A stretch of DNA of 64,000 nt from Pseudomonadota bacterium. GTDB lineage: Bacteria > Pseudomonadota > Gammaproteobacteria > Steroidobacterales > Steroidobacteraceae. The stretch is taken from positions 1,860,001 through 1,924,000 of the forward strand of contig JBBCGI010000001.1 in NCBI GenBank assembly GCA_037200975.1, written 5' to 3'. The translations under genes and the position numbers were made by a program. The notes beneath the pieces were generated by a model. The model was not told the DNA's origin. It saw nothing but the letters and a program-made list of their open reading frames with translations, and ran no database searches. This document shows, in pieces, positions 1 through 64,000 of the stretch. The first letter of the stretch is position 1; each line of letters starts with the position of its first letter.

Positions 1-321
1 GCCGGTGGCGAACACATTCACCTGTTGATCAACGGCCAGTCCGTCAACAGCGGATGGTGGCTGACGACCGCGTTCCAGGAATACACCGTCACCGTGCTCG
101 GCGATGGCGACATCAACGTCAAGTACGACAATGATGGCGGCACCAAGGATGTGGTCATCGACTGGGTCCGGGTCGACAGTCAGGTTCCGCGGCAGGCGGA
201 AAACATGCAGTACAACACCGGCGCCTTCGCCAACGGCAGATGCGGCGGCGGTTCCTACAGCGAATGGATGCACTGCAATGGAGTCACGGGGTTCGGAAAG
301 ATCTCCGACAATTTCAACTAG
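1..321 (+). CDS. C-terminal part of a secreted protein with a CBM60-like xylan-binding module
   Basis: The reading frame is open from base 1 and ends at the TAG at 319-321, so only the last 106 residues are present. The fragment matches the calcium-dependent xylan-binding module family (CBM60/CBM36-like): it begins GGEHIHLLINGQ, carries the acidic stretch KYDNDGGTKDVVIDWVRV typical of the calcium/sugar site, and ends with the family tail RQAEN, CGGGSYSEWMHCNG and GFGKI. Such modules usually sit at the C-terminus of xylanases or other plant cell wall hydrolases. The catalytic domain, if any, lies upstream of the window, so the enzyme type cannot be named. A strong terminator follows 12 bases after the stop. 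Confidence 0.75.
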   Translation, partial: AGGEHIHLLINGQSVNSGWWLTTAFQEYTVTVLGDGDINVKYDNDGGTKDVVIDWVRVDSQVPRQAENMQYNTGAFANGRCGGGSYSEWMHCNGVTGFGKISDNFN

Positions 322-333
322 CGTTCGTGGCGC

Positions 334-360
334 AAAGACCCCGGCCCGGCCGGGGTCTTT
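334..360 (+). terminator. Rho-independent terminator after the CBM60-like gene
   Basis: A perfect 12-bp stem (AAAGACCCCGGC at 334-345, GCCGGGGTCTTT at 349-360) closes a 3-base loop and is followed by a T-rich run. It is symmetric enough to also stop transcripts arriving from the minus-strand genes to the right. Confidence 0.9.
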
Positions 361-364
361 TCTT

Positions 365-709
365 TTACGCCGACGGTTGCGTGAACGGCTGCTCGACCCG
401 GTTTTCCAGTCCCGATCTGGCCGCTTGCAGCGCGCCCGCCAGCCTCGTGAAGCGCGCCGCCGAATCCGCGTTCGGTGGCTTCATGCGCCCCAGGACCTGG
501 GCGAAATCACCCAATCTCTTGGCGACGTTCCCGGGCTCATCCGTTGACGTGCTGACCGCGCGATGCATGTTCACGATATGAATGAGGATCCGGCCGAGCG
601 AGCCCGCATCACCTCTCGGCTCGGCGTCGAAGTCGCGCATGAGAACCTCTCTCAGCAGCGCTTCGGCGTGTTCCAGCCGGCCTCTCGATATCGACGCACG
701 TGAATCCAT
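365..709 (-). CDS. Hypothetical small helical protein downstream of the Ser/Thr kinase
   Basis: An open frame of 114 residues from an ATG at 709 (a TTG at 745 would add 12) runs to just before the terminator at 334-360, on the same strand as the kinase and about 100 bases after it. The protein looks mostly alpha-helical (for example GRLEHAEALLREVLMRD, then ARFTRLAGALQAARSGL). I recognise no family. No clear ribosome binding site precedes either start. It could be a real third gene of the sigma/kinase operon or a chance frame in GC-rich DNA; the placement between kinase and terminator mildly favours a real gene. Confidence 0.35.
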   Translation of the reverse strand: MDSRASISRGRLEHAEALLREVLMRDFDAEPRGDAGSLGRILIHIVNMHRAVSTSTDEPGNVAKRLGDFAQVLGRMKPPNADSAARFTRLAGALQAARSGLENRVEQPFTQPSA

Positions 710-806
710 GCAGCGATGCTCGCAAGCGCACGCGGGCGAGTCCAACGGCCGACATCCCGCGATCCGGGTGATGTGCGCCTACAAGGTACGCGGGCGGCAG
801 GAAAAT

Positions 807-3293
807 TCAGCGTGCGGCCGCCGCGTTGCCTTGCGGCAATTTGCTTCTCCACCGCGCCGCTTCTTCCGGCTTGTTCCACGCCTCGTACAGCATGACCAGC
901 CGCTGCCGCGCATCTGCAATGACGGGTGCGCCTTCGCCACGCGCAGCCAGCAGGCGCTGCTCGGTATCGAGCAGGATTTTCTCGGCTTCCGCATAACGCT
1001 TCAGCAGGACCAGGTTCGCGCCGATCATGCTCTCCACCGACGTCGTGGCCCAGTGGCCCTCGGGCAGATACTGGCGACGCAGCGCCAGCGATTCGCGCAG
1101 TAGTTTGTCGGCTTCCTGCGCCTGCCCCAGCGGGCCGAGCGAGCGGCCCAGCACGTTCAACGTGGTGCCGACGATGACGTTCGAGTCCGGCAGCGTCTTG
1201 CCGCGCAACGCCAGCACTTCGCGCGCGAACGACGCGGCTTCCGCATAGCGGCCTTGCCGCATCAGGTGATCGGCATAGTTGTTCAGTGTCCACGCGTATT
1301 CTGGATGGTCCGCGCCGAGCGCCTTGCGGCGGATCTCGATGGCCTCGCGATAGACCTCTCCCGCCTGCTCTATCCGGCCCGCGTAGTCGAGCATCGACGC
1401 GTACGGCGAAAGTTTTTCGGCCAGCAGCGGATCCGCGGGGCCGAATGCACGGCGCGCCGCCGCGACGCTCTTCGTGAAGAACGCGAGCGCCGCCTCGTTC
1501 TGGCCGAGCTCGCCCTTGACCATGCCGAGGTTGGCATAAGCCGTGGATAGCGCCGCGTCGTCGGGCGTTCCGCGTTCGAGCTCGGCGAGCGCCCGTTCCA
1601 GGTACGGCACCGCCTGTTCGGTGTGGCCGAGCCGGGTGAGCACGCGCCCCTGCTGGTCGAGATGATCCGAGAGCTCTTCGGACTCGGTGAATGGAAAGCG
1701 GACCGCCATCGTGTTGAGCGAATCGAGCGTGGCGCTTGCGTCTTCGTAACGGCCGTCGAATTCCTGCGCGTGGCTGATACGGCTCAGCGTGAGCACCATG
1801 TCGTGGCTGCCGCGGGGTGTCTGCAGGCGCTGTGCGTCGAGCGCGCGTTTGAACTGCGTTTCGCCGGAGGCATATTCGCCGAGCGCAATGTAGGTATCGC
1901 CAATGATGGTGCGAATCTCGGCTTCGAGCGCCGGCGTGGCCTTCAGTGTTTCGGCGCGCTGCGCGGCGGAATCGAGCACTTCGCGGACTTTCACGTCCTT
2001 GCCCAGTGAATCCGGCTTGGCGGCGCCCAGCATGGTAGTTAGAAACGCGGTCACCTGCTCGGCGCGCTGGCTCTGCTGCCGCGCACGGTCCGCCTGGACC
2101 AGCGCGATCACCAATCCGGTGACCAGGGACAGCGCGGCGACGGCCACCGCGGCCGATTCCAGCCTGCGGCGCGCCACGAGCTTGCGCAGGCGATACAGGG
2201 CGCTGTCGCGCTGCGCGGTGACCGGCAGTCCGTCGAGATAGTTGCGCAGGTCGGCCGACAGCTGCGCGACGCCGCCGTAGCGCCGTTCGGGCTCCTTGCG
2301 CAGCGCCATTTGCAGGATGGCATCGACGTCCTCGTCGACTCCGGCGTTCGCCACGCTGCTCCCGCACACCACGCGCTCGATCTCCGGATACGAACGCGTC
2401 CTGAGCTCGTAGGGCCGCCGCCGCGCGAGCAGCTCGAACAACACCACGCCGAGGGAGTACACATCGGCGGGCGTGCCGACCGTCAGGCCGCGCACCTGTT
2501 CCGGAGCCGCGTATTCCGGTGTGAACGAACGCTGCATCGCGAGCGTGGGCGGCGCCGCGTCCGCGTCGTCGGCGCTGGTCAGCAGGCGGGCGATGCCGAA
2601 ATCGAGCAGCTTCACCTGGCCGTCCACAGTGACCAGGATGTTGGCGGGCTTGAGATCGCGATGCACGATCAGGTTGCGATGCGCGCTTTCGACCGACGCG
2701 CATACCTGCAGGAAGATCCGGATGCGTTGCCGCAGATCGAGCTGCTGCGCGTCGCACCACTGCGTGATCGGCGCGCCGTCGATGTACTCCATGACCAGAT
2801 AGGGCTGGCCGTCGTCGGTCACGCCGCCGTCGAGCAGCGTTGCGACGTTGGGATGATCGAGATTCGCCAGCATCTGGCGCTCGGCCTTGAAACGCCGCAC
2901 GGCGTCGGGGCCGGCGGCGAAGCGATGCAGCACCTTCACCGCGACGCGTTTTCGGTATTGATCGTCGGCGCGCACCGCCTCGAATACCGTGCCCATGCCG
3001 CCGTAACCGATGCGTCGCGTGATCTGCCAGGGACCGATGCGCGCGCCGGCCCAGCGCGCGGCGTCATCGTCCTCGCCCAACGCCAGCCGCAGCGGCGAGC
3101 TCAGCAGCGTGTCGCTGCGCTCGTGCGCCGTCACGAACGCCAGCAGTTCCCGGTGCAAAGCCGGATCGTCCGCCGCGATCTGCGCGAGCCACACGCGCCG
3201 CGCTTCGCCGTGCCGCGACAGGGCCTCGTCGAACAAACCCTGCAGCCGTTCAAACTGTTCCGGCGTCAGGCAGATGCGGCTGGAATCGTTCAC
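807..3293 (-). CDS. Membrane Ser/Thr protein kinase with C-terminal TPR repeats
   Basis: This 828-residue protein is a Hanks-type kinase. The N-terminal 85 residues resemble the short helical region common in TPR-bearing proteobacterial kinases. The kinase domain follows: glycine loop IGYGGMG near residues 95-101, ATP lysine in VAVK (120), catalytic HRDLKPAN (211-218) and DFG (231-233). A hydrophobic segment near residues 375-400 is a likely single membrane span, and the remaining 400 or so residues form TPR-like helical repeats, so kinase and TPR parts lie on opposite sides of the membrane. Its ATG overlaps the stop of the upstream sigma factor in an ATGA, implying translational coupling. 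Known members of this arrangement phosphorylate or tune the partner sigma factor; the actual substrate is not visible here. Confidence 0.92.
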   Translation of the reverse strand: MNDSSRICLTPEQFERLQGLFDEALSRHGEARRVWLAQIAADDPALHRELLAFVTAHERSDTLLSSPLRLALGEDDDAARWAGARIGPWQITRRIGYGGMGTVFEAVRADDQYRKRVAVKVLHRFAAGPDAVRRFKAERQMLANLDHPNVATLLDGGVTDDGQPYLVMEYIDGAPITQWCDAQQLDLRQRIRIFLQVCASVESAHRNLIVHRDLKPANILVTVDGQVKLLDFGIARLLTSADDADAAPPTLAMQRSFTPEYAAPEQVRGLTVGTPADVYSLGVVLFELLARRRPYELRTRSYPEIERVVCGSSVANAGVDEDVDAILQMALRKEPERRYGGVAQLSADLRNYLDGLPVTAQRDSALYRLRKLVARRRLESAAVAVAALSLVTGLVIALVQADRARQQSQRAEQVTAFLTTMLGAAKPDSLGKDVKVREVLDSAAQRAETLKATPALEAEIRTIIGDTYIALGEYASGETQFKRALDAQRLQTPRGSHDMVLTLSRISHAQEFDGRYEDASATLDSLNTMAVRFPFTESEELSDHLDQQGRVLTRLGHTEQAVPYLERALAELERGTPDDAALSTAYANLGMVKGELGQNEAALAFFTKSVAAARRAFGPADPLLAEKLSPYASMLDYAGRIEQAGEVYREAIEIRRKALGADHPEYAWTLNNYADHLMRQGRYAEAASFAREVLALRGKTLPDSNVIVGTTLNVLGRSLGPLGQAQEADKLLRESLALRRQYLPEGHWATTSVESMIGANLVLLKRYAEAEKILLDTEQRLLAARGEGAPVIADARQRLVMLYEAWNKPEEAARWRSKLPQGNAAAAR

Positions 3294-3865
3294 GGCTTCG
3301 GATCGAGCGCGCGCAACAGGAACGCGCGCGCGAATATCCAGTCGCGCTTGACCGTGGCGGGTGATACGCCGAGCACGGCCGCGGTGTCCTCGATCTCGAG
3401 GCCGGCGAAATACCGCATCTCCACCACGCGCGCCTGGCGTGCCGAAAAAGCTTCGAGCTGAGTCAGCGCCTCATCGAGCGCAAGCAGGTCGAGCGAATTC
3501 CCAGGCGCCTCGGGCAAGTCATCACTGAGCGTCACGCGCAGACCGTGATCGCGCTTGAGGCGGCGGCGGGCGCGCGCGTGATCGACCAGGATGCGGCGGA
3601 TGGTCTGCGAGGCCAGCGCGAAGAACTGCGAGCGGTTCTGCCATGGAGAGCGGTCCTGGCCGATCAGGCGCATGAACGCTTCATCGACCAGCAACGTGGG
3701 CTGCAAGGTGTGACCGCTGCTTTCCCGACGCATGGCCGCTTCGGCGATGCGATGCAGCTCGGCATAGACCACGGGCACCAGGCGATCGGCCGCGCCGGGT
3801 ACGCCCTGCTGCATGTCCTGCAATAGAGCGGTGACGTCTCGATCGGTGGAGTCGGAGGGTTTCAA
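3290..3865 (-). CDS. ECF-like RNA polymerase sigma factor (Sigma70_ECF family)
   Basis: The 191-residue product has sigma region 2 (LVPVVYAELHRIA, then SSGHTLQPTLLVDEAFMRL) and region 4 (ALTQLEAFSARQARVVEMRY followed by the helix-turn-helix around VLGVSPATVKRDW). The GHTLQPT element is diagnostic of the ECF-like family paired with Ser/Thr kinases rather than anti-sigma factors. I chose the TTG at 3865 because the family normally begins about 15 residues before the ATG at 3814 (DVTALLQDMQQG); the ATG would clip this. The stop overlaps the kinase start (ATGA). Target promoters are unknown, but the divergent lipoprotein/surface-protein operon starting 276 bases away is the obvious candidate. Confidence 0.88.
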   Translation of the reverse strand: MKPSDSTDRDVTALLQDMQQGVPGAADRLVPVVYAELHRIAEAAMRRESSGHTLQPTLLVDEAFMRLIGQDRSPWQNRSQFFALASQTIRRILVDHARARRRLKRDHGLRVTLSDDLPEAPGNSLDLLALDEALTQLEAFSARQARVVEMRYFAGLEIEDTAAVLGVSPATVKRDWIFARAFLLRALDPKP

Positions 3866-4141
3866 CAGGTGCGCCGCGGTGTGCCGTGGTCCTTTTTTTG
3901 GATTATGGGGGAAGCCCACAAGGCTGCGCAAAGCGCGCCAATCCCTCACCGGGGCGCTGGTGCTTATGTGAATGGCGGCGGCGTGCATGGTTCGTAGCGC
4001 ATGGCGGGGTGTCGAGGAATACGCGTCAACCGCGCCGCCAAAGCTCATCAGGGCCGCTGGAAAAATTCTTTCCCCGGGAATGAGCCTCGTAGCCCGAACA
4101 CGGCGCGTAAGTCGGTGGAACGTCATTTTCGGGGAGAAACC

Positions 4142-5296
4142 ATGCGCGATTCGAGCCCACTGCCGATCATCGTGCTGCTCGCAGCCCTCGCCGGCTGCGG
4201 TGCCAGCCAAACCGGAACATCCGCCGTCGTTGCCGGCGTCGAGACGCCTGCCGTAGCGGGCATCGCGGCGCCCGCCGTAGCAGAGAGCGAGGCGCCCGCT
4301 GCAGCCGCGCCCCTCGTCGAAACACAGCTCATGGACGAGCAAGGCTTCGGGCAGCCCATGATCGCGGCCCGCGCGCAGCTGCCCGGCGACTGGCAGACCC
4401 GCGGCGGCATCGGCTGGGACCGGCGCAGCGAATGTGTCTCGAATCATCTGCGCGTCAACTGGCTCGCCGTCTCGCCCGATGGCCGCCGGGCGCTCGAGCT
4501 GATGCCGGGCCTGAGCTGGCAGCTGCAGGGCACGGACATCCCGATGAATCCCTGTCCGCCGCTTGCCATCCGTGACACGCGGCAATTCCTGCAGTCGGTG
4601 GCGCAGCGTTACCCGGGCGTGCGCGTGCTGCGTTATCGCGATCGCCCCGATCTCGCCCCGGCACCGCAAGCTTCGAACGGCGCGCGAGTCCAGAACACCG
4701 CCGGTGAGCTGCTCATCGCGTATCACGATGGATCCGTGGAAGTGCGCGAGCTGCTGACCGCCATGCTCTCCACGTCCGAGCTGCAGGGCAACGTCTGCAT
4801 CAGCTCGCCCCTCGTCTACGCGTATCGCGTCGCAGGCGGCGAACCGGATGCGGACTTCAGCGACCGCTTCATGAAGTCGCTGCATCCCGACCCGCAGTGG
4901 CAGGCGCAGGTGCAGCGCACGTCCAGCCAGCTCATCGCGCAGATCTCGGCGCGCCAGCGCCAGGAAATCGCGACGTGGCACACCGGCCAGATGGCGCGCA
5001 TCAATGCGCGCGGCGCCGCCGATCGCGCCCAGATCCGCATGCAGACGAACCGCGAAGTCGCGCAGATCTATTCGAACGTCTGGAGCAACTCCCAGGCGAC
5101 CGACGAGCGCATCCAGCGCCGCACGCTCGAGGGCATCGGTGAATACAACACCTACGCCGATCCGGCGAGCGGTGGCGTGGTGCGCGAATCCACCGACTAC
5201 AACCGCGTGCTGCGCGGCGAAGACGGCGGATACATCTCGACCAACGATCCCTATCTACAACCCGCCGGCTCCGAAGAGCTGCAGCGGGTTCCGTGA
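4142..5296 (+). CDS. Lipoprotein of unknown function
   Basis: The ATG at 4142 is preceded by GGGGAG with good spacing. The 384-residue product begins with a lipoprotein signal (MRDSSPLPIIVLLAALAGC, Cys19), then a low-complexity Ala/Val/Glu/Pro linker to about residue 60, and a globular part of no family I recognise. The middle holds SECVSNHLRVNWLAVSPDG, and the C-terminal third is rich in Gln/Arg (SQLIAQISARQRQEIATWHT), probably a long helix, ending in a Tyr/Asp-rich tail. It is the first gene of a two-gene operon with the large secreted protein 37 bases downstream, and is divergent from the sigma factor/kinase pair, suggesting cell-envelope function under their control. Confidence 0.7.
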   Translation: MRDSSPLPIIVLLAALAGCGASQTGTSAVVAGVETPAVAGIAAPAVAESEAPAAAAPLVETQLMDEQGFGQPMIAARAQLPGDWQTRGGIGWDRRSECVSNHLRVNWLAVSPDGRRALELMPGLSWQLQGTDIPMNPCPPLAIRDTRQFLQSVAQRYPGVRVLRYRDRPDLAPAPQASNGARVQNTAGELLIAYHDGSVEVRELLTAMLSTSELQGNVCISSPLVYAYRVAGGEPDADFSDRFMKSLHPDPQWQAQVQRTSSQLIAQISARQRQEIATWHTGQMARINARGAADRAQIRMQTNREVAQIYSNVWSNSQATDERIQRRTLEGIGEYNTYADPASGGVVRESTDYNRVLRGEDGGYISTNDPYLQPAGSEELQRVP

Positions 5297-5333
5297 GCCC
5301 TGTCCAGAACCCCGACTACCGAAGAACACCACA

Positions 5334-7604
5334 ATGAAAACTCATCCCAGGTTTCTCTCTCAGCTGGCCCTGGCGGCGCTGTCGCTCGCCGCGTTGTTTC
5401 CGTCCGAAGCCCGCGCCACACCGCCGCCGACCCTGCCCCTGCCGGAATGTATCTATGTCGCGGGCCAACCTGCCGGCGGCGCGTGCCCCGCGATCAGCCT
5501 GCGCGTCTCGGGCAATGCGGCCGGACGGCTCGGATCGGGTAGTTCGGTGGTCGTGAACACGGTCCCCGCAGTCACGGTCTGCGACTACTGGAGTGCGCAC
5601 ACCTACGAGTGGAGACCCTCGGGTTGTTATGCGGAGGTCGGCGCGCCCGTGATCGTCAACTGCGGCGTCATCGACGTCCGTCATGACAATCAGTATCGCG
5701 AGATGCCCTGCGAACAGGCGCTGTACAAGAGTACGTCCGGACTGCCACCGCTGTTCACCATCCGCCGCCCGGAAGGCTCCGAGGACCCCAACAGCGGCTC
5801 GGTGGTCTGCGGCGCCATCCCGAGTTATCACACATATATATACGGCGGACCCGCGACCAAGGAAGAAGCCGTGTGGCGCACGCGCGGTCCCGCCGCGCTC
5901 AAGTGCGAAATCACGTTCAACGGTCCGCGGCCCAATGGAATGATCGGGCCGACCTGGGTCAAGGTGCGGGTGCGCATCAACTACGCCGAAACGCCGGACG
6001 TGGCCAACGGCAGGCCGATGACCGCAGAGTTCTTCGTGCCCGTCGACGGCGACATGCGCGACGTCGCCGACATCGATGTGACCGCGCTCGGATCGCTGAC
6101 GGAATTGAACTGGGACGAAGGCCGGCTCATCGCCACGTATCGCGCCACGTTGACCAACCTCGGCGATCTCGACGCGGAGAATGTCGACCTGCTGGCACAG
6201 TTTCCATTTACCGCCGTCGTTCAAGGCGTGACCGGAGCGGACTGCAAGATGCCGGGAGATATCCTGAACGCGCCGGATCCCGCCGTCGAGCGGCCGATCG
6301 GCGGCAGGGTCCTCTGCAAATGGGAACGCGTCGCCGCGAAGGGCAGCGCCCAGGTCGAAATCGTCGCGCGAATCTACGACGCCACCGACCTCGACGCGCT
6401 GCAGAGAGGTCTCGGCAGCAACTTCGAGAAGCTCCGGGGCAACCCCGAAGGCGTCGAATTCCGCGTCAAGGCGAGCAACGACTCCGATCCCGACAACAAC
6501 GAGTACGTCGCGAAGGTCGCCATTCCCTTCCGCAGTGGCAGCTACGAGGAAACACGCTTCGCCATGGAAGCCCTCGCGCCGTACTTCGATTACAAGACCG
6601 ACAAGTACAACCTGCAATGCAATCTCTACGAGGACGACATCTCGGCGCGGTTGAAACAGATCCACATCGATCACCCCGAGGTGTTCGCGAACCTGTCCTA
6701 CGGCGGCGTCACGAGCGGGCAATACCTGATTCTCGGTATCGATTCGCCCGTCACGCGCGCGGGCCACGTGGGCGTGGTCGTGTACGTCAAGGGAACCAAC
6801 TACCGGGAAACGGGCATCGTGATCAACGGGACACCGATGATCTCGCCGCTCAATCTGCATAGCGCAGCCGGCCCCGACGGCGAAACGCTGCTCACGTCCA
6901 CTGCCACCAGCGGGCTTTACCTGCGCACGCCGGCCAACTTGTACCCTAACAAAGGCAGGATCCAGCCCGAGACCAACAGCTTCGATGGCTTCGAGGGCAG
7001 CTATCCGACCAACCAGCAGGAATTCACCTATGGCGGCTCCACGCCGGCGCCGCGGCCCACGGCCACGCCGCTCGCCTGCCCGATCACACCCGAGGGCGTG
7101 ATGATCACCACCGAAAGCCCGGTGGAGATTACGGCGACCAACTCCCAGGGCAAGCGGGTGCTGACCGACAACGGCATGATCGTCACGCAGGAGCTCGGCA
7201 CCGGCATTCACAGCATGGGCTTCGAGCATGACGACGGAACGTTTGGCTGGACGATGCTGCTGCCGCTGGACGACTACGACGTGCAGCTGCGTGGCGTGGG
7301 CACCGGCGCCTACCGTCTCACGCTCACGACTTTCGACGCGGATGGCAATCCGGTGAAAAAGGTCACCGATGGCTTCACCAATCCGGGACAGATCGACCGG
7401 TTCTCGATCGAGCCACCCGATCTGTCACCGCCCCCGACACCGGCGCCGCCGGTACCCGAACCGCCGAGCGGTAATGCGGGGAACGGCGGCAATGTCGGGG
7501 GCGGCAAGAGTGGCGGGGGTGGCGCAGTCGACGCGGCGATGCTGCTGGCGCTGATGTTGATACTTGGGTTCGTGCTGCGACGGGTGCGGTCGAACGGCGA
7601 GTGA
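5334..7604 (+). CDS. Large exported protein with GlyGly-CTERM anchoring tail
   Basis: The 756-residue product starts with a Sec signal peptide (LALAALSLAALFPSEARA) and ends with a proline-rich stretch, a glycine-rich segment (GGGKSGGGG), a hydrophobic helix (AVDAAMLLALMLILGFVL) and Arg residues: the GlyGly-CTERM architecture processed by rhombosortase. In between are cysteine-containing beta-rich regions, including one resembling DUF11/conserved-repeat domains (ATLTNLGDLDAENVDLLAQF) and a carboxy-terminal beta domain (TGAYRLTLTTFDADGNPV). No catalytic signature is evident. It follows a lipoprotein gene by 37 bases and is closed by a terminator at 7626. A role as a surface-exposed, possibly secreted, structural or binding protein is inference. 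Confidence 0.75.
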   Translation: MKTHPRFLSQLALAALSLAALFPSEARATPPPTLPLPECIYVAGQPAGGACPAISLRVSGNAAGRLGSGSSVVVNTVPAVTVCDYWSAHTYEWRPSGCYAEVGAPVIVNCGVIDVRHDNQYREMPCEQALYKSTSGLPPLFTIRRPEGSEDPNSGSVVCGAIPSYHTYIYGGPATKEEAVWRTRGPAALKCEITFNGPRPNGMIGPTWVKVRVRINYAETPDVANGRPMTAEFFVPVDGDMRDVADIDVTALGSLTELNWDEGRLIATYRATLTNLGDLDAENVDLLAQFPFTAVVQGVTGADCKMPGDILNAPDPAVERPIGGRVLCKWERVAAKGSAQVEIVARIYDATDLDALQRGLGSNFEKLRGNPEGVEFRVKASNDSDPDNNEYVAKVAIPFRSGSYEETRFAMEALAPYFDYKTDKYNLQCNLYEDDISARLKQIHIDHPEVFANLSYGGVTSGQYLILGIDSPVTRAGHVGVVVYVKGTNYRETGIVINGTPMISPLNLHSAAGPDGETLLTSTATSGLYLRTPANLYPNKGRIQPETNSFDGFEGSYPTNQQEFTYGGSTPAPRPTATPLACPITPEGVMITTESPVEITATNSQGKRVLTDNGMIVTQELGTGIHSMGFEHDDGTFGWTMLLPLDDYDVQLRGVGTGAYRLTLTTFDADGNPVKKVTDGFTNPGQIDRFSIEPPDLSPPPTPAPPVPEPPSGNAGNGGNVGGGKSGGGGAVDAAMLLALMLILGFVLRRVRSNGE

Positions 7605-7617
7605 GGGCACGGCGGAA

Positions 7618-9723
7618 TCACGCCAGGGGACGGAGCGATCCGTCCCCTTTTGCAGGTGCGGCCTCCGCGCCGCAGCAGCGTACGAGCGCCTCGCGCAGAT
7701 CACGAATTCTCGGTGGCTTGGCGAGCACCAGGTCTACGTTGGCGGGAATAGTTCCCTCAGCGAGCAACTGATCCCCCCATCCAGTCAGCAGGATCACCGG
7801 GGTGGACGGCAGAATGAACTTCACCGCCGTCGCCACCTGGCGCCCATCGACGTAGGGCATACCGAGATCGGTGATGACCACGCGGAAAGGCCGGCTGAAT
7901 CCATCCGCTTCGCTAAACAATTCGATGCCTTGTCGCCCACCATTCGCGGTCACGACGGTGTGGCCGTCGGCCTCGAGCGTGTCGCACAACGATTTAAGCA
8001 GCACGGAATCGTCATCGACGAGAAGTATGCGCAGCGCTGCGGGCACGACGGCGGGCGTTCTTACCTGGATTGGCACTTCTGCGGTGGTCAGTGCTGCGGC
8101 GAAAGTCACGCGAAAAGTCGTGCCGCGCCCCGGTTCGCTTTCGATGGCGATATCCGCGTTGTGCCGCTTCACCATGCCGTAAACCATCGCGAGCCCCAGG
8201 CCTGTGCCGCGTTCACCCTTGGTGGTAACGAAGGGTTCGAGGCACTGACGACGGGCGTCCTCATCCATGCCCACACCCGTGTCAGCCACCTCGACGTGCA
8301 CGTGCGCGCGGTCGACGCGCGTGCGCAATGTCAGCGTTCCACCCGCGGGCATTGCGTCGACGGAGTTGAACACCAGGTTGATGAGCGCTTCGCGAATTTC
8401 ATTGTCCGCTCCCAATACAAGCGGCAGCGAGGACGCAAACTCCGTCTGCACCTTGATCGTGATGCCCAGCATCTGCGGCATGTCGATCCAGCGTACGCGC
8501 GTGAGATCCACGACCTGCTGGACCAGTTCGTTGAGCTTCACATGCGTGAGGTTCATCTGCGACTCGCGCGCCCGGTAGAACTCGCGCAGCCTGCCAATGG
8601 TCTGGGCGACGTCGCTGATGGCGCGCTGGATGACCTGCAGTTGGCCGCGGCCTTCCGCACTGAGATTGACCTCCCGCTCGAGCAAGGAATCGGTATATAG
8701 CGAGACGGGCGAGATGGCGTTGTTGATGTCGTGCGCGATGCCGCTCGCCATTTGTCCCAGCGCGCGCAGCCGCTCCTGCTGAAGCACGCTTTCCTGGGTC
8801 TTGCGCAGATCTTCGTAGGCGGATTTCAGCGCGCCGTTGAGCTGGGCCTGCTGCACGGCGAGCGCCACGTGCTCGCTCAATTGCCGGAGGAAATCGCGCT
8901 CGTCGCTGCTGAAACCGTCTTGCGCGTTGCGCGCCGCAACCAGTACACCGAACACCTTGCCCTCGATGAGAATGGGCGCCGCGACCATCGAGTGGAATCC
9001 GCCCTGCGCGAGCCGGGTCGGAAACGGCGACTCCGCCACTCTCGTATCCGGCTCGTAGATCACTTGTCCGATCACCGCCTTGGCAATGCAATCGGCGCCG
9101 ACGTGGACGCGCGCCTGATCGCCGAGTGCCATGGCCAGCGCGACTTCGGTGCATCGCCCGACGTTGACGACTGTCACGTCGTTTGTGGGCGCGTCGTACA
9201 GGCACATGCAGCCGAAATCGATGGGTAGTTTGTCTTCGAGCGAGCGGATCACCACCTGGAAAATCCCGGGCAGATCCTTGCGCTCCGCCACCGCGCGCGT
9301 GATCTGGTTCAGGAGATTGATGATGTCGAACTGCGCGCGCAGCGTGCGTTCGGCATTCTTGCGCTCCGTGATGTCGTTGAAGACGACACCGACATTGCAT
9401 TTTTCAGGCTGGCCGAGCCGGTAGGCCCTCGCTTCGTAATCACGCCCCAGCGGCTGGGCCCTGGCTTCGAACCGCACGGGCTCGCCGGTGATCGCTACCC
9501 GGCCATAAATTTCAATCCAGTGCGATTCGATGCCGGGGGCCAATTCACTGATGAGCCGGCCGCGCGCGTTGGTCATCCCCGTGTGATTCTCGAAGGCGGG
9601 GTTTACCTCGAGGAAGCGGTAATCGACCGCCTTGCCGTACTCATCGAAGACCATCTCGATGGTGCAGTACCCTTCGAGCAAGGTAGCGAATAGTTCGCGA
9701 TATCGCTGTTCACCTTCAGACAT
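7618..9723 (-). CDS. Hybrid sensor histidine kinase (PAS-GAF-HisKA-HATPase-REC)
   Basis: The 701-residue protein has no membrane segment, so it senses a cytoplasmic signal. Domains in order: PAS (1-120, ending in FNDITERK), GAF (about 135-295, with SMVAAPILIEGKVFGVLVAA), HisKA with phosphoacceptor His331 in SGIAHDINN, HATPase with N449/N453, DTGVGM (481-486) and GTGLGL, and a C-terminal receiver whose phosphoacceptor is Asp619 (VVITDLGMP) and whose acidic pocket is LLVDDD. The class resembles Cache/PAS-type kinases that phosphorylate an attached receiver and may pass phosphate to a separate Hpt protein. It stands alone, so no target is indicated. Its last codons lie inside the terminator hairpin at 7626-7651. 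Confidence 0.92.
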   Translation of the reverse strand: MSEGEQRYRELFATLLEGYCTIEMVFDEYGKAVDYRFLEVNPAFENHTGMTNARGRLISELAPGIESHWIEIYGRVAITGEPVRFEARAQPLGRDYEARAYRLGQPEKCNVGVVFNDITERKNAERTLRAQFDIINLLNQITRAVAERKDLPGIFQVVIRSLEDKLPIDFGCMCLYDAPTNDVTVVNVGRCTEVALAMALGDQARVHVGADCIAKAVIGQVIYEPDTRVAESPFPTRLAQGGFHSMVAAPILIEGKVFGVLVAARNAQDGFSSDERDFLRQLSEHVALAVQQAQLNGALKSAYEDLRKTQESVLQQERLRALGQMASGIAHDINNAISPVSLYTDSLLEREVNLSAEGRGQLQVIQRAISDVAQTIGRLREFYRARESQMNLTHVKLNELVQQVVDLTRVRWIDMPQMLGITIKVQTEFASSLPLVLGADNEIREALINLVFNSVDAMPAGGTLTLRTRVDRAHVHVEVADTGVGMDEDARRQCLEPFVTTKGERGTGLGLAMVYGMVKRHNADIAIESEPGRGTTFRVTFAAALTTAEVPIQVRTPAVVPAALRILLVDDDSVLLKSLCDTLEADGHTVVTANGGRQGIELFSEADGFSRPFRVVITDLGMPYVDGRQVATAVKFILPSTPVILLTGWGDQLLAEGTIPANVDLVLAKPPRIRDLREALVRCCGAEAAPAKGDGSLRPLA
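7626..7651 (+). terminator. Rho-independent terminator of the lipoprotein/GlyGly-CTERM operon
   Basis: An 8-bp stem (GGGGACGG at 7626-7633, CCGTCCCC at 7640-7647) with loop AGCGAT is followed by TTTT, 21 bases after the stop of the GlyGly-CTERM gene. It overlaps the final codons of the convergent histidine kinase gene. Confidence 0.85.
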
Positions 9724-10113
9724 CTACCGATGAATGTACAAGCTTCCCCATGCGGACGCGATAGTAGGTAGGACCGCATAATTATTCGGGAACAGTCAGG
9801 AGATTTGTTTCGACGAGGACAGATATTCAATTCGACTCAAAGCTGCGCAACGATCTGCAATCCGGATGCAAATCGCGTCTTTACTGCCTGCGCATGGTTC
9901 TCGGCTGCCGGGTTTCGTCGCGAACGGGGCGTGGCGCTGGAGGTTCCTGCGCTCGGCCCTTGCAATGGTGTGGCGTGCGCGCCGCCCGATCGAATGACGC
10001 GGCCTGCAGGATCGCCGCCCGCCACGATGAGTCTCCACTCGTTCCCGGCCGATATCCCGGGACGAGGGTGTGCGCTTCGGCGCTCCAGGTAGATAGGCCG
10101 CAGCCAGCCTCGA
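9724..10113. other. 390-base non-coding stretch between the histidine kinase and nhaC
   Basis: I find no convincing gene: the short frames on both strands lack ribosome binding sites and family resemblance. The right part contains an imperfect hairpin (CTCGTTCCCGG at 10038-10048, CCGGGACGAG at 10057-10066), about 50 bases past the nhaC stop in the direction of nhaC transcription; it lacks a T run, so it could be an mRNA 3' end structure rather than a classical terminator. The left part should carry the histidine kinase promoter. Confidence 0.5.
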
Positions 10114-11520
10114 CTACGCCGCTTGCGGATTGCTTCCGCCCGGTTGAATCCGTCTGAATATGCCGAATCCGGCATAGGCGAGAGCGATGGACAGCAGTGG
10201 ATTGATGTAGTTAAGAAACGCCCACGGTGCGTATTCCAACGGCGACATGCCGAGCACTCCGGTGATGAAGGCGCCCGAGGTAGTCCACGGGATCAGCGGC
10301 GTGCTGAGCGTCGATCCTTCCTCCAGACATCGCGACAGCATGGATTTCTCGAGATTGTCGTTCTCGTACGATTTCTTGAATATCTGCCCGCAGAAGATGA
10401 TGGATAGATAGGCCTCACCCATGCTCATGTTGGCGACGACGCCGGCGCCGATGGTGGTCGCCATCAGACTGGCGGTGCGCCTGATGCGCGTCAGCAGCCC
10501 GCTCATGAGCACCCGAACGAAGCCTGCATGATTCAAGATGCCGCCGAGCGACAATGCCAGCAACGCAAGCGACATCGTCCACATCATGCGTTGAATGCCG
10601 CCGCCGCTCAGCAGCGAATCGAGTTGTTTGACTCCCGTATGTGCGGTGTAGCCGTCGTTCAAGCTGTTCAGCACTTGCGCGGCCGTGCGGTCTTGAATCA
10701 CGACCGCCAACACCGCGGCGACCAGCACGCTGCTCAGCATGCTCACTTCGGCGGGCACGCGTTTGACGCTGAGCACGAGCAGCACGAGCAGGGGGAGCAG
10801 CGATATCGGGCTGATCGTAAATTCGCTGGCGAGATGTTGCTTGAGCTCCAGCAATTCCTGTGCGGACACAGCCTGTCCGCCGTAGTGCAGACCGACCAGC
10901 AGGAACAAAATGAAGCTGATGACCCACGTCGGAACGGTCGTATACATCATCGCTTTGATGTGGGAATAGAGATCGGTGTCCGCGCTCATGGCAGCGAGGA
11001 CCGTCGTATCCGACACCGGCGACATCTTGTCGCCGAAACATGCGCCGGAGACCACCATGCCCGCGATGACTGGCAGCGGGATGCCCAACGCGCCACCAAG
11101 CCCCATCAGCACGACGCCTAACGTCGCGATGGTGCCCCAGGACGTGCCCGTCGCGAGCGACATGAGGCTGCAAAGCACGAATCCAGCGGGCAGAAAGAAG
11201 GTCGGGTGGAGTATGTCCACGCCGTAGTAGATGAGGCCGCCGATCGTGCCACCTTCGATCAAGGCCGCGACGAGTACACCTATCAGAAAGAATATGAAGA
11301 TCGCGCCCAGTCCCTTCTCGATCCCCGAGATCATCGCGGTCTTGATCTCGTCGAAGCGAAGCCCGAGCGCTGCGGAGTGGCCGGCAACCCAGATGAGCGC
11401 GATCAACAGCAAGCTGTGGAGGCTTATCTTCAGCCACAGGATTCCAACGATCACTATCGCGATGACGCCACCGAAGGCGATCAGTGATCGCAGGAATCCG
11501 GGATCCACTTGTTTTTTCAT
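10114..11520 (-). CDS. nhaC: Na+/H+ antiporter of the NhaC family
   Basis: The 468-residue protein is a multi-spanning inner-membrane transporter with about 11-12 hydrophobic segments. It shows NhaC family landmarks: SLATGTSWGTIATLG, GACFGDKMSPVSDTTVLAA, and the late conserved SMGEAYLSIIFCGQIF followed by TPLIPWTTSGAF. The ATG at 11520 begins MKKQVDPGFLRSL just before the first span. NhaC proteins exchange sodium for protons; some relatives instead carry malate/lactate or amino acids, so the exact solute is not certain. The gene sits next to the left end of the duplicated region but is not itself duplicated. Confidence 0.9.
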   Translation of the reverse strand: MKKQVDPGFLRSLIAFGGVIAIVIVGILWLKISLHSLLLIALIWVAGHSAALGLRFDEIKTAMISGIEKGLGAIFIFFLIGVLVAALIEGGTIGGLIYYGVDILHPTFFLPAGFVLCSLMSLATGTSWGTIATLGVVLMGLGGALGIPLPVIAGMVVSGACFGDKMSPVSDTTVLAAMSADTDLYSHIKAMMYTTVPTWVISFILFLLVGLHYGGQAVSAQELLELKQHLASEFTISPISLLPLLVLLVLSVKRVPAEVSMLSSVLVAAVLAVVIQDRTAAQVLNSLNDGYTAHTGVKQLDSLLSGGGIQRMMWTMSLALLALSLGGILNHAGFVRVLMSGLLTRIRRTASLMATTIGAGVVANMSMGEAYLSIIFCGQIFKKSYENDNLEKSMLSRCLEEGSTLSTPLIPWTTSGAFITGVLGMSPLEYAPWAFLNYINPLLSIALAYAGFGIFRRIQPGGSNPQAA

Positions 11521-11724
11521 CGATTCAACTCTTCGGGTGTCGGAAGCGCCTGTGCAACGCCCCGTGTCGCGACGTGCATGAAATCTCGCGCACTCATGGC
11601 GTTGGCTATTTCCTTGTTGTTGGCGTGCGCAGCGCTGTTTGAAACTTAAATCACAAACACAGGAGGGGCGCAAGCAAGCCCCGGCCTGGTTACGAGCTGG
11701 TTATCGAACCGTCTCGAGCGACGA

Positions 11725-11745
11725 GTCCTGCGCGCTTCGCGGGAC
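11725..11745 (-). terminator. Hairpin at the end of the LysR gene
   Basis: GTCCTGCG (11725-11732) and CGCGGGAC (11738-11745) form an 8-bp stem with one G-T pair and a 5-base loop, immediately after the LysR stop codon on the minus strand. There is no T run, so it is only a probable 3' end. Confidence 0.35.
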
Positions 11746-12650
11746 TAGCGCGATGTCCGTGCCTTGAGCAACCAGCGATGCAGCGGAGCACCGTACGGCT
11801 TCTTCAAGGCGTTGCCGCTCCATGAAAGGAAGTACGGCTCCGGCATGGGGAGAGAGTGTGTGAATGGCGCGATCAAGCGGCCGGATTGCAAATCGTTTTC
11901 GACCATCGATCGCTGCGCGAGCACGAAACCTTGCCCATCTACCGCGGCATCGATGGCGGCACGCGACAGCGAGAAACTCAACACGGTGCGGATCTTCCCC
12001 ACCTTCACGTCGAGACTCGAAAACCACTCACGCCATCCGGGAGGCGGCGTGAATACGTGGTTCCATTTGATGTCGAGCAGCGGGAAACGAAGTATGTCGG
12101 CCGGCTCGCGCAGTGGGGTCTTGCGCAGCAGCGATGCGGAACAGACCGGGCACACGACATCGGTGAAAAGCTCGGAATAACGCTGCAGTCGCTGCGATGG
12201 GCGGCCATACGATGCGCGGAAATCGATCTTGTCCTCGTCGAAATCCGGCTCGGACTCCGTTCCGATCAGGTGAATCTCGGCGCGCGGATAACGACTCTGG
12301 AACTCGTACAGGCTCGATCTGACCCAGGTATTCGCCGGGGACGGCAACGCGCTGATGACCAGTGCGGAAGAGTTCTGCGCACGCCGGATATCCTGTTGCG
12401 CGCGCGACAGCGCGGCGAGCGCGGGCGCAATCTGATCGCGATATACGCGCCCACTCGAGGTGAGCCTAACTCCTCGCCCCGAACGTTCCAGCAGCTGTAT
12501 GCCGAGCTGCGTTTCCAGGCGTTGAATGAGCTGGCTGATGGCGCCGGATGACACACGCAGCTCGGCTGCGGCATCGGAAACACTGCCCGTTCGCGCGACC
12601 GCATCGAAGGCGCAAAGGCTTCGCATGGACGGTAACTTGTCAGTAACCAC
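11745..12650 (-). CDS. LysR-family transcriptional regulator divergent from the Rieske oxygenase
   Basis: A 301-residue LysR protein of the GcvA-like branch: winged helix-turn-helix at residues 8-65 (AFDAVARTGSVSDAAAELRV, then GAISQLIQRLETQLGIQLLE) and a substrate-binding domain from about residue 95. The GTG at 12650 has GAGG upstream; an ATG at 12626 is an alternative. It is transcribed away from the oxygenase across a 116-base interval that holds a T-N11-A dyad (12674-12688), so it very probably controls the oxygenase/ferredoxin pair and itself. A fragmentary second copy of its start region lies at about 19680-19816. Confidence 0.9.
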   Translation of the reverse strand: MVTDKLPSMRSLCAFDAVARTGSVSDAAAELRVSSGAISQLIQRLETQLGIQLLERSGRGVRLTSSGRVYRDQIAPALAALSRAQQDIRRAQNSSALVISALPSPANTWVRSSLYEFQSRYPRAEIHLIGTESEPDFDEDKIDFRASYGRPSQRLQRYSELFTDVVCPVCSASLLRKTPLREPADILRFPLLDIKWNHVFTPPPGWREWFSSLDVKVGKIRTVLSFSLSRAAIDAAVDGQGFVLAQRSMVENDLQSGRLIAPFTHSLPMPEPYFLSWSGNALKKPYGAPLHRWLLKARTSR

Positions 12651-12673
12651 GAGACCTCTACGGCGATCGATTC

Positions 12674-12696
12674 TTTAGAAGACCTAAAATAGATTT
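12674..12696. promoter_or_regulatory. LysR-box dyad in the lysR/oxygenase divergent promoter
   Basis: TTTAG (12674-12678), 5 bases, CTAAA (12684-12688) is a perfect dyad fitting the T-N11-A pattern of LysR operators; it is followed by an AT-rich ATAGATTT. The same 23 bases recur without change at 19839-19861 in front of the decayed oxygenase copy, whereas flanking DNA has diverged. Confidence 0.65.
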
Positions 12697-12766
12697 CATG
12701 AAATATCCCTGTCAACGCCCAAACCCATAAAGCAAGCTCACAACACTTGAACGAAGATGGCAGCGA

Positions 12767-13810
12767 ATGAAACACCCTGTACTGCGCAACGCCTGGTACG
12801 CCGCTGAGGCGTCCTCTGTCGTTACGAACAACCTGCTCGGCGTGCGGATGCTGGGCGAGGACGTGCTGCTGTATCGCAAGGAAGACGGCCAGGTGGCAGC
12901 CCTGGAGGACGCTTGTCCGCACCGCAAAGTGCCGCTGTCCATGGGCAGGCGTTGTGGAGACTACGTGGAATGCGGCTATCACGGGCTGACATTCGATGCG
13001 TCCGGGTCGTGCGTGCGTTCTCCCGCCACCGGATCGATCCCGGCACGGGCTCGGGTACGCAGCTATCCGGTTGCCGAACGTTACGGACTGATCTGGGTGT
13101 GGATGGGCAATGCGGAACTGGCAGACCCGCAAACGATCTTTCACGTGGACAACTGGGGCGATCCGGAATGGGGCTGCACTGCGATCGATTCGATGGTGGT
13201 CGCCTGCAACTACCTGTACATCACTGACAATCTGCTCGACCCGACGCACGTTGCCTGGGTACATCGCAGCTCTTTTGGTGATTCGGCCTGTGCGGAAACG
13301 CCCCTCGAGACCGCTGTCCTGGCCAACGGCGTGGCGGTTTCACGCTGGATGCTCGATGTCGAGGTGGCGCCCTTCTACGCGAAGTTCGTCAAATTCACCG
13401 GGCGCGCCGACCGGCAACAATTCTACGAAGTGCGGTTTCCGAGCCATGCGGTCATCCGTGCCGTGTTCGCACCCGCAGGCGCGGGGGGCCCGGAAGGTCG
13501 GGACTGTCCGGACACATTCCGGATGGACAGCTACAACTTCATGACGCCGGTCGATGAACATACGACCCGCTACTTCTGGTTCCAGACGCGCAACTTCGCC
13601 CCTGACGACGAACAGGTTTCCGCGTCGTTTGCCACTTCGGTCCGCGCAGCTTTCGAAGAAGACAAGCGGATCCTGGAAGTGGTGGACAAGGGAATGCAGT
13701 CTCCACGCACGCCGAACATCGACCTGCCGAGCGACGCCGGGCCCACACGATTCCGCCGCCGCCTGGCTGTATTGATTCGCGCGGAAGAAGCCGTTCCATC
13801 AGTCGGATAA
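12767..13810 (+). CDS. Rieske non-heme iron oxygenase, VanA-like oxygenase component
   Basis: The 347-residue protein has an N-terminal Rieske [2Fe-2S] domain with C50-P-H52 and C69-x2-H72, and a C-terminal catalytic domain with mononuclear iron ligands in DNLLDPTHVAWVH (His161, His166). This is the ring-hydroxylating/O-demethylating oxygenase fold of the vanillate demethylase and phthalate dioxygenase type (alpha subunit only). The substrate cannot be read from sequence. A ferredoxin gene follows 10 bases after the stop and should supply electrons; no reductase gene is nearby. Divergent lysR and the dyad at 12674 suggest induction by the substrate. A heavily deleted copy is at 19903-20050. 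Confidence 0.9.
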   Translation: MKHPVLRNAWYAAEASSVVTNNLLGVRMLGEDVLLYRKEDGQVAALEDACPHRKVPLSMGRRCGDYVECGYHGLTFDASGSCVRSPATGSIPARARVRSYPVAERYGLIWVWMGNAELADPQTIFHVDNWGDPEWGCTAIDSMVVACNYLYITDNLLDPTHVAWVHRSSFGDSACAETPLETAVLANGVAVSRWMLDVEVAPFYAKFVKFTGRADRQQFYEVRFPSHAVIRAVFAPAGAGGPEGRDCPDTFRMDSYNFMTPVDEHTTRYFWFQTRNFAPDDEQVSASFATSVRAAFEEDKRILEVVDKGMQSPRTPNIDLPSDAGPTRFRRRLAVLIRAEEAVPSVG

Positions 13811-13820
13811 GAGGACGGCT

Positions 13821-14138
13821 GTGCCAAAACTGATCGTGACCACCCGATCTGCCGAGGTCGTCGAAGTACAAGGCAAGTCGGGATCGTCGTTGATGGAGAT
13901 ACTCCACGGCAACGATTTTGGCGTAGCGGCGATATGCGGCGGGCAATGTTCCTGCGGCACCTGCCATATCTACGTCGCCACAGAGTGGCTGAACAAATTG
14001 CCTGGACGGCATCCGCAGGAGTCGGAACTCCTGCAGGAGCTCGAGTACTACAAAGAGGCGAATTCCCGCCTCAGTTGCCAGATCGAATTCAACGACAATC
14101 TGGACGGACTCGCCCTCACGGTGGCACCGCACGAGTGA
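13821..14138 (+). CDS. [2Fe-2S] ferredoxin, adrenodoxin/plant-type
   Basis: The 105-residue protein carries the ligand pattern C39-x5-C45-x2-C48 and a fourth Cys in RLSCQIEF, characteristic of adrenodoxin-like ferredoxins used by P450s and Rieske oxygenases. Translation starts at GTG 13821 with AAGAGGA upstream. It is 10 bases behind the oxygenase gene and most likely its electron donor. The S15 peptidase gene converges on it from the right with 7 bases between stops. Unit B of the duplication has no copy. Confidence 0.9.
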   Translation: MPKLIVTTRSAEVVEVQGKSGSSLMEILHGNDFGVAAICGGQCSCGTCHIYVATEWLNKLPGRHPQESELLQELEYYKEANSRLSCQIEFNDNLDGLALTVAPHE

Positions 14139-14145
14139 ACCGGGT

Positions 14146-16092
14146 TCACGTCCCGGCGCCGATCACCGGCAGCTCGATGGCGCTGGGCGCCTGCGGCGTG
14201 TGCCAGATACGCTGCGTGGCCTTCACGAAGTCCCCGGGCTTGGCGTACATGATGTTAGGTACGAAGCTCTGCGGATTGCGGTCGTAGAGCGGGAACCAGC
14301 TCGACTGGATCTGCACCATGATGCGGTGGCCCGGCAGGAAGGTATGGCTGACGTTGGGCAGCGGCAGCCGGTACGGCAGCGTCTTGCCCGCGGCCACCGG
14401 GCGGGCCTGCGCAAAATCCTCCCGATAGCGGCCGCGCAGGATGTCGGCCGAAAGCATCTGCTGGTAGCCGCCGAGCTCCGGACGGTTGGGATCCTCGTCG
14501 GGCCACACGTCGATGATCTTCACCACCCAGTCGACGTCGGTGCCGCTGGTGGAGCCGAACAAATGTGCGATGGGCTCACCCGCCACGCGCACCGGCTCGG
14601 CGAGCGGCGCGGTCTCGTAGACGAGCACGTCGGTCCGGGAAGCCGCGTGGCGCTGGTCATCCACCAGCCACTCCCGCCAGGTGGAATTCGTCGCGCTTTT
14701 GCTCAGCGTCGGGCGTTGCCGGTAGGGCACGGGCTTGGCGGGGTCGGAAACGTATTCGTCGTACCGGGCGCCCGCGGCGGCCGGGCGCTCGAAGCTCAAT
14801 TGCCCGCCGGACAGTAGATAGAGCGAGCGCGAAGTTTCCGGGCAGCCCTGCGCGCAGGCGCGCGGCCAGGCATCGTAGCGCTGCCAGCGGTTGACGCCGG
14901 TCTCGTACGCCAGCACGGGCGGCAGCTGCGGCGCGGGCGCATCTTTCAGATAGTGGTCCAGAAAAGGCTGCATCACCTGCCGGCGAAACCATCCGCCGGT
15001 ATCGCCATCGAACCGCAGCAGCCCGAGGCTGCTGCCGTCGCGCAAGCTCTGCCCGTGGGACCACGGACCCATCACCAGGTGCAGCTTCTCGCCGCGCGGG
15101 TCCTTGGAGGCGAGCGCCTTGTACACGGCGGGCGCGCCGTAGATGTCTTCCTGGTCGAAGAGGCACGCGACCAGCAGCGTCGGGACGATCAGCGGTTCAC
15201 GCGCCAGCAGCTTGTCGACCGCCTGTTCCTGCCAGAAGCTGTCGTAGGCGGGATGCTCGACCAGCGCGCGCCAGAAGCCGAACTGCTCCAGTCCGCGCGA
15301 AGCAGCCAGGGCGCCGGCGCTGCCGGCGCGCAGATATTCGTCATAGGTGTCGCGTACGCCGGTCCACCACTTCTCCTGGTTCCTGCGGCTGGATTCGTGC
15401 TCGTAGATGAAATCCAGCGAACTGGCCTGGCGGAAGGCACCGTAGTGAAACCAGTCATCACCCATCCAGCCGTCGATCATGGGGGCGACGGGCACCGCCG
15501 CCTTGAGCGCCGGATGCGGGCGAACGGTAGATAGGATGGTGGTGAAGCCGCCGTAGGAGACGCCGATGGTGGCGACGCGGCCGTTGGATTCGGGGACGTT
15601 CTTCACCAGCCAGTCGATGGTGTCCCAGGTGTCGGTGGCATGGTCGACGTCGGTCGGGTTGAGCGGTCCCCGCAGCGGACGGTTCATCACATAGTCGCCT
15701 TCGGAGCCGTATCTCCCGCGTACGTCCTGCGCGACGATGATGTAGCCGGCGGCGACGGCGGTATCGAACATCTGGCCGACCACCGAGGCGAGGTTCGGGC
15801 TCTCGGTGCGCGAGACGGTCCTGGACGCGCCGTAGGGCGTGCGATTCATCAGCATGGGCGCGTTGCGGGCGCCCTTGGGGACGACAATGAAGGTCTTCAG
15901 CTTCACGCCGTCGCGCATGGGGATCATTTCCTCGCGCCTGACGTAGTCGAAGGTTTCGGTATGGGGCTTGAAGGTCGCGGGAATGTCGCTGGGCAGAGCG
16001 CCTGCGGGCGGCGCGCCGTGCAGCGGCGCGCAACACAGAAAAACCAGCGCCGCACCCAGCAGTGCCGAGCCGAAACCCGGCAACGGCTTCAT
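14146..16092 (-). CDS. Secreted CocE/NonD-type hydrolase (S15, X-Pro dipeptidyl-peptidase family)
   Basis: The 648-residue protein has a signal peptide (GSALLGAALVFLCCAPLHG) and an alpha/beta-hydrolase domain with nucleophile Ser179 in TIGVSYGGF, the oxyanion region AQDVRGRYGSEG, and a C-terminal jelly-roll domain (TSGTDVDWVVKIIDVWPDE, then LPGHRIMVQIQSSWFPLYDR) typical of CocE/X-Pro peptidases. These enzymes remove X-Pro dipeptides or hydrolyse esters and amides such as glutaryl amides; which applies is unknown. The ATG overlaps the stop of the upstream DUF1684 gene (TGATG), so it belongs to the TonB receptor-DUF1684 transcript. In unit B the same junction leads into a different gene. Confidence 0.85.
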   Translation of the reverse strand: MKPLPGFGSALLGAALVFLCCAPLHGAPPAGALPSDIPATFKPHTETFDYVRREEMIPMRDGVKLKTFIVVPKGARNAPMLMNRTPYGASRTVSRTESPNLASVVGQMFDTAVAAGYIIVAQDVRGRYGSEGDYVMNRPLRGPLNPTDVDHATDTWDTIDWLVKNVPESNGRVATIGVSYGGFTTILSTVRPHPALKAAVPVAPMIDGWMGDDWFHYGAFRQASSLDFIYEHESSRRNQEKWWTGVRDTYDEYLRAGSAGALAASRGLEQFGFWRALVEHPAYDSFWQEQAVDKLLAREPLIVPTLLVACLFDQEDIYGAPAVYKALASKDPRGEKLHLVMGPWSHGQSLRDGSSLGLLRFDGDTGGWFRRQVMQPFLDHYLKDAPAPQLPPVLAYETGVNRWQRYDAWPRACAQGCPETSRSLYLLSGGQLSFERPAAAGARYDEYVSDPAKPVPYRQRPTLSKSATNSTWREWLVDDQRHAASRTDVLVYETAPLAEPVRVAGEPIAHLFGSTSGTDVDWVVKIIDVWPDEDPNRPELGGYQQMLSADILRGRYREDFAQARPVAAGKTLPYRLPLPNVSHTFLPGHRIMVQIQSSWFPLYDRNPQSFVPNIMYAKPGDFVKATQRIWHTPQAPSAIELPVIGAGT

Positions 16093-17042
16093 CACAGATG
16101 GCTGCCCGCTTTCGCGTAGGTCTTTTCTCCGGCCGTCACCGCGAGATCGAGGCGATTTTCCGGCGGCGGCAACAGGCAGGTACCGAACTCGGTGAAGGCG
16201 CACGGTGGCGTATAGGTCCGGTTGAAGTCGATCACGACTTCGCCGTTGGCATCCGGCGGGGGCGTGAAGAGGAATCGGCCGGAAGGATAACTACCCTTGC
16301 CATTGGTGCGGTCCGCGAACATCAACGACAGCCCGCGCGCGGAGTCTCCGATCACCTCGAGTCGGAATTGCTTGCCACCGCGCTCGAACTCCACGACGCC
16401 CGGATTCGCTTGGTCATTCAATCCACCCAGGATGTCCAGCACGGGCACCACGCGTCCCGATTCATGTGGCACGAACTTTCCCTTGATGCGCCAGCCCGCA
16501 TCGATGGGCCAGTAGTCGAGGCCAGCGAAGTTGCGGCGCCCCGGGGCATCCGCATGATGCACGCGCAGTGCGCGACGCCCGCCACTCAAGATCAAGCTGA
16601 TCGAACCCTTGCCGCCGTCGAAGGCTACGGTCGTCGCAGGGGTGCCCTTGTCGCGCTTCTTCAATTCCACGGGCCCGTTCGGCGCCGCTCCATCGACGAC
16701 CAGCGGCACGCCCGGCTCGGCAATGAATAACGCATGGCCGTCCTTCTCCTCGATGACGCCGACACGCGCCGGACCGATGGCGAGGCGGAAATCGCTGCCC
16801 GCCGCGCTGCCCACGGAGTATCGGCCCGGCTCCAGCCAATACATGCCGATGATCGCCGTCCAGCCGTCAGGCTTGAGCAGACCCTCGACACGCTTCTTGC
16901 GGTAGTCCTCGATCTCCTGGACCAGCGCCGCATCCTGCGCAGAACTCTCCGCGCGATTCGCGCCGGTGGGCGCCGCAGTACTCCAACCGTTCAGCGACAT
17001 CCATGTCGCACCCACCACCGCCAGCGTGGTCAACCTCTTCAT
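16092..17042 (-). CDS. DUF1684 family exported protein, copy A
   Basis: 316 residues with a signal peptide (TTLAVVGATWMSLNGWSTAA). The body carries DUF1684 landmarks: EIEDYRKKRVEGLLKPDGW, YWLEPGRYSVGSA, and the C-terminal DFNRTYTPPCAFTEFGTC and LPPPENRLDLAVTAGEKTY. The ATG at 17042 has GGGGAG seven bases upstream. The biochemical role of DUF1684 is not established. It lies 21 bases after the TonB receptor and overlaps the S15 peptidase by TGATG. Copy B at 24358-25308 has exactly the same length and is nearly identical in large blocks, so the pair is a recent duplicate. Confidence 0.85.
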   Translation of the reverse strand: MKRLTTLAVVGATWMSLNGWSTAAPTGANRAESSAQDAALVQEIEDYRKKRVEGLLKPDGWTAIIGMYWLEPGRYSVGSAAGSDFRLAIGPARVGVIEEKDGHALFIAEPGVPLVVDGAAPNGPVELKKRDKGTPATTVAFDGGKGSISLILSGGRRALRVHHADAPGRRNFAGLDYWPIDAGWRIKGKFVPHESGRVVPVLDILGGLNDQANPGVVEFERGGKQFRLEVIGDSARGLSLMFADRTNGKGSYPSGRFLFTPPPDANGEVVIDFNRTYTPPCAFTEFGTCLLPPPENRLDLAVTAGEKTYAKAGSHL

Positions 17043-17063
17043 GACTGAACTCCCCACACCCGC

Positions 17064-19229
17064 TTAGAAATCGATACGCGCGTTGACCGCCAACGTTCGC
17101 GACGCACCCGGCGAGAACGCGTTGAACGCGCCGTCCCAGTAGCGACGATCCAGCAGGTTGCGTACTTCGGCATTGAAGATGACGTTCCGGCCAGCCAGCT
17201 TCGTGCCCCAATTGCCGCCGATGTTGGCCACCGCGTAGCCCGGTGAGTACACGCTCAGATCGCCGGCCTGGATGTGGTTGATGACCTTGTCCCCAAGGTA
17301 CTTGACGTCGGCATGCAGACTCAGGCCAGCCAGCGCAGGCACGTCGTAGGTGATATCGAACGCGCCACTCAAACGCGCGGCACCCGGCAGACGACGATCC
17401 AGCAGCCAGTCGTTGACGCCCTTGGTGTACTTGGCATCGAGCAGGACCGCCGAGCTGCCCACGACCCAGCTCTCCCCGAGACGAACACGAGCACCCAGCT
17501 CGACACCGTCATAGAGCTGCTCGCCCCCTTGTACCAGGTAGTTAGCACCGTCCACGTAGGTGGCACCTTTGGACAAGCGGAAGACCGCCGCCGAGAGCGC
17601 CCAGGAGGTCTTCTCGACTTTGACGCCCAGCTCGTACTGATCGCTCTCGATGGGATTCAGCTGCTCGCCCGCGTTCACGTAGGTAACACCCACGGTCGGT
17701 CCCTGCTGCAGGGACTGCACATAGCTGACATAGGCGGTGACGCTTTCCTGCGGCTTGTAGATCAGCGCCAGCGTCGGAGTCGTGACGTCCTTCTCGTAGC
17801 GGCTGGTCCGCAGGCCGGTGAAAATGTTGAACGACTGCTGCAGATACCGCGTGAAACGCAGACCTCCCAACACCGAAAACTTCTCGGTGAGGCCCACCGT
17901 ATCGCTCAGGTAGGCGGATTTCTCCTGGTACTGGCTGGCCTTGATGCCGTCGATCCGTGTGGCGCCCACGTTGGGCCACTCTTCGGGCGAATAGTCGTAA
18001 AGATTCCCGCCGGGCTGGTCCACCGCCGTGTAGTTGGTCGTGGCGTAGTTGAGGATCAGATCCTGCCAGCTCACGCCGGCCGTCACGTGGTGGGAGACCG
18101 GCCCGGTGTCGAAGCGACCCTGCACCAGCGCGCGCGCGAAGTCGTAATCGAACACGTCATAGTAATCGTTCAGCCGGTTTACGTAGGTGCCGCCCTCGTC
18201 CCGCAGGCGGACCGTCTCGTACGGAAAGCGGTAGTTAGTATACGTCTTGCCGTAGTTGACGTTCAGATCCCAGCCGTCGCTGATCCGCCACTCCAGTCCG
18301 GTGGTGCCGGAAGCGAACTCGGTGTCGCTGAACACGTCGTCCGACGCCAGCGTGCGGGTGCTGTCGACCGGTTTCGGCAAACGATCGTTGCGATACACGG
18401 TCGTGTCGAGGACGAACAAGGGGTCGGGCCGGTCGATCTTGCTGTCCTGGTACAACAGGTCGGTGACCCATTTCAGATTCTCGGTGATGCGCACTTCGAA
18501 ATTGGCGGTCGCGGCCTTGCGATCCACGTCGGAGCCGGAGTAAGTCTCACCCTGCTCGTTCACCAGATTGATGCGGTAACCAAATACGCCTTCGCCGACG
18601 CGGCCGCCCACATCGACGTGCTGCGAGAACAGCTGATCCGAACGGTAGCCGACGCTCAAGTTCAACAACGGCTGGTCGGTCGGTCGCTTGGTGAGGTAGT
18701 TGACGATGCCGCCTGGCGCGCCGACACCGTAGAGGAAGCCGCTCGAACCCTTCAGCAACTGGATTTCCTCCACCGCTTCGAGCGGCAGCGTCGCCCCATA
18801 GTAGGTAAGGGGCAGGCCGTTGACCCGCACACTGTTCACCCAGTCGAGCGACAAGCCGCGCACGGAGATTCGCTGCGCATACATGTTGTAGTCCGTGCCG
18901 CCTTCGCGTGCGACGCTGGCGTCCTTCGCAAACACCGCGGGCAGGGAAGCGGACTGATGCCGCTCGATGTCCTCCTTGCCAATCGCATACACGGAAAACG
19001 GCGTGTCGCGCAGCGTGCGCGTGCCGAGCGCGCTGGCGCCCGAATCGATCACGCGTTTGGCGCTGACCAGAACTTCGTCCAGGTCGTCACGATTGGACGC
19101 GGTTTGCGCGTGGGCGGAAAAGCTGATCGCCGCCGCCACCGCGAGTGTCAGGGCACGGACATGCGGTCCGCGGTTGCGCGACGTGCTCCGTCGCGGGGCC
19201 GACGGGGCGGCGTTGAACTCGAGCTTCAT
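17064..19229 (-). CDS. TonB-dependent outer-membrane receptor, copy A
   Basis: 721 residues from ATG 19229 (GGAG upstream), the start shared with copy B. A signal peptide (ALTLAVAAAISFSAHAQ) precedes a plug domain (RTLRDTPFSVYAIGKEDIE, VRGLSLDWVNSVRVNGLP, KGSSGFLYGVGAPGGIVNYL) and a 22-strand barrel ending in aromatic Phe (AVNARIDF). The plug is of the siderophore receptor type (FhuA/FpvA-like), but similar receptors import peptides and other large nutrients; the peptidase-rich operon favours a peptide-like ligand. It heads the transcript receptor-DUF1684-S15 peptidase. Copy B (25337-27502) is the same length; the main differences are in barrel loops (for example SPEEWPNVGATRIDGIKA versus SPETWANVYDGTPPHSKG), as expected for altered ligand specificity. 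Confidence 0.93.
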   Translation of the reverse strand: MKLEFNAAPSAPRRSTSRNRGPHVRALTLAVAAAISFSAHAQTASNRDDLDEVLVSAKRVIDSGASALGTRTLRDTPFSVYAIGKEDIERHQSASLPAVFAKDASVAREGGTDYNMYAQRISVRGLSLDWVNSVRVNGLPLTYYGATLPLEAVEEIQLLKGSSGFLYGVGAPGGIVNYLTKRPTDQPLLNLSVGYRSDQLFSQHVDVGGRVGEGVFGYRINLVNEQGETYSGSDVDRKAATANFEVRITENLKWVTDLLYQDSKIDRPDPLFVLDTTVYRNDRLPKPVDSTRTLASDDVFSDTEFASGTTGLEWRISDGWDLNVNYGKTYTNYRFPYETVRLRDEGGTYVNRLNDYYDVFDYDFARALVQGRFDTGPVSHHVTAGVSWQDLILNYATTNYTAVDQPGGNLYDYSPEEWPNVGATRIDGIKASQYQEKSAYLSDTVGLTEKFSVLGGLRFTRYLQQSFNIFTGLRTSRYEKDVTTPTLALIYKPQESVTAYVSYVQSLQQGPTVGVTYVNAGEQLNPIESDQYELGVKVEKTSWALSAAVFRLSKGATYVDGANYLVQGGEQLYDGVELGARVRLGESWVVGSSAVLLDAKYTKGVNDWLLDRRLPGAARLSGAFDITYDVPALAGLSLHADVKYLGDKVINHIQAGDLSVYSPGYAVANIGGNWGTKLAGRNVIFNAEVRNLLDRRYWDGAFNAFSPGASRTLAVNARIDF

Positions 19230-19567
19230 GGTTTCACTCCGGTAACTTGCAATGCTGTTCATGAGAGGGGTTATTAGTCGCCGATACTGATGCCCAGCGA
19301 CAGGATTCCAGCGATCGTGGAAAACCGGGTTCCTGTGAGCTCTTCATCTGGTCGTCGTTCCAGGTCGGGGGGCGCAATCTAGCGTCGGGCACACGCATCT
19401 CGATACTCACTTTTCGGCGAAGCCTGATAGCGAAATTGATGGTCGAATGACGCGTTTTCCAATACTTGTGAGCACCCCTTCGATCGATGCTCGAAGGAGC
19501 TTGTTAGTGTCTCAACTAACAAAGTTTCAGTACGCGATGCCTTCTCGTTCCCTGTCGCCGCGCTGGA
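19230..19567. other. Upstream region of TonB receptor copy A with two dyads
   Basis: No gene is seen. It should hold the promoter of the receptor operon. Two inverted repeats stand next to each other: CCTTCGA/TCGAAGG (19477-19483 and 19491-19497) and TTGTTAG/CTAACAA (19501-19507 and 19516-19522, 8-base spacer). Either could be an operator. The region ends where similarity to the 3' flank of lysR (unit B) begins. Confidence 0.5.
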
Positions 19568-19816
19568 CTGTTGTTAGCGTGCGCGGCGGTTGTTGAAACT
19601 TAGAACACAGGGAAAAGACCGTCGCAAGCCGGTTCCAAAGCTGTCACCGACGCGTATCGAACGATGGACGCGGGGGAGATTTCAGGCGTTGATTGAGCCG
19701 GTGATGGCGCCGGAGAACACACCGGGCCCGGATGCGGCATCAGAAATACCGCCCGTTCGCGCGACGGCATCGGAGGCGGAAAGGCTGCGCATCGACGGTA
19801 ACGGGTTCGTAACCAC
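19568..19816 (-). pseudogene. Remnant of a second lysR copy with its 3' flank
   Basis: 19680-19816 aligns with the start of the intact LysR gene (12510-12650): both contain GCGTTGA, TGATGGCGCCGGA, CCCGTTCGCGCGAC and the GTAACCAC start region. 19568-19630 aligns with the flank beyond the intact gene's stop (11614-11680), including GAAACTTA and CGCAAGCC. Almost all of the substrate-binding domain is therefore deleted, and what remains is not an open frame. Confidence 0.75.
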
Positions 19817-19838
19817 GACAGCTCAGCGGCAACAACTG

Positions 19839-19861
19839 TTTAGAAGACCTAAAATAGATTT
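19839..19861. promoter_or_regulatory. Second copy of the LysR-box dyad, identical to 12674-12696
   Basis: TTTAG (19839-19843), 5 bases, CTAAA (19849-19853) plus eight further bases are unchanged from the copy in front of the intact oxygenase. The genes on both sides have decayed, so the site either remains under selection as a binding site (decoy or promoter) or the decay is very recent. Confidence 0.6.
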
Positions 19862-19902
19862 TAGGAAATCTTCCGGCCAACGTCCGGACCGATGGGCAGC
19901 GA

Positions 19903-20050
19903 ATGAAACGCATGTGGTTCTGCGCAACGTGCCGCTGTCCATGGGCAAGCGTCGCGGAGACTTTGTGGAATGCGCCTGTCACGCGCTCACGTTCGACGCA
20001 TCCGGCTCCTCGCAGCGCTGATTCGCGCGGACGAAGCGGTTCGATCCGGC
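19903..20050 (+). pseudogene. Remnant of a second Rieske oxygenase gene
   Basis: The segment begins like the intact gene (GGCAGCGAATGAAAC around 19893-19908) but runs out of frame almost at once. In the shifted frame it reads VVLRN, then VPLSMGKRRGDFVECACHAL and TFDASGS, matching residues 5-8 and 55-81 of the intact protein, and finally LIRADEAV, matching its last residues. So two internal deletions (about residues 9-54 and 82-335) and a frameshift are present. Only the second Rieske ligand pair (C-x2-H) survives. No ferredoxin copy follows. Confidence 0.8.
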
Positions 20051-20061
20051 GGTTGGAAATG

Positions 20062-21165
20062 TCAGCGCGGGCGCGTGACGCTGCCGGCAGATCGCGCCGC
20101 CGGTGCACGGCGACTCTCGAAGATCGTGCGCGCCTCGAGCAAGGGCTGCGGATCGACCAGCTTCGCGAAATCGAGTGGGCGTGCGAGGAATCCACCGGCG
20201 AAGAGCTCATCGCCCTTGGCCCGCAGCAACTCCAGCCGCAGCGGTGACAGCGTCAGGTCCAGTTGCCGATGGATGCGCGATGAATACGCATCCGTGACGA
20301 AATCCACCGGCAGACCCGTGTCCTGAGCAATGATCTGCAGCGCGTCGCGTTCGTGGTTGCGCGCCCATTCGTCCGCCTCGAGAAGCCGCGCCAGCCAGCG
20401 GGCCACGATGTCCGGATGCGAATCGACCAGGCTGCCGGTGGCCGTCAACACCAGCGGCTGGGCCGCATGTACGTCCCCCGTTTCCTCGGGCGCCGTGAGA
20501 TCGATCAGTACCACGGGGCCCAGGAAAGCTTTCACCACCGCGCCCATCGCAGCGTCGCTGTAGATGACGTCCACCTGGCCACGTAACAACGCGTAGATCT
20601 CCTCACGTTGCACCGCGAACTGACTGCGTGCACCCCAGAGCGACCGTCCGGCATCCTGACCGGTGACGGCATCGTCGATGTACGAGCGTTCGATATCTAT
20701 CTCGACGAACTCGACGTCGCCAGGCTCGAGACCGGCTCTGCGCAAGGCGGCGCGATATCCGGACATGACGAGTGCGCGCCACCAGTCGACGCTGTCGCGA
20801 GTCCGCCGTGGAACGCTGAGCCGCTTTCCGCGCAGGTCCTCCGGCCGTTTCAATCCGGAATCCTGCAGCGCCAGCACCGCGGCCGTGCGATCCGGCCAGC
20901 TCAAACCCAGGATCCGCACATCGACATCCCGCGAGGCCGAGACGAGCGGCGGTACGTATCCGCCAAACCGAAAGGCGTTGGCCTGGGATTGCGTGTAGTG
21001 AGACAGATGGACGCTGCGCTCGGTGGCCGAGGCCAGGGAACGGACCTCGATGCCGTCGGCCAAAAACTCCTCGTTGAGCCAGCCCTGCTTGATGGCGACC
21101 GAAGCGGCGGTAGGCGCCGGACAACGTGTGTACCAAAGCGTGTCCAGGGGCGGTTTCAGGGCCAT
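20062..21165 (-). CDS. DszB-like sulfinate desulfinase homologue (NMT1/SsuA fold, cytoplasmic)
   Basis: 367 residues without a signal peptide, which argues against a periplasmic binding protein although the fold is of that type. The N-terminus, DTLWYTRCPAP then SVHLSHYTQ and FRFGGYVPPL, matches the arrangement I recall for DszB (2'-hydroxybiphenyl-2-sulfinate desulfinase): catalytic Cys in YSNCPVP, His in TVHF and Arg/Gly in RFGGEIPPL. The corresponding residues here are Cys15, His53, Arg66 and Gly69. Similar blocks recur later (EPGDVEFVEI, DEWARNHERDA). DszB cleaves an aryl sulfinate to phenol and sulfite; the substrate here is unknown. It is the last gene of the receptor B transcript, 14 bases after the M14 peptidase, and its 3' end abuts the oxygenase remnant. 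Confidence 0.65.
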   Translation of the reverse strand: MALKPPLDTLWYTRCPAPTAASVAIKQGWLNEEFLADGIEVRSLASATERSVHLSHYTQSQANAFRFGGYVPPLVSASRDVDVRILGLSWPDRTAAVLALQDSGLKRPEDLRGKRLSVPRRTRDSVDWWRALVMSGYRAALRRAGLEPGDVEFVEIDIERSYIDDAVTGQDAGRSLWGARSQFAVQREEIYALLRGQVDVIYSDAAMGAVVKAFLGPVVLIDLTAPEETGDVHAAQPLVLTATGSLVDSHPDIVARWLARLLEADEWARNHERDALQIIAQDTGLPVDFVTDAYSSRIHRQLDLTLSPLRLELLRAKGDELFAGGFLARPLDFAKLVDPQPLLEARTIFESRRAPAARSAGSVTRPR

Positions 21166-21179
21166 GCGAACGTGTCCCG

Positions 21180-23717
21180 CTATTTCTGCGCCGGGGAGAG
21201 CAAGGCATTCAGCAGGAACTTGTAGGTTCCGTAGGTCTGCGCCCGGTGGTGATCGCGAAAACCGATCAGCACCACGCGGCCTTGGCCCTGCTTCACTTCC
21301 AGCACGGCTGCCCGGCCGCTGATGGGTTTCTCGCTGCCTTTCATCGCTCCTTGAATCAGGACGTGATCGCGTGGATACCGCGCGACGATCCGGGTCAGCG
21401 ATTCGCCGGTGTCTGGCACCTGCGGAGTGAAAGCGGCGCTTTGAATGAACATCGCGGTGGCTTCGTCCGGCATGCCGTAGCCCAGCGGCTGTGTGTTGTC
21501 GACTTCGATGCGCACCAGTGAAGACGGTATCCAGAAATCATCGGTCTTCAGTCCCTCGAGCGCGTTGCGAACCGGCAAACCAAACTCTTTGGTAAAGAGC
21601 ATGCCCGCGCTGTCGACCGCCACGATCGTCCCGCCCTTGGCAGCGAACGCCTTCAGTGCGGCAACGCCTGACGCGCCGATGCCGCCCTGCACCTCCGGTG
21701 GATATTCGCTGTCGGCCGAATTGCCGGACTTGATGCGGTCCGCAGATTCATTGGCGAACAGGATGACGGAGAACTGTTGCGTCAGATCGCCCTTCAGGTC
21801 GGCGTTGTGCAAAGTCGTGAACTCGAACCCGAGGTCATCGAGAACGTAGCGCGCCCAGCCCTCGTCCATGTTCGGGCGCCACGATTGATAGACACCGATA
21901 CGCGGCTTGGATAGCGGCTTGATGTCGAGGTTGCGGATACTGTCGAGCCCGTAGGCTTCGACGCGCCACTTGTCGAGCAGCGCGGGCAGGGCTTGTTTGA
22001 CCTGGGCGGTGGACTCGACGATGAAACTGCCCGCCGGCAGCGTGGTCCCGCCGACCTCGAGCGCACCGCTCGAACGATACACCGCGTTTTTAGCGTTGAG
22101 CAGTGCGGCGGCGACCGCGTACGAAGCATTCGCGCGCGTATCGAACACCACATAAGACGTCGCTGGGACGGACACCGACGGCACGGGAATGTCGACCAGC
22201 TTCTTGAATTCCGCCTTGAACGGTTTCTCGATCTGGCTGTACTCGACGCCCATCTGCAGCGGCAGCGACCACGACGCGTCGTCGCGCAGCACGCTGGGAA
22301 CCGCATCGTCGGGGTAGTTCCTGTCGCGGCTCAGCTGGTTCACGACGTAGGGCCGATAGGGTTGCGCGGAGAAGACGATGAAATCGCCGGCGGCGAAGGA
22401 CTTTCCGTCCGCAACGAAAGGCGCCGTCGCCTGCTGGATTTCCGCGCCGCCGAACTTGAGCACTTCGATCAGCTTGAGCGTGGTCGGATTGTCGTGCTGC
22501 GCGGCCGGAATGACGAAGGCATAAGGATCGCCGGGATGTTCGCCTTCGACCGCGTCGCGTCCCATCTGGTAGTAGTTGTAGAGCCAGTCGGATTTTTGCG
22601 CCGACGCCGTCTCGATCAGGCTCATGGAAGTCTTGCCCGCGTAGTCGACCACATCGCGCAGGCGCCACCAGCCGCCCGGCCACGGGTCCGGGAAGTGCAA
22701 GCTCTTGCGGGTGTAGTAAGGCTCGAGTTCGGCGGGATCGATGTGCACCGGGGTCGCGATGTTGGTCCAGGCAATCTCGGTGAATACGGCGGTCGTGTTG
22801 CGCACCGTCGCGCCGCAGGTCAGCGTGCCCTTCCACCATGCCGACGCGAATATCTGGTCATGGACCGCGCCTTTCATGCCGGCTGCCTGCAGATCGTAGG
22901 TCATGCGCGAGCCGATCAGGCCGATGCCACGGAAGACGAGCGGGTGCACGTTCTGGTCGGCGGGCTCCATGTAGGGCGGCACGAATATGCGCGCACCCGT
23001 TGCGCCCATCTGATGCGGATCGTCCATGATCTGCGGAAACCAGTCGTGCCACAGCACCTGGTCGATGGCGCGCGTCTCGGGCAGGTTGTACATGATGCCG
23101 TCGCGATTGTTGTCGTGGCCGGCGTAGTGGTGGTACAGCCAGGGGATGTCGCCGCCCTCGTACTTCGTGCCGAGGTACTTCTTGTACCAGTCGGAGATCA
23201 TGATGAGCCCGTCCGGGTTGGCGACGGGAACCAGCAACACGATCACATCGTCCAGGACCTTGGCCGCGTCGAACGGCGTATCGCCGACGGCCAATCTGTA
23301 CGCGGTCTCCATGGAGGCCTGCGACGAGCCCACTTCCGAGGCATGCAGGCCGTGCGTGATGAGCACGATGACCTTGCCTTCCTGGCTGAGTTTCCGCGCA
23401 TCCGCAGCCGTCAGCCCGCGCGGATCACTGAGACGTTTCGTGATCGCCCGGTAGCGATCGACATTCGGCATGTTCTTTTCCGAAGTCACGATCGCCATGA
23501 GCATCGGCACGCCGAGCGTGCTCTTGCCGATCTCCACCACCGACACGCGCTTCGACTCCGCGGCCAGCTTGGTGAAATAGGCGTTGATCTGGCGGGTATC
23601 GGCAAGTTTCCGATCCGCCCCGACCTTGTGTCCGAGAAACGCCTCGGGCGAGGTCTGCGCTTGAGCCAGACCCGATACCAACGACGCGAGCGCAACGATC
23701 AGCCTTGCCGGATTCAT
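21180..23717 (-). CDS. Exported M14-family zinc carboxypeptidase
   Basis: About 845 residues; ATG 23717 or the GTG three bases earlier, with GAGGAG upstream. A signal peptide (ARLIVALASLVSGLAQAQ) is followed by the M14 peptidase domain with zinc ligands in ITHGLHASEVG (H-x2-E) and a later His in YHHYAGHDNNRDG, and the catalytic Glu region FTEIAW. The C-terminal half contains a ThuA/glutamine-amidotransferase-like segment (KPRIGVYQSWRPNMDEGWA, KGGTIVAVDSAGML) as in other large M14 proteins of this type. It would trim C-terminal residues from peptides in the periplasm. Genes before and after are a TlpA-like lipoprotein (92 bases upstream) and the DszB-like protein. Confidence 0.88.
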   Translation of the reverse strand: MNPARLIVALASLVSGLAQAQTSPEAFLGHKVGADRKLADTRQINAYFTKLAAESKRVSVVEIGKSTLGVPMLMAIVTSEKNMPNVDRYRAITKRLSDPRGLTAADARKLSQEGKVIVLITHGLHASEVGSSQASMETAYRLAVGDTPFDAAKVLDDVIVLLVPVANPDGLIMISDWYKKYLGTKYEGGDIPWLYHHYAGHDNNRDGIMYNLPETRAIDQVLWHDWFPQIMDDPHQMGATGARIFVPPYMEPADQNVHPLVFRGIGLIGSRMTYDLQAAGMKGAVHDQIFASAWWKGTLTCGATVRNTTAVFTEIAWTNIATPVHIDPAELEPYYTRKSLHFPDPWPGGWWRLRDVVDYAGKTSMSLIETASAQKSDWLYNYYQMGRDAVEGEHPGDPYAFVIPAAQHDNPTTLKLIEVLKFGGAEIQQATAPFVADGKSFAAGDFIVFSAQPYRPYVVNQLSRDRNYPDDAVPSVLRDDASWSLPLQMGVEYSQIEKPFKAEFKKLVDIPVPSVSVPATSYVVFDTRANASYAVAAALLNAKNAVYRSSGALEVGGTTLPAGSFIVESTAQVKQALPALLDKWRVEAYGLDSIRNLDIKPLSKPRIGVYQSWRPNMDEGWARYVLDDLGFEFTTLHNADLKGDLTQQFSVILFANESADRIKSGNSADSEYPPEVQGGIGASGVAALKAFAAKGGTIVAVDSAGMLFTKEFGLPVRNALEGLKTDDFWIPSSLVRIEVDNTQPLGYGMPDEATAMFIQSAAFTPQVPDTGESLTRIVARYPRDHVLIQGAMKGSEKPISGRAAVLEVKQGQGRVVLIGFRDHHRAQTYGTYKFLLNALLSPAQK

Positions 23718-23809
23718 CACGAAACTATCTCCTCGAAGTGTGGGGCGCCGTCCGAAACCATGAGCGCATCAGTAGATAGGCGCGAGGCGCTCGACGGTGC
23801 ATGAAAGGG

Positions 23810-24358
23810 TCAACTCGCCGCGATCGCCCGTTCTATGTCCGCCCGCGTGACCGGGCCCAGGAATTCGCGCTTCACGTTTCCCTGCGGATCGATGAGATAC
23901 GTCATGGGCAGCCCGCGGGGAGCGGCGATTCCCGGCGGCATCTCGAAGGGATCGACGATGGCGATCGGGTAGGAAACGGGCCGCCTGGCGAGCGCCTTCT
24001 GCAGTGCCTCCGGCTCTATCTGCTCGTAGGCAAGGCCGACGACATTCACGTGGTCGTGCGCGTCGTGCAACGCGGAGAGCTCCGGCATCTCTTTCACGCA
24101 CGGCGCGCACCAGGTCGCCCAGAAGTTCACCACCACCCAGCTCCCCCGTTGAGAAGTCAGATCGTAGACGCCGCCACCGATGAGCGGCAGGCGCAAGGCC
24201 GGAAACTCCGTGGCGCTTTTCGGAACGGCGGCCGGGGACTCGACCGCCTTCGCCGGCGCAGCCTGGGCAGTGACTGACTCGGGACTCTGGCCACAGCCCG
24301 CCACGAACAGCGTGAGCAGGCAGCCCGTGAAACACCAACGCCGTGATCGAGACGTCAT
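23810..24358 (-). CDS. TlpA-type thioredoxin-like lipoprotein
   Basis: 182 residues from the ATG at 24358, which overlaps the DUF1684 stop as TGATG. A lipobox (LLTLFVAGC) anchors it in a membrane, and a thioredoxin fold follows with active site WATWCAPC, the cis-Pro region GLPMTYLID and the TlpA-like insert. It probably acts as a periplasmic disulfide reductase or thiol donor. Its place in a receptor/carboxypeptidase/desulfinase transcript suggests it protects or recycles a thiol in one of these, which is inference. Unit A has an S15 peptidase at the equivalent position. Confidence 0.85.
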
Positions 24359-25308
24359 CACAGATGCGTTGCGCCCGAGTACGTCTTTTCTCCGGCCGTC
24401 ACTGCGAGATCGAGGCGATTCTCCGGCGGCGGCAACAGGCAGGTACCGAACTCGGTGAAAGCGCAGGGTGGCGTGTAGGTGCGGTTGAAGTCGATCACGA
24501 CCTCGCCGTTGGCGTCCGGCAGACCTGTGTAGAGGAATCGGCCGGAAGGATAACTACCCTTGCCATTGGTGCGGTCGGCGAACATCAATGACAGCCCGCG
24601 AGCAGCGTCTCCTATCACCTCGAGGCGGAATGTCTTGCCATTGCGCTCGAACTCCACGACGCCCGGATTCGCCTGGTCATTCAATCCACCCAGGATGTCC
24701 AGCACGGGCACCATGCGTCCCGATTCATGTGGCAAAAACTTTCCCTTGATGCGCCAGCCGGCATCGATGGGATAGTAGTCGAGGCCTTTGAAGTTCAGAC
24801 GCGCCGGCGCGTCGGCGTGGCGTACGCGCAGCGCGCGACGCCCGCCACTCACGATCAAGCTGAGCGAACCCTTCCCCCCGTCGTAAGTCACGTTCGTCGC
24901 AGGAGTGCCCTTGCCGTAGCGCTTCAGTTCCACGGGCCCGGTCGGCGCCGCTCCGTCGACGACCACCGGCACACCCGGCTCGGCAGTGAACAGCGCGCGG
25001 CCATCCTTCTCCTCGACGACGCCAAGGCGCGCCGGACCGATGGCGAGACGGATGTCGCTGCCCGCCGCGCTGCCCACGGAGTATCGGCCCGGTTCCAGCC
25101 ATTGCATGCCGATGGTCGCGGTCCAGCCGTCAGGCTTGAGCAGACCCTCGACGCGCTTCTTGCGGTAGTCCTCGATCTCCTGGACCAGCGAGGCATCCTG
25201 CACGGAATTCTCCGCGCGGCTCGCGCCCGTGGACGCCGCATTGCTCCAACCGGTGAGCGACATCCATGTCATACCCACCACCGCCAGCGCGATCGGCAAC
25301 CTCTTCAT
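24358..25308 (-). CDS. DUF1684 family exported protein, copy B
   Basis: 316 residues, identical in length to copy A at 16092-17042 and nearly the same through EIEDYRKKRVEGLLKPDGW, PVLDILGGLNDQANPGVVEF, FADRTNGKGSYPSGRFL and the C-terminal PPPENRLDLAVTAGEKTY. Signal peptide LALAVVGMTWMSLTGWSNAA. It follows the TonB receptor by 28 bases. Function unknown; the retention of DUF1684 directly behind the receptor in both units suggests the two proteins work together on the imported substrate. Confidence 0.85.
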   Translation of the reverse strand: MKRLPIALAVVGMTWMSLTGWSNAASTGASRAENSVQDASLVQEIEDYRKKRVEGLLKPDGWTATIGMQWLEPGRYSVGSAAGSDIRLAIGPARLGVVEEKDGRALFTAEPGVPVVVDGAAPTGPVELKRYGKGTPATNVTYDGGKGSLSLIVSGGRRALRVRHADAPARLNFKGLDYYPIDAGWRIKGKFLPHESGRMVPVLDILGGLNDQANPGVVEFERNGKTFRLEVIGDAARGLSLMFADRTNGKGSYPSGRFLYTGLPDANGEVVIDFNRTYTPPCAFTEFGTCLLPPPENRLDLAVTAGEKTYSGATHL

Positions 25309-25336
25309 GACTTCGCTCCGCACGTGATGCACCCGC

Positions 25337-27502
25337 TTAGAAGTCGACGCGGGCGTTGACTGCCACCGTGCGCGGCGCGCCCGGCGAGAACGCGCTGGTC
25401 GCACCGTCCCAGTAGCGACGATCCAGCAGGTTGCGCACTTCGGCATTGAAGGCCACGTCCCGGCCCGCCACCTTCGTGCGCCAGTTGCCGCCGAAGTTCG
25501 CCACCGCGTAACCCGGTGAGTACACGCTCAGGTCACCGGCCTGGATGTGATTGACGACCTTGTCCCCAAGGTATTTGACGTCGGCGTGCACGCTCAGACC
25601 TGCCAGCGCTGGCACGTCGTAGTTGATATCGAAAGCGCCGCTCACTTTCGAGGCACCCGGCAGACGACGATCCAGCAGCCAGTCGTTGACGCCCTTGGTG
25701 TACTTGGCATCGAGCACGACTACCGAGGTGCCCACCGTCCAGCTCTCGCCGAGACGAACACGACCACCAAGCTCGACACCGTCATACAGCTGCTCGCCGC
25801 CCTGTACGGTGTAGTTAGCGCTGTTCACGTAGGTCGCGCCCTTGGACAAGCGGAAGACCGCCGCCGAAAGGGCCCAGGTGGTCTTCTCGACTTTGACGCC
25901 CAGCTCGTACTGATCGCTCTCGATGGGATTCAGCAGCTCGCCCGCGTTCACGTAGGAAGTGCCCACGATGGGACCCTGCTGCAGGGACTGCACGTAGCTC
26001 AGATAGGAGGTGACGCTTTCCTGCGGCTTGTAGATCAGCGCCAGCGTCGGAGTCGTGACGTCTTTCTCGTAGACGCTGGTGCGCGCACCAGTGTTCACGT
26101 TGTACGACTCCTGCAGATACTGCGTGAAACGCAGGCCCGCCAAGAACGACAACTTCTCGGTGAGGCCCACCGTGTCGCTCAGGTAGGCGGATTTCTCCAG
26201 GTAGTGGCTGCCTTTGCTGTGCGGCGGAGTGCCGTCATACACATTGGCCCAGGTTTCGGGCGAGTAGTCGTAAAGATTCCCACCAGGCTGGTCCACCGGC
26301 GTGTAGTTAGTCGTGCCGTATGTGATGATCAGATCCTGCCAGCTCACGCCACCCGTCAGGTGGTGAGAGACCGGTCCGGTGTCGAAGTGACCCTGCACCA
26401 GCGCGCGCGCGAAGTCGTAATTGAACACGTCGTAGTAGTCGGCCAGACGGTTTACGTAGGTGCCGCCCTGGTCACGCAGTCGGAACGTCTCGTACGGAAA
26501 GCGGTACTCGGTGTAGGTCTTGCCGTAGTTGACGTTCAGATCCCAGCCGTCGCTGATCCTCCACTCGAGTCCAGTGGTACCCGACGCGAACTCGGTGTTG
26601 CTGAACGATTGGTCCGAGGCCAGTCTGCGGGTGGCGTCGACAGGATCCGGCAAACGTTCGTCGCGGTACACGGTGGTGTCGAGGACGAACAGCGGCTCGG
26701 GCCGGGCGATCTGGCTGTCCTGGTACAGCAGGTCGGTGACCCATTTCAGATTGTCGGTGATGGGCACTTCGAAGTTGGCGGTCGCGGCCTTGCGATCCAC
26801 GTCGGAGTCGGCGTAAGTATTGCCTTGCTCGTTCACCAGATTGATGCGGTAACCAAACCCGCCGTCGCCAACGCGGCCACCCACATCGAGGTGCTGCGAG
26901 AACAGCTGATCCGAACGGTAGCCGACACTGAAGTTCAAGAGCGGCTGATCGGTCGGTCGCTTGGTGAGGTAGTTGACGATGCCGCCTGGCGCACCGACCC
27001 CGTAGAGAAAGCCGCTCGAGCCCTTCAGCAGCTGGACTTCCTCGACCGACTCCAGCGGCAGCGTCGCTCCATAATAGGTAAGGGGCAGGCCGTTGACCCG
27101 CACACTGTTCACCCAGTCGAGCGACAAACCGCGTACGGCGATTCGCTGCGCGTACATGTTGTAGTCCGTGCCACCTTCACGCGCCACGCTGGCATCCTTC
27201 GAGAACACCGCAGCGAGGGAAGCGGCCTGATGCTTCTCGATGTCTTCGCTGCTGATCGCAGTCACGGAAAACGGCGTGTCGCGCAGCGTGCGCGTGCCGA
27301 GCGCGCTGGCGCCCGAATCGATCACGCGCTTGGCGCTGACCAGCACTTCGGTCATTTCGGTGTTAGTGGCCGCGGTTTGCGCATGGGCGGAAAAGCTGAT
27401 GGCAGCCGCCACTCCGAGCGTCAGGGCGCGGACGTGAAGTCCGCTGTTATGCGACCTGTTGCGCCGCAGGGCTGACTGAACGGTGTCGAACTCGAACTCC
27501 AT
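25337..27502 (-). CDS. TonB-dependent outer-membrane receptor, copy B
   Basis: 721 residues from ATG 27502 (MEFEFDTVQSALRRN), same length as copy A. Signal peptide ALTLGVAAAISFSAHAQ, plug with RTLRDTPFSVTAISSEDIE and KGSSGFLYGVGAPGGIVNYL, barrel ending AVNARVDF. Changes against copy A concentrate in external loops and a few positions near the plug start. It heads the transcript receptor-DUF1684-TlpA-M14-desulfinase, that is, a different set of processing enzymes from copy A. Confidence 0.93.
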   Translation of the reverse strand: MEFEFDTVQSALRRNRSHNSGLHVRALTLGVAAAISFSAHAQTAATNTEMTEVLVSAKRVIDSGASALGTRTLRDTPFSVTAISSEDIEKHQAASLAAVFSKDASVAREGGTDYNMYAQRIAVRGLSLDWVNSVRVNGLPLTYYGATLPLESVEEVQLLKGSSGFLYGVGAPGGIVNYLTKRPTDQPLLNFSVGYRSDQLFSQHLDVGGRVGDGGFGYRINLVNEQGNTYADSDVDRKAATANFEVPITDNLKWVTDLLYQDSQIARPEPLFVLDTTVYRDERLPDPVDATRRLASDQSFSNTEFASGTTGLEWRISDGWDLNVNYGKTYTEYRFPYETFRLRDQGGTYVNRLADYYDVFNYDFARALVQGHFDTGPVSHHLTGGVSWQDLIITYGTTNYTPVDQPGGNLYDYSPETWANVYDGTPPHSKGSHYLEKSAYLSDTVGLTEKLSFLAGLRFTQYLQESYNVNTGARTSVYEKDVTTPTLALIYKPQESVTSYLSYVQSLQQGPIVGTSYVNAGELLNPIESDQYELGVKVEKTTWALSAAVFRLSKGATYVNSANYTVQGGEQLYDGVELGGRVRLGESWTVGTSVVVLDAKYTKGVNDWLLDRRLPGASKVSGAFDINYDVPALAGLSVHADVKYLGDKVVNHIQAGDLSVYSPGYAVANFGGNWRTKVAGRDVAFNAEVRNLLDRRYWDGATSAFSPGAPRTVAVNARVDF

Positions 27503-27889
27503 GGTTTCTCTCCCATAACATGTTGTGTAATTCTGGTTATCGGAAGGGACTTGAAGTGTATGAGTCCCGACCACGGCTCTTGAAATGGCGATTTGTCCTA
27601 TCGCCACTGCGAAGCCGATGATGATTGCGATTTTTTAGATCAGAGATTGCTTCCGCGGTCGCAGCAGCGCTGCGTGCGGAAGCCCGATTCCTTCAGGCAC
27701 ACATGGGAATCGGGTGCGGCGCGGCGGTGCAGCCGGCGCGCATGGCGGGTGTTTCTTGTTTCATCTCGTGAGCCAGGTGCCTCGATCGTGGCGCGGCACC
27801 TTGCCAAAGGTGATCGGGCCCGTGAAGCAATCAATTTTCATACTTATATATGGCGATGGAATGTAGCCCGCCGGATGACGGTGCTGCGC
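27503..27889. other. 387-base non-coding stretch upstream of TonB receptor copy B
   Basis: No gene is supported. It contains the receptor B promoter region, a perfect 9-bp inverted repeat (CCCGATTCC at 27683-27691, GGAATCGGG at 27706-27714, 14-base spacer), and a conspicuous AT-rich patch near 27828-27852. The hairpin lies about 175 bases beyond the end of the ABC permease gene and could mark its transcript end, though there is no T run. Confidence 0.5.
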
Positions 27890-28732
27890 TCAGCCGCCGT
27901 GCCGGCTGGAAGCCAGCAGCGCGCGCAGTCCCAGCAGCCGTTGCAGCAGCAGCACCGCCCCGACAGAACTCAGGAAGACGAGGCTCGCAACCGCGGGCAC
28001 GGCCGGATCGAGCTCGCCGTTGATGGCGTTCATGATGGCCACCGGAAACGTGGCCGAGCCCACACCGCCCAGCAGCACCGACACGGTGACATCGGTGAAC
28101 GAAACCAGGAACGCATAGAGCCCGCCGGCGAATACGCCGGGCATCGCCAGCGGCAGGGTCACGCGCAGCAGCGCTCGCGGATAACTCGCGCCCAACGCCA
28201 GCGCGGCATCCTCGATCCGGATCGCGGCGGCACCGAGTGCGGCCACCGTCGCACTGATTACATAAGGAGTGGCCACGAATACATGCGCGAGGAACAGACC
28301 GAAGAACGTTCCGGCGAACTGCACGCCCGAAGCGACTGCGAGTGCGTGATAGGCCTGCAGGAAGGCCACTCCCGTGACGATGTAGGGAATCTGCAATGGC
28401 ATCCGGAACAGCGAGCCCAAGGCGCGGTAAGTCCGCGGACCCACGCGAGCCAGACCCAGCGCCGCCGGCACACCCAGTGCGAGCGCAGCCGCGGCGGTCG
28501 CGGCCGCGAGCCGCACGCTGAACCACACTGACTCCCACATGGCCGGCTGAATACTGAAATACCAGCGCAGCGTGATTTCCTGCGGAGGAAAGCGGAGAAA
28601 GGCTGCGGGCCCCACGTCGGGTCCGCGATCCAGGGACGCGCCCAGCACCACCAGGATAGGTGCGTAGAGCAGCACGATGAGGATCGCGAGCCAGGTCCGG
28701 CACGCCACTTGCGCCACGTTTCGAAATCTCAT
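27890..28732 (-). CDS. ABC transporter permease, PotC-type
   Basis: 280 residues with six predicted membrane helices and the inner-membrane permease EAA-loop (DAALALGASYPRALLRVTLP) that contacts the ATPase. The domain belongs to the spermidine/putrescine/2-aminoethylphosphonate type (PotC-like). Its ATG overlaps the stop of the other permease gene (ATGA at 28729-28732). The matching ATPase and binding protein genes are on the opposite strand at 30839-32941, so the importer is encoded by two divergent transcripts. Confidence 0.88.
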   Translation of the reverse strand: MRFRNVAQVACRTWLAILIVLLYAPILVVLGASLDRGPDVGPAAFLRFPPQEITLRWYFSIQPAMWESVWFSVRLAAATAAAALALGVPAALGLARVGPRTYRALGSLFRMPLQIPYIVTGVAFLQAYHALAVASGVQFAGTFFGLFLAHVFVATPYVISATVAALGAAAIRIEDAALALGASYPRALLRVTLPLAMPGVFAGGLYAFLVSFTDVTVSVLLGGVGSATFPVAIMNAINGELDPAVPAVASLVFLSSVGAVLLLQRLLGLRALLASSRHGG

Positions 28733-29589
28733 GGCGGAGCCGCCATGCCGTGATGCGGACGGCCCAGGCGATCGGCGGCAAGATTCACGACGATCACCAG
28801 CAACAGCAGTATCACGGACAATGCAGCCGCCATGCCGTAGTCGTTGAACTGCATCAAGGTGCGCTGGATCAGCACGGGGAAGGTCAGCACGCGCCCACCA
28901 CCCAGCACCGCGGCCACCGCGTATGCGCCCATCAGCAGGTTGAACTGGATCAGCGCGGTGGCGATCACGACCGGCAGGCTGAGCGGCCAGGTCACGCGCA
29001 GGAAAGTGCGCCACTTGCTCGCGCCCAGCGCCGCCGCGGCTTCTTCGCAGGCCACCGGAATCGTGCGCAGCGCGGTGTAGAGCATGGTCAGCGAGAAAGC
29101 GATCGACAGGTAGGCATAACCGACCATCACACCCGACAACGTGCCGATGAGACGGAATCCTTCGTCCGCGATGCCCAGCGCACGCAGCGCGCGATTGAAC
29201 GGCCCTTCCATCCCGAACAGGATGACGAGCCCGAGCAGCTTCACGGCTCCCGCAAGAAACGATGAGCTGACCACCGCCGCCATGGTCCACGAGGCCATCC
29301 GCGGCGACAGGCGGGCCAGCGCATAAGCGGCCGGGTACGTCACCAGGATGGACAACACCACGACGACCGCCGAAATGACCAGCGTGAGTCGCAGACTGGG
29401 TAGATAGAAGTGGCCGCTGAATGCGGCGACGTAATTGTCGACGGACGTCGCGGGATCGATCTGTCCCATGCCCACATCGCGATGCAGGCTCATTTCCAGA
29501 AAGATCGCCTGCGTCGCCGCCAGCAACACCACGAGCAACAGCAGGTGAGGCGCGATCAGCAGAACGATGCGACGTAAGGCCGGTCTCAT
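28729..29589 (-). CDS. ABC transporter permease, PotB-type
   Basis: 286 residues from ATG 29589, with six membrane helices and the EAA-loop EEAAAALGASKWRTFLRVTW. It pairs with the downstream permease through an ATGA overlap to form a heterodimeric channel. The first gene of the minus-strand half of the divergent importer; 149 bases separate it from the M29-like gene on the plus strand, which should contain both promoters. Confidence 0.88.
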   Translation of the reverse strand: MRPALRRIVLLIAPHLLLLVVLLAATQAIFLEMSLHRDVGMGQIDPATSVDNYVAAFSGHFYLPSLRLTLVISAVVVVLSILVTYPAAYALARLSPRMASWTMAAVVSSSFLAGAVKLLGLVILFGMEGPFNRALRALGIADEGFRLIGTLSGVMVGYAYLSIAFSLTMLYTALRTIPVACEEAAAALGASKWRTFLRVTWPLSLPVVIATALIQFNLLMGAYAVAAVLGGGRVLTFPVLIQRTLMQFNDYGMAAALSVILLLLVIVVNLAADRLGRPHHGMAAPP

Positions 29590-29738
29590 CCTGGACGGTA
29601 CCTGCTGACCACGGATCCTGGACACTGGAGATGATAGGGCGCGGTGTCACTGCGCGCCTAAGGATGATTCACCATTTGCGGGCGGGATTTCAATGTGATC
29701 CGCTACCATTGCCGCACTCTGCGGATTACAGGAATTCG

Positions 29739-30842
29739 ATGCGCCCAACGCCCCCCAACCATGACGCCATCGCCGCAGGTGCGCGCAATCTGCTGATCGC
29801 GGGCGCCCGCGTGCGCCGCGGTGGGAAGCTGCTCATCGTGACGGAGCCACCCGGCACCGGCCGCTATCAAGACAACCTCGCCGACCCTCTCGTTGCCGAA
29901 GCCGAACGCCTCGGCGCGCACGCCGAAGTGCTGGTCCTGCCGCTGACGACCGGACCGGAAGATCTGCCCGCGCCTTTGCAGGCGGCGCTGGAGCAGGCCG
30001 ATCACACGGTGTTCCTGCATCGCATCGGCGATCAGTTGCGGTTCCGCGAAGTGTCCGGTGGCGGCACCAAGGTCATCAGCTACGCCCTGGATGATGACTA
30101 CCTGGCCGAGGACTTCGGCCGCACGCCCGTGGCGGTGTTCGACGAAGTGCTGGAACGCATCCTCGCGCTGCTCCGGCGCGCCAAGCGTTACACCATCGTC
30201 TGCGCCAATGGCTCGCGCGCGATCATGCGAGTGGGCCGCGCACGCAAAATTTCCGTCAAGCCTTTTTCGATCGGCAATTTCCCGACGATGATCATTCCGC
30301 CGATCAGCGCCGACAAGCTCAGCGGCCGGCTCGTGCTCACCCATGCGCTCACCTCGACGGGCATTCACGACTACCCCGGCAGCGAGTTGCCATTGCCCAC
30401 ACCGGTCACGTTCCACATCGACAACGGGCGCATCGTGGACATCTCCGGCCAGACCGTGCTGGCCGCCACCGTGGACGCACACCTGACTCGGGTAGGTAAG
30501 CTCTTTTATGGTGGTGACCGGGGTGCGCTGTTCGGCTGGCACACGGGCATCAATTCCACCACTTTCTTTCGCGGCGATGCGCTGGCCGAGTCGGATCGCT
30601 GGAGTAATGTGGCTTTTGGCAGCCCGCGTTACAGCCACTTTCACTTTTGCGGCACGGAACCCGGCGAGATCAGCGGTGCGATATTCGACGCGACCATCGC
30701 CTTCGACGACCAGGTCGTGTGGAGCAACGGCCGGCTCGCGCTGTTCTCGGAGTCCGAGATCGACGACATCGCAAAGCGTCACGGAGTGGACCGGCGCGTT
30801 CTGACGGAACGCCGCGAGATCGGAGTGCCGGGCATCGCGTGA
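29739..30842 (+). CDS. M29-aminopeptidase-like protein of the ABC importer operon
   Basis: 367 residues; ATG 29739 preceded by AGGAA. The fold looks like the M29 aminopeptidase/NicX-type group: an N-terminal Rossmann-like half (GGKLLIVTEPPGTG, AERLGAHAEVLVLPL) and a C-terminal half with potential metal ligands (LFGWHTGINSTTFF, PRYSHFHFCGTEPGE). Members of this group include aminopeptidases and the iron enzyme 2,5-dihydroxypyridine dioxygenase, so I cannot choose between peptidase and ring-cleavage roles. Its last codon overlaps the start of the binding-protein gene (GTGA), so it is co-translated with the importer and probably acts on the imported compound. Confidence 0.55.
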   Translation: MRPTPPNHDAIAAGARNLLIAGARVRRGGKLLIVTEPPGTGRYQDNLADPLVAEAERLGAHAEVLVLPLTTGPEDLPAPLQAALEQADHTVFLHRIGDQLRFREVSGGGTKVISYALDDDYLAEDFGRTPVAVFDEVLERILALLRRAKRYTIVCANGSRAIMRVGRARKISVKPFSIGNFPTMIIPPISADKLSGRLVLTHALTSTGIHDYPGSELPLPTPVTFHIDNGRIVDISGQTVLAATVDAHLTRVGKLFYGGDRGALFGWHTGINSTTFFRGDALAESDRWSNVAFGSPRYSHFHFCGTEPGEISGAIFDATIAFDDQVVWSNGRLALFSESEIDDIAKRHGVDRRVLTERREIGVPGIA

Positions 30843-31918
30843 CACACCGACGCCTCGCCTTCGCTCTGTTGCTGGCTGCCTGCGCCACGCTCTGCTCGTG
30901 CCGGCAGAGCACTCCCGCCGCGGACAAGAACGTCATCGTCATCGCAACCTATGGAGGCGGTTGGGCGGAACGGATACGGCGCGTGACCGCAGCGGAGATG
31001 TCGGCGCGCAACATCACCGTGCGCTTCGTCGAGGCCAACGCACAGGCTGCCATGGCCCGGCTGATCGCGGCGCGCGGCGGCCCTCCTCCCTTCGACCTGA
31101 TGGAACTCGACGACGAGACCTACGTGGCGCTGCGCCGGGCCGACTATCTCGAGCGCTTCGATCTGACGCTGATTCCGCGCGTGCAGGAACTCGTGCCCGG
31201 CCTGCACGATGAATATCGCGTGCCGTTCTGGACCAACGAGCCGGGGCTGATCTACAACGCAGCCAAGTTCCGCGCCGAGGGCATCGATCCTCCGCAGCGG
31301 CTCAGCGACTTCGCCAATCCGCGCCTGGCGCGCCGAGTGATGCTGGGAGATCTCGGCCACTACACCGGGCTGTACGGCCTGGCGGCGCTGATCCATGAAA
31401 GCGGCGGCGATGTCAGCAATCCTCAGCCCGGCTTCGACGCCCTCGCCCGCATCAGTCCGCACTCCTATTTCACTTCGGCCGCCCTGATCGGCCAGCTGTT
31501 CGAGACCGGAGAACTATGGGCAGCGATGTCCACGGATGGAGCCGCCCAACGCTTCCAGAAATCCGGACTGGAGATGGGCATGGTGCATCTCGCCGCGGCT
31601 GACGAGCGGATCATGGTCGCGCGCGGCTATTTCGGACGGCCGCGCGGCAGCCACAATCCGCAAGCCGTGGAAGCGTTTCTCAACGCGCTGATTTCCGCCG
31701 AAGCGCAGCGGACCATCGGTCGCGAGACCGGCATGATCCCCGTGAATCGCGATGCGCTGCGCGACGCACGGGCCGACCAGCAGGCGGGCAAGGGCTACCG
31801 CTTCTCGATTCTCGACGAGCAGGCACTGACCCATGGCTACGTGCCTCCATACGAGCAGATCGACATGCGCGATTGGACGCAGCGATTCCAGAGCGCGGTC
31901 CTCGCGCAGCCGCGCTGA
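30839..31918 (+). CDS. ABC transporter substrate-binding lipoprotein, PotD-type
   Basis: 359 residues from GTG 30839, which overlaps the preceding stop. Lipoprotein signal ALLLAACATLCSC. The mature part reads like an extracellular solute-binding protein of the polyamine/iron family (VIVIATYGGGWAERIRRVTA, NEPGLIYNAAKF, ARRVMLGDLGHYTGLYGLAA). It delivers substrate to the permeases at 27890-29589. The substrate is undetermined; the neighbouring aminopeptidases favour a peptide or an amino-acid derivative over polyamines. Confidence 0.85.
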   Translation: MTHRRLAFALLLAACATLCSCRQSTPAADKNVIVIATYGGGWAERIRRVTAAEMSARNITVRFVEANAQAAMARLIAARGGPPPFDLMELDDETYVALRRADYLERFDLTLIPRVQELVPGLHDEYRVPFWTNEPGLIYNAAKFRAEGIDPPQRLSDFANPRLARRVMLGDLGHYTGLYGLAALIHESGGDVSNPQPGFDALARISPHSYFTSAALIGQLFETGELWAAMSTDGAAQRFQKSGLEMGMVHLAAADERIMVARGYFGRPRGSHNPQAVEAFLNALISAEAQRTIGRETGMIPVNRDALRDARADQQAGKGYRFSILDEQALTHGYVPPYEQIDMRDWTQRFQSAVLAQPR

Positions 31919-31933
31919 ACCCGGGCACGCATC

Positions 31934-32941
31934 GTGGCCGGACTGATACTCGAAGGCATTGCCAAGCGGTTTCGCGACGTCGTCGCACTGCAGCCAACCG
32001 ACCTGCGCGTCGAGCACGGAACTCTGCTCACGCTGCTCGGGCCCTCCGGATGCGGCAAGACCACGACACTGCGCATCATCGCCGGGTTCACCGAGCCGGA
32101 CAGCGGCCGCGTGCTGATCGACGGCGTGGATCTCACGAATGCGCCACCGCGCCAGCGCAACGTCGGCGTGGTGTTCCAGGACTACGCGCTGTTCCCCCAT
32201 CTGAGCGTGGCGGAAAATATCGCCTTCGGTCTGCGCGAGCGGCGTGCCTCCCGCGCGCACATCGCCGCGCGCACCAGCGAAATGCTGTCACTGGTACGAC
32301 TGGAAGGACTGGCGCAACGCCATCCGGCGCAATTGAGCGGCGGCCAGCAACAACGCGTGGCCCTCGCGCGCGCGCTGGCGCATCCACCGCGACTGCTGCT
32401 GATGGACGAACCCTTCTCGGCGCTGGATGCGGCTCTGCGCGAGGATCTGCGTGCCGAGCTGCGTCGCATCCAGCAGCAACTCGGCATCACCACTCTCTTC
32501 ATCACACACGACCGGCAGGAGGCCATGGCGCTGTCGGACAGCATCGGCGTGATGCGGGGCGGCCGCATCCTGCAACGCGGAACGCCGCGGGAGTTGTACA
32601 TGCACCCGGGCTCCAGGGAAGTGGCGGAGTTTCTCGGCCCGGTCAACGTGCTCGATGTTCAGGCGCACCGCGCCGCCGGCCGTCCGCTGGCGCTGGATGT
32701 CGCATCCGCGCAGATCGGTGTGCGCCCTGAAAACCTCGCGATCTGCACCACCGGCGCAGTGCCTGCCGGCGCCGCGCATCTGCCGGGCCGGGTGCTGAGC
32801 ACCGTCTATCACGGCAGCCAGGTGCATGTGTCGGTCGACGTAGGTTCCGCCACGTGGATCGCGCATGTGCCGGCGCGCGCCGAGATTCCCACCGGCGAGG
32901 TCCTGCTGACGTGGGCAGCGCAAGACACGCTGCATTTCTGA
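31934..32941 (+). CDS. ABC transporter ATPase, PotA-type
   Basis: 335 residues, GTG start. Walker A LLGPSGCGKTTTL, Q-loop VVFQDYALFPHLS, signature LSGGQQQRVALARAL, Walker B LLLMDEPFSALD, H-loop FITHDRQEA, then a TOBE regulatory domain (residues 225-335, IGVRPENLAI). It energises the importer whose other parts flank it. It lies 15 bases after the binding-protein gene and 20 before the leucyl aminopeptidase. Confidence 0.93.
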   Translation: MAGLILEGIAKRFRDVVALQPTDLRVEHGTLLTLLGPSGCGKTTTLRIIAGFTEPDSGRVLIDGVDLTNAPPRQRNVGVVFQDYALFPHLSVAENIAFGLRERRASRAHIAARTSEMLSLVRLEGLAQRHPAQLSGGQQQRVALARALAHPPRLLLMDEPFSALDAALREDLRAELRRIQQQLGITTLFITHDRQEAMALSDSIGVMRGGRILQRGTPRELYMHPGSREVAEFLGPVNVLDVQAHRAAGRPLALDVASAQIGVRPENLAICTTGAVPAGAAHLPGRVLSTVYHGSQVHVSVDVGSATWIAHVPARAEIPTGEVLLTWAAQDTLHF

Positions 32942-32961
32942 ATCGGAGCGAACCTGCACAC

Positions 32962-34443
32962 ATGATCACTGAGTTCATTGCCGGCGAGGCAACCGCCGCG
33001 CTGCCCGACCAGACGATAGCCGTGCTCGCCTTCGAAGATGGCAGTCTGTGCGCTCACGGACGACAGCTCGATGCGCAGCTCGGCGGAGCACTGACACGCG
33101 CTTTCAACTCCCGTTTCCGCGGCAAACTGGAATCGCACGCCGTCGTCATCGCCGCGAGACCCGTGTTTCTCATCGGTGCCGGAACATCCGCGGAAGAATT
33201 GCCCGTGGAGGAAATCGCCGCATACGCCTGCCAGGCAGCCGACTCAGTCGGCTCGCAAGAATTGATTCTGCGACTGCCACACGCCAGCGCCGGGATCGCG
33301 GCGCGCGCGGCCTTCGGCGCGCGGCTCGGCATGTATCGCTTTCACCGCCATCGGCAATTCCTCCGCCCCGCCGAGCAGACGGTCCTGCGCCAGCTGCGCA
33401 TCGTGGCCGACGATGTCGAGGCCGCGCACCGCGCGTCGATCCGGCACGAGGCGGTTGCCGATGGCGTGCTGTTCGCGCGGGATCTGAGCTCGGAACCCGC
33501 GAACGTGTTGAACCCGGTGGAGTTCGCAAACCGCCTTCGTGAACTCGAACGGCCGCAACTGCAGATCGAGATTCTCGGCGTGCAGGAGATGACCCGGCTT
33601 GGCATGGGATCGCTGCTTTCCGTTGGCCAGGGCAGTGCCTTCGAAAGTCAGCTCGCCATCCTGCGCTGGAGCGGCGCACCGGATCCCGCCGCTGCACCGG
33701 TCGCATTTGTCGGCAAGGGCGTCACCTTCGACAGCGGCGGACTGTCCATCAAACCCGCCTCGAGCATGGAGGATATGAAGTCGGACATGGGCGGTGCGGG
33801 CGCCATCGCCGGACTCATGCTGACACTGGCGCAGCGCAGGGCGCCCGTGAATGCCGTGGCCGTGCTCGGTCTCGTGGAGAACATGGTCGACAGCCATTCG
33901 ACGCGCCCGGGCGACATCGTGAAGTCGCTTTCAGGGCGCACCATCGAAGTGTTGAACACGGATGCCGAGGGTCGCCTCGTGCTGGCCGATGCGTTGTGGT
34001 ACTGCGAAGAACGCTTCAGCCCGCGCGCGATGATCGATGTAGCCACGCTCACGGGCGCGGTGATGGTCGCGCTCGGCACCGACTACGCGGGGCTCTACAG
34101 CGAAGACGACGCGTTGGCACAGGCGCTGCTGGCCGCTGGCGAGGCGGAAAAGGAACCGCTGTGGCGCATGCCGATGCCCGAAAGCTACGACCGGCATCTG
34201 CGCAGCGATGCGGCCGATCTGCGCAACATCGCGGCGATTCGCTTCGGCGGAGCCAGCATCGCCGCGCGTTTTCTGCGCAACTTCGTCAGAACGACGCCAT
34301 GGGCGCACCTGGATATCTCATCGCCCACCTGGCGCAATCCGTCCGGTTCGCCGCTCGCGGTCGCGGGTGCCACGGGCTTCGGCGTCCGCGTGCTCAATCG
34401 TTTCATCGAAGATCATCACGAAGCGCCAGGCCGACTGGAATAA
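32962..34443 (+). CDS. pepA: Leucyl aminopeptidase (M17)
   Basis: 493 residues. The C-terminal catalytic domain has the M17 metal and active-site blocks VGKGVTFDSGGLSIKPA, SDMGGAGA, and the signature NTDAEGRLVLADAL; the N-terminal domain is the usual macrodomain-like part. It releases N-terminal residues from peptides using two metal ions, normally as a cytoplasmic hexamer. It is the last gene of the plus-strand importer operon, which suggests that the transported compound is a peptide or amino-acyl conjugate. Confidence 0.92.
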   Translation: MITEFIAGEATAALPDQTIAVLAFEDGSLCAHGRQLDAQLGGALTRAFNSRFRGKLESHAVVIAARPVFLIGAGTSAEELPVEEIAAYACQAADSVGSQELILRLPHASAGIAARAAFGARLGMYRFHRHRQFLRPAEQTVLRQLRIVADDVEAAHRASIRHEAVADGVLFARDLSSEPANVLNPVEFANRLRELERPQLQIEILGVQEMTRLGMGSLLSVGQGSAFESQLAILRWSGAPDPAAAPVAFVGKGVTFDSGGLSIKPASSMEDMKSDMGGAGAIAGLMLTLAQRRAPVNAVAVLGLVENMVDSHSTRPGDIVKSLSGRTIEVLNTDAEGRLVLADALWYCEERFSPRAMIDVATLTGAVMVALGTDYAGLYSEDDALAQALLAAGEAEKEPLWRMPMPESYDRHLRSDAADLRNIAAIRFGGASIAARFLRNFVRTTPWAHLDISSPTWRNPSGSPLAVAGATGFGVRVLNRFIEDHHEAPGRLE

Positions 34444-34540
34444 CGCGAATTCCCACAAGCAGATACGCAGTCGTCAAAGTCGTATGCTAGTTTTCCGTAC
34501 GGGGTGGGAGGATGAGGTGCCGCGCCACGGGAGATTGCGG

Positions 34541-34888
34541 ATGACCTTGACACAACTGCGTTATGTAATTGGCGTGGTCGATTGCGACCTGAATGTAACT
34601 GCGGCAGCAGCACGGCTGCACGCAACACAATCCGGCGTTTCAAAACAGATCAAACAGCTCGAGGACGAACTGGGATTCCATCTCTTCGTCCGTATCGGCA
34701 AGTGCCTCGATCGCGTGACCGAGCCTGGCGAAAGCGTGGTGCTCAATGCCCGCGCGATCCTCGCGCACGTGGCGGAGATCCGCAGCTTGCTGGTCGACTG
34801 TGGCGATATCTCCGAGGACGGTCCTGCGCTGCGCTGCCCGCGCGCCCGCGGTTTGCTCTCCGTCCCGGATTCAATCGCCAAGAGCTGA
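34541..34888 (+). pseudogene. Truncated CysB/Cbl-like LysR regulator (DNA-binding domain only)
   Basis: 115 residues from ATG 34541 (GGGAG upstream). The sequence MTLTQLRYVIGVVD, then ATQSGVSKQIKQLEDELGF and VTEPGESVVLNARAIL, is the N-terminal half of the CysB/Cbl group, which controls sulfur assimilation. Full proteins have about 320 residues; here the frame stops after the linker (DGPALRCPRARGLL) and the inducer-binding domain is absent. It could be a dead fragment or a free DNA-binding domain that still competes for sites. Good ribosome binding site and intact helix-turn-helix leave the second option open. Confidence 0.65.
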
Positions 34889-35042
34889 TTTTTTCCCGCT
34901 GCCTGGCGGAGAAAGTTTCGCGCGAGTGACGTCGCGACGAGCGGCGGTGCCGACTGCGTCCATCACCTTCGTAGCCCGCGGTCGCGGCCATGTGTGCCGC
35001 ACCGTGCAGCGGACGACCAAGGCATGCAGCGTGGGCGACCGA

Positions 35043-36083
35043 TCAGCGCCCCGCTTTCCACGCGAGGATGCAGCCGAGCGTCACCACCGCAATGAAGATC
35101 GACGCAGCCGCTCCGAGCAGCAGCGGCCGCCACCCGCGACTTCGCAGCTTTCGCACGTCGAGGTCGAGACCGAGGGCCGCCAGGGCCACCGTGAGCAGCA
35201 CCACGGCGACCTGCACACCGAAATCTTTCAGATGCTCGGAGACGAGCCCGCTGCTGCCAACCAGCATCAGCACGAGGAATCCGAGCAGAAACCACGGGAA
35301 GACGGCCATCAAGGCACCACCGCGGGCAGGCGCTTGCCGGTCTTTCATTGCCCACAGCAGCAGAACGGTCGGTGCGAGCAAAGCCACGCGCGAGAGCTTT
35401 GCGACCATCGCGACGTCCCCGGCCGGCGTGCCTGCTTGTGCGGCAGCGGCGACTTGCCCGATCTCGTGAATGGAGGCGCCCGCCCACAGTCCGTAGCACT
35501 GCGCGTCCAGTCGAAGAGCGTGGGCCATCGCCGGGAAAAGAAACACCGCCACGGTGCCGAACAGGCTGACGCAGGCAAGCGCGTAGCTCACGTCCTCCTC
35601 CTCGGCGCCCACGACCGTGTTCGTCGCCATGACCGCCGAGGCTCCGCAGATCGAGGTGCCCGCGGCGATCAGCTGCGCGAGGCGCGAATCGACACCTAAC
35701 AAGGCCCCGAGCGCGAGCGTCGACAGAAAGGTCGTCACGAGCCCGACGACCACGATGAACACGGCCGCGGCGCCGATATCCAGCACCTGCCCGACGGACA
35801 ATTGCAGGCCCAGAACGACGATGCCCGCGCGCAGCGCATGGCGTGCCGAGAACTTGACGCCGTCCATCAGGGCCGGACGGATACCGAATATCGTGCGCGC
35901 GATGGCGCCCAGCAGCAGGGCAGTCACGAGAGGGCTGACCATCGAACTGCGGGACCAGCGCGCGATCATGATCGCGGCCGCGCCGATGATCGCGCTTGCG
36001 AGCAGCCCGGCGAGATTCTTCGACCACGCCGCGCGCATCCCCTGCCCGATGGTTCGATGCGCTTCGCTCGCTGTGTGCTGCAT
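35043..36083 (-). CDS. yeiH: YeiH-family inner-membrane exporter (UPF0324, putative sulfate/sulfite exporter)
   Basis: 346 residues with ten or so membrane helices. Family blocks: GLQLSVGQVLDIG, AAGTSICGASAVMATNTVVG, WAGASIHEIGQVAAA and LGFLVLMLVGS. YeiH proteins are annotated as sulfate or sulfite exporters but the transport activity is poorly documented. The gene is divergent from a YeiE-like LysR gene, the same pairing as in enterobacteria, across a 170-base region with a perfect LysR-type dyad. Confidence 0.85.
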   Translation of the reverse strand: MQHTASEAHRTIGQGMRAAWSKNLAGLLASAIIGAAAIMIARWSRSSMVSPLVTALLLGAIARTIFGIRPALMDGVKFSARHALRAGIVVLGLQLSVGQVLDIGAAAVFIVVVGLVTTFLSTLALGALLGVDSRLAQLIAAGTSICGASAVMATNTVVGAEEEDVSYALACVSLFGTVAVFLFPAMAHALRLDAQCYGLWAGASIHEIGQVAAAAQAGTPAGDVAMVAKLSRVALLAPTVLLLWAMKDRQAPARGGALMAVFPWFLLGFLVLMLVGSSGLVSEHLKDFGVQVAVVLLTVALAALGLDLDVRKLRSRGWRPLLLGAAASIFIAVVTLGCILAWKAGR

Positions 36084-36226
36084 TCTGCAAACCGCGTTGT
36101 CTTGAGGAGAAACTGCGGCCGAACGCAGATCGTCAGGTGGCGTCGACAGAGTGCGTCGACAGAACTCGTCGCGGCATCGTCATGGTCGAAGGCGCATTTC
36201 GTCCAACGCATAGTTCTTCGGCCGAC

Positions 36227-36243
36227 TATCAATCCGATTGATA
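36227..36243. promoter_or_regulatory. LysR-type operator in the yeiH/yeiE-like intergenic region
   Basis: TATCAAT (36227-36233), CCG, ATTGATA (36237-36243) is a perfect 17-bp dyad with T-N11-A geometry. It ends 10 bases before the regulator's ATG, so binding there would most directly repress the regulator itself. Confidence 0.6.
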
Positions 36244-36253
36244 TGCTGGCGGC

Positions 36254-37147
36254 ATGCGCGCGGCGATCAGTCTCAGGCAACTCGAAGTCTTTCTGGCGGT
36301 CGCTCGGCATGGGCAGGTGACCCGCGCGGCACGGGCGCTGCACCTCACTCAATCCGCCGCCAGCATGGCGTTGAGGCAGCTCGAACGATTGCTCGAGACC
36401 TCGCTGTTTCACCGCCTGCGCGGCAAGCTGCTGTTGACCGAGCGTGGACGATTGCTGCTCACCGAGGCGCCCGACCTGGTCGAAAGGGCGGGTGCGCTTC
36501 CGGCACTGCTCGCCGGGCGCGGTCGTCAATTACGCGGCGAGCTGCGCATCGCATCGAGCACCACGATCGGGCGCCACCTGATCGCGCCCATGCTTGGCAT
36601 GTTCAGCAACCAGCATCCGCTGGTGCGCATCACGTTGTCGATCGGCAATGCCACGGTCGCGGCGCGTGCGCTGAAGTCGTATGAAGCCGATGTCGCGTAT
36701 GTCGAGGGCTCGATCGCCGATGCCCCGCTGGAGGTGACGCCCTGGCGGAAGGACCAGATGCAGATCATCGTCAGCGCGGCACGGTGGCGCAGTCGCAGCC
36801 GCACCTTGCGCCCCGAGCAGCTCGGCTCGCTCGACTGGGTCATGCGCGAGCCGGGGTCCGGAACGCGCGAGATCCTCGAACACGCGCTGGCGGCAATCTC
36901 GCTGCCACTGCCGACCGAACGGCTGCGGCTGGAAGACTCCGAGGCCATACTGAGTGCCGTCGCTTCGGGCTTCGGAGTTGCCTGCCTCTCTTCCCTCGTC
37001 GTGGACGAGAGTGTGCGGGCCGGACGCCTGGTCGTGTTGCGCGCACCGTGGCTGAAACTCGAACGGACCTTGTGGTGCGCGGTGCGCCGCGGCGCCAAAG
37101 CGGGGCCGCTGCAACAGGCATTCATCGATTTCGCCGCCGGCAGGTAG
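36254..37147 (+). CDS. LysR-family regulator, YeiE-like
   Basis: 297 residues: helix-turn-helix in residues 6-64 (VTRAARALHLTQSAASMALR) and substrate-binding domain from about 92 (ELRIASSTTIGRHLIAPML). The sequence style is that of YeiE/CbbR-like regulators. In enterobacteria YeiE controls the neighbouring yeiH and responds to sulfite; whether this holds here is inference from the conserved divergent arrangement. Confidence 0.85.
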   Translation: MRAAISLRQLEVFLAVARHGQVTRAARALHLTQSAASMALRQLERLLETSLFHRLRGKLLLTERGRLLLTEAPDLVERAGALPALLAGRGRQLRGELRIASSTTIGRHLIAPMLGMFSNQHPLVRITLSIGNATVAARALKSYEADVAYVEGSIADAPLEVTPWRKDQMQIIVSAARWRSRSRTLRPEQLGSLDWVMREPGSGTREILEHALAAISLPLPTERLRLEDSEAILSAVASGFGVACLSSLVVDESVRAGRLVVLRAPWLKLERTLWCAVRRGAKAGPLQQAFIDFAAGR

Positions 37148-37318
37148 TTAGGAGCCGTCGTCGCTCCACTGGCAGGGCTTCACGCCTCCGCCGGTCACTG
37201 CAACGCTTCAGTTCGGCGCCACGTATGCCTGCATGCGGCGCAGTCGGCCTTATGAAAATGTGGAATGAGAAGGCGGAACGCGATTGAAGGCGTAACGGGC
37301 TGTGCTAACGTCTTTGCG

Positions 37319-38758
37319 ATGACCACACACGCAATGCGCCGGCCAGGCATTCAGCTCAGCATCACCCTGTTCGCACTGCTCGCAGCTGCGAGCGCCACCA
37401 GCCAGACGCCGGCGAGTTTCAGCCGCTCGGACCTCGCGGCCGCGCAAGCCCTGCTCAAGCGGGCGCAGGGCGACTCCACCGCCTATCAGCTGGCCGAATC
37501 GCTCACCACGGAAGTCGGGCCGCGTTTCTCGGGCACACCGGGCGACCGCGCGGCCGTTGTGTGGGCGCAAGAAGAGATGCGCCGCCTGGGTTTCGAGAAC
37601 GTACACACGCAAGAAGTCGACGTGCCGCAATGGGTGCGCGGCGAGGCGGAATTCGCCGTACTCGAGCCGTGGCCACAGCCCATGCCCACGCTGGCGTTGG
37701 GCGGCACCGTCGGCACCCCGAACTCCGGCATCGAAGCCGAAGCGGTCATGGTCAAGGATCTGGCGGCGCTCACGGCGCTGCCTGCCGGCGCCGTGAAGGA
37801 TCGCATCGTGTTCTTCAACAACCCCATCGAGCGGCGGCGCGATTGGGTCGAATACTCGCGCGCCGTGAGCGTGCGCGGCGCAGGTCCTTCCGCCGCGTCG
37901 GCGCTCGGCGCCGTGGGCGTGGTCATCCGTTCCATCAGCACCAGCGCGCAGCGCTTCCCTCATACCGGCGGGTCGCGCCAGCCGCAGGACGTACCACGCA
38001 TCCCGGCGATGGCCATTTCGAACCCGGATGCCGACGCGCTCCAACGACAGTTCGCCAGCGGCCGCACGGTGCGTCTGCGGATCAAGAGCACCGCCCGCGA
38101 ACTGCCGAAGCAGCGATCCGCCAATGTCATCGGTGAGATCCCAGGCACCGACCTCGCGCAGGAGATCGTCATCCTCGGCGCGCACCTGGATTCGTGGGAC
38201 ATGGGCGTGGGTGCGATCGACAACGCCGCGGGCGTGGGCCTCGTGCTCACCGCAGCGCATCTGATCCACGCGCAGGGACTCAAGCCGCGGCGAACGCTGC
38301 GCGTGGTGCTGTTCGCCAACGAAGAGAATGGCTCCGCGGGATCACGCGCCTACTTCGCCGCGCAGGAACAGACACTCGCGAATCATGTGCTGGGTCTGGA
38401 ATCGGACTATGGCGCCGGACCCGTGTGGCAGTTCTCGACTCGCGTGAATCCGGCCGATGTCGGCGTGATCGACCAGATGTATCGCGTGCTCCGGCCGCTC
38501 AAGATGGACCGCGGCACCAACGAGGCGCCCGGCAACGCCGACCTGTCGCCGTTCGTGGCGCGCGGCATGCCCATCCTCGGGCCGGAACTGGACGGCACCT
38601 ATTACCTGGACGTCCACCACACCGCCAACGACACCATGGCGCAAATCGATCCGGCGGCAATACGTCAGAGCGCGGCCACGTACGCCGTCGGTGTCTGGCT
38701 CGGCGCGCAGTACGCAGGCAAGTGGCAACGCCTGCCGCCCAAGCCGCCTCGTCGCTGA
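37319..38758 (+). CDS. Exported M28-family zinc peptidase
   Basis: 479 residues from ATG 37319 (an internal ATG at 37334 is also possible). Signal peptide LSITLFALLAAASATSQ. A PA domain insert precedes the M28 catalytic part with metal ligands in VILGAHLDSWDMGVGAIDNAAG (His, Asp), the Glu pair in FANEENGSAGS, Asp in LESDYGAGP and His in DVHHTANDT. This resembles carboxypeptidase Q/PGCP-type dipeptidases and aminopeptidases. It stands alone before the hut cluster, with convergent hutD 10 bases after its stop. Confidence 0.88.
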   Translation: MTTHAMRRPGIQLSITLFALLAAASATSQTPASFSRSDLAAAQALLKRAQGDSTAYQLAESLTTEVGPRFSGTPGDRAAVVWAQEEMRRLGFENVHTQEVDVPQWVRGEAEFAVLEPWPQPMPTLALGGTVGTPNSGIEAEAVMVKDLAALTALPAGAVKDRIVFFNNPIERRRDWVEYSRAVSVRGAGPSAASALGAVGVVIRSISTSAQRFPHTGGSRQPQDVPRIPAMAISNPDADALQRQFASGRTVRLRIKSTARELPKQRSANVIGEIPGTDLAQEIVILGAHLDSWDMGVGAIDNAAGVGLVLTAAHLIHAQGLKPRRTLRVVLFANEENGSAGSRAYFAAQEQTLANHVLGLESDYGAGPVWQFSTRVNPADVGVIDQMYRVLRPLKMDRGTNEAPGNADLSPFVARGMPILGPELDGTYYLDVHHTANDTMAQIDPAAIRQSAATYAVGVWLGAQYAGKWQRLPPKPPRR

Positions 38759-38768
38759 GCCGGTCGGC

Positions 38769-39350
38769 TCAGGGCTGGCGTTGAAGCTCTATTAGATAGG
38801 CTTCAACGGGCTGCGATGCCTTGATGCGCAGCACCGTATCAAGCTGCACGAGGACGGCGTCGTACAAGTCGAGCCGGCTTGCACTGCCGTCGATCTCAAT
38901 GTCGATCCCGTTCGATATCGAACACAGCACTGCGGGCGCGGCGATCGGCACGGCCGTATCCGTCGACCACCGCATTCGCCGCAAAGTAGCGCGCCAGTGC
39001 GACGCCTTGCACATGACGTTGAGATCGAGCACGGGCCCGCGGACCACGCGGCCTTCCACGGCGTCGCTGCCCGCAAAGCGCACGGGTTGCGAGTGCGGCG
39101 TCAGCGTCAGCGGCGGCTGCGACGGCCGCAACATCACCATCTCTCCGCGCAGCACGGCCAGACAACGGTCTATACCCGGGTAGTTTGAGAAAGGCGCCGA
39201 AACATCGAGCTGCGCAATGCTGACGCGCCACTCGAAGTCGTCGCTGCCTGCGCCCGCAGGATGAATCGCAAGTTCGGTCGTCCTTCCCAGGCCGTTCTTC
39301 CACGGGGACGAAGCCGTCCGCGCAAAAGACATGACCGTCGACGATTTCAT
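38769..39350 (-). CDS. hutD: HutD family protein
   Basis: 193 residues of the cupin-like HutD family (TASSPWKNGLGRTTELAI at the start, WRVSIAQLDVSAPFSNYPG, and RGPVLDLNVM). HutD is thought to cap histidine catabolism, perhaps as a urocanate-binding governor; its biochemical role is unresolved. The ATG directly abuts the hutU stop (TAAATG), so it is the last gene of hutHUD. Confidence 0.88.
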   Translation of the reverse strand: MKSSTVMSFARTASSPWKNGLGRTTELAIHPAGAGSDDFEWRVSIAQLDVSAPFSNYPGIDRCLAVLRGEMVMLRPSQPPLTLTPHSQPVRFAGSDAVEGRVVRGPVLDLNVMCKASHWRATLRRMRWSTDTAVPIAAPAVLCSISNGIDIEIDGSASRLDLYDAVLVQLDTVLRIKASQPVEAYLIELQRQP

Positions 39351-41015
39351 TTACAGGATGCCCGGCAGGTCCAGACCCTTTTCGATCGCGCATTGCACGG
39401 CGATTTCGTAGCCTGCATCCGCGTGTCGCATGACACCCGTGGCGGGATCGTTCCACAGCACCCGCGCGATGCGGCGGCCCGCCGCCTCGGTGCCATCACA
39501 CACGATCACGACACCGGCGTGTTGTGAGAAGCCCATGCCGACGCCGCCACCATGATGCAGCGACACCCACGTGGCGCCCGATGCGCAGTTCAGCAGCGCA
39601 TTGAGCAATGGCCAGTCGGACACCGCGTCGGACCCGTCGGCCATCGCCTCGGTCTCGCGATTGGGCGAAGCCACCGATCCCGAATCCAGATGATCGCGGC
39701 CGATCACGATGGGCGCGGACACCTCGCCTTTCGCGACCATTTCATTGAACGCAAGGCCGAGGCGGTGGCGCTCGCCGAGCCCGACCCAGCAGATGCGCGC
39801 CGGCAGGCCCTGAAAGCGAATGCGCTGGCGCGCCATGTCGAGCCAGCGATGCAGGTCCTTATTGTCCGGCAGCAGCTCCTTGACCTTGGCGTCGGTGCGA
39901 TAGATGTCTTCTGGATCACCCGACAGCGCGCACCAGCGAAACGGCCCGATGCCGCGGCAGAACAACGGCCGGATGTACGCCGGCACGAAGCCCGAGAATG
40001 CGAATGCATCCTGCACGCCCTGCTCTTTCGCCACCTGGCGAATGTTGTTGCCGTAGTCGACCGTGGGAATGCCGAGGCGATGGAAGCCGAGCATGGCGCG
40101 CACGTGTTCGGCCATCGAGGCCTTCGCCGCCTCCACGACCTCCTGCGGCCGGCTCACTCGCCGCTCGCGCCATTGCTCCAGCGTCCAACCAAGCGGTAGA
40201 TAGCCGTTGAGAGGATCGTGCGCCGAGGTCTGATCGGTCACGAGGTCCGGGCGAACGCCCCGGCGCAGCAATTCCGGAAGCACCTGCGCGGCGTTGCCGA
40301 GCAGCCCGATGGATTTCGCCTCGCCGCGGCGGCTGGCCGCATCGATCATGGCGAGCGCCTCATCGAGGTTTTGCGCCTGCGCATCGAGGTAGCCGGAGCG
40401 CAACCGCATCTCGATGCGCGTCGGATCGCATTCGATCGCCAGACAGGATGCACCGGCCATCACCGCGGCCAGCGGCTGCGCACCACCCATGCCGCCGAGG
40501 CCTGCGGTGAGGATCCAGCGGCCGCGCCACGATCCTTTGTAGTGCTGCCGACCTGCCTCGACAAAAGTCTCGTAGGTCCCCTGCACGATGCCCTGGCTGC
40601 CGATGTAGATCCAGCTACCGGCCGTCATCTGGCCGAACATCATCAGGCCGGCACGATCCAGCGCGTGAAAGTGCTCCCACGTGGCCCAATGCGGCACCAA
40701 GTTCGAATTCGCCAGCAACACGCGCGGCGCATCGACATGCGTCTCGAACACGCCGACGGCCTTGCCCGATTGAATCAGCAACGTCTGATCGTCGCGCAGG
40801 CGCTCGAGCGTCGCGACGATGCGATCGTACTGTTCCCAGTTGCGCGCGGCCCGGCCGATTCCTCCGTAGACCACCAGTTCCTGCGGGTTCTCCGCCACTT
40901 CCGGATCGAGATTGTTCATCAACATGCGTAGCGGCGCTTCGCACAACCAGGATTGCGCAGTCCGCTGCGGACCGCGCGCAGCGCGGATCACGCGTGATGT
41001 GTCGAGTCGGGTCAT
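39351..41015 (-). CDS. hutU: Urocanate hydratase
   Basis: 554 residues, full family length. Typical urocanase blocks: [45 protein letters not shown] (NAD-binding loop), [15 protein letters not shown] with the active-site Cys, and [17 protein letters not shown]. It converts urocanate to imidazolone propionate using tightly bound NAD+. Located 32 bases after hutH. Confidence 0.97.
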
Positions 41016-41047
41016 GGGGCGATCACCTGTCTGCGGGTTTACGGTGG

Positions 41048-42586
41048 TTAGGCGCTCAGCGCCGGGAGGTCTATTCCCGCGACGGCGTCGATGATGCGGT
41101 TGTGCTGTACGAGCTCGAGCGCGGCGACCAGATCCGGATGCATGTACCGGTCGCGATCCATGAAACTCACGCGCCCGCGGATCGTGCCGCGCACGCGTTC
41201 CAGCGCGGCGCTCGACTGCAAAGGTTCATGAAAGTGACAGCCCTGCGCGGCCGCCAGTAGTTCGATGGCCACGATGGACGCCGTGTTCTGCGCCATCGGC
41301 AGCAGACGGCGCGCCGCATGGGCAGCCATCGACACGTGGTCTTCCTGGTTGGCGGAGGTGGGAATGGAATCCACGCTGGCGGGATAGGCGCGTTGCTTGT
41401 TCTCCGACGCCAGGGCCGCAGCCGTCACCTGCGGAATCATGAAGCCCGAATTCAAACCGGGCTCGACGGCCAGAAAAGCCGGCAGTCCCGACAGCACCGG
41501 ATCGACCAGCAGCGACACGCGGCGCTCGGCCAGCGAGCCGATCTCGCACAGCGCGATCGCAAGAATATCCGCGGCGAACGCGACCGGCTCCGCGTGAAAA
41601 TTGCCGCCCGACAGCGACTCGGTCGAGTCGCTGAAGATCAACGGGTTGTCCGTGACGCCATTGGCCTCCACCGCCAGCGTGTCGGCCACATTGCGCAGCA
41701 AGCCGAGCACCGCCCCCATGACCTGCGGCTGGCAGCGCAAGCAGTACGGGTCCTGCACGCGCACGTCGTTGTGCAGGTGAGAAGCGCGAATCTGCGAGCC
41801 CTGCATGAGCGCGCGCAAAGTCGCGGCGACTTCTATCTGGGTCACGTGACGGCGAGATTCGTGGATGCGCGCATCGAAGGGCGTGTCGGAGCCCTTGGCC
41901 GCTTCGGTGGACAGCGCCCCCGCGACGAGCGCGGTATTGAACACGCGATGCGTCTCGAACAGCCCGGCGAGTGCCCACGCAGTCGAATACTGCGTGCCGT
42001 TCAGAAGCGCGAGCCCTTCCTTCGGACCCAGTACCAGAGGTTGCAACCCGGCGGCGGCCAAGGCCGCGGCAGCAGGCAGTACCTTGGTGCCCATCTCGAT
42101 TTCGCCCACGCCCATCATGGCGGCCGTGAGATGCGCGAGCGGAGCGAGATCTCCGGAAGCGCCGACCGATCCCTGGCATGGGATCACCGGCGTCAGTTCG
42201 AGATTGACCAACTTCTCCAGCATCTCGATGCATTCGGGCCGCACGCCGGAGACGCCCTGTGCCAGGCTCGCGAGTTTCAGGCCGATCATCAACCGCACTA
42301 TCTTCGGCGGCGTAGCCTCGCCTACTCCCGCCGCGTGCGAGAGCACTATGTTTCGCTGCAGCAGACCCAGTTCTTTGTCGCCGATGCGGATCGACGCAAG
42401 CTTCCCGAAGCCGGTGTTGATCCCATACACCGGCTCGCCGCGCGCGATGATTCTCCGCACCGCATCCGCACCCGCCAGCACGCGCGGCAGGCAGGCGGGA
42501 TCGAGCCGCACGTTCGCACCCGCATACAACTCCTGCCACTGGGCCAGCGTCGTGTGCCCGGGATGAATCGTAATGACCGTGTGCAT
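41048..42586 (-). CDS. hutH: Histidine ammonia-lyase
   Basis: 512 residues. The self-formed MIO cofactor arises from the Ala-Ser-Gly in [16 protein letters not shown]; other blocks are [12 protein letters not shown] and [13 protein letters not shown]. It deaminates histidine to urocanate. The ATG at 42586 has GGGAG upstream. The promoter lies between hutH and the divergent hutC and carries the predicted HutC operator at 42621. Confidence 0.97.
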
Positions 42587-42620
42587 CGCAGCTCCCGCGC
42601 CGGGGTCGGTTGCTGACCCA

Positions 42621-42634
42621 TATGTCTATACATA
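42621..42634. promoter_or_regulatory. Predicted HutC operator
   Basis: TATGTCTATACATA is a 14-bp imperfect palindrome (one mismatched pair), continuing into TATACAAG, in the 116-base interval between divergent hutH and hutC. GntR/HutC repressors bind TGTATATACA-like palindromes and are released by urocanate. Confidence 0.65.
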
Positions 42635-42702
42635 TACAAGACCGGGTGCGATGCTGTCTACTCGATGCCATCATCCGGACTGCAATCCTCGGAAAGCCAC
42701 GA

Positions 42703-43407
42703 ATGTCAGCGACGCTGCACCAGAAAATACAGGGCGACCTCGAAAAGAAGATCTGTTCCGGGCGCTGGCCGCCAGGCCACCGGGTTCCGTTCGAACACGA
42801 ATTGATGGAAACCTACGACTGCTCGCGCATGACCGTGAGCAAGGCGCTCTCGGCGCTGGCCAAGCGCGGCTTGATCCGGCGCCAGCGCCGCGTCGGGTCG
42901 TTCGTCGCGGCGCCGACGCACCACGCGGCAATCCTCGAGATTCCCGACATCCAGAGCGACATCCTGGGACGCAATCTTGCGTATCGATTCAAGCTGCTGT
43001 CGCGCAAGGAACGCGAGCCGCAGTCGGCGAGCGAAGCCGAACTGGCGGCGGGCGGACACCTGCTGGACCTGCGTTGTCTGCATTTCGAGAACGAAGCGCC
43101 GTTCGCACTCGAAGAACGATTGATCAGTCTCGCGGCTGTCCCCACCGCCGCCGACATCGATTTTTCGCAGATCGCGCCCGGCACCTGGCTGTTGTCGCAT
43201 GTTCCCTGGAATGAGGCGCAGCACACGATCACGGCCATCAGTGCGCCTGCCAAATTGGCGCGCAGTCTGCAGATCCCTGCGAATGCCGCGTGCCTGGCTC
43301 TCGAGCGGCGCACCTGGAAGCGCGGCCAACTCATCACGGACGTTCGCCAGATATTCCCCGGCGAACGTCTGTCGCTCACGGCGCGATTCCGGCCGTCGGA
43401 GTCCTGA
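42703..43407 (+). CDS. hutC: Histidine utilisation repressor HutC (GntR/UTRA)
   Basis: 234 residues from ATG 42703 (GGAAAG upstream). N-terminal GntR winged helix (VPFEHELMETYDCSRMTVSK, RQRRVGSFVA) and C-terminal UTRA domain (residues 80-234, ending RQIFPGERLSLTARF) that binds urocanate. Stop overlaps the hutF start as TGATG. It would repress hutHUD and its own operon through the palindrome at 42621. Confidence 0.93.
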   Translation: MSATLHQKIQGDLEKKICSGRWPPGHRVPFEHELMETYDCSRMTVSKALSALAKRGLIRRQRRVGSFVAAPTHHAAILEIPDIQSDILGRNLAYRFKLLSRKEREPQSASEAELAAGGHLLDLRCLHFENEAPFALEERLISLAAVPTAADIDFSQIAPGTWLLSHVPWNEAQHTITAISAPAKLARSLQIPANAACLALERRTWKRGQLITDVRQIFPGERLSLTARFRPSES

Positions 43408-44780
43408 TGCCGATCACTAACGATCGTCCGCACACGTTGTGGTTCGCGAGCGCTCTTCTGCCGCAGGGGTGGGCAGAAGGCGTGCGCGTCGGAATCGCGG
43501 CGGGAAGGATCGAGCGGATCGAAATCAACACGACAGCCGACGCAAGCGATGAACGATTCGCGATCGGCGTCGCCGGCGCTAACAACCTTCACAGCCACGC
43601 GTTTCAGCGCGGCATCGCGGGGCTGACCGAGCACCGCCGCGGGTCCGACAGCTTCTGGTCATGGCGCGAGGCCATGTATGGGTTCGTGCAGAAGCTCACC
43701 GCGGACCAGCTCGAAGCGATTGCCGCACTGGCATACGTGGAAATGCTCGAGTCCGGGATCGTGCGGGTCGGTGAGTTTCACTATCTACACCACGCGCCGG
43801 AGGGCGTGCCGTATGCGAACCTCGCGGAGCATGCCGAGCGGCTCTGCGCGGCTGCCCATGACACCGGCATCGGGCTCACCTTGCTACCGGTGCTTTATGC
43901 GCACGGGGGAATCGGCGGCCAACCTGCCGCGGCAACGCAACGTCGCTTCATCAATTCCGTGGAATCGTTCGAGCGCCTGCTGGAAGGCAGCCGACGGGCG
44001 GTCGGCCGTCTCGAATTCGGTGCACTTGGAGCAGCGGCCCACAGCTTGCGCGCCATCACGCCGGATGAACTGCGCGATCTCACGGCCTTGTCTCGAGGCG
44101 CGCCGCTGCATATTCATATCGCCGAGCAAGTCGCCGAAGTTGAACAATGGCAGGCGTTTGCGGGTTGCCGGCCCGTCGAATGGCTGCTGGATAATGCCGC
44201 CGTGGATGCGCGCTGGTGCCTCGTGCACGCCACTCACGTTTCGCCGCAGGAGGTGATCCGGCTGGCAGCCAGCGGCGCCGTCGCGGGACTTTGCCCCATC
44301 ACCGAAGCCAATCTCGGTGACGGGATTTTCCCGGCGAAGGATTTCTTGGCGAACCACGGGCGCTTCGGCATCGGCACGGATTCCAACGTGCTGATCGACT
44401 TCGCCGAGGAATTGCGACTGCTCGAATACGGTCAGCGGCTCGTGCACCGGGAGCGCAACTCCCTGCACGTGGACTCCGCACGATCGACCGGGCGCGGCCT
44501 GTTCGAGCGCGCGCTCGCGGGCGGCGCGCAAGTGCTCGGCGAACGTACGGGACAACTCGCGCCCGGATACCTCGCGGATATCGTTGCGCTCTCCGATCGG
44601 CATCCGTCGATGCTCCATCGCCGCGGCGACGCCTGCCTCGACAGCTGGATATTCGCGGGCGCCACCGCGGTGGATACGGTGTGGAGCGCTGGGCGGAAAG
44701 TCGTGTCGGGCGGCGAGCATCATGCCCGCGCGCGTGTTGCGGCGCGTTTCTCCGACGCGCTCGGCGAGCTGCTGCGCTGA
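43407..44780 (+). CDS. hutF: Formimidoylglutamate deiminase
   Basis: 457 residues of the amidohydrolase superfamily: metal-binding AGANNLHSHAFQRG, then LHIHIAEQ, LVHATHV and IGTDSNVLIDFAEELRLLEY. HutF converts N-formimidoyl-L-glutamate to N-formylglutamate and ammonia, so this organism uses the five-step pathway. The expected partners HutI (imidazolonepropionase) and HutG (formylglutamate deformylase) are not in the window. Confidence 0.93.
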   Translation: MPITNDRPHTLWFASALLPQGWAEGVRVGIAAGRIERIEINTTADASDERFAIGVAGANNLHSHAFQRGIAGLTEHRRGSDSFWSWREAMYGFVQKLTADQLEAIAALAYVEMLESGIVRVGEFHYLHHAPEGVPYANLAEHAERLCAAAHDTGIGLTLLPVLYAHGGIGGQPAAATQRRFINSVESFERLLEGSRRAVGRLEFGALGAAAHSLRAITPDELRDLTALSRGAPLHIHIAEQVAEVEQWQAFAGCRPVEWLLDNAAVDARWCLVHATHVSPQEVIRLAASGAVAGLCPITEANLGDGIFPAKDFLANHGRFGIGTDSNVLIDFAEELRLLEYGQRLVHRERNSLHVDSARSTGRGLFERALAGGAQVLGERTGQLAPGYLADIVALSDRHPSMLHRRGDACLDSWIFAGATAVDTVWSAGRKVVSGGEHHARARVAARFSDALGELLR

Positions 44781-44946
44781 TAGCGGAAGCCCGCAAATCC
44801 TGCCGGCGAGCCCTCGAGCGCAGCCGGCAGTCCTTGGAACGTCGTTTCCTGGAACAAGGCCTGGCAGAGCTCGAAGAATATTTTTCCGGCGGGTGTCGAA
44901 ATGGGAGCCCGCCGTTCGACTGGAAGTAACCAGCAAGGAGAAACGC

Positions 44947-45324
44947 ATGTCCAGATACGTCGATGGATTCGTCCTGCCCCTCCCCAAGAAGAATCTCGCG
45001 CGTTACCGCCGCATCGCCCGCGTGGCCAGCAAAGTCTGGCGTGACCACGGGGCGCTTGAGTACGTCGAGTGCGTCGCCAACCAGCTCACCAGCAAGCACG
45101 ATGGCAAGACTTACACCTCCCTCTTTCCGAAGCTCGCCAGGGCGAAGCCGGGCGAGGTGGTGGTGTTCGCCTGGATCATCTACAAGTCGAAGGCCGACCA
45201 GAAACGCGTCATGAAGAAGGTGATGGCGGATCCGCGCCTCTCAAAGTTGATGGATCCCACCAACATGCCCTTCGACATGAGCCGCATGGCCTGGGCCGGC
45301 TTCAAGCCGATCGTCGAAGCGTAG
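44947..45324 (+). CDS. DUF1428 family protein (YbaA-like)
   Basis: 125 residues from ATG 44947, with AAGGAG well spaced upstream. Family blocks: YVDGFVLPLPKKNLARYRRI, WRDHGALEYVEC, VVVFAWIIYKSKADQKRVMK and PFDMSRMAWAGFKPIVEA. The fold is a ferredoxin-like dimeric barrel; biological role unknown. The 166 bases between hutF and this gene carry no gene I can defend. Confidence 0.9.
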   Translation: MSRYVDGFVLPLPKKNLARYRRIARVASKVWRDHGALEYVECVANQLTSKHDGKTYTSLFPKLARAKPGEVVVFAWIIYKSKADQKRVMKKVMADPRLSKLMDPTNMPFDMSRMAWAGFKPIVEA

Positions 45325-45435
45325 GCAGCGCGAATGAAATACGTGCTTTAACACCCGTAACGCGGTGATCTGAAAATCTGCAGCTGCTGCGAGCGCTCGG
45401 TTTCACGCGCATGCTGCGCTGACGCTTTCTGGAGT

Positions 45436-45769
45436 TGGTGGGCCTGCTTGGATTCGAACCAAGGACCAAGGGATTCACGTTCCCGGAGCGTTTCCGCCCC
45501 GCGTGGACTATCTCTTCACCCTCGAGTGGCCTAACTAGCCACCCGGTGGGGTGCGGGACGCTCTAGCCTGTCATCAAGGGCGCTACGAGCCCCCAGGTAG
45601 TCTCTGCACCTTCCGGAACTGCCGCTCCGGCTTGGCTCAGGATTGCCATGCGCGCTCGATTTCTCACGCGCGAAGGTTTCCCTGAATTCATCCCGTCCAC
45701 TGCGCGCGTTACCGCGCGCAGGCACCTATATAGATGAGTCCCCTGCACTAACCGCTGTGCTACAGGCCC
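45436..45769 (-). tRNA. tRNA with anticodon CAU, split by a group I intron (probably tRNA-Ile2)
   Basis: The 5' exon (45769-45734) starts GGGCCTG, has a D-arm GCAC...GTGC and ends with the anticodon loop CTCAT. The 3' exon (45475-45436) starts AATCCCT, has T-arm CTTGG-TTCGAAT-CCAAG, and ends CAGGCCC-A-CCA with encoded CCA. Joined they give a 76-nt tRNA with perfect acceptor and T stems and anticodon CAU, the intron lying directly after the anticodon U. CAU occurs in Met and in lysidine-modified Ile tRNA; the acceptor sequence and the fact that intron-bearing tRNA-Ile(CAU) genes are known (Azoarcus) favour Ile2. Confidence 0.9.
45476..45733 (-). other. Group I self-splicing intron (258 nt) in the tRNA anticodon loop
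   Basis: On the minus strand the insert has the conserved core of group IC3 introns as I recall it for Azoarcus: a GGGAAACC-like segment, ATGGCAATCCTGAGCCAAGC (P4-P6 region), GGTGCAGAGACTA (P7 5' strand, 45598-45610) and AGAGATAGTCC (P7 3' strand, ATAGTCC at 45505-45511). It follows a U (end of CAU), contains GTG downstream that can pair with CAU as the guide, and ends in G (45476). No endonuclease gene is inside. Confidence 0.88.
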
Positions 45770-45818
45770 GACCGGGCGCGATTGTACCTGCATAACGTCA
45801 AATGCGGCTTGCTTGCAA

Positions 45819-45830
45819 AGTGATATCACT
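45819..45830. promoter_or_regulatory. Palindromic operator upstream of the SPFH/ribbon-helix-helix pair
   Basis: AGTGATATCACT is a perfect 12-bp palindrome, followed two bases on by the related TAGTATCAG. A weak promoter (TTGCTT at 45809, TAGTAT at 45832, 17-base spacing) overlaps it. The encoded ribbon-helix-helix protein is the likely binder. Confidence 0.5.
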
Positions 45831-45876
45831 CTAGTATCAGCGCCGTTCGAGTCAATTCATGTTTGGGAGAACAGAA

Positions 45877-46770
45877 ATGAATGCGCCTGGTGGTACGGAA
45901 GAAGTCGATTTCAAGAGTTACAGCGGCTATCTCGCCCTGCTGCTCGCGGTGGCGGCGCTGGCGGCAATCCCGTTGCACATCTACTTCTCGGTCAACGGCC
46001 CGTCGGGCCATCCGCATCCGCTCGTGATCGTCGGATTGGTGCTGGCCTTCATCCTGCTCATCAAGGGCGTCTACATCCTGCAGCCGAACCAGTCGACGTT
46101 GCTGATGCTTTTCGGCTCGTATCGCGGCACGGACTACAGCACCGGCCTGCGCTGGGCGAGTCCGTTCTACAACAAGACGAAGGTTTCCCTGCGCCTGCGC
46201 AACTTCAACAGCGAGAAGCTCAAGGTGAACGACAAACGCGGCAATCCGATCGAGATCGCCGCCGCGATCGTCTGGAAGGTCAGCGACACGGCGCGTGCGG
46301 TGCTCGACATCGACCACTACGAACAGTACGTGCCTATCCAGGCCGAGTCTGCGCTGCGCCATCTCGCCAATGAGTACTCATACGATCACGTCGACGAATC
46401 GGACGGTGAACTGACCCTGCGCGCCGGCGGCGAGGAGATCATCCGCAAGCTCAAGGCCGAGTTGCAGGATCGCTTCGAGAAGGCCGGGCTGCGCGTCGAA
46501 GATGCGCGCCTCACCCACCTCGCCTACGCGCCGGAAATCGCGGGTGCGATGCTGCGCCGGCAGCAGGCCGAGGCCGTCATCGGCGCGCGCAAGCAGATCG
46601 TGATGGGCGCGGTCAGCATGGTGGAGATGGCGTTGCAGGGCCTCACCGAACGCGGCGTGGTCGAGCTCGATGCCGAGCGGCGCGCCGCGATGGTGTCGAA
46701 CCTGCTGGTCGTGTTGTGCGCGGAGTCCGAGGCGCAGCCCGTCATCAATGCCGGTTCGCTCTATCAATAA
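45877..46770 (+). CDS. SPFH/band-7 domain membrane protein
   Basis: 297 residues from ATG 45877 (GGGAG upstream). Two N-terminal membrane segments (YLALLLAVAALAAIPLHIYF and PLVIVGLVLAFILLIKGVYI) precede an SPFH domain (VNDKRGNPIEIAAAIVWKVS, HYEQYVPIQAESALRHLA) and a C-terminal helical part (AGAMLRRQQAEAVIGARKQI). It resembles a family that forms two-gene units with a small ribbon-helix-helix protein, as here (gene 9 bases downstream). Likely an oligomeric membrane scaffold; function otherwise unknown. Confidence 0.88.
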   Translation: MNAPGGTEEVDFKSYSGYLALLLAVAALAAIPLHIYFSVNGPSGHPHPLVIVGLVLAFILLIKGVYILQPNQSTLLMLFGSYRGTDYSTGLRWASPFYNKTKVSLRLRNFNSEKLKVNDKRGNPIEIAAAIVWKVSDTARAVLDIDHYEQYVPIQAESALRHLANEYSYDHVDESDGELTLRAGGEEIIRKLKAELQDRFEKAGLRVEDARLTHLAYAPEIAGAMLRRQQAEAVIGARKQIVMGAVSMVEMALQGLTERGVVELDAERRAAMVSNLLVVLCAESEAQPVINAGSLYQ

Positions 46771-46779
46771 GGTGGGCGC

Positions 46780-46983
46780 TTGAGCGAGCCCCCCTCCCGG
46801 AAGGCATTCCTGCTGCGCCTCGATCCGGCGGTCGCCGCCGCGATCGAGGCGCTCGCAGCCCAGGAGCTGCGCAGCGTGAATGGACAGATCGAATGGCTGC
46901 TGCGCGAGGCGCTCAGCAAGCGGGGGCGCGCGGTCAGCACCGCGACGCGCACCAATACGCGCCGCATACGGAAAGAAGAGTAG
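46780..46983 (+). CDS. Small ribbon-helix-helix (Arc-like) protein
   Basis: 67 residues from a TTG at 46780 with AAGGTGGG before it. The segment KAFLLRLDPAVAAAIEALAA then SVNGQIEWLLREALSKRG is an Arc/CopG-type ribbon-helix-helix DNA-binding fold, followed by a basic tail (RTNTRRIRKEE). It is co-transcribed with the SPFH gene and probably autoregulates the pair through the palindrome at 45819. Its stop touches the stop of the convergent thioredoxin-like gene. Confidence 0.8.
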   Translation: MSEPPSRKAFLLRLDPAVAAAIEALAAQELRSVNGQIEWLLREALSKRGRAVSTATRTNTRRIRKEE

Positions 46984-48627
46984 TCAGGTCGAGGCGACCG
47001 CGGTGTTGCCAAAACTCTTGCAGCCGGACTCGCTCGCGACATCACCCTTCGATTGCGCGCAGGCCTGTGTCACGTCCGAGCGCAGTTTCGCCACCACGGC
47101 CGCCCGCGCTGGCGTCGTGTTCCACTCGCGCAGCGCCTTGTCGAGGCGGGTCAGCCGCGACAACGTGCGGCGGTGAATGCGATTCGGCCCGTCGAGCTCG
47201 CCGATGACGGCGGCGCCCACCTTCTCGATGGTGGCCGTATCGTCGGGCGACAGGCGCAGCAGCCCGTCGAGGTACTGATAACCCCACTGAAACCGCGACG
47301 CGGGGCCCTTGGCTTTCTGATATGCCTCGCCTAACAACTCGAGCGCGCGCTGGTTGTTGCCCAGGTGTTCTTCCGCATCCGCCAGGTCCCCGAGGTAGTA
47401 ATGCGGTGTATTCGAGGTCGACGCTTCGAGCGCCAGCAGGTCACGCGCACGTTCCCAGTCGTCGAGCGCGATGTAGATGTTGATGGCCGAATTCACCACG
47501 CCCGCGCGCACGTAGGGTTCTTGCTTGGCCGCCAGCATTTTCGTCGCGGTCGCGAGCGCGACGCTGCGCACATCGGTCGGCGTCTTGCCGTCCACCGCGT
47601 ACGCCTTGGCGACGCGGATCTTCATGAGCTGCGCGGCGAGCTGGTCGGCGGGCGCGAACAGCGGGTTCGCGGTGGTCGCATCGCCGATCGCCATCACGCG
47701 CTCACGCAACGCGGGCGCAAGTTGCGGCATCGTCTGGCGGGCGGCTAGATAGAACTCCTTGGGCAGGGCGCGCAGCGCGTCGGCGTTCGCCATCGAAAGC
47801 TCTTTGTTGGCGAGCGATTCGTTGACGCGGACGATGAGCACGGTCAATGCCTTGTCGGCCTTGCCACCCTTCTCCAGGGCCTGCTTCTGCAAGGTGGCCG
47901 CTTCGGCTGCGGCGAGAATGGGGAAACGCGCGCGTTCCTTGGCGAGATCGGCCGGGCACAGCCGCGCGGCGTTCTCGAATGCGGTCTGCAACTTCTCGCC
48001 CGCAAACACGCCGTCGTCTTCGAGATCGAACGCGTGATACGCGAGCCGCCGGCAATCCGTGGCGCCGAGCGGCGCGGCACCTTTCACGGCGAGCTCGAGC
48101 ACGTCCTTCACGGGCCGCACGTCCGCGAGTGCATCGTCGAGCACACCCGCGTACAGCGACAAATCCATGTTGCCGGCGATACGCGTGATCTCGGTGCGGT
48201 CGGGTTTGAAGACCACGACGGTGGGATAGCCAGTCACGCGGAATTCATCGCCATACTTCTGCGCGTCGGGCAGATCGCCATCGAGATACACGTCGACGAA
48301 CATCTTCGATTTCTCGATGAAGTCCGGCCGGCTGAAGACGGCCGACTTCAATTGCTTGCACGGCGGGCACCACTGCGCACCCCAGTACAACATCACGGGC
48401 TTGTTAGCCGCCTGCGCGGATTTGAATGCTGCGTCGACGTCGCCGTTGAACCATGCGATGCCGGGCGCATCTGCGTGGACCGCGGCGAGATCCGTGGCCA
48501 CCGCAGGCGCGGGCACGGGAACCGGCTTCGGAGTCGAGGCGGCATCGCCGCGGCCACACGCCGCGAGCACTGACACAAACATCGTGACGGTCGCCACCGC
48601 GCGCGCGAATGAACTGCCGTGGGCCAT
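46984..48627 (-). CDS. Thioredoxin-like lipoprotein with a long helical C-terminus
   Basis: 547 residues. Lipoprotein signal (VTMFVSVLAAC), then a thioredoxin/DsbD-gamma-like domain at residues 55-165 (NKPVMLYWGAQWCPPCKQLK, GYPTVVVFKPD), then some 370 residues of helical repeats resembling TPRs (YYLGDLADAEEHLGNNQRAL). It probably reduces or assembles envelope proteins with the repeat part binding the partner. Divergent from phoX across 55 bases; no operon partner. Confidence 0.8.
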   Translation of the reverse strand: MAHGSSFARAVATVTMFVSVLAACGRGDAASTPKPVPVPAPAVATDLAAVHADAPGIAWFNGDVDAAFKSAQAANKPVMLYWGAQWCPPCKQLKSAVFSRPDFIEKSKMFVDVYLDGDLPDAQKYGDEFRVTGYPTVVVFKPDRTEITRIAGNMDLSLYAGVLDDALADVRPVKDVLELAVKGAAPLGATDCRRLAYHAFDLEDDGVFAGEKLQTAFENAARLCPADLAKERARFPILAAAEAATLQKQALEKGGKADKALTVLIVRVNESLANKELSMANADALRALPKEFYLAARQTMPQLAPALRERVMAIGDATTANPLFAPADQLAAQLMKIRVAKAYAVDGKTPTDVRSVALATATKMLAAKQEPYVRAGVVNSAINIYIALDDWERARDLLALEASTSNTPHYYLGDLADAEEHLGNNQRALELLGEAYQKAKGPASRFQWGYQYLDGLLRLSPDDTATIEKVGAAVIGELDGPNRIHRRTLSRLTRLDKALREWNTTPARAAVVAKLRSDVTQACAQSKGDVASESGCKSFGNTAVAST

Positions 48628-48682
48628 GGGTGATCTTCCTTACGCTTTGCGCCGAAAGGTCGTCACGTTAGCATGCGCGACC

Positions 48683-50680
48683 ATGAAAGGACCCGTGTTC
48701 GAAACCATACTGGCGGCGCGATTGTCCCGCCGCAGCGTGCTCGCCGGCACTGCTGCGACGGTCGGGCTGGCCGCATATGCGCGGATTCCTACGCAGGGAA
48801 ACTCCGGACTTCCGAATACTTTCAAGAGCATCGCGCCGTACAAGGGCGACGACTTCGTGGTGGCGGAGGGTTATCGCTCGAACGTCATCGCCCGTTGGGG
48901 TGACAGCCTGGTAACCGGCACGCGCGATTTCGACACGCGCGTGATGACGACCACGAAATGGCTGGGGCCTGAAGCGCCCGCCGAGCAGGAGCGGCGCTTC
49001 GGCACCAACGCCGACGCCGTGCAGTTCTTCGGGCTGCGCAAAGGGCGCGCCGGGACGGGCCTGCTCTGCGTCAACCACGAATACGCCAATGGCGAATTGC
49101 TGTGGCCCGGGCATCGCGGCGCGGGCATGCGGCTCGCGGATCGCAAGGCGTGGATGGCGGAACATCCATACGCCGTCGCGTTCCTGCAGGCGGCGCATGG
49201 CGTGGCGGTGATGCAGATCGAGCGCGACAGCCATGGCTGGGCACGCGACACCGGCGGATCCCTGAATCGGCGCATCACGGCCCGGACACCGATGGAAATC
49301 TCGGGACCGGCCCGCGGGCACGCGCTACTGCGGACCAAGGGTGACCCGGAAGGCGTGCGCGTGCTCGGTACATTCGCCAACTGCTCCGCCGGCAAGACGC
49401 CCTGGGGCACCTATCTAACTTCCGAGGAAAACGTCGACGACTACTTCGCGGGCGGCAAGAACTTCAGCAAGCCCGGTGACGACGCCGCGCTGGCGGACGC
49501 CTACCGGCGTTTCACGCTGCGCGAGAACAGCTTCTACGGCTGGGACCACCAGGACCGGCGTTTCGATGCGGAATACGAGCCCAAAGAACCACTGCGCTTC
49601 GGCTGGATGGTAGAGATCGATCCGCACGATCCGAAGTCCGTGCCGCGCAAGCGCACCGCGCTCGGGAGATTCCAGCACGAGGGCGCCAACACCATCGTCG
49701 GCAGGACCGGGCACGTCGCGGCCTACATGGGCGACGACGACAAGTTCGAGTACGTATACAAGTTCGTCACGCGCGATCGCTTCGATCCGAAAAACCCGGC
49801 GGCGAACCGCGACCTGCTCGATCACGGCACGCTGTACGCGGCGCGTTTCGACGCCGACGGCACCGGCGAATGGCTGCCGCTCGTACACGACGAGAAAGGC
49901 CCGCTGAATTCCCGCGCGGGTTATGCGAGCCAGGGCGACGTGGTCATCAAGGCGCGGGCCGCGGCCGACTTGTTAGGCGCGACACCGATGGATCGTCCGG
50001 AGGACGTGGAGCCGAGCCCGGTCACCGGCCGCATCTACGTTGCCTGTACCAAGACCGAGAATCGCGGGCACACCGAAGGCACCACGGAGTGGGAAGGCCG
50101 CACGGTCGACGTGGCCACCAACGCCGCGAATCCGCGCACGGACAACTCCTCCGGCCACATCATCGAAATCGCGGAAGCGGATGACGATGCCACGGCCAGG
50201 AAATTCTCGTGGAATGTATTTCTGCTGGCCGGCGATCCGCGGGAAGGCACGTTCATCGCCGACGCGCGCGAGCTCGCCGCGGCCAATCTCAAGGGCACCG
50301 ACACCTATTTTGCGGGCTACACCCACCGCGCCGACCTGAGCCCGGTGTATTGCCCCGACAATCTCGGCATCGATCCGCAGGGCCGCCTGTGGATAGTTTC
50401 GGATACCGACACACGCGACCGGCCTAACAACGGCTGCTACGTGGTGCCGACCAGCGGTCCGCAGCGGGGGCTTCTGCAGCAACTGGCGAGCGGGCCCACC
50501 GGCTGCGAACTGTCGGGCTGCGAATTCACACCCGACGGACGCACGTTGTTCCTGTCCGTTCAGCACCCGGGCGAAGGCGGCACGCTGGACGATCCTCGCA
50601 GCCATTGGCCGGATGGTAATGGCCTGCCACCGCGTGCCGCCGTCGTTGCGGTTGAACGCGAAGATGGCGCCCCGGTTTGA
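48683..50680 (+). CDS. phoX: PhoX-family alkaline phosphatase
   Basis: 665 residues from ATG 48683. The N-terminus has a Tat-type signal (ARLSRRSVLAGTAATVGLAA), consistent with export of a folded metalloenzyme. PhoX landmarks: LLCVNHEYANGE, the block NCSAGKTPWGTYLTSEEN containing the conserved Cys and metal-binding Glu, GRFQHEGANTI, RPEDVEPSP and DNLGIDPQGRLWI. PhoX uses calcium and iron to release phosphate from organic esters. Such genes are usually PhoB-controlled, but I do not see a clear pho box in the short upstream region. Confidence 0.88.
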   Translation: MKGPVFETILAARLSRRSVLAGTAATVGLAAYARIPTQGNSGLPNTFKSIAPYKGDDFVVAEGYRSNVIARWGDSLVTGTRDFDTRVMTTTKWLGPEAPAEQERRFGTNADAVQFFGLRKGRAGTGLLCVNHEYANGELLWPGHRGAGMRLADRKAWMAEHPYAVAFLQAAHGVAVMQIERDSHGWARDTGGSLNRRITARTPMEISGPARGHALLRTKGDPEGVRVLGTFANCSAGKTPWGTYLTSEENVDDYFAGGKNFSKPGDDAALADAYRRFTLRENSFYGWDHQDRRFDAEYEPKEPLRFGWMVEIDPHDPKSVPRKRTALGRFQHEGANTIVGRTGHVAAYMGDDDKFEYVYKFVTRDRFDPKNPAANRDLLDHGTLYAARFDADGTGEWLPLVHDEKGPLNSRAGYASQGDVVIKARAAADLLGATPMDRPEDVEPSPVTGRIYVACTKTENRGHTEGTTEWEGRTVDVATNAANPRTDNSSGHIIEIAEADDDATARKFSWNVFLLAGDPREGTFIADARELAAANLKGTDTYFAGYTHRADLSPVYCPDNLGIDPQGRLWIVSDTDTRDRPNNGCYVVPTSGPQRGLLQQLASGPTGCELSGCEFTPDGRTLFLSVQHPGEGGTLDDPRSHWPDGNGLPPRAAVVAVEREDGAPV

Positions 50681-50842
50681 CCTTGTTAGAAGAACAGGTT
50701 TCTCGTGCGGGTCCTCGCGCCCAGGGATCGCAAGCGGCTGGCATATCGCCTGGTCAATTCGAACATCAGCGCAATGACGCGCAGCGCGCCTGCGACGACG
50801 CGCGCTATAGGGCGCGTAACCTCTGACCGCCTCGCTAGAATT

Positions 50843-50868
50843 CTCCGGCATTCCGGCCGGAGGATTTC
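50843..50868 (+). promoter_or_regulatory. Hairpin overlapping the ribosome binding site of the oxidoreductase gene
   Basis: CTCCGGC (50843-50849), 6-base loop, GCCGGAG (50856-50862). The 3' arm contains most of the GGAGG ribosome binding site (50859-50863) for the ATG at 50869, so a folded leader would limit translation. Confidence 0.4.
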
Positions 50869-51891
50869 ATGCAGACCGTCCAGCGCCAGTATCAATTACA
50901 CGCCCGCGGCGATGCACCCGCGGAACTGCGCCTCGTCGACGCCCCGGTCAGACAACCTGGCGACACTGAGGTGCTCGTGCGGATGCGCGCGATGTCGCTG
51001 AACCGCCGCGACATCTATGTACGGCGCGGGCAGTACCCGGGTCCGCGGCGGCCGGTGCTGGTGCCGCTGTCCGACGGCGTGGGAGAAGTCGCCGCCATCG
51101 GCGCCCGGGTCATGCGTTTCGCGGCGGGCCAGCGCGTCGCGGGAATCTTCTTTCAGCAGTGGCTGAGCGGGGGGCCGAAGCCCGCGGACATGCTCACTTC
51201 GCTCGGCGGCGCCGTCGACGGCATGTTGTCCGAGTTTGTGACTCTGGATGAGAACGGCCTGGTCGCCGTGCCGGGCTATCTATCCGACGAGGAGGCGGCG
51301 ACGTTGCCCTGCGTGGGCGTGACGGCCTGGAATGCACTCGTCACGCGCGGACGCACGCAGCCCGGAGATCACGTCTTGCTGCAGGGAACCGGCGGTGTTT
51401 CCATTTTCGGCCTGCAACTCGCGCAGGCTCTCGGCGCCCGGCCGATCATCACCAGCTCCGACGACGACAAACTCGCGCGCGCGCGGACGCTCGGCGCGGC
51501 CGCGACGATCAACTATCGCGGCGCGCCGGATTGGGAGAAGGCGGTGATCGAAGCCAGCGGCGGTGGAGTCCAGCAGGCACTCGAAGTCGGCGGCACCGAC
51601 ACGCTCGCCAGGACATTGGCGAGCCTCGCGCTCGGCGGCCACGTCGCGCTGATCGGCGGCCTGAGCAGTTTTGGCGGCGACATTCCCGGCCTGTCGCTCA
51701 TGGGCCGCAACGTCACGGCGTCGGGAGTCTACGTTGGGTCGCGCACGGACTTCGAAGCGCTCAATACCTTCCTGGCGAAGAACCCGTTCAGGCCGCACGT
51801 AGACAAGGTGTTCGGATATGCGGATGCGGCGGCCGCGTATGCCTGGATGGATTCGCAGCAGCTGTTCGGCAAGGTGGTCATCCGTATCTAG
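50869..51891 (+). CDS. Zinc-less MDR alcohol dehydrogenase/quinone oxidoreductase
   Basis: 340 residues of the medium-chain dehydrogenase family: N-terminal GroES-like domain (MRAMSLNRRDIYVRRGQYPG) and NAD(P)-binding Rossmann domain (HVLLQGTGGVSIFGLQLAQA). The structural-zinc cysteines are absent, so it belongs to the quinone-oxidoreductase side of the family. Substrate unknown. Its stop overlaps that of the convergent TMEM175-like gene by three bases. Confidence 0.88.
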   Translation: MQTVQRQYQLHARGDAPAELRLVDAPVRQPGDTEVLVRMRAMSLNRRDIYVRRGQYPGPRRPVLVPLSDGVGEVAAIGARVMRFAAGQRVAGIFFQQWLSGGPKPADMLTSLGGAVDGMLSEFVTLDENGLVAVPGYLSDEEAATLPCVGVTAWNALVTRGRTQPGDHVLLQGTGGVSIFGLQLAQALGARPIITSSDDDKLARARTLGAAATINYRGAPDWEKAVIEASGGGVQQALEVGGTDTLARTLASLALGGHVALIGGLSSFGGDIPGLSLMGRNVTASGVYVGSRTDFEALNTFLAKNPFRPHVDKVFGYADAAAAYAWMDSQQLFGKVVIRI

Positions 51892-52637
51892 CTACCGGCC
51901 ACCGCGAGATGACGCGCCCTGATCCCGTACCACCGGCCCACGAATGCCATCAGCGGCCCTATCAGGAAGTAGATGAGGCCCGGCAGGGATGCCTGGTCCG
52001 TGAACAGCGCCAACGCGACCGAGAGCAGGCAGACGCCCACGTAGACCGCGTTCTCCACCAGCGAGCCGCGCGTCAGCATCAGTTCGGAGGCGTTGAGCCC
52101 CAGCCTCTCGCGCGCGCGCAACGCGTGCAGGTACAGCAGCCCATACAGAGTCCAGGCACCTGCAAAACCCAGGCCGTAGATGACGTAGAGCGTATCCACC
52201 TGCGCGAGCGACTCGAGATGCGGCGCGTCGTGCATCGCCAGGCCGAACAGGTTCACGGTCACCATCGTGAACAGGAACTTGAGTGGATAGACGAAGAACA
52301 ACACCAGCACCAGGATGGCCATGGTGACGACGCGGGTGAATACGTCTTCCATGCCGTAGCGCCGGTGAAAGCGGTAGTGGGCGTTCCAGAAAGTCATCAA
52401 CAGGGCGAAGCAGATGACGAAGGCCGGGAAGCCGCGCACGACGTCGAGCAGCCCTTCGTAAGTGTGCGGGACTTCCAACGCGACGACCAGCAGCGTCACG
52501 GCGAATGCGAATACCGCGTCCGTGAACCCCTCGACGCGCGATACCTCGTTGCCGCGCCAGCGGAACAGCGCCTCGCGCTTCGGTGCGAGCGGCAGGCGGT
52601 CACGCAGGCCGGCATGTCCGGCGGCTCTCTCGTTCAT
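51888..52637 (-). CDS. TMEM175/DUF1211-family membrane protein
   Basis: 249 residues with six membrane segments. The first carries the family motif as RVEGFTDAVFAFAVTLLVVA (usually FSDAV, here FTDAV), and WNAHYRFHRRYG follows the third. Bacterial TMEM175 homologues form tetrameric potassium channels. Encoded upstream of hrpB in the same direction reversed; 54 bases separate it from the hrpB stop. Confidence 0.85.
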   Translation of the reverse strand: MNERAAGHAGLRDRLPLAPKREALFRWRGNEVSRVEGFTDAVFAFAVTLLVVALEVPHTYEGLLDVVRGFPAFVICFALLMTFWNAHYRFHRRYGMEDVFTRVVTMAILVLVLFFVYPLKFLFTMVTVNLFGLAMHDAPHLESLAQVDTLYVIYGLGFAGAWTLYGLLYLHALRARERLGLNASELMLTRGSLVENAVYVGVCLLSVALALFTDQASLPGLIYFLIGPLMAFVGRWYGIRARHLAVAGS

Positions 52638-52691
52638 AAGTGGCTCCCCGCAATTCCGCCTGCATGTTAGCCCATCGCGCGTTGCCCGCGC

Positions 52692-55202
52692 CTAGGCGCG
52701 AGGTTTCACGCGCCGCGTGGGCTCGGCTTCGAGCGGATTCTCTGGCCAGTAATGGCGCGGATAGCGCCCGCGCATGTCCTTGCGCACTTCCACGTAGGCG
52801 TTGCGCCAGAAGCTGGCGAGATCGCGCGTGACCTGCAAGGGCCGGCGTGCCGGCGACAGTAGTTTGAAGGTGACCGGCACGGCACCGCCGCCGATGCGCG
52901 GTGTGGCGGCGAGGCCGAACACCTCCTGCATGCGCATCGAGGCGACCGGCGCATTGTCATCTACGTAATCGATGCGCGCATTCGAGCCAGTCGGCAGACC
53001 CACGTGGGTGGGCGCAAGTTCATCGAGTTTGCGCTGCTGTGCATAGTCGAGGCGGCTGCGCAGCGCGTCCATGAGCGGCACGCGCGTGAGCTGCGACCGC
53101 CGCGTGATGCCTTCGAGGAACGGCTCGAGCCAGGAGAGATCGCTCGCCAGCGCTGCGCGCGTGTTATCGGGCCACGCGCCGAGGTCGCTACGGCCCCACG
53201 CGCGCACGAACTCGCAACGCGCCAGGAAATCGCGGCTCTCGTCATCCCACGGCAGCGCATCCAGCCCGAGCGAACGCACGCCCTCGAGCATGGCCGCCGC
53301 GCTGGCGGCGCGCGGCACTTCGTTGAGCGGCTTCTCTTCGACCAGCAATTCGTCGAGGCGGATCACCCGCCGGGCGACTACGGATTCGGTGCGCTCGTCC
53401 CACGCCAGCTCGTCGGCGCGCCGCAGCTGCGGCGCGAAGAACTCGAGCAGATCGGCTTTCGTCAGTGGCGCGGCGAGCTGGATGCGCGCTTCGCGCTCGC
53501 GGTCGTCGAGATCCACCGCGACGATGAACTCCTCGCGCGCGATCGATTCGGCGCTGGCGAACACCGCTCCGCGACCATTGCTGAGCTGATACCGCGCGTC
53601 GGCGCCGGAACGGCGGCGGCCGATGCGATCGGGATACGCCAGGCCTAACAACACGCCGGCTTCGATGTCGGCAGCCGCACCGCCTGCCTTGCCGCCGGAT
53701 GCGAGCTGCTGCTCGAACGTGCGCTGTGAGCGGCGTACGCGCTCGAGCCCACCACGATCGACATCGCCGCCGCCACGGCGCAGTGCCTCGAGACGTGTAC
53801 GCACGTCGCTGTCGCGCGGACCACCGCCGGTGCGCAACAGATCGCGATCCGACAGCAACGCAGCCAGCTCGGCCGCGAGCGGCGCCGCGCCGAGTTCGCG
53901 CGCCTTCAACAACATGTGCGCGAGTCGCGGATGCGCCGGAAATTCCTGCATCGCCCGGCCGTGTGCCGTGACCTTGCCAGCGTCATCGAGTGCGCCCAGG
54001 CGCCGCAGCAGGTCGCGCGCACTCGCGAGTGTTGCGGCCGGTGGCGCATCCAGCCAGCGTAACGCGCCGGCTTCCGTCCCCCACACCGCAAGATCGAGCG
54101 CCAGCGGCGCGAGATCGGCGACGCAGATTTCGGGCGGTGCATACGCCGCGAGACTGCGCTCCGCGCCCTCGCCCCACAGCCGGTAACAGACACCCGGCGC
54201 GGTGCGGCCGGCGCGGCCGGCACGTTGTTCCGCCGAGGCGCGCGAGATGCGCTGCACTTCGAGGCGATTCATGCCGCTCGACGGATCGAACAAACTACGG
54301 CGCTCGAGTCCGGCGTCGATGACGATGCGCACGCCGTCGATGGTGAGGCTGGTCTCGGCAATGTTCGTGGCCAGCACGATCTTGCGGCGGCCGGGCCTCG
54401 CGGGCGCGAGCGCCGCGTCCTGCGCGCCCGCGGCGAGCTCGCTGTACAGCGGCGTGATGTCCACGCCGGCGCCGATGTCGCCCAGCATGCCCTGCACCCT
54501 GCGGATCTCACCCGCGCCGGGCAGGAACACCAGCATGTCGCCCTCCGCCTCTGCCAGGGCGCGCTTGATCGCGCGCAGTACGCCGAGCTCCGGCGATTCG
54601 CGTCCGCCCGGCAGCAACGGCAGTCCGTTGCCGACGTGCACCACGTCGATGGGATACATACGCCCGCTCGCGGTGACACGCGGCGCATCACCTAACAACT
54701 TCGCAAGTCCCGCGCCGTCGAGCGTGGCCGACATCGCCACCAGCCGCAGCTGCGGCGAAAGGTTCTCCTGCGAATCGAGCGCGAACGCGAGACCCGTGTC
54801 GGCGTGCAGGTTGCGTTCGTGGAACTCGTCGAACAGCACCGCTGCGACGCCTTCGAGCGCCGCATCGCTTTGCAACATGCGGGTGAAGACACCTTCCGTC
54901 ACGACCTCGATGCGTGTGCGCCGGCCGACACGTGTCTCCTGACGCATGCGGAAGCCGACGGTTTCACCGGGTGATTCGCCGAGGGTATGCGCCATTCGCG
55001 TCGCGACGGCACGCGTCGCCAGCCGGCGCGGTTCGAGCATCACGATCTTGCCGCCGCGCAACCACGGTTCGTCGAGCAGCGCAATCGGAACCACGGTGCT
55101 CTTGCCGGCGCCGGGCGGCGCTTCGAGCACGGCGTTGCGGCCGTGCACGAGTGCGCGGCGCAACGCGGGCAGGACTTCGTCGATGGGCAAACCGGATTTC
55201 AT
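52692..55202 (-). CDS. hrpB: ATP-dependent RNA helicase HrpB
   Basis: 836 residues, the usual HrpB length. Walker A EAPPGAGKSTVVP, DEFHERNLHAD (DExH box), SATLDGAGLAKLL, the second RecA domain (TNIAETSLTIDGVRIVIDAG, QRAGRAGRTAPGVCYRLW), and the HrpB-specific C-terminal domain (VTFKLLSPARRPLQVTRDL, RGRYPRHYWPENPLEAEPTR). The cellular role in RNA metabolism is still unclear in most bacteria. Divergent from ypfJ with 41 bases between starts. Confidence 0.96.
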   Translation of the reverse strand: MKSGLPIDEVLPALRRALVHGRNAVLEAPPGAGKSTVVPIALLDEPWLRGGKIVMLEPRRLATRAVATRMAHTLGESPGETVGFRMRQETRVGRRTRIEVVTEGVFTRMLQSDAALEGVAAVLFDEFHERNLHADTGLAFALDSQENLSPQLRLVAMSATLDGAGLAKLLGDAPRVTASGRMYPIDVVHVGNGLPLLPGGRESPELGVLRAIKRALAEAEGDMLVFLPGAGEIRRVQGMLGDIGAGVDITPLYSELAAGAQDAALAPARPGRRKIVLATNIAETSLTIDGVRIVIDAGLERRSLFDPSSGMNRLEVQRISRASAEQRAGRAGRTAPGVCYRLWGEGAERSLAAYAPPEICVADLAPLALDLAVWGTEAGALRWLDAPPAATLASARDLLRRLGALDDAGKVTAHGRAMQEFPAHPRLAHMLLKARELGAAPLAAELAALLSDRDLLRTGGGPRDSDVRTRLEALRRGGGDVDRGGLERVRRSQRTFEQQLASGGKAGGAAADIEAGVLLGLAYPDRIGRRRSGADARYQLSNGRGAVFASAESIAREEFIVAVDLDDREREARIQLAAPLTKADLLEFFAPQLRRADELAWDERTESVVARRVIRLDELLVEEKPLNEVPRAASAAAMLEGVRSLGLDALPWDDESRDFLARCEFVRAWGRSDLGAWPDNTRAALASDLSWLEPFLEGITRRSQLTRVPLMDALRSRLDYAQQRKLDELAPTHVGLPTGSNARIDYVDDNAPVASMRMQEVFGLAATPRIGGGAVPVTFKLLSPARRPLQVTRDLASFWRNAYVEVRKDMRGRYPRHYWPENPLEAEPTRRVKPRA

Positions 55203-55243
55203 GAGGCGGGTATTTTACGCACCCTCTGCTAACATCCCGGGCC

Positions 55244-56101
55244 ATGCGCTGGCGCAACAGCAAAGAAAGTCAGAACGTCCAGGATTACCGCGGCCGCAGC
55301 ACGGGTGGTGGTGGCGGCGGCGGCGGCGGCATGAAGTTTGGCCTGGGCGGCATCGTCCTGTTGATCGTCGCGTACTTCGCGGGCGTCGATCCGCGTCTCA
55401 TCATGGGCCTGCTCGGCGGTGGTGGCGCGCAGCCACAGGCGGAAGCGCCAGTCGTGGCCGGCGCGCCGGACGACGAAGCGGGGCAGTTCGTCGCCCACGT
55501 GCTCGGCGATACCGAAGAAACCTGGACCGGGATCTTCAAGCAGGCCGGGCGCGAATATCCGCTGCCGCAACTGGCGCTTTTCTCGGAAGGCATCAACACC
55601 GGTTGCGGATCGGCGACGTCGGCAGCAGGGCCTTTCTACTGCCCGCCCGATCAGATGGTGTACATCGACCTCGCCTTTTTCCGGCAGCTCGAAACGGAAT
55701 TTGCCGCACAAGGCGATTTCGCCAAGGCTTACGTCATCGCACACGAAGTCGGTCACCACGTGCAGACCGTGTTAGGCACCTCCGAGAAGGTGCACGCCGC
55801 GCAGCAGCGCGCGTCCGAGGCGGACGCCAATGCGTTGTCGGTGAAGCTCGAACTGCAGGCGGATTGTTTTGCCGGCATCTGGGCTCACAACGCCGACCAG
55901 GCGCGCCAGCTGGTCGAAGCCGGCGACATCGACGAAGCGCTGAACGCCGCATCCGCGGTGGGTGACGACACGATTCAGAAACGTGTGCAGGGCCACGTAA
56001 ACCAGGAGTCGTTCACGCACGGTTCCGGCGCCGCGCGCCAGCAGTGGTTCCGCAAGGGTTATGCGTCCGGCAGCGTGCAGGACTGCGACACTTTCCAGTA
56101 G
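55244..56101 (+). CDS. ypfJ: YpfJ-type zinc metallopeptidase
   Basis: 285 residues. Glycine-rich N-terminus, one membrane span (MKFGLGGIVLLIVAYFAG), then a zincin-like domain with VIAHEVGHHVQTVLG (HExxH) and the downstream ligand in ELQADCFAGIWAH. The family is widely conserved; substrates are not known. The GFA gene begins 5 bases after its stop, forming an operon. Confidence 0.93.
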   Translation: MRWRNSKESQNVQDYRGRSTGGGGGGGGGMKFGLGGIVLLIVAYFAGVDPRLIMGLLGGGGAQPQAEAPVVAGAPDDEAGQFVAHVLGDTEETWTGIFKQAGREYPLPQLALFSEGINTGCGSATSAAGPFYCPPDQMVYIDLAFFRQLETEFAAQGDFAKAYVIAHEVGHHVQTVLGTSEKVHAAQQRASEADANALSVKLELQADCFAGIWAHNADQARQLVEAGDIDEALNAASAVGDDTIQKRVQGHVNQESFTHGSGAARQQWFRKGYASGSVQDCDTFQ

Positions 56102-56106
56102 GCGCG

Positions 56107-56577
56107 ATGGACGAGCGCAAACCCGTTGCCACCGGCGGCTGCCAATGCGGCGCGGTGCGTTACGCGTTCTTCGCACCGCTCGAAAACTCCCACGTATGTC
56201 ATTGCCGCATGTGCCAGCGCGCCACCGGCGGCGTGTTCGCCTCGCTCGCCGGCGGTTCGCCTGACAACTTCGCCTGGACTCGCGGCACGCCCAGCTTCTT
56301 CGCCAGTTCCAATCTCGCGCAGCGCGCGTTCTGCGCGCAGTGCGGCACACCGCTGTCGTTCAAGTACAACCTGCCGACGTCGCGCATGTACGTGACCATG
56401 GGCTCGCTCGATCGCCCCGAAGACGTGACCCTCGTGAAGCAATACGGCGTCGAAAGCCGCCTGCCCTGGGTGAAATTCTGCGAAGACGTTCCCGCGGAGC
56501 GCACGGCGGAATCCGCGGTCGCGCAGGAATTCCTCGCGAACCTGCGTACGTTTCAACGCGGCGGCGATCCTGACTAA
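56107..56577 (+). CDS. GFA/CENP-V domain zinc protein
   Basis: 156 residues from ATG 56107. Zinc ligands lie in GGCQCGAVRY, HVCHCRMCQRATGG and FCAQCGTPLSF, the pattern of the glutathione-dependent formaldehyde-activating fold. Most members have no proven enzymatic activity. Co-transcribed with ypfJ. Confidence 0.9.
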   Translation: MDERKPVATGGCQCGAVRYAFFAPLENSHVCHCRMCQRATGGVFASLAGGSPDNFAWTRGTPSFFASSNLAQRAFCAQCGTPLSFKYNLPTSRMYVTMGSLDRPEDVTLVKQYGVESRLPWVKFCEDVPAERTAESAVAQEFLANLRTFQRGGDPD

Positions 56578-56632
56578 CTAGTTCCCGCGCGAGCCGGCTG
56601 CCGCGAGTTCCGCGAGGAGCCAAAATCTCCCA

Positions 56633-56690
56633 TGTAAAGGAAGCTTGACAAGGCGATTTCACCCGTCTAACCTGTCAAGCATCCTTTACA
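56633..56690 (+). promoter_or_regulatory. Promoter with two 18-bp operators for the membrane protein/XRE module
   Basis: Two palindromes of the form TGTnAAG-N4-CTTnACA occur: TGTAAAGGAAGCTTGACA (56633-56650) and TGTCAAGCATCCTTTACA (56673-56690), 40 bases centre to centre. The first contains a consensus -35 TTGACA (56645-56650); a weak -10 (TAACCT, 56668-56673) follows at 17 bases and touches the second. Binding by the encoded XRE protein would block RNA polymerase. Confidence 0.75.
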
Positions 56691-56712
56691 ACCAGAGAGA
56701 CGGGAGAATCAG

Positions 56713-57099
56713 ATGCTCGAACGCGACGTCCGCCGGAAATACCAGCTGGAGCTGGGCGCTTCCATGGCCGCCTACATCGCGGTTCTTTTCGGCTCGCTCA
56801 CCCTTGCCAAGACGATGGAAGTCGGCGCGCTGCGCACGGCCGTGCTGCTGACGCCGATGATCCCCATCGGCTTCGCCATCTGGGTGATCGCGCGGCAGTT
56901 CCGCCGCATGGATGAGTTCGTGCGGCTGCGCAGCCTCGAAGGCCTCGCAATCGCGGCGGCGGTCACGGCCGGGTTGTCGCTCACCTACGGCTTTCTCGAA
57001 GGCGCCGGATTCCCACGGCTGAGCATGTTCTGGGTCTGGCCGGTGATGGGCTTCGTCTGGGGTGCGTTCCAGTGTGTCCGCAACCTGGCCAGCCGATGA
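56713..57099 (+). CDS. Small integral membrane protein paired with an XRE regulator
   Basis: 128 residues with four hydrophobic helices (LGASMAAYIAVLFGSLTLA, AVLLTPMIPIGFAIWVIA, GLAIAAAVTAGLSLTYGFL, LSMFWVWPVMGFVWGAFQ), preceded by a charged start MLERDVRRKYQLE. Resembles the membrane partner of two-gene modules with a short XRE repressor; function unknown. Good ribosome binding site (CGGGAG). Its stop overlaps the XRE start in an ATGA. Confidence 0.8.
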   Translation: MLERDVRRKYQLELGASMAAYIAVLFGSLTLAKTMEVGALRTAVLLTPMIPIGFAIWVIARQFRRMDEFVRLRSLEGLAIAAAVTAGLSLTYGFLEGAGFPRLSMFWVWPVMGFVWGAFQCVRNLASR

Positions 57100-57290
57100 G
57101 AAATCTCGTGCGGGATCTGCGCACGGATCGCGGCTGGAGCCAGGGCGAACTCGCCGACCGGCTCGAGGTGTCGCGCCAGACGGTGAACGCCATCGAAACC
57201 GGCAAGTACGACCCGAGCCTGCCGCTCGCCTTCGCCATCGCGAAGTTGTTCGGCAAGTCGATCGAAAAAATCTTCATCAACGAGGAATAA
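57096..57290 (+). CDS. Short XRE-family transcriptional regulator
   Basis: 64 residues, a bare helix-turn-helix (LRTDRGWSQGELADRLEVSR, QTVNAIETGKYDPSLPLAFA) of the type often coupled to a small membrane protein. Translationally coupled to it by ATGA overlap. The two operators at 56633-56690 are the likely binding sites. Confidence 0.92.
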   Translation: MRNLVRDLRTDRGWSQGELADRLEVSRQTVNAIETGKYDPSLPLAFAIAKLFGKSIEKIFINEE

Positions 57291-57292
57291 CC

Positions 57293-58192
57293 ATGAATCG
57301 CAATGTTTTCGCGGGCTTCGCGCTCGCGCTCTCCCTGGCTGCGCCTGTGTTCTCGGAAACTGCGGCGTTCGAGGTCGGCGCCTTGCAGATCGAACAACGG
57401 GGGTCGGCGGGCCCGGCGGTCATCTTCATCCCTGGCCTCGCCAGCGGTTCCTGGGTCTGGGCGGACACGGCGCAGCGCCTCGAAAAGGACCACGCCGTCT
57501 ATCTACTGACGTTGCCCGGCTTCGATGGCCGCCAGCCCGTGGCGGGCACGACACTCGAGACGCTGGAGGGCGACATCGAAAAACTGATCGAGTCGCGGAA
57601 GATCGCGCGGCCGGTGCTGGTGGGGCACAGCCTCGGCGGCACGTTGTCGCTCAAATTCGCGACCGGACATTCCGATCTCATCGCGGGCGTCATCGCGGTC
57701 GATGGGTTGCCGGTATTTCCCGGCACTGAAGGCCAGACAGGCGACCGCAGCAAACTGGCCGACGGTGTGCGTGCGCAGTTCGGTGGCCAGACGCGCGAGC
57801 AGTTCGTTGCCAGCCAGCATGGTTACATGAAGCAGGTCGGGTCCATCGATGCTGCAACCGCGGACCGGCTCGCCGAACAGACGAGCCGCAGCGACATCGG
57901 CGCCACGGCCGACTACGCCGCACAGGTGTTTGCGCTCGACCTGCGCGCGAAGTTGACCGACATCAAGGTGCCGGTGGTCGAGATCTCGCCCTTCAATGCG
58001 CCGGACTTCGCGCCGATGGGGATCGACGAGGAGCGCAAGGGCGGCTACTACCGCATGCTGCTCGCGGGCGTGCCCCAGCTCGAAGTCGTGTCGATCTCAC
58101 CGGCACGCCACTTCGTGATGTTCGACCAGCCGGAGAAGTTTGCGCGGGTGCTCGATGCCGCGCTGCTGAGGCTCGCCACGCCCGCGAAGTGA
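57293..58192 (+). CDS. Exported alpha/beta hydrolase
   Basis: 299 residues; signal peptide FAGFALALSLAAPVFSETAA. Catalytic Ser in VLVGHSLGGTLSL, His in SPARHFVMFDQPEKF, oxyanion region IPGLASGSWVW. Esterase/lipase-like; substrate unknown. It follows the XRE gene by 2 bases and so may be the effector gene of that regulated operon. Confidence 0.88.
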   Translation: MNRNVFAGFALALSLAAPVFSETAAFEVGALQIEQRGSAGPAVIFIPGLASGSWVWADTAQRLEKDHAVYLLTLPGFDGRQPVAGTTLETLEGDIEKLIESRKIARPVLVGHSLGGTLSLKFATGHSDLIAGVIAVDGLPVFPGTEGQTGDRSKLADGVRAQFGGQTREQFVASQHGYMKQVGSIDAATADRLAEQTSRSDIGATADYAAQVFALDLRAKLTDIKVPVVEISPFNAPDFAPMGIDEERKGGYYRMLLAGVPQLEVVSISPARHFVMFDQPEKFARVLDAALLRLATPAK

Positions 58193-58206
58193 TCCGCCGC
58201 AGGGCG

Positions 58207-58605
58207 TCAACGCTTCAGCTGCACCAGGTCCCACAAAGTGCCGTACAGATCCTTGAACACCGCCACGGTTCCGTACGGCGCTTCGCTGGGTGGGCGATGG
58301 AACTCCACGCCCTGGGACTGGTAGTGGTTGTAGTCGCGCCAGAAGTCGTCGGTATACAGAAACAAGAACACGCGGCCGCCGGTCTGCTTGCCCACGCGGG
58401 AAACCTGCTCCGGGTTGGAACCGCGCGCCAGCAGTAGTTTGGCTCCCTGGCCCGCGGCGCCGGGCGGTTCGATGACCACCCAGCGCTTGTTCTGCTCGGG
58501 AACGAAGCTGTCTTCGACGAGCGTGAAGCCGAGTTTGCCGACGTAGAACGCCAGCGCCTCGTCGTAATCCGCCACCACCAGCGATATGAGGCCGAGCGTC
58601 TGCAT
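58207..58605 (-). CDS. VOC superfamily protein
   Basis: 132 residues with the paired beta-alpha-beta-beta-beta units of glyoxalase/bleomycin resistance proteins (LGLISLVVADYDEALAFYVG, YGTVAVFKDLYGTLWDLVQL). It is of the short type often annotated as a lactoylglutathione lyase relative without proven activity. Located 3 bases after the stop of the gene at 58609. Confidence 0.88.
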   Translation of the reverse strand: MQTLGLISLVVADYDEALAFYVGKLGFTLVEDSFVPEQNKRWVVIEPPGAAGQGAKLLLARGSNPEQVSRVGKQTGGRVFLFLYTDDFWRDYNHYQSQGVEFHRPPSEAPYGTVAVFKDLYGTLWDLVQLKR

Positions 58606-58608
58606 GAA

Positions 58609-59550
58609 TCAGGGTTGCTGCTGCTGATTCGCGTTGCGCCGCTGTTCGGCGCGCGCCCGCTGCTGCGCACGCCGCGCGTTTTGCAGCTCCGTCGCCTCGC
58701 GGTAGCGGGCTCGTTGTTCGGCGGAGAGCAGCGGCTCGACGGTTGCCTGCACGCGCTTCGAATAATCGGCCTGCCAGGCAAGGAATTCGCTTTGATAGTC
58801 CTGGTCGTTGCCGCCCGGAACGCGCTGCGGCGCCGGGCGCGCGGCCTGTTCGGCCGCGATCGCCACGATCATCGCCTGGCGCTGGTCATCGCGCAGCGGG
58901 ATGTCGGCCGCCGTCATGTCCGCATCGATGCGCCCGACCTGCATACGCGCGCCAATGCTCTTCTCGAACGACAGGAATTCCGCGGCCTTGTCCGGTCCGA
59001 GCAGCGCATTGATCTGCGCATCGCGCTCCTGCCGGGCCGCATCCGCGAGCGCGCGGGCGCCGAGGGGGTCGTCGGCGTAGGCGCGCCGGTTGTTGGCGCT
59101 TGCGATCTGCGCGTCTGCCAGCAGGTCGAATAGTTTGTCGGCCTGTGCGCGGTCGAGGCCAAGCTCGCCGGGCATGTCCGAGAACTGCTGTCGCAGACGC
59201 GTTTCCTGCGAGAGGCGGCGCTGACGCTGGGCCGCGGCGGAGTTGAAGCCGCCGGCCGGGCGCTCGTCGTTCCTGCCGGCGAAGGAGCGGTTTGCGGACG
59301 GCGCTTCGCTCGGCGCCGGCGGTTTGCCGGCCGCCGCCGGCACTTCGGGCATGTCCGCGCCGTGCTCGTCGACGTCGAGGTCGAGCGATTCGTGCACCTC
59401 GCGCTGCGGCTCACGCGGGACCTGCGTGTTGCGCGCCGCGACCTCGGCGGACAGCGCGTCGCGTGCCTTGCCGAGCTCGAGGGCCAGGTAGATAGATGTG
59501 CCGGCGAAAACGACGGTCGTGGCAAGTAGTGAGAGCGTCGCGGTTTTCAT
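58609..59550 (-). CDS. Membrane-anchored helical protein, Spy/CpxP-like composition, function unknown
   Basis: 313 residues with an uncleaved or weak signal anchor (LSLLATTVVFAGTSIYLALE), a disordered acidic/proline segment to about residue 110, then helices rich in Gln, Arg and Ala (RRLSQETRLRQQFSDMPGEL, PLLSAEQRARYREATELQNA) and a Gln/Arg-rich tail. The repeated LxxxQ pattern recalls periplasmic LTXXQ proteins but I cannot assign a family. A 29-bp inverted repeat lies directly in front of its start. Confidence 0.65.
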   Translation of the reverse strand: MKTATLSLLATTVVFAGTSIYLALELGKARDALSAEVAARNTQVPREPQREVHESLDLDVDEHGADMPEVPAAAGKPPAPSEAPSANRSFAGRNDERPAGGFNSAAAQRQRRLSQETRLRQQFSDMPGELGLDRAQADKLFDLLADAQIASANNRRAYADDPLGARALADAARQERDAQINALLGPDKAAEFLSFEKSIGARMQVGRIDADMTAADIPLRDDQRQAMIVAIAAEQAARPAPQRVPGGNDQDYQSEFLAWQADYSKRVQATVEPLLSAEQRARYREATELQNARRAQQRARAEQRRNANQQQQP

Positions 59551-59558
59551 GATCTGGA

Positions 59559-59617
59559 GGGTGCCGGGTGGGGAAAGTGGGGAAAGCGGCTTTCCCCACT
59601 TTCCCCACCCGGCACCC
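59559..59617. repeat. Perfect 29-bp inverted repeat between two minus-strand genes
   Basis: Arms 59559-59587 and 59589-59617 are exact reverse complements around a single G. Each arm holds GGGGAAAGTGGGGAAAG or its complement, a direct 8-base repetition. There is no T run on either side. In RNA it would be a very stable hairpin between the thioredoxin-like gene and the next gene. Confidence 0.9.
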
Positions 59618-59623
59618 TAAGAA

Positions 59624-60778
59624 CTACGGCTTGATGGGGCTCAGGCCTTGCCACGGAGTCAGCCGATTGAGCGCCGGCACGATGGCGCGCCGCATCGCGA
59701 GGAAATCGATCGAGCCGACTTCCTTGTAGATGACCGTGCCCTTCTCATCGACGATGAGCGTGTACGGCGCCATGCCGCGCCAGGTGGGATCGAAGGCCTT
59801 GACCATCGCGTCGCGGTCGGCGCTGGCGAAGATGTAGTTCTTCATCGACGCGTGACGCTGCGTGAGGAAATCCTTCACCTTGGCCTCGTCGGCCGGATCC
59901 TCCTCCGCGATCGTCACCATCTCGAAACCGCGGATGCGGAAGCGCAGGTTGTGTTCGACGAGCTCGTCGAACTCGGCCACGCAGGCGGGGCACCACGTCC
60001 CCCAGACATTGATGAAGCGGATCTTGCCGGAGTCCTTGTTGGCGCGGATCGCGGCAAGCGTCGCGGCATCCGCCTTCTCGAGCGTCACCGGCTCCGCGGC
60101 CCACTTCGCCTTGTACCTGGCGTAGTCGGGCACTTTGTCGGCCCACTTCACCGAGCAACCGAACACGTTGGTGGTCGTCACGGCCGGCGCCTTGCCGGCC
60201 AACAACGCGTCGAGCGCATCGCGCGTTTCGTGTTTCGTCGCGCTGGACTCGCGCTCGGAATCGTCGATGCGGCCCTCGAAGCGCAGCTTGCGGTCCTGGT
60301 CGAAGATGAACACGTGCGGCGTCGCGATCGGGCCGTACTTGTGCGACACCTCTTGTTTGGGCCCGTCGTCGAGCCAGACGAAGTTGAACTTCTCCTGCTT
60401 CGCGCGCTCGACCATTTCGTCGAACGAATCGGAAAGATCGCTGTAGGCGAGTTCATCGAGCCGCACCGCATCCGCGTGGTTCGGATTGATCCCGACGAGC
60501 GTGACGCCCTTCGGTTTGTAATCCGTCACGAGCTTCTTGATGCGTTCCTGATAGGCCTGCGCCGTCGGGCAGTGTGCGCAGGTGAACACCAGCACCAGGA
60601 TCTTCGCGTCCTTGAAGGACTGGTCGGTGTAGGTCTTGCCGTCGACCGCCGGCAGCGAGAACGAGGGCATCGCGGCACCGATGGCGAGCGTCGGCGGTTG
60701 TTCGGACGCAAACACGGCGCCGGCAAACAACAGGGCGACCGACAAAAACAGTCCGCGGCTGGAAGTGCAGCGTTTCAT
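59624..60778 (-). CDS. Exported protein with two thioredoxin-like domains
   Basis: 384 residues from ATG 60778 (AAGGAAA upstream). Signal peptide LFLSVALLFAGAVFASEQ. First domain is AhpC/TSA-like with LVFTCAHCPTAQAY (C-x2-C); second is a TlpA/ResA-like domain with INVWGTWCPACVAEFDELVE. Tandem redoxin proteins of this sort are probably periplasmic disulfide relays. The hairpin at 59559 follows its stop. Confidence 0.85.
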   Translation of the reverse strand: MKRCTSSRGLFLSVALLFAGAVFASEQPPTLAIGAAMPSFSLPAVDGKTYTDQSFKDAKILVLVFTCAHCPTAQAYQERIKKLVTDYKPKGVTLVGINPNHADAVRLDELAYSDLSDSFDEMVERAKQEKFNFVWLDDGPKQEVSHKYGPIATPHVFIFDQDRKLRFEGRIDDSERESSATKHETRDALDALLAGKAPAVTTTNVFGCSVKWADKVPDYARYKAKWAAEPVTLEKADAATLAAIRANKDSGKIRFINVWGTWCPACVAEFDELVEHNLRFRIRGFEMVTIAEEDPADEAKVKDFLTQRHASMKNYIFASADRDAMVKAFDPTWRGMAPYTLIVDEKGTVIYKEVGSIDFLAMRRAIVPALNRLTPWQGLSPIKP

Positions 60779-60880
60779 GAGCTTTCCTTGGATCCTCACC
60801 CCTTCGTGAGGCGGTCAGGATAGCCGGAGCCAGCGGTGCCGGGTAGGGAAAATCCAGCCCATCCAGCCTACGATCTGCCC

Positions 60881-61516
60881 ATGAAACGCATGCGCGGACG
60901 GCCGAAACACGCCGATATCCTGACTCCCTCCGAATGGCGGACGGTGCACGCCGCCCAGCACGGGATGACCAACGTCGAGATCGCGCGGCGGCGCGGCGTG
61001 AGCGTGGATGCCGTGAAATTCCACATGTCCAACGCGTTGGCCAAGCTCGGTCTGCGCGATCGCCGCGCCCTCAAGGCGTGGTTCCGCGCGCCGCGCGATG
61101 GCGCGCTGGCGGCCCGCAGGAGAAAGACGATGGCAAAACCTCCACCGCTGGCTCTCGGGCCGATCGGTCAGATCGCACGCACCGTGGGCGACATCCAGGT
61201 ATCGGAAGCGTGGTACCGCGAGATGTTAGGCCTGCGGCATCTCTACACCTTCGGAACCCTCGCCTTCTTCGACTGCGGCGGCACACGCCTGATGTTGTCG
61301 CAGGAGCAGAGCGGCGTCGCGAAGGAATCGATTCTCTACCTGCGCGTGCCGGACATCGGGGCTGCTCACACCGCGTTGCAGGAGCGCGGCGTGAAGTTCA
61401 CGCACGCGCCGCACCTGGTCCACCGCCATGCCGACGGCACGGAGGAATGGATGGCGATCTTCTCCGATCCCGACGACCGGCCGCTGGCCTTGATGAGCGC
61501 GGTCCCAGCTTCCTAG
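60881..61516 (+). CDS. LuxR-type helix-turn-helix fused to a VOC (glyoxalase-fold) domain
   Basis: 211 residues from ATG 60881. Residues 12-68 are a LuxR/GerE-type helix-turn-helix (LTPSEWRTVHAAQHGM, TNVEIARRRGVSVDAVKFH, NALAKLGLRDRRALKAWF); residues 88-210 are a VOC domain (IGQIARTVGDIQVSEAWYRE, GGTRLMLSQEQSG, FSDPDDRPLALMS). The junction holds an internal ATG (about 61131) that would give the VOC domain alone. It could be a one-component regulator in which the VOC part binds a small ligand. Confidence 0.85.
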   Translation: MKRMRGRPKHADILTPSEWRTVHAAQHGMTNVEIARRRGVSVDAVKFHMSNALAKLGLRDRRALKAWFRAPRDGALAARRRKTMAKPPPLALGPIGQIARTVGDIQVSEAWYREMLGLRHLYTFGTLAFFDCGGTRLMLSQEQSGVAKESILYLRVPDIGAAHTALQERGVKFTHAPHLVHRHADGTEEWMAIFSDPDDRPLALMSAVPAS

Positions 61517-61525
61517 CAAGAGAAT

Positions 61526-61560
61526 ATTTCCTCTCGAGGAAATGCTCGCATCGCGATGCG
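61526..61560. repeat. Two adjacent perfect palindromes upstream of the bactofilin genes
   Basis: ATTTCCTC-TC-GAGGAAAT (61526-61543) and CGCATCGCGATGCG (61547-61560) lie 3 bases apart, 9 bases after the HTH-VOC stop. They could be operators for that protein, an mRNA 3' end, or bactofilin promoter elements. Confidence 0.6.
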
Positions 61561-61735
61561 CCATCCGGGTGCGGCCCCTGCCACTGGAAAAACGTGCCGG
61601 CCGCCTTTCGACATATTGCGCGCCATCGCCGGGCAATCGCCTACGGCTGCGAATTGCGACACGGTTCTGTTGCATGCGCGCGGCGCAATCTATGCCGCGC
61701 TTCACATCTGGCAACCTCGCAGGGAGATCGATCGC

Positions 61736-62116
61736 ATGAGCAACGCTTCCGCCGAACGCATGTCGGTATTCGGACCGACCCTCAAATTCAAGGGCGAGCT
61801 CAAAGCCCAGGAAGACATCAAGGTCGAGGGCCGCATCGAAGGCACGATCATCCACCAGCAACGCGTCGTCGTCGGGCCGAAAGGCGAAGTGATCGCGACG
61901 GTCACCGCCGCGAGCATCGACGTCGAAGGCCGCGTGCAGGGCGACATGAACGCCCGCAAGAGCATCAAGGTCAACCAGTCGGCGATCGTGCGCGGCAACG
62001 TCCGCGCGCCGAGCGTCAGCATCACCGAGGGAGCGAACTTCAATGGCAGCGTCACCATGGAGCCGAGTGTTGGGAATGGGGCCGCAGGATCCACCGCCGC
62101 CGGCGCGGCCCGTTGA
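61736..62116 (+). CDS. Bactofilin, first copy
   Basis: 126 residues from ATG 61736 (GGGAG nine bases upstream). The bactofilin beta-helix is visible as repeats of about 18 residues (KFKGELKAQEDIKVEGRIEG, VVVGPKGEVIATVTAASIDV, NVRAPSVSITEGANFNGSVT). Bactofilins polymerise without nucleotide into cytoskeletal filaments that organise cell wall enzymes. The second bactofilin gene begins 14 bases later. Confidence 0.92.
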   Translation: MSNASAERMSVFGPTLKFKGELKAQEDIKVEGRIEGTIIHQQRVVVGPKGEVIATVTAASIDVEGRVQGDMNARKSIKVNQSAIVRGNVRAPSVSITEGANFNGSVTMEPSVGNGAAGSTAAGAAR

Positions 62117-62129
62117 AGTGGAGAGAACC

Positions 62130-62585
62130 ATGAACAAAGGATTTTCCGACGGCAAGATGGCGCCTCCCACCTCCGCCGCGCCGCAGCCCGCCCCGGGCAC
62201 GGCCTGCGTGCTCGGCCCGACGCTGCATTTCAAGGGCGAGCTCTACGGCGAGGAAGACCTGGAATTCCAGGGCCAGCTCGAGGGCACGATCGAACACACG
62301 CGCTCCCTGAGCATCGGCAAGGAAGGCGGCGTGACCGGCAACATCCGCGCGAAGTTCGTGATCGTCGAAGGCCGCATCGATGGCGACATCTACGCCAGCG
62401 AATCGGTGTCGATCCGCCAGTCCGCCAAGGTGAAGGGCAACATCTACGCGCCGCGCGTCGGCATCGCGGATGGTGCGCAGTTCAGCGGCAGCATCGACAT
62501 GAACCACAAGGGCGCCGCTGCGATGCGCAGCGACAAACCCCTCAGCGACCCGCAGGCAGAACAGCTTCTGACGAAAGCGGGCTGA
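62130..62585 (+). CDS. Bactofilin, second copy
   Basis: 151 residues from ATG 62130 (GGAGAG upstream). Longer, proline/alanine-rich N-terminus than its neighbour, then the same beta-helix core (HFKGELYGEEDLEFQGQLEG, ASESVSIRQSAKVKGNIYAP) and a charged tail. Two bactofilins in tandem often copolymerise. Its 3' end overlaps the convergent serine-hydrolase-like gene by 44 bases. Confidence 0.92.
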   Translation: MNKGFSDGKMAPPTSAAPQPAPGTACVLGPTLHFKGELYGEEDLEFQGQLEGTIEHTRSLSIGKEGGVTGNIRAKFVIVEGRIDGDIYASESVSIRQSAKVKGNIYAPRVGIADGAQFSGSIDMNHKGAAAMRSDKPLSDPQAEQLLTKAG

Positions 62586-63693
62586 TCTGATCGGCGGGGC
62601 GCAACAGCCCCACGATCTTCGCGGACAGCGCGCGCAGGGATCCCTGCGCGCCTTCCGCGGCCTTGTTCGAGAGCAGCACCAGCGCGACCTGCTTGTCCGG
62701 ATACAGATCGCAGACGCTGGTGAATCCATCCGTCCCGCCCGAGTACATGAGCCGCCGGCCCTGCGGCGACTCGGCGATGATCCAGTAGAAAGCCACGGCC
62801 TGCTTGCGGTCGAGCGTGAACCAAGTGGGCTGGTGCGCGAACTTCACCGACGCGTCACGTTCCACTGCCTGCCAGGAGGCGAATTTGAGCAGGTCGTCGG
62901 CGCTGTAACGCAGCGCACCCGAGGCCCAGCTCATCGGCGCAACGTACGGCGGCAGTTCCTCACCATCCTTCGAGTACCCCTTCGCAAGTAGTTTGGCGTT
63001 GGGCTGCGTGCCGCTGCCCATGCGCAGCGGTTTCTCGATCTCGCGAATCAGGATCCGCTCGAACTGCTCGCCGTAGATCTTCTCGAGCACCACACCGAGC
63101 AACACGCTGCCCACGTTCGAATGCGCGGGGTCGGAGCCGGGCGCCCGCCGCGGCGCGACGCGATGCAGCTGGCGCAGGAATTCCGGTCGCGTGTAACTAC
63201 CGAACACCTTCATGCGCGAAACGACCAGCGATTCGCCCGGCACGGAGCGCACCTGCGTGACGTCGGGGATGTTGTCCGCGAGCTGCGACGTCATGTTGGC
63301 GAGATGGATCAGACGAATCTTCTCGCCGTCGTTCTCGAGGTTCGGATAGGGCTCGTCGAGATACTTCGCCGCCTCGTCGTTGAGCGCTGCGCGGCCTTCG
63401 ATGATCGCGCGAGCGAGCAGCTGGCCTGTGAGCGTCTTGGAGATCGGGCCGATCTCGTAGATGGTGTCCTTGGTGGGAGGCTTGTTGCCGTCGAGCTGGG
63501 TCGCGCCGAAGTTGTAGAAACGGCGCTGGCCATCGACGAACACGCCGATCGACAAGCCCACGCCGCCGTTCTCGGTGAGCCAGGTGCGCGCCAGTTCGCG
63601 GATTGCGGCGTCAGTCGCGGGGACTTCGGCGGCGCCAACCGCCAGCGGCAGGATCGCCGCAAAGCAGAACAGGATCAGGCGCCGGACGTGCAT
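62542..63693 (-). CDS. Class C beta-lactamase-fold protein with altered catalytic residues
   Basis: 383 residues with signal peptide ILFCFAAILPLAVGAAEV. The overall fold blocks match the serine beta-lactamase/penicillin-binding family: TIYEIGPISKTLTGQLLAR where the SxxK motif is expected, DPAHSNVGSVLLGVVLEKIY where YxN is expected, and YSGGTDGF for the KTG-like box. The nucleophile Ser is replaced by Pro (GPISK rather than GSxxK) and the Tyr by His (HSN). It may therefore be a non-catalytic binding protein or use a different mechanism. Confidence 0.8.
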   Translation of the reverse strand: MHVRRLILFCFAAILPLAVGAAEVPATDAAIRELARTWLTENGGVGLSIGVFVDGQRRFYNFGATQLDGNKPPTKDTIYEIGPISKTLTGQLLARAIIEGRAALNDEAAKYLDEPYPNLENDGEKIRLIHLANMTSQLADNIPDVTQVRSVPGESLVVSRMKVFGSYTRPEFLRQLHRVAPRRAPGSDPAHSNVGSVLLGVVLEKIYGEQFERILIREIEKPLRMGSGTQPNAKLLAKGYSKDGEELPPYVAPMSWASGALRYSADDLLKFASWQAVERDASVKFAHQPTWFTLDRKQAVAFYWIIAESPQGRRLMYSGGTDGFTSVCDLYPDKQVALVLLSNKAAEGAQGSLRALSAKIVGLLRPADQISPLSSEAVLPAGR

Positions 63694-63735
63694 CGGGGCG
63701 CATCGTCGCGCGGAACCTGCCGCAAGACAACAGCA

Positions 63736-64000
63736 TCACTTTGGTTCGGCGGGCGTTGCCGTGTTCTTTCCGTCCGGACCGCCCTTGCCACCGAGATGCT
63801 CCGCCAGGAAAGCTTCCACTTCGCTCAGCATCTGCGTGCGCGTCGAGGCAGCCGACAGCCAGTGATCGTCACCCTTCAATTCGATGTATTTCACGTCCTT
63901 GCCATCGCGACGCAGCTTGCCGCTCATCGAGCGCGACTGCTCCACCGGCACGACCGAATCGTCGGCGCCGTGCATGATCAGAATGGGCGCACGTGCATGA
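63736..64000 (-). CDS. C-terminal part of an S9-type prolyl oligopeptidase-like hydrolase
   Basis: The frame is open to the window edge; 87 or so residues are visible. ILIMHGADDSVVPVEQSR holds the catalytic Asp region and KGDDHWLSAASTR the catalytic His of the prolyl oligopeptidase/dipeptidyl peptidase IV family. The remainder, including the nucleophile Ser, lies beyond base 64000. Another peptidase in a region rich in them. Confidence 0.8.
   Translation of the reverse strand, partial: HARAPILIMHGADDSVVPVEQSRSMSGKLRRDGKDVKYIELKGDDHWLSAASTRTQMLSEVEAFLAEHLGGKGGPDGKNTATPAEPK

Follow-up and report, generated by a model that had tools for sequence, protein, structure and literature searches.

A probable duplication of a TonB receptor-DUF1684 unit, with an exchanged hydrolase cassette and a single intact Rieske oxygenase, in a Steroidobacteraceae genome

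The locus described here belongs to a Pseudomonadota bacterium of the Steroidobacteraceae (GCA_037200975.1, contig JBBCGI010000001.1, positions 1,860,001 to 1,924,000 of the forward strand); all coordinates refer to this 64,000-nucleotide stretch, which we call the window. It contains two homologous, collinear units, A and B, in the same orientation. The left neighbour of unit A, on the reverse strand, encodes an NhaC-type Na+/H+ antiporter (10114-11520; 83% identical to that of the related locus L037 and 84% to that of L098), for which a longer frame, 10114-11673, scores above the TIGR00931 cut-off. Unit A opens with an intact gene for a LysR-type regulator (11745-12650, reverse strand; Pfam HTH_1 and LysR_substrate), whose nearest NCBIfam model is GcvA, with a score below that model's cut-off. 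An operator-like dyad, TTTAG-N5-CTAAA (12674-12688), lies between lysR and the only intact gene for a Rieske oxygenase with a VanA_C domain (12767-13810, forward strand), which is followed on the same strand by a [2Fe-2S] ferredoxin gene (13821-14138; Fer2, E 5.2e-7). The remaining genes of unit A, all on the reverse strand, encode an exported homologue of alpha-amino acid ester hydrolases (S15/CocE; 14146-16092; 1mpx, E 1e-226; 4pf1, E 1.3e-292), a DUF1684 protein (16092-17042; PF07920) and a TonB-dependent receptor (17064-19229; TIGR01783 above cut-off), and the hydrolase frame overlaps the DUF1684 stop codon. With respect to the initial annotation, the ferredoxin gene is corrected to 13821-14138 and the TlpA-like gene of unit B to the frame 23810-24361, and the S15 peptidase is better described as this ester hydrolase homologue.

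A repeated element at the junction of the units was considered and rejected, as the 319-bp spacer there (19250-19568) is without a second copy in the genome. Unit B then begins with relics of the nhaC-lysR spacer, the lysR start, the operator and the oxygenase (19569-20052), within which the dyad is kept with all 15 bases identical (19839-19853). The reverse-strand genes that follow encode the proteins already reported for this unit: a DszB-like protein (20062-21165; 2de2, E 2.8e-13; NMT1 domain; signal peptide absent by eye), an exported M14 zinc carboxypeptidase-like protein (21180-23720; PF00246; 87% identical to that of L037) and a TlpA-like thioredoxin-fold protein with a lipobox-like start (23810-24361; AhpC-TSA/Redoxin; 79% identical to that of the related locus L036 and 75% to that of L037). 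A second DUF1684 protein (24358-25308, reverse strand; PF07920) and a second TonB-dependent receptor, FemA/BauA-like by sequence (25337-27502, reverse strand), complete the unit.

The DNA at 16089-19249 recurs at 24355-27522 with 87.1% identity over 3175 nt. The borders of this homology are the DUF1684 stop codon (16089/24355) and a point just before the receptor start (19249/27522), and the repeated genes lie 8263-8273 nt apart from start to start. Both receptors have 721 residues and are 84% identical; both DUF1684 proteins have 316 residues and are 86% identical. The equal lengths and the head-to-tail arrangement noticed earlier are thus confirmed, the latter by this block together with the relics. 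The relics comprise five pieces from lysR, the operator and the oxygenase, all collinear with unit A. Four of them, pairing 12513-12728 with 19680-19893 (80.6%, 194 bits), 12923-13008 with 19923-20008 (83.7%, 93.3 bits), 11615-11655 with 19569-19609 (82.9%, 43.7 bits) and 13773-13806 with 20019-20052 (85.3%, 40.1 bits), outscored every one of 300 dinucleotide shuffles, the best of which reached 31.0 bits; the fifth (12759-12791 with 19895-19929; 80%, 30.1 bits) did not. Chance similarity at 19569-20052 is ruled out by these four scores, and the repeat of lysR and oxygenase DNA proposed for 19568-20050 is present. When the genome was searched with 11614-13790, only the two larger relic pieces were recovered besides the query itself at E<=0.001. 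The dyad has two sites in the genome, at 12674 and 19839, and the reversed pattern has three; the same dyad lies between lysR and the oxygenase at four of five plasmid loci and at one of eight chromosomal loci. Of the lysR-oxygenase arm, both unit B and L037 hold relics only. The claimed losses from unit B stand for lysR and the oxygenase, and its ferredoxin was presumably lost as well. Unit B has no trace of ferredoxin or hydrolase, and unit A none of the TlpA, M14 or DszB-like genes (E<=0.1 in both cases).

After the DUF1684 stop codon, unit A has the ester hydrolase homologue where unit B has TlpA, M14 and the DszB-like gene. Both L036 and L037 have the receptor-DUF1684-TlpA order of unit B, with TlpA directly after DUF1684, in the same place and with the same start-stop overlap, and L037 also has M14. 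For this reason, we take the TlpA and M14 content of unit B to be the older one and unit A to be the copy with an exchanged cassette, a case that is weaker for the DszB-like gene, which in L037 does not adjoin M14. For TlpA and M14, this contradicts the earlier view of the extra genes of B as a new specialisation, and of the proposed duplication followed by receptor specialisation it leaves the homologous units, the decay in B and the signs of receptor divergence, with B no longer the innovating copy. A gain of TlpA, M14 and the DszB-like gene by unit B once the duplication had occurred would agree with A being the conservative copy for the lysR-oxygenase arm, but would require that three lineages received TlpA/M14 in the same place, and we regard it as highly improbable. 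A general TonB-DUF1684-TlpA module was considered and rejected: in a survey of 19 DUF1684 loci, each taken with flanking sequence of about 1.5 kb, drawn from 76 other genomes with a match and searched with the two receptors as queries, a TlpA relative occurred at 1 locus and a relative of the queried receptors at none. One further TonB-DUF1684-TlpA triple, L097, is found in the same genome. How the second unit came to lie beside the first is a separate matter. The island has recombined, since the silent distances from L037 vary threefold from gene to gene. A diverged relative of the unit could have come in by horizontal transfer and been placed next to the first unit by recombination, in keeping with the receptor tree, which prefers B with L036 (AU 0.80) to A with B (AU 0.25), also when stretch 382-473 is left out (0.90 vs 0.11) and for the residues before 382 (0.95 vs 0.08), A with B being rejected in none of the three. 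L036, at a silent distance of 0.35-0.47 from both copies, is about as close to them as A is to B (0.29-0.31). The unit is also patchy: a search of the order covered 58 further genomes, among them 35 from this family and 3 from this genus, and its best receptor match reached 29% over 689 residues, while among 369 genomes of the class a match at 1e-60 came from this genome alone. G+C is 0.60 at 10001-14000 and about 0.65 around. Against such an arrival, the DUF1684 tree joins A and B as sisters (AU 0.999), their silent distance is the smallest in both genes, and the left end of unit B repeats the nhaC-lysR spacer, the pattern expected if the unit had been copied in place. By identity, the receptors are nearer to each other (84.1%) than B is to L036 (83.4%) or A to L036 (79.1%); the closer kinship with distant homologues that would have refuted the earlier reading is thus not seen by identity, although the receptor tree leans towards B with L036, short of rejecting A with B. 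We consider arrival of a second unit rather unlikely, and tandem duplication, as originally proposed, the likely origin of the pair.

The two receptors differ in how they have changed. Silent codon changes are nearly equal in A and B (45 vs 44), whereas replacement changes (44 vs 21; Fisher p 0.047) and copy-specific residues (31 vs 13; p 0.010) are more numerous in A. Residues 382-473 alone (17811-18086, reverse strand; 26084-26359 in receptor B) account for 16 of the 31 A-only residues, a clustering reached in 0 of 20000 permutations for a stretch and window widths picked after the positions had been seen; the same stretch holds 0 of 27 L036-only and 16 of 98 L037-only residues. Within it, receptor A carries 16 replacement and 3 silent changes, against 28 and 42 elsewhere (p 0.0007), and receptor B carries 2 and 7, against 19 and 37. 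Receptor A thus has, in this comparison of four sequences, an excess of clustered replacements at an unchanged silent rate, and the few silent changes (3) make import of a foreign receptor segment unlikely. Nine of the 16 residues are predicted to sit in an outward loop, residues 393-431, placed by sequence (the structure prediction for receptor B had a mean pLDDT of 25), and the changed stretch is probably this loop with its flanks. It is probable that A and B import different compounds. The 16:3 ratio equals that expected without constraint (p 0.59), and receptor A could therefore be decaying or merely relaxed instead of specialised. Decay, however, would hardly be confined mainly to 92 of the 721 residues; the reading frame is intact from end to end, A is as constrained as B outside the stretch, and the operon is joined by frame overlap to a new exported hydrolase. 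Lost constraint is accordingly an explanation that we find unlikely.

On balance, and with some confidence, we favour a duplication after which unit A came to have a modified receptor and a different hydrolase, and the oxygenase persisted in one copy only. In the order of events that we infer, the ancestral locus would have comprised an uptake operon (TonB receptor, DUF1684, TlpA-like, M14 and probably the DszB-like gene) and, opposite it and next to nhaC, a Rieske oxygenase arm under LysR control; this arrangement would then have become present in two head-to-tail copies. In copy B, the oxygenase arm may have decayed while the uptake operon and the receptor stayed in their older form; copy A would have kept the working arm, now single-copy, exchanged everything past the DUF1684 stop codon for the exported ester hydrolase homologue, and altered a stretch of its receptor, probably the outward loop with its flanks. 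Each receptor would probably import its own ligand, to be trimmed in the periplasm by the exported partner enzymes, after which the single cytoplasmic oxygenase would oxidise the amino-acid-like part. It is tempting to go further and suppose that in A the specificity of the receptor changed in concert with the periplasmic hydrolase, that both copies feed one LysR-controlled oxygenase, and that the gene neighbours of this oxygenase mark a pathway in which conjugates of amino acids are broken down, the latter perhaps histidine-like or containing sulfur; this fuller proposal we regard as doubtful. The neighbours of this oxygenase include TonB receptors, aromatic amino acid lyases and peptidases or esterases, with a DszB-like gene in two genomes. 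Breakdown of a histidine analogue or of ovothiol was considered and set aside, since these neighbours are merely suggestive and the portions of the literature consulted held nothing on point. Among the papers found on DUF1684, tandem duplication of TonB receptors, ester hydrolases with TonB, and Steroidobacter with TonB and Rieske proteins, none describes this locus in its title or abstract opening; those on DUF1684 alone and on Steroidobacter concerned a TrmB regulator and bile acids and cholesterol, respectively.

Ligand acquisition by TonB receptors has so far mostly been argued from distant paralogues. This locus offers adjoining copies that differ by about 0.3 silent changes per site, together with relatives that have the older arrangement. 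The receptor changes cluster in a single stretch, the same copy also has the different partner enzyme, and tests of a ligand change are feasible. It is a well-placed test case for a kind of process already known, and it points to a recurrent oxygenase-LysR-TonB-lyase neighbourhood that, if receptor and hydrolase did change together, would mark an undescribed pathway.

Several known systems resemble parts of the locus. The oxygenase shares Rieske and VanA_C domains with DdmC and VanA-type enzymes (DdmC, its best solved relative, E 8.4e-45), from which its neighbours differ. The DszB-like protein is only a distant relative of DszB, the 2'-hydroxybiphenyl-2-sulfinate desulfinase, with homology over 331 query residues; of what we take to be the active-site Cys, His and Arg, the Cys and the Arg of RFGG are aligned, as is one of two candidate His (53, 56), and Cys, Arg and both His are all kept in a homologue at L093. 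The unit A hydrolase aligns over its full length with alpha-amino acid ester hydrolases (1mpx, 2b4k) and the S15/CocE protein 4pf1, and keeps the motifs GxSYxG, DGWMGDD, DQED and GPWxHxQ, which presumably have roles around the active site; unlike these, it sits in a TonB-DUF1684 operon, and its activity is a prediction. The receptors are homologous to the siderophore-type FemA (E 5.3e-57), BauA (E 1e-41) and FhuA over plug and barrel, a likeness of sequence; siderophore genes were not noticed nearby, and the partners are peptidase- or esterase-like. Closest in layout are TonB uptake loci that combine receptor and hydrolase, a general notion and not a curated family, in which the receptor is likewise arranged as if co-transcribed with exported hydrolases; the present locus differs from them in having two adjoining copies, with differing hydrolases and one oxygenase arm that they appear to share.

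We show that the window genuinely carries an operon twice, by duplication or addition, and that the two copies had unequal fates. When the window was compared with itself, 16089-19249 and 24355-27522 emerged as a single long direct repeat (87.1% over 3175 nt) spanning the genes for DUF1684 and the TonB receptor; short repeats in collinear order link 11615-13806 to 19569-20052. The similarity between the units proposed by the initial annotation is therefore present: the receptor and DUF1684 proteins recur at exactly equal lengths (721 and 316 residues), and 11614-13790 does recur in shredded form at 19568-20050, with four main pieces (194, 93.3, 43.7 and 40.1 bits) scoring above the 31.0 bits reached by the best of 300 dinucleotide-shuffled versions of 19569-20062 and a fifth collinear piece (30.1 bits) not significant by itself. 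When the host genome, a single 4.65-Mb contig, was searched with 11614-13790, the query itself and the two larger short pieces were the only matches.

In unit A, the left copy, an operator-like dyad (TTTAG-N5-CTAAA, 12674-12688) separates lysR on the minus strand from the Rieske oxygenase and ferredoxin genes on the plus strand; convergent to this arm, an alpha-amino acid ester hydrolase homologue, DUF1684 and the receptor are all on the minus strand. Unit B (19569-27502) consists of relics followed by DszB-like, M14, TlpA-like (frame 23810-24361), DUF1684 and receptor genes, all on the minus strand. Its relics retain the lysR start, the dyad with 15 bases identical (19839-19853) and oxygenase pieces, the remainder of both genes being absent. 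At E≤0.1, ferredoxin and hydrolase left no trace in unit B, nor TlpA, M14 and DszB-like in unit A. Judged by eye, the hydrolase, DUF1684 and M14 proteins have signal-peptide-like starts and the TlpA-like protein a lipobox-like one; the DszB-like protein has neither. Elsewhere in the window, a nearly perfect palindrome of 61 bases (59558-59618, 98% self-complementary) resembles a strong hairpin and lies just left of the point, 59624, where a gene ends; a segment of about 290 bases is repeated in direct orientation (61770-62059 and 62212-62501, 67% identity).

When the genome collection was scanned once with two receptor peptides, three related loci were returned: L036, from a gammaproteobacterial MAG (contig of 3.7 kb); L037, from a Steroidobacter sp. 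MAG (G672); and a Lysobacter locus (25% match) left out of the comparisons. L036 and L037 share the order receptor-DUF1684-TlpA, their TlpA being 79% and 75% identical to that of unit B, with the same start-stop overlap. Beyond TlpA, L037 continues with M14 (87%), an M28 peptidase (window relative at 37265-38758) and nhaC (83%), and the ABC transporter genes right of unit B adjoin the unit there as well. Upstream of nhaC, L037 has a stretch 78% identical to B (E 1.7e-16) over the operator and the beginning of lysR, with the dyad kept as a relic, and a weak match that extends into the lysR end (68%, E 4e-5); the middle of lysR is absent. Since lysR breaks at 12614 in L037 and at 12513 in B (A's numbering), it was probably lost twice.

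Across the genomes searched, the unit is rare outside these relatives. The best receptor match in 58 other genomes of the order was 29% over 689 residues; at 1e-60, the own genome was the sole match among 369 genomes of the class, and 3 of 59 genomes around G672 matched (G672 and two others, at 36% and 31%). Of three congeners searched by DNA, one matched in the hydrolase gene (48-49% aa) and in 53 nt of the DUF1684/TlpA region, and the other two gave nothing at 1e-5. The own genome carries a further receptor-DUF1684-TlpA-like triple near 3.19 Mb of C1 (L097, 8602-13035), in which the receptor is far larger, at 983 residues; its DUF1684 is about 43-48% and its TlpA-like protein 46% identical to those of the window.

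Distances and trees do not distinguish with certainty between copying and the arrival of a close relative. Silent distances (NG86) between A and B are 0.31 for the receptor and 0.29 for DUF1684, compared with 0.36 and 0.47 for A-L036, 0.35 and 0.47 for B-L036, and 1.0-1.2 and 0.54-0.63 to L037. The DUF1684 tree joins A and B (AU 0.999). The receptor tree gives B+L036 0.80, A+B 0.25 and A+L036 0.04; the corresponding values are 0.90, 0.11 and 0.004 without residues 382-473, 0.95, 0.08 and 0.05 before residue 382, and 0.47, 0.59 and 0.05 after residue 473. Receptor third positions show no preference among trees, and the receptor without 382-473 combined with DUF1684 gives A+B 0.75 and B+L036 0.26. 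Window-L037 silent distances spread widely between genes (M28 0.46, M14 0.49, nhaC 0.60, ABC-type genes 1.0-1.7), which suggests recombination at the locus.

The receptors changed unequally. When changes are counted against L036, the silent ones are even (A 45, B 44 codons), whereas replacements number 44 in A and 21 in B (Fisher p 0.047) and branch-only residues 31 and 13 (p 0.010); DUF1684 branches do not differ (12 and 11 replacements, 15 and 19 silent). Residues 382-473 (17811-18086 in A, 26084-26359 in B), a stretch picked, like the widths used in the permutations, after data inspection, hold 16 of the 31 A-only residues, a clustering reached in 0 of 20000 permutations for 92-residue windows, 4 for 45 residues and 2 for 60 (7 among variable sites). 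The same stretch holds 0 of 27 L036-only and 16 of 98 L037-only residues. Replacement:silent counts are 16:3 within it and 28:42 elsewhere in A (p 0.0007), and 2:7 and 19:37 in B. A ratio of 16:3 is what an unconstrained sequence would give (p 0.59), so these counts do not separate local relaxation from selection for change. Nine of the 16 residues fall in 393-431, flanked by the short turns DTGPVS and LTEKLS, a setting that would fit an outward loop. The region aligns with the FhuA segment AWFGY, whose Phe391 touches ferrichrome. The initial annotation had described opposite fates. Unequal fates stand, with the direction differing by part: for uptake, B is conservative and A retooled, and for the oxygenase arm the reverse.

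The dyad occurs twice in the own genome, in unit A and the relic, compared with three times for a reversed control pattern, so the dyad is not in excess and its two occurrences simply reflect homology. In 4 of 5 plasmid loci examined (two of these four being Paraburkholderia loci) it sits between lysR and the oxygenase, as it does in 1 of 8 chromosomal loci; one of these eight (L093) is truncated by a contig end. Further exact dyads occur in L116 (6115), L120 (5113) and L145 (10037 and 11123). In L145, one precedes the oxygenase and the second an aromatic amino acid lyase gene.

An ancestral unit holding both the oxygenase and the DszB-like gene is plausible, no more, because the two are linked in two genomes: on L093, another G672 contig, their homologues (62% and 65%) lie ~1.1 kb apart. 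No Pfam domain matched the gene that separates them; its homologue in the window (46%) lies at about 29736-30842. That window protein matched nothing in Pfam or among solved structures; it has a further homologue (31%) beside an oxygenase gene in L147, and any kinship with M29/NicX-like enzymes would be speculative. DszB-like matches elsewhere are distant: own genome included, they were found in 7 of 398 genomes of the phylum at 1e-40 and 2 of 376 of the order at 1e-30, the rest at 30-36%, and in 82 plasmid records at 1e-20 (identity up to 37%).

Among 28 other genomes of the order with an oxygenase match at 1e-80, eight neighbourhoods were viewed, with frames scanned in part. Seven had a TonB receptor, five a LysR homologue, five a homologue of aromatic amino acid lyases (25-67% to that of the window) and one a DszB-like gene. 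Such lyases, the dyad before the L145 lyase and the urocanase and histidine ammonia-lyase-like genes of the window (39351-42586) point to amino-acid-like substrates, and no further. The L036 genome has, on L098 (73-6524), a homologue of nhaC (84%) and, ~3.5 kb away, a gene resembling histidine ammonia-lyase (64%), with amidohydrolase genes nearby.

Our working hypothesis is that the two receptors take up different ligands, A being partnered by an exported ester hydrolase (by homology) and B by two proteins, a carboxypeptidase-like enzyme that is exported and a TlpA-like lipoprotein. DUF1684 would serve both receptors, and one cytoplasmic oxygenase may act for both units. This kind of process is already known; the case itself is unusually testable.
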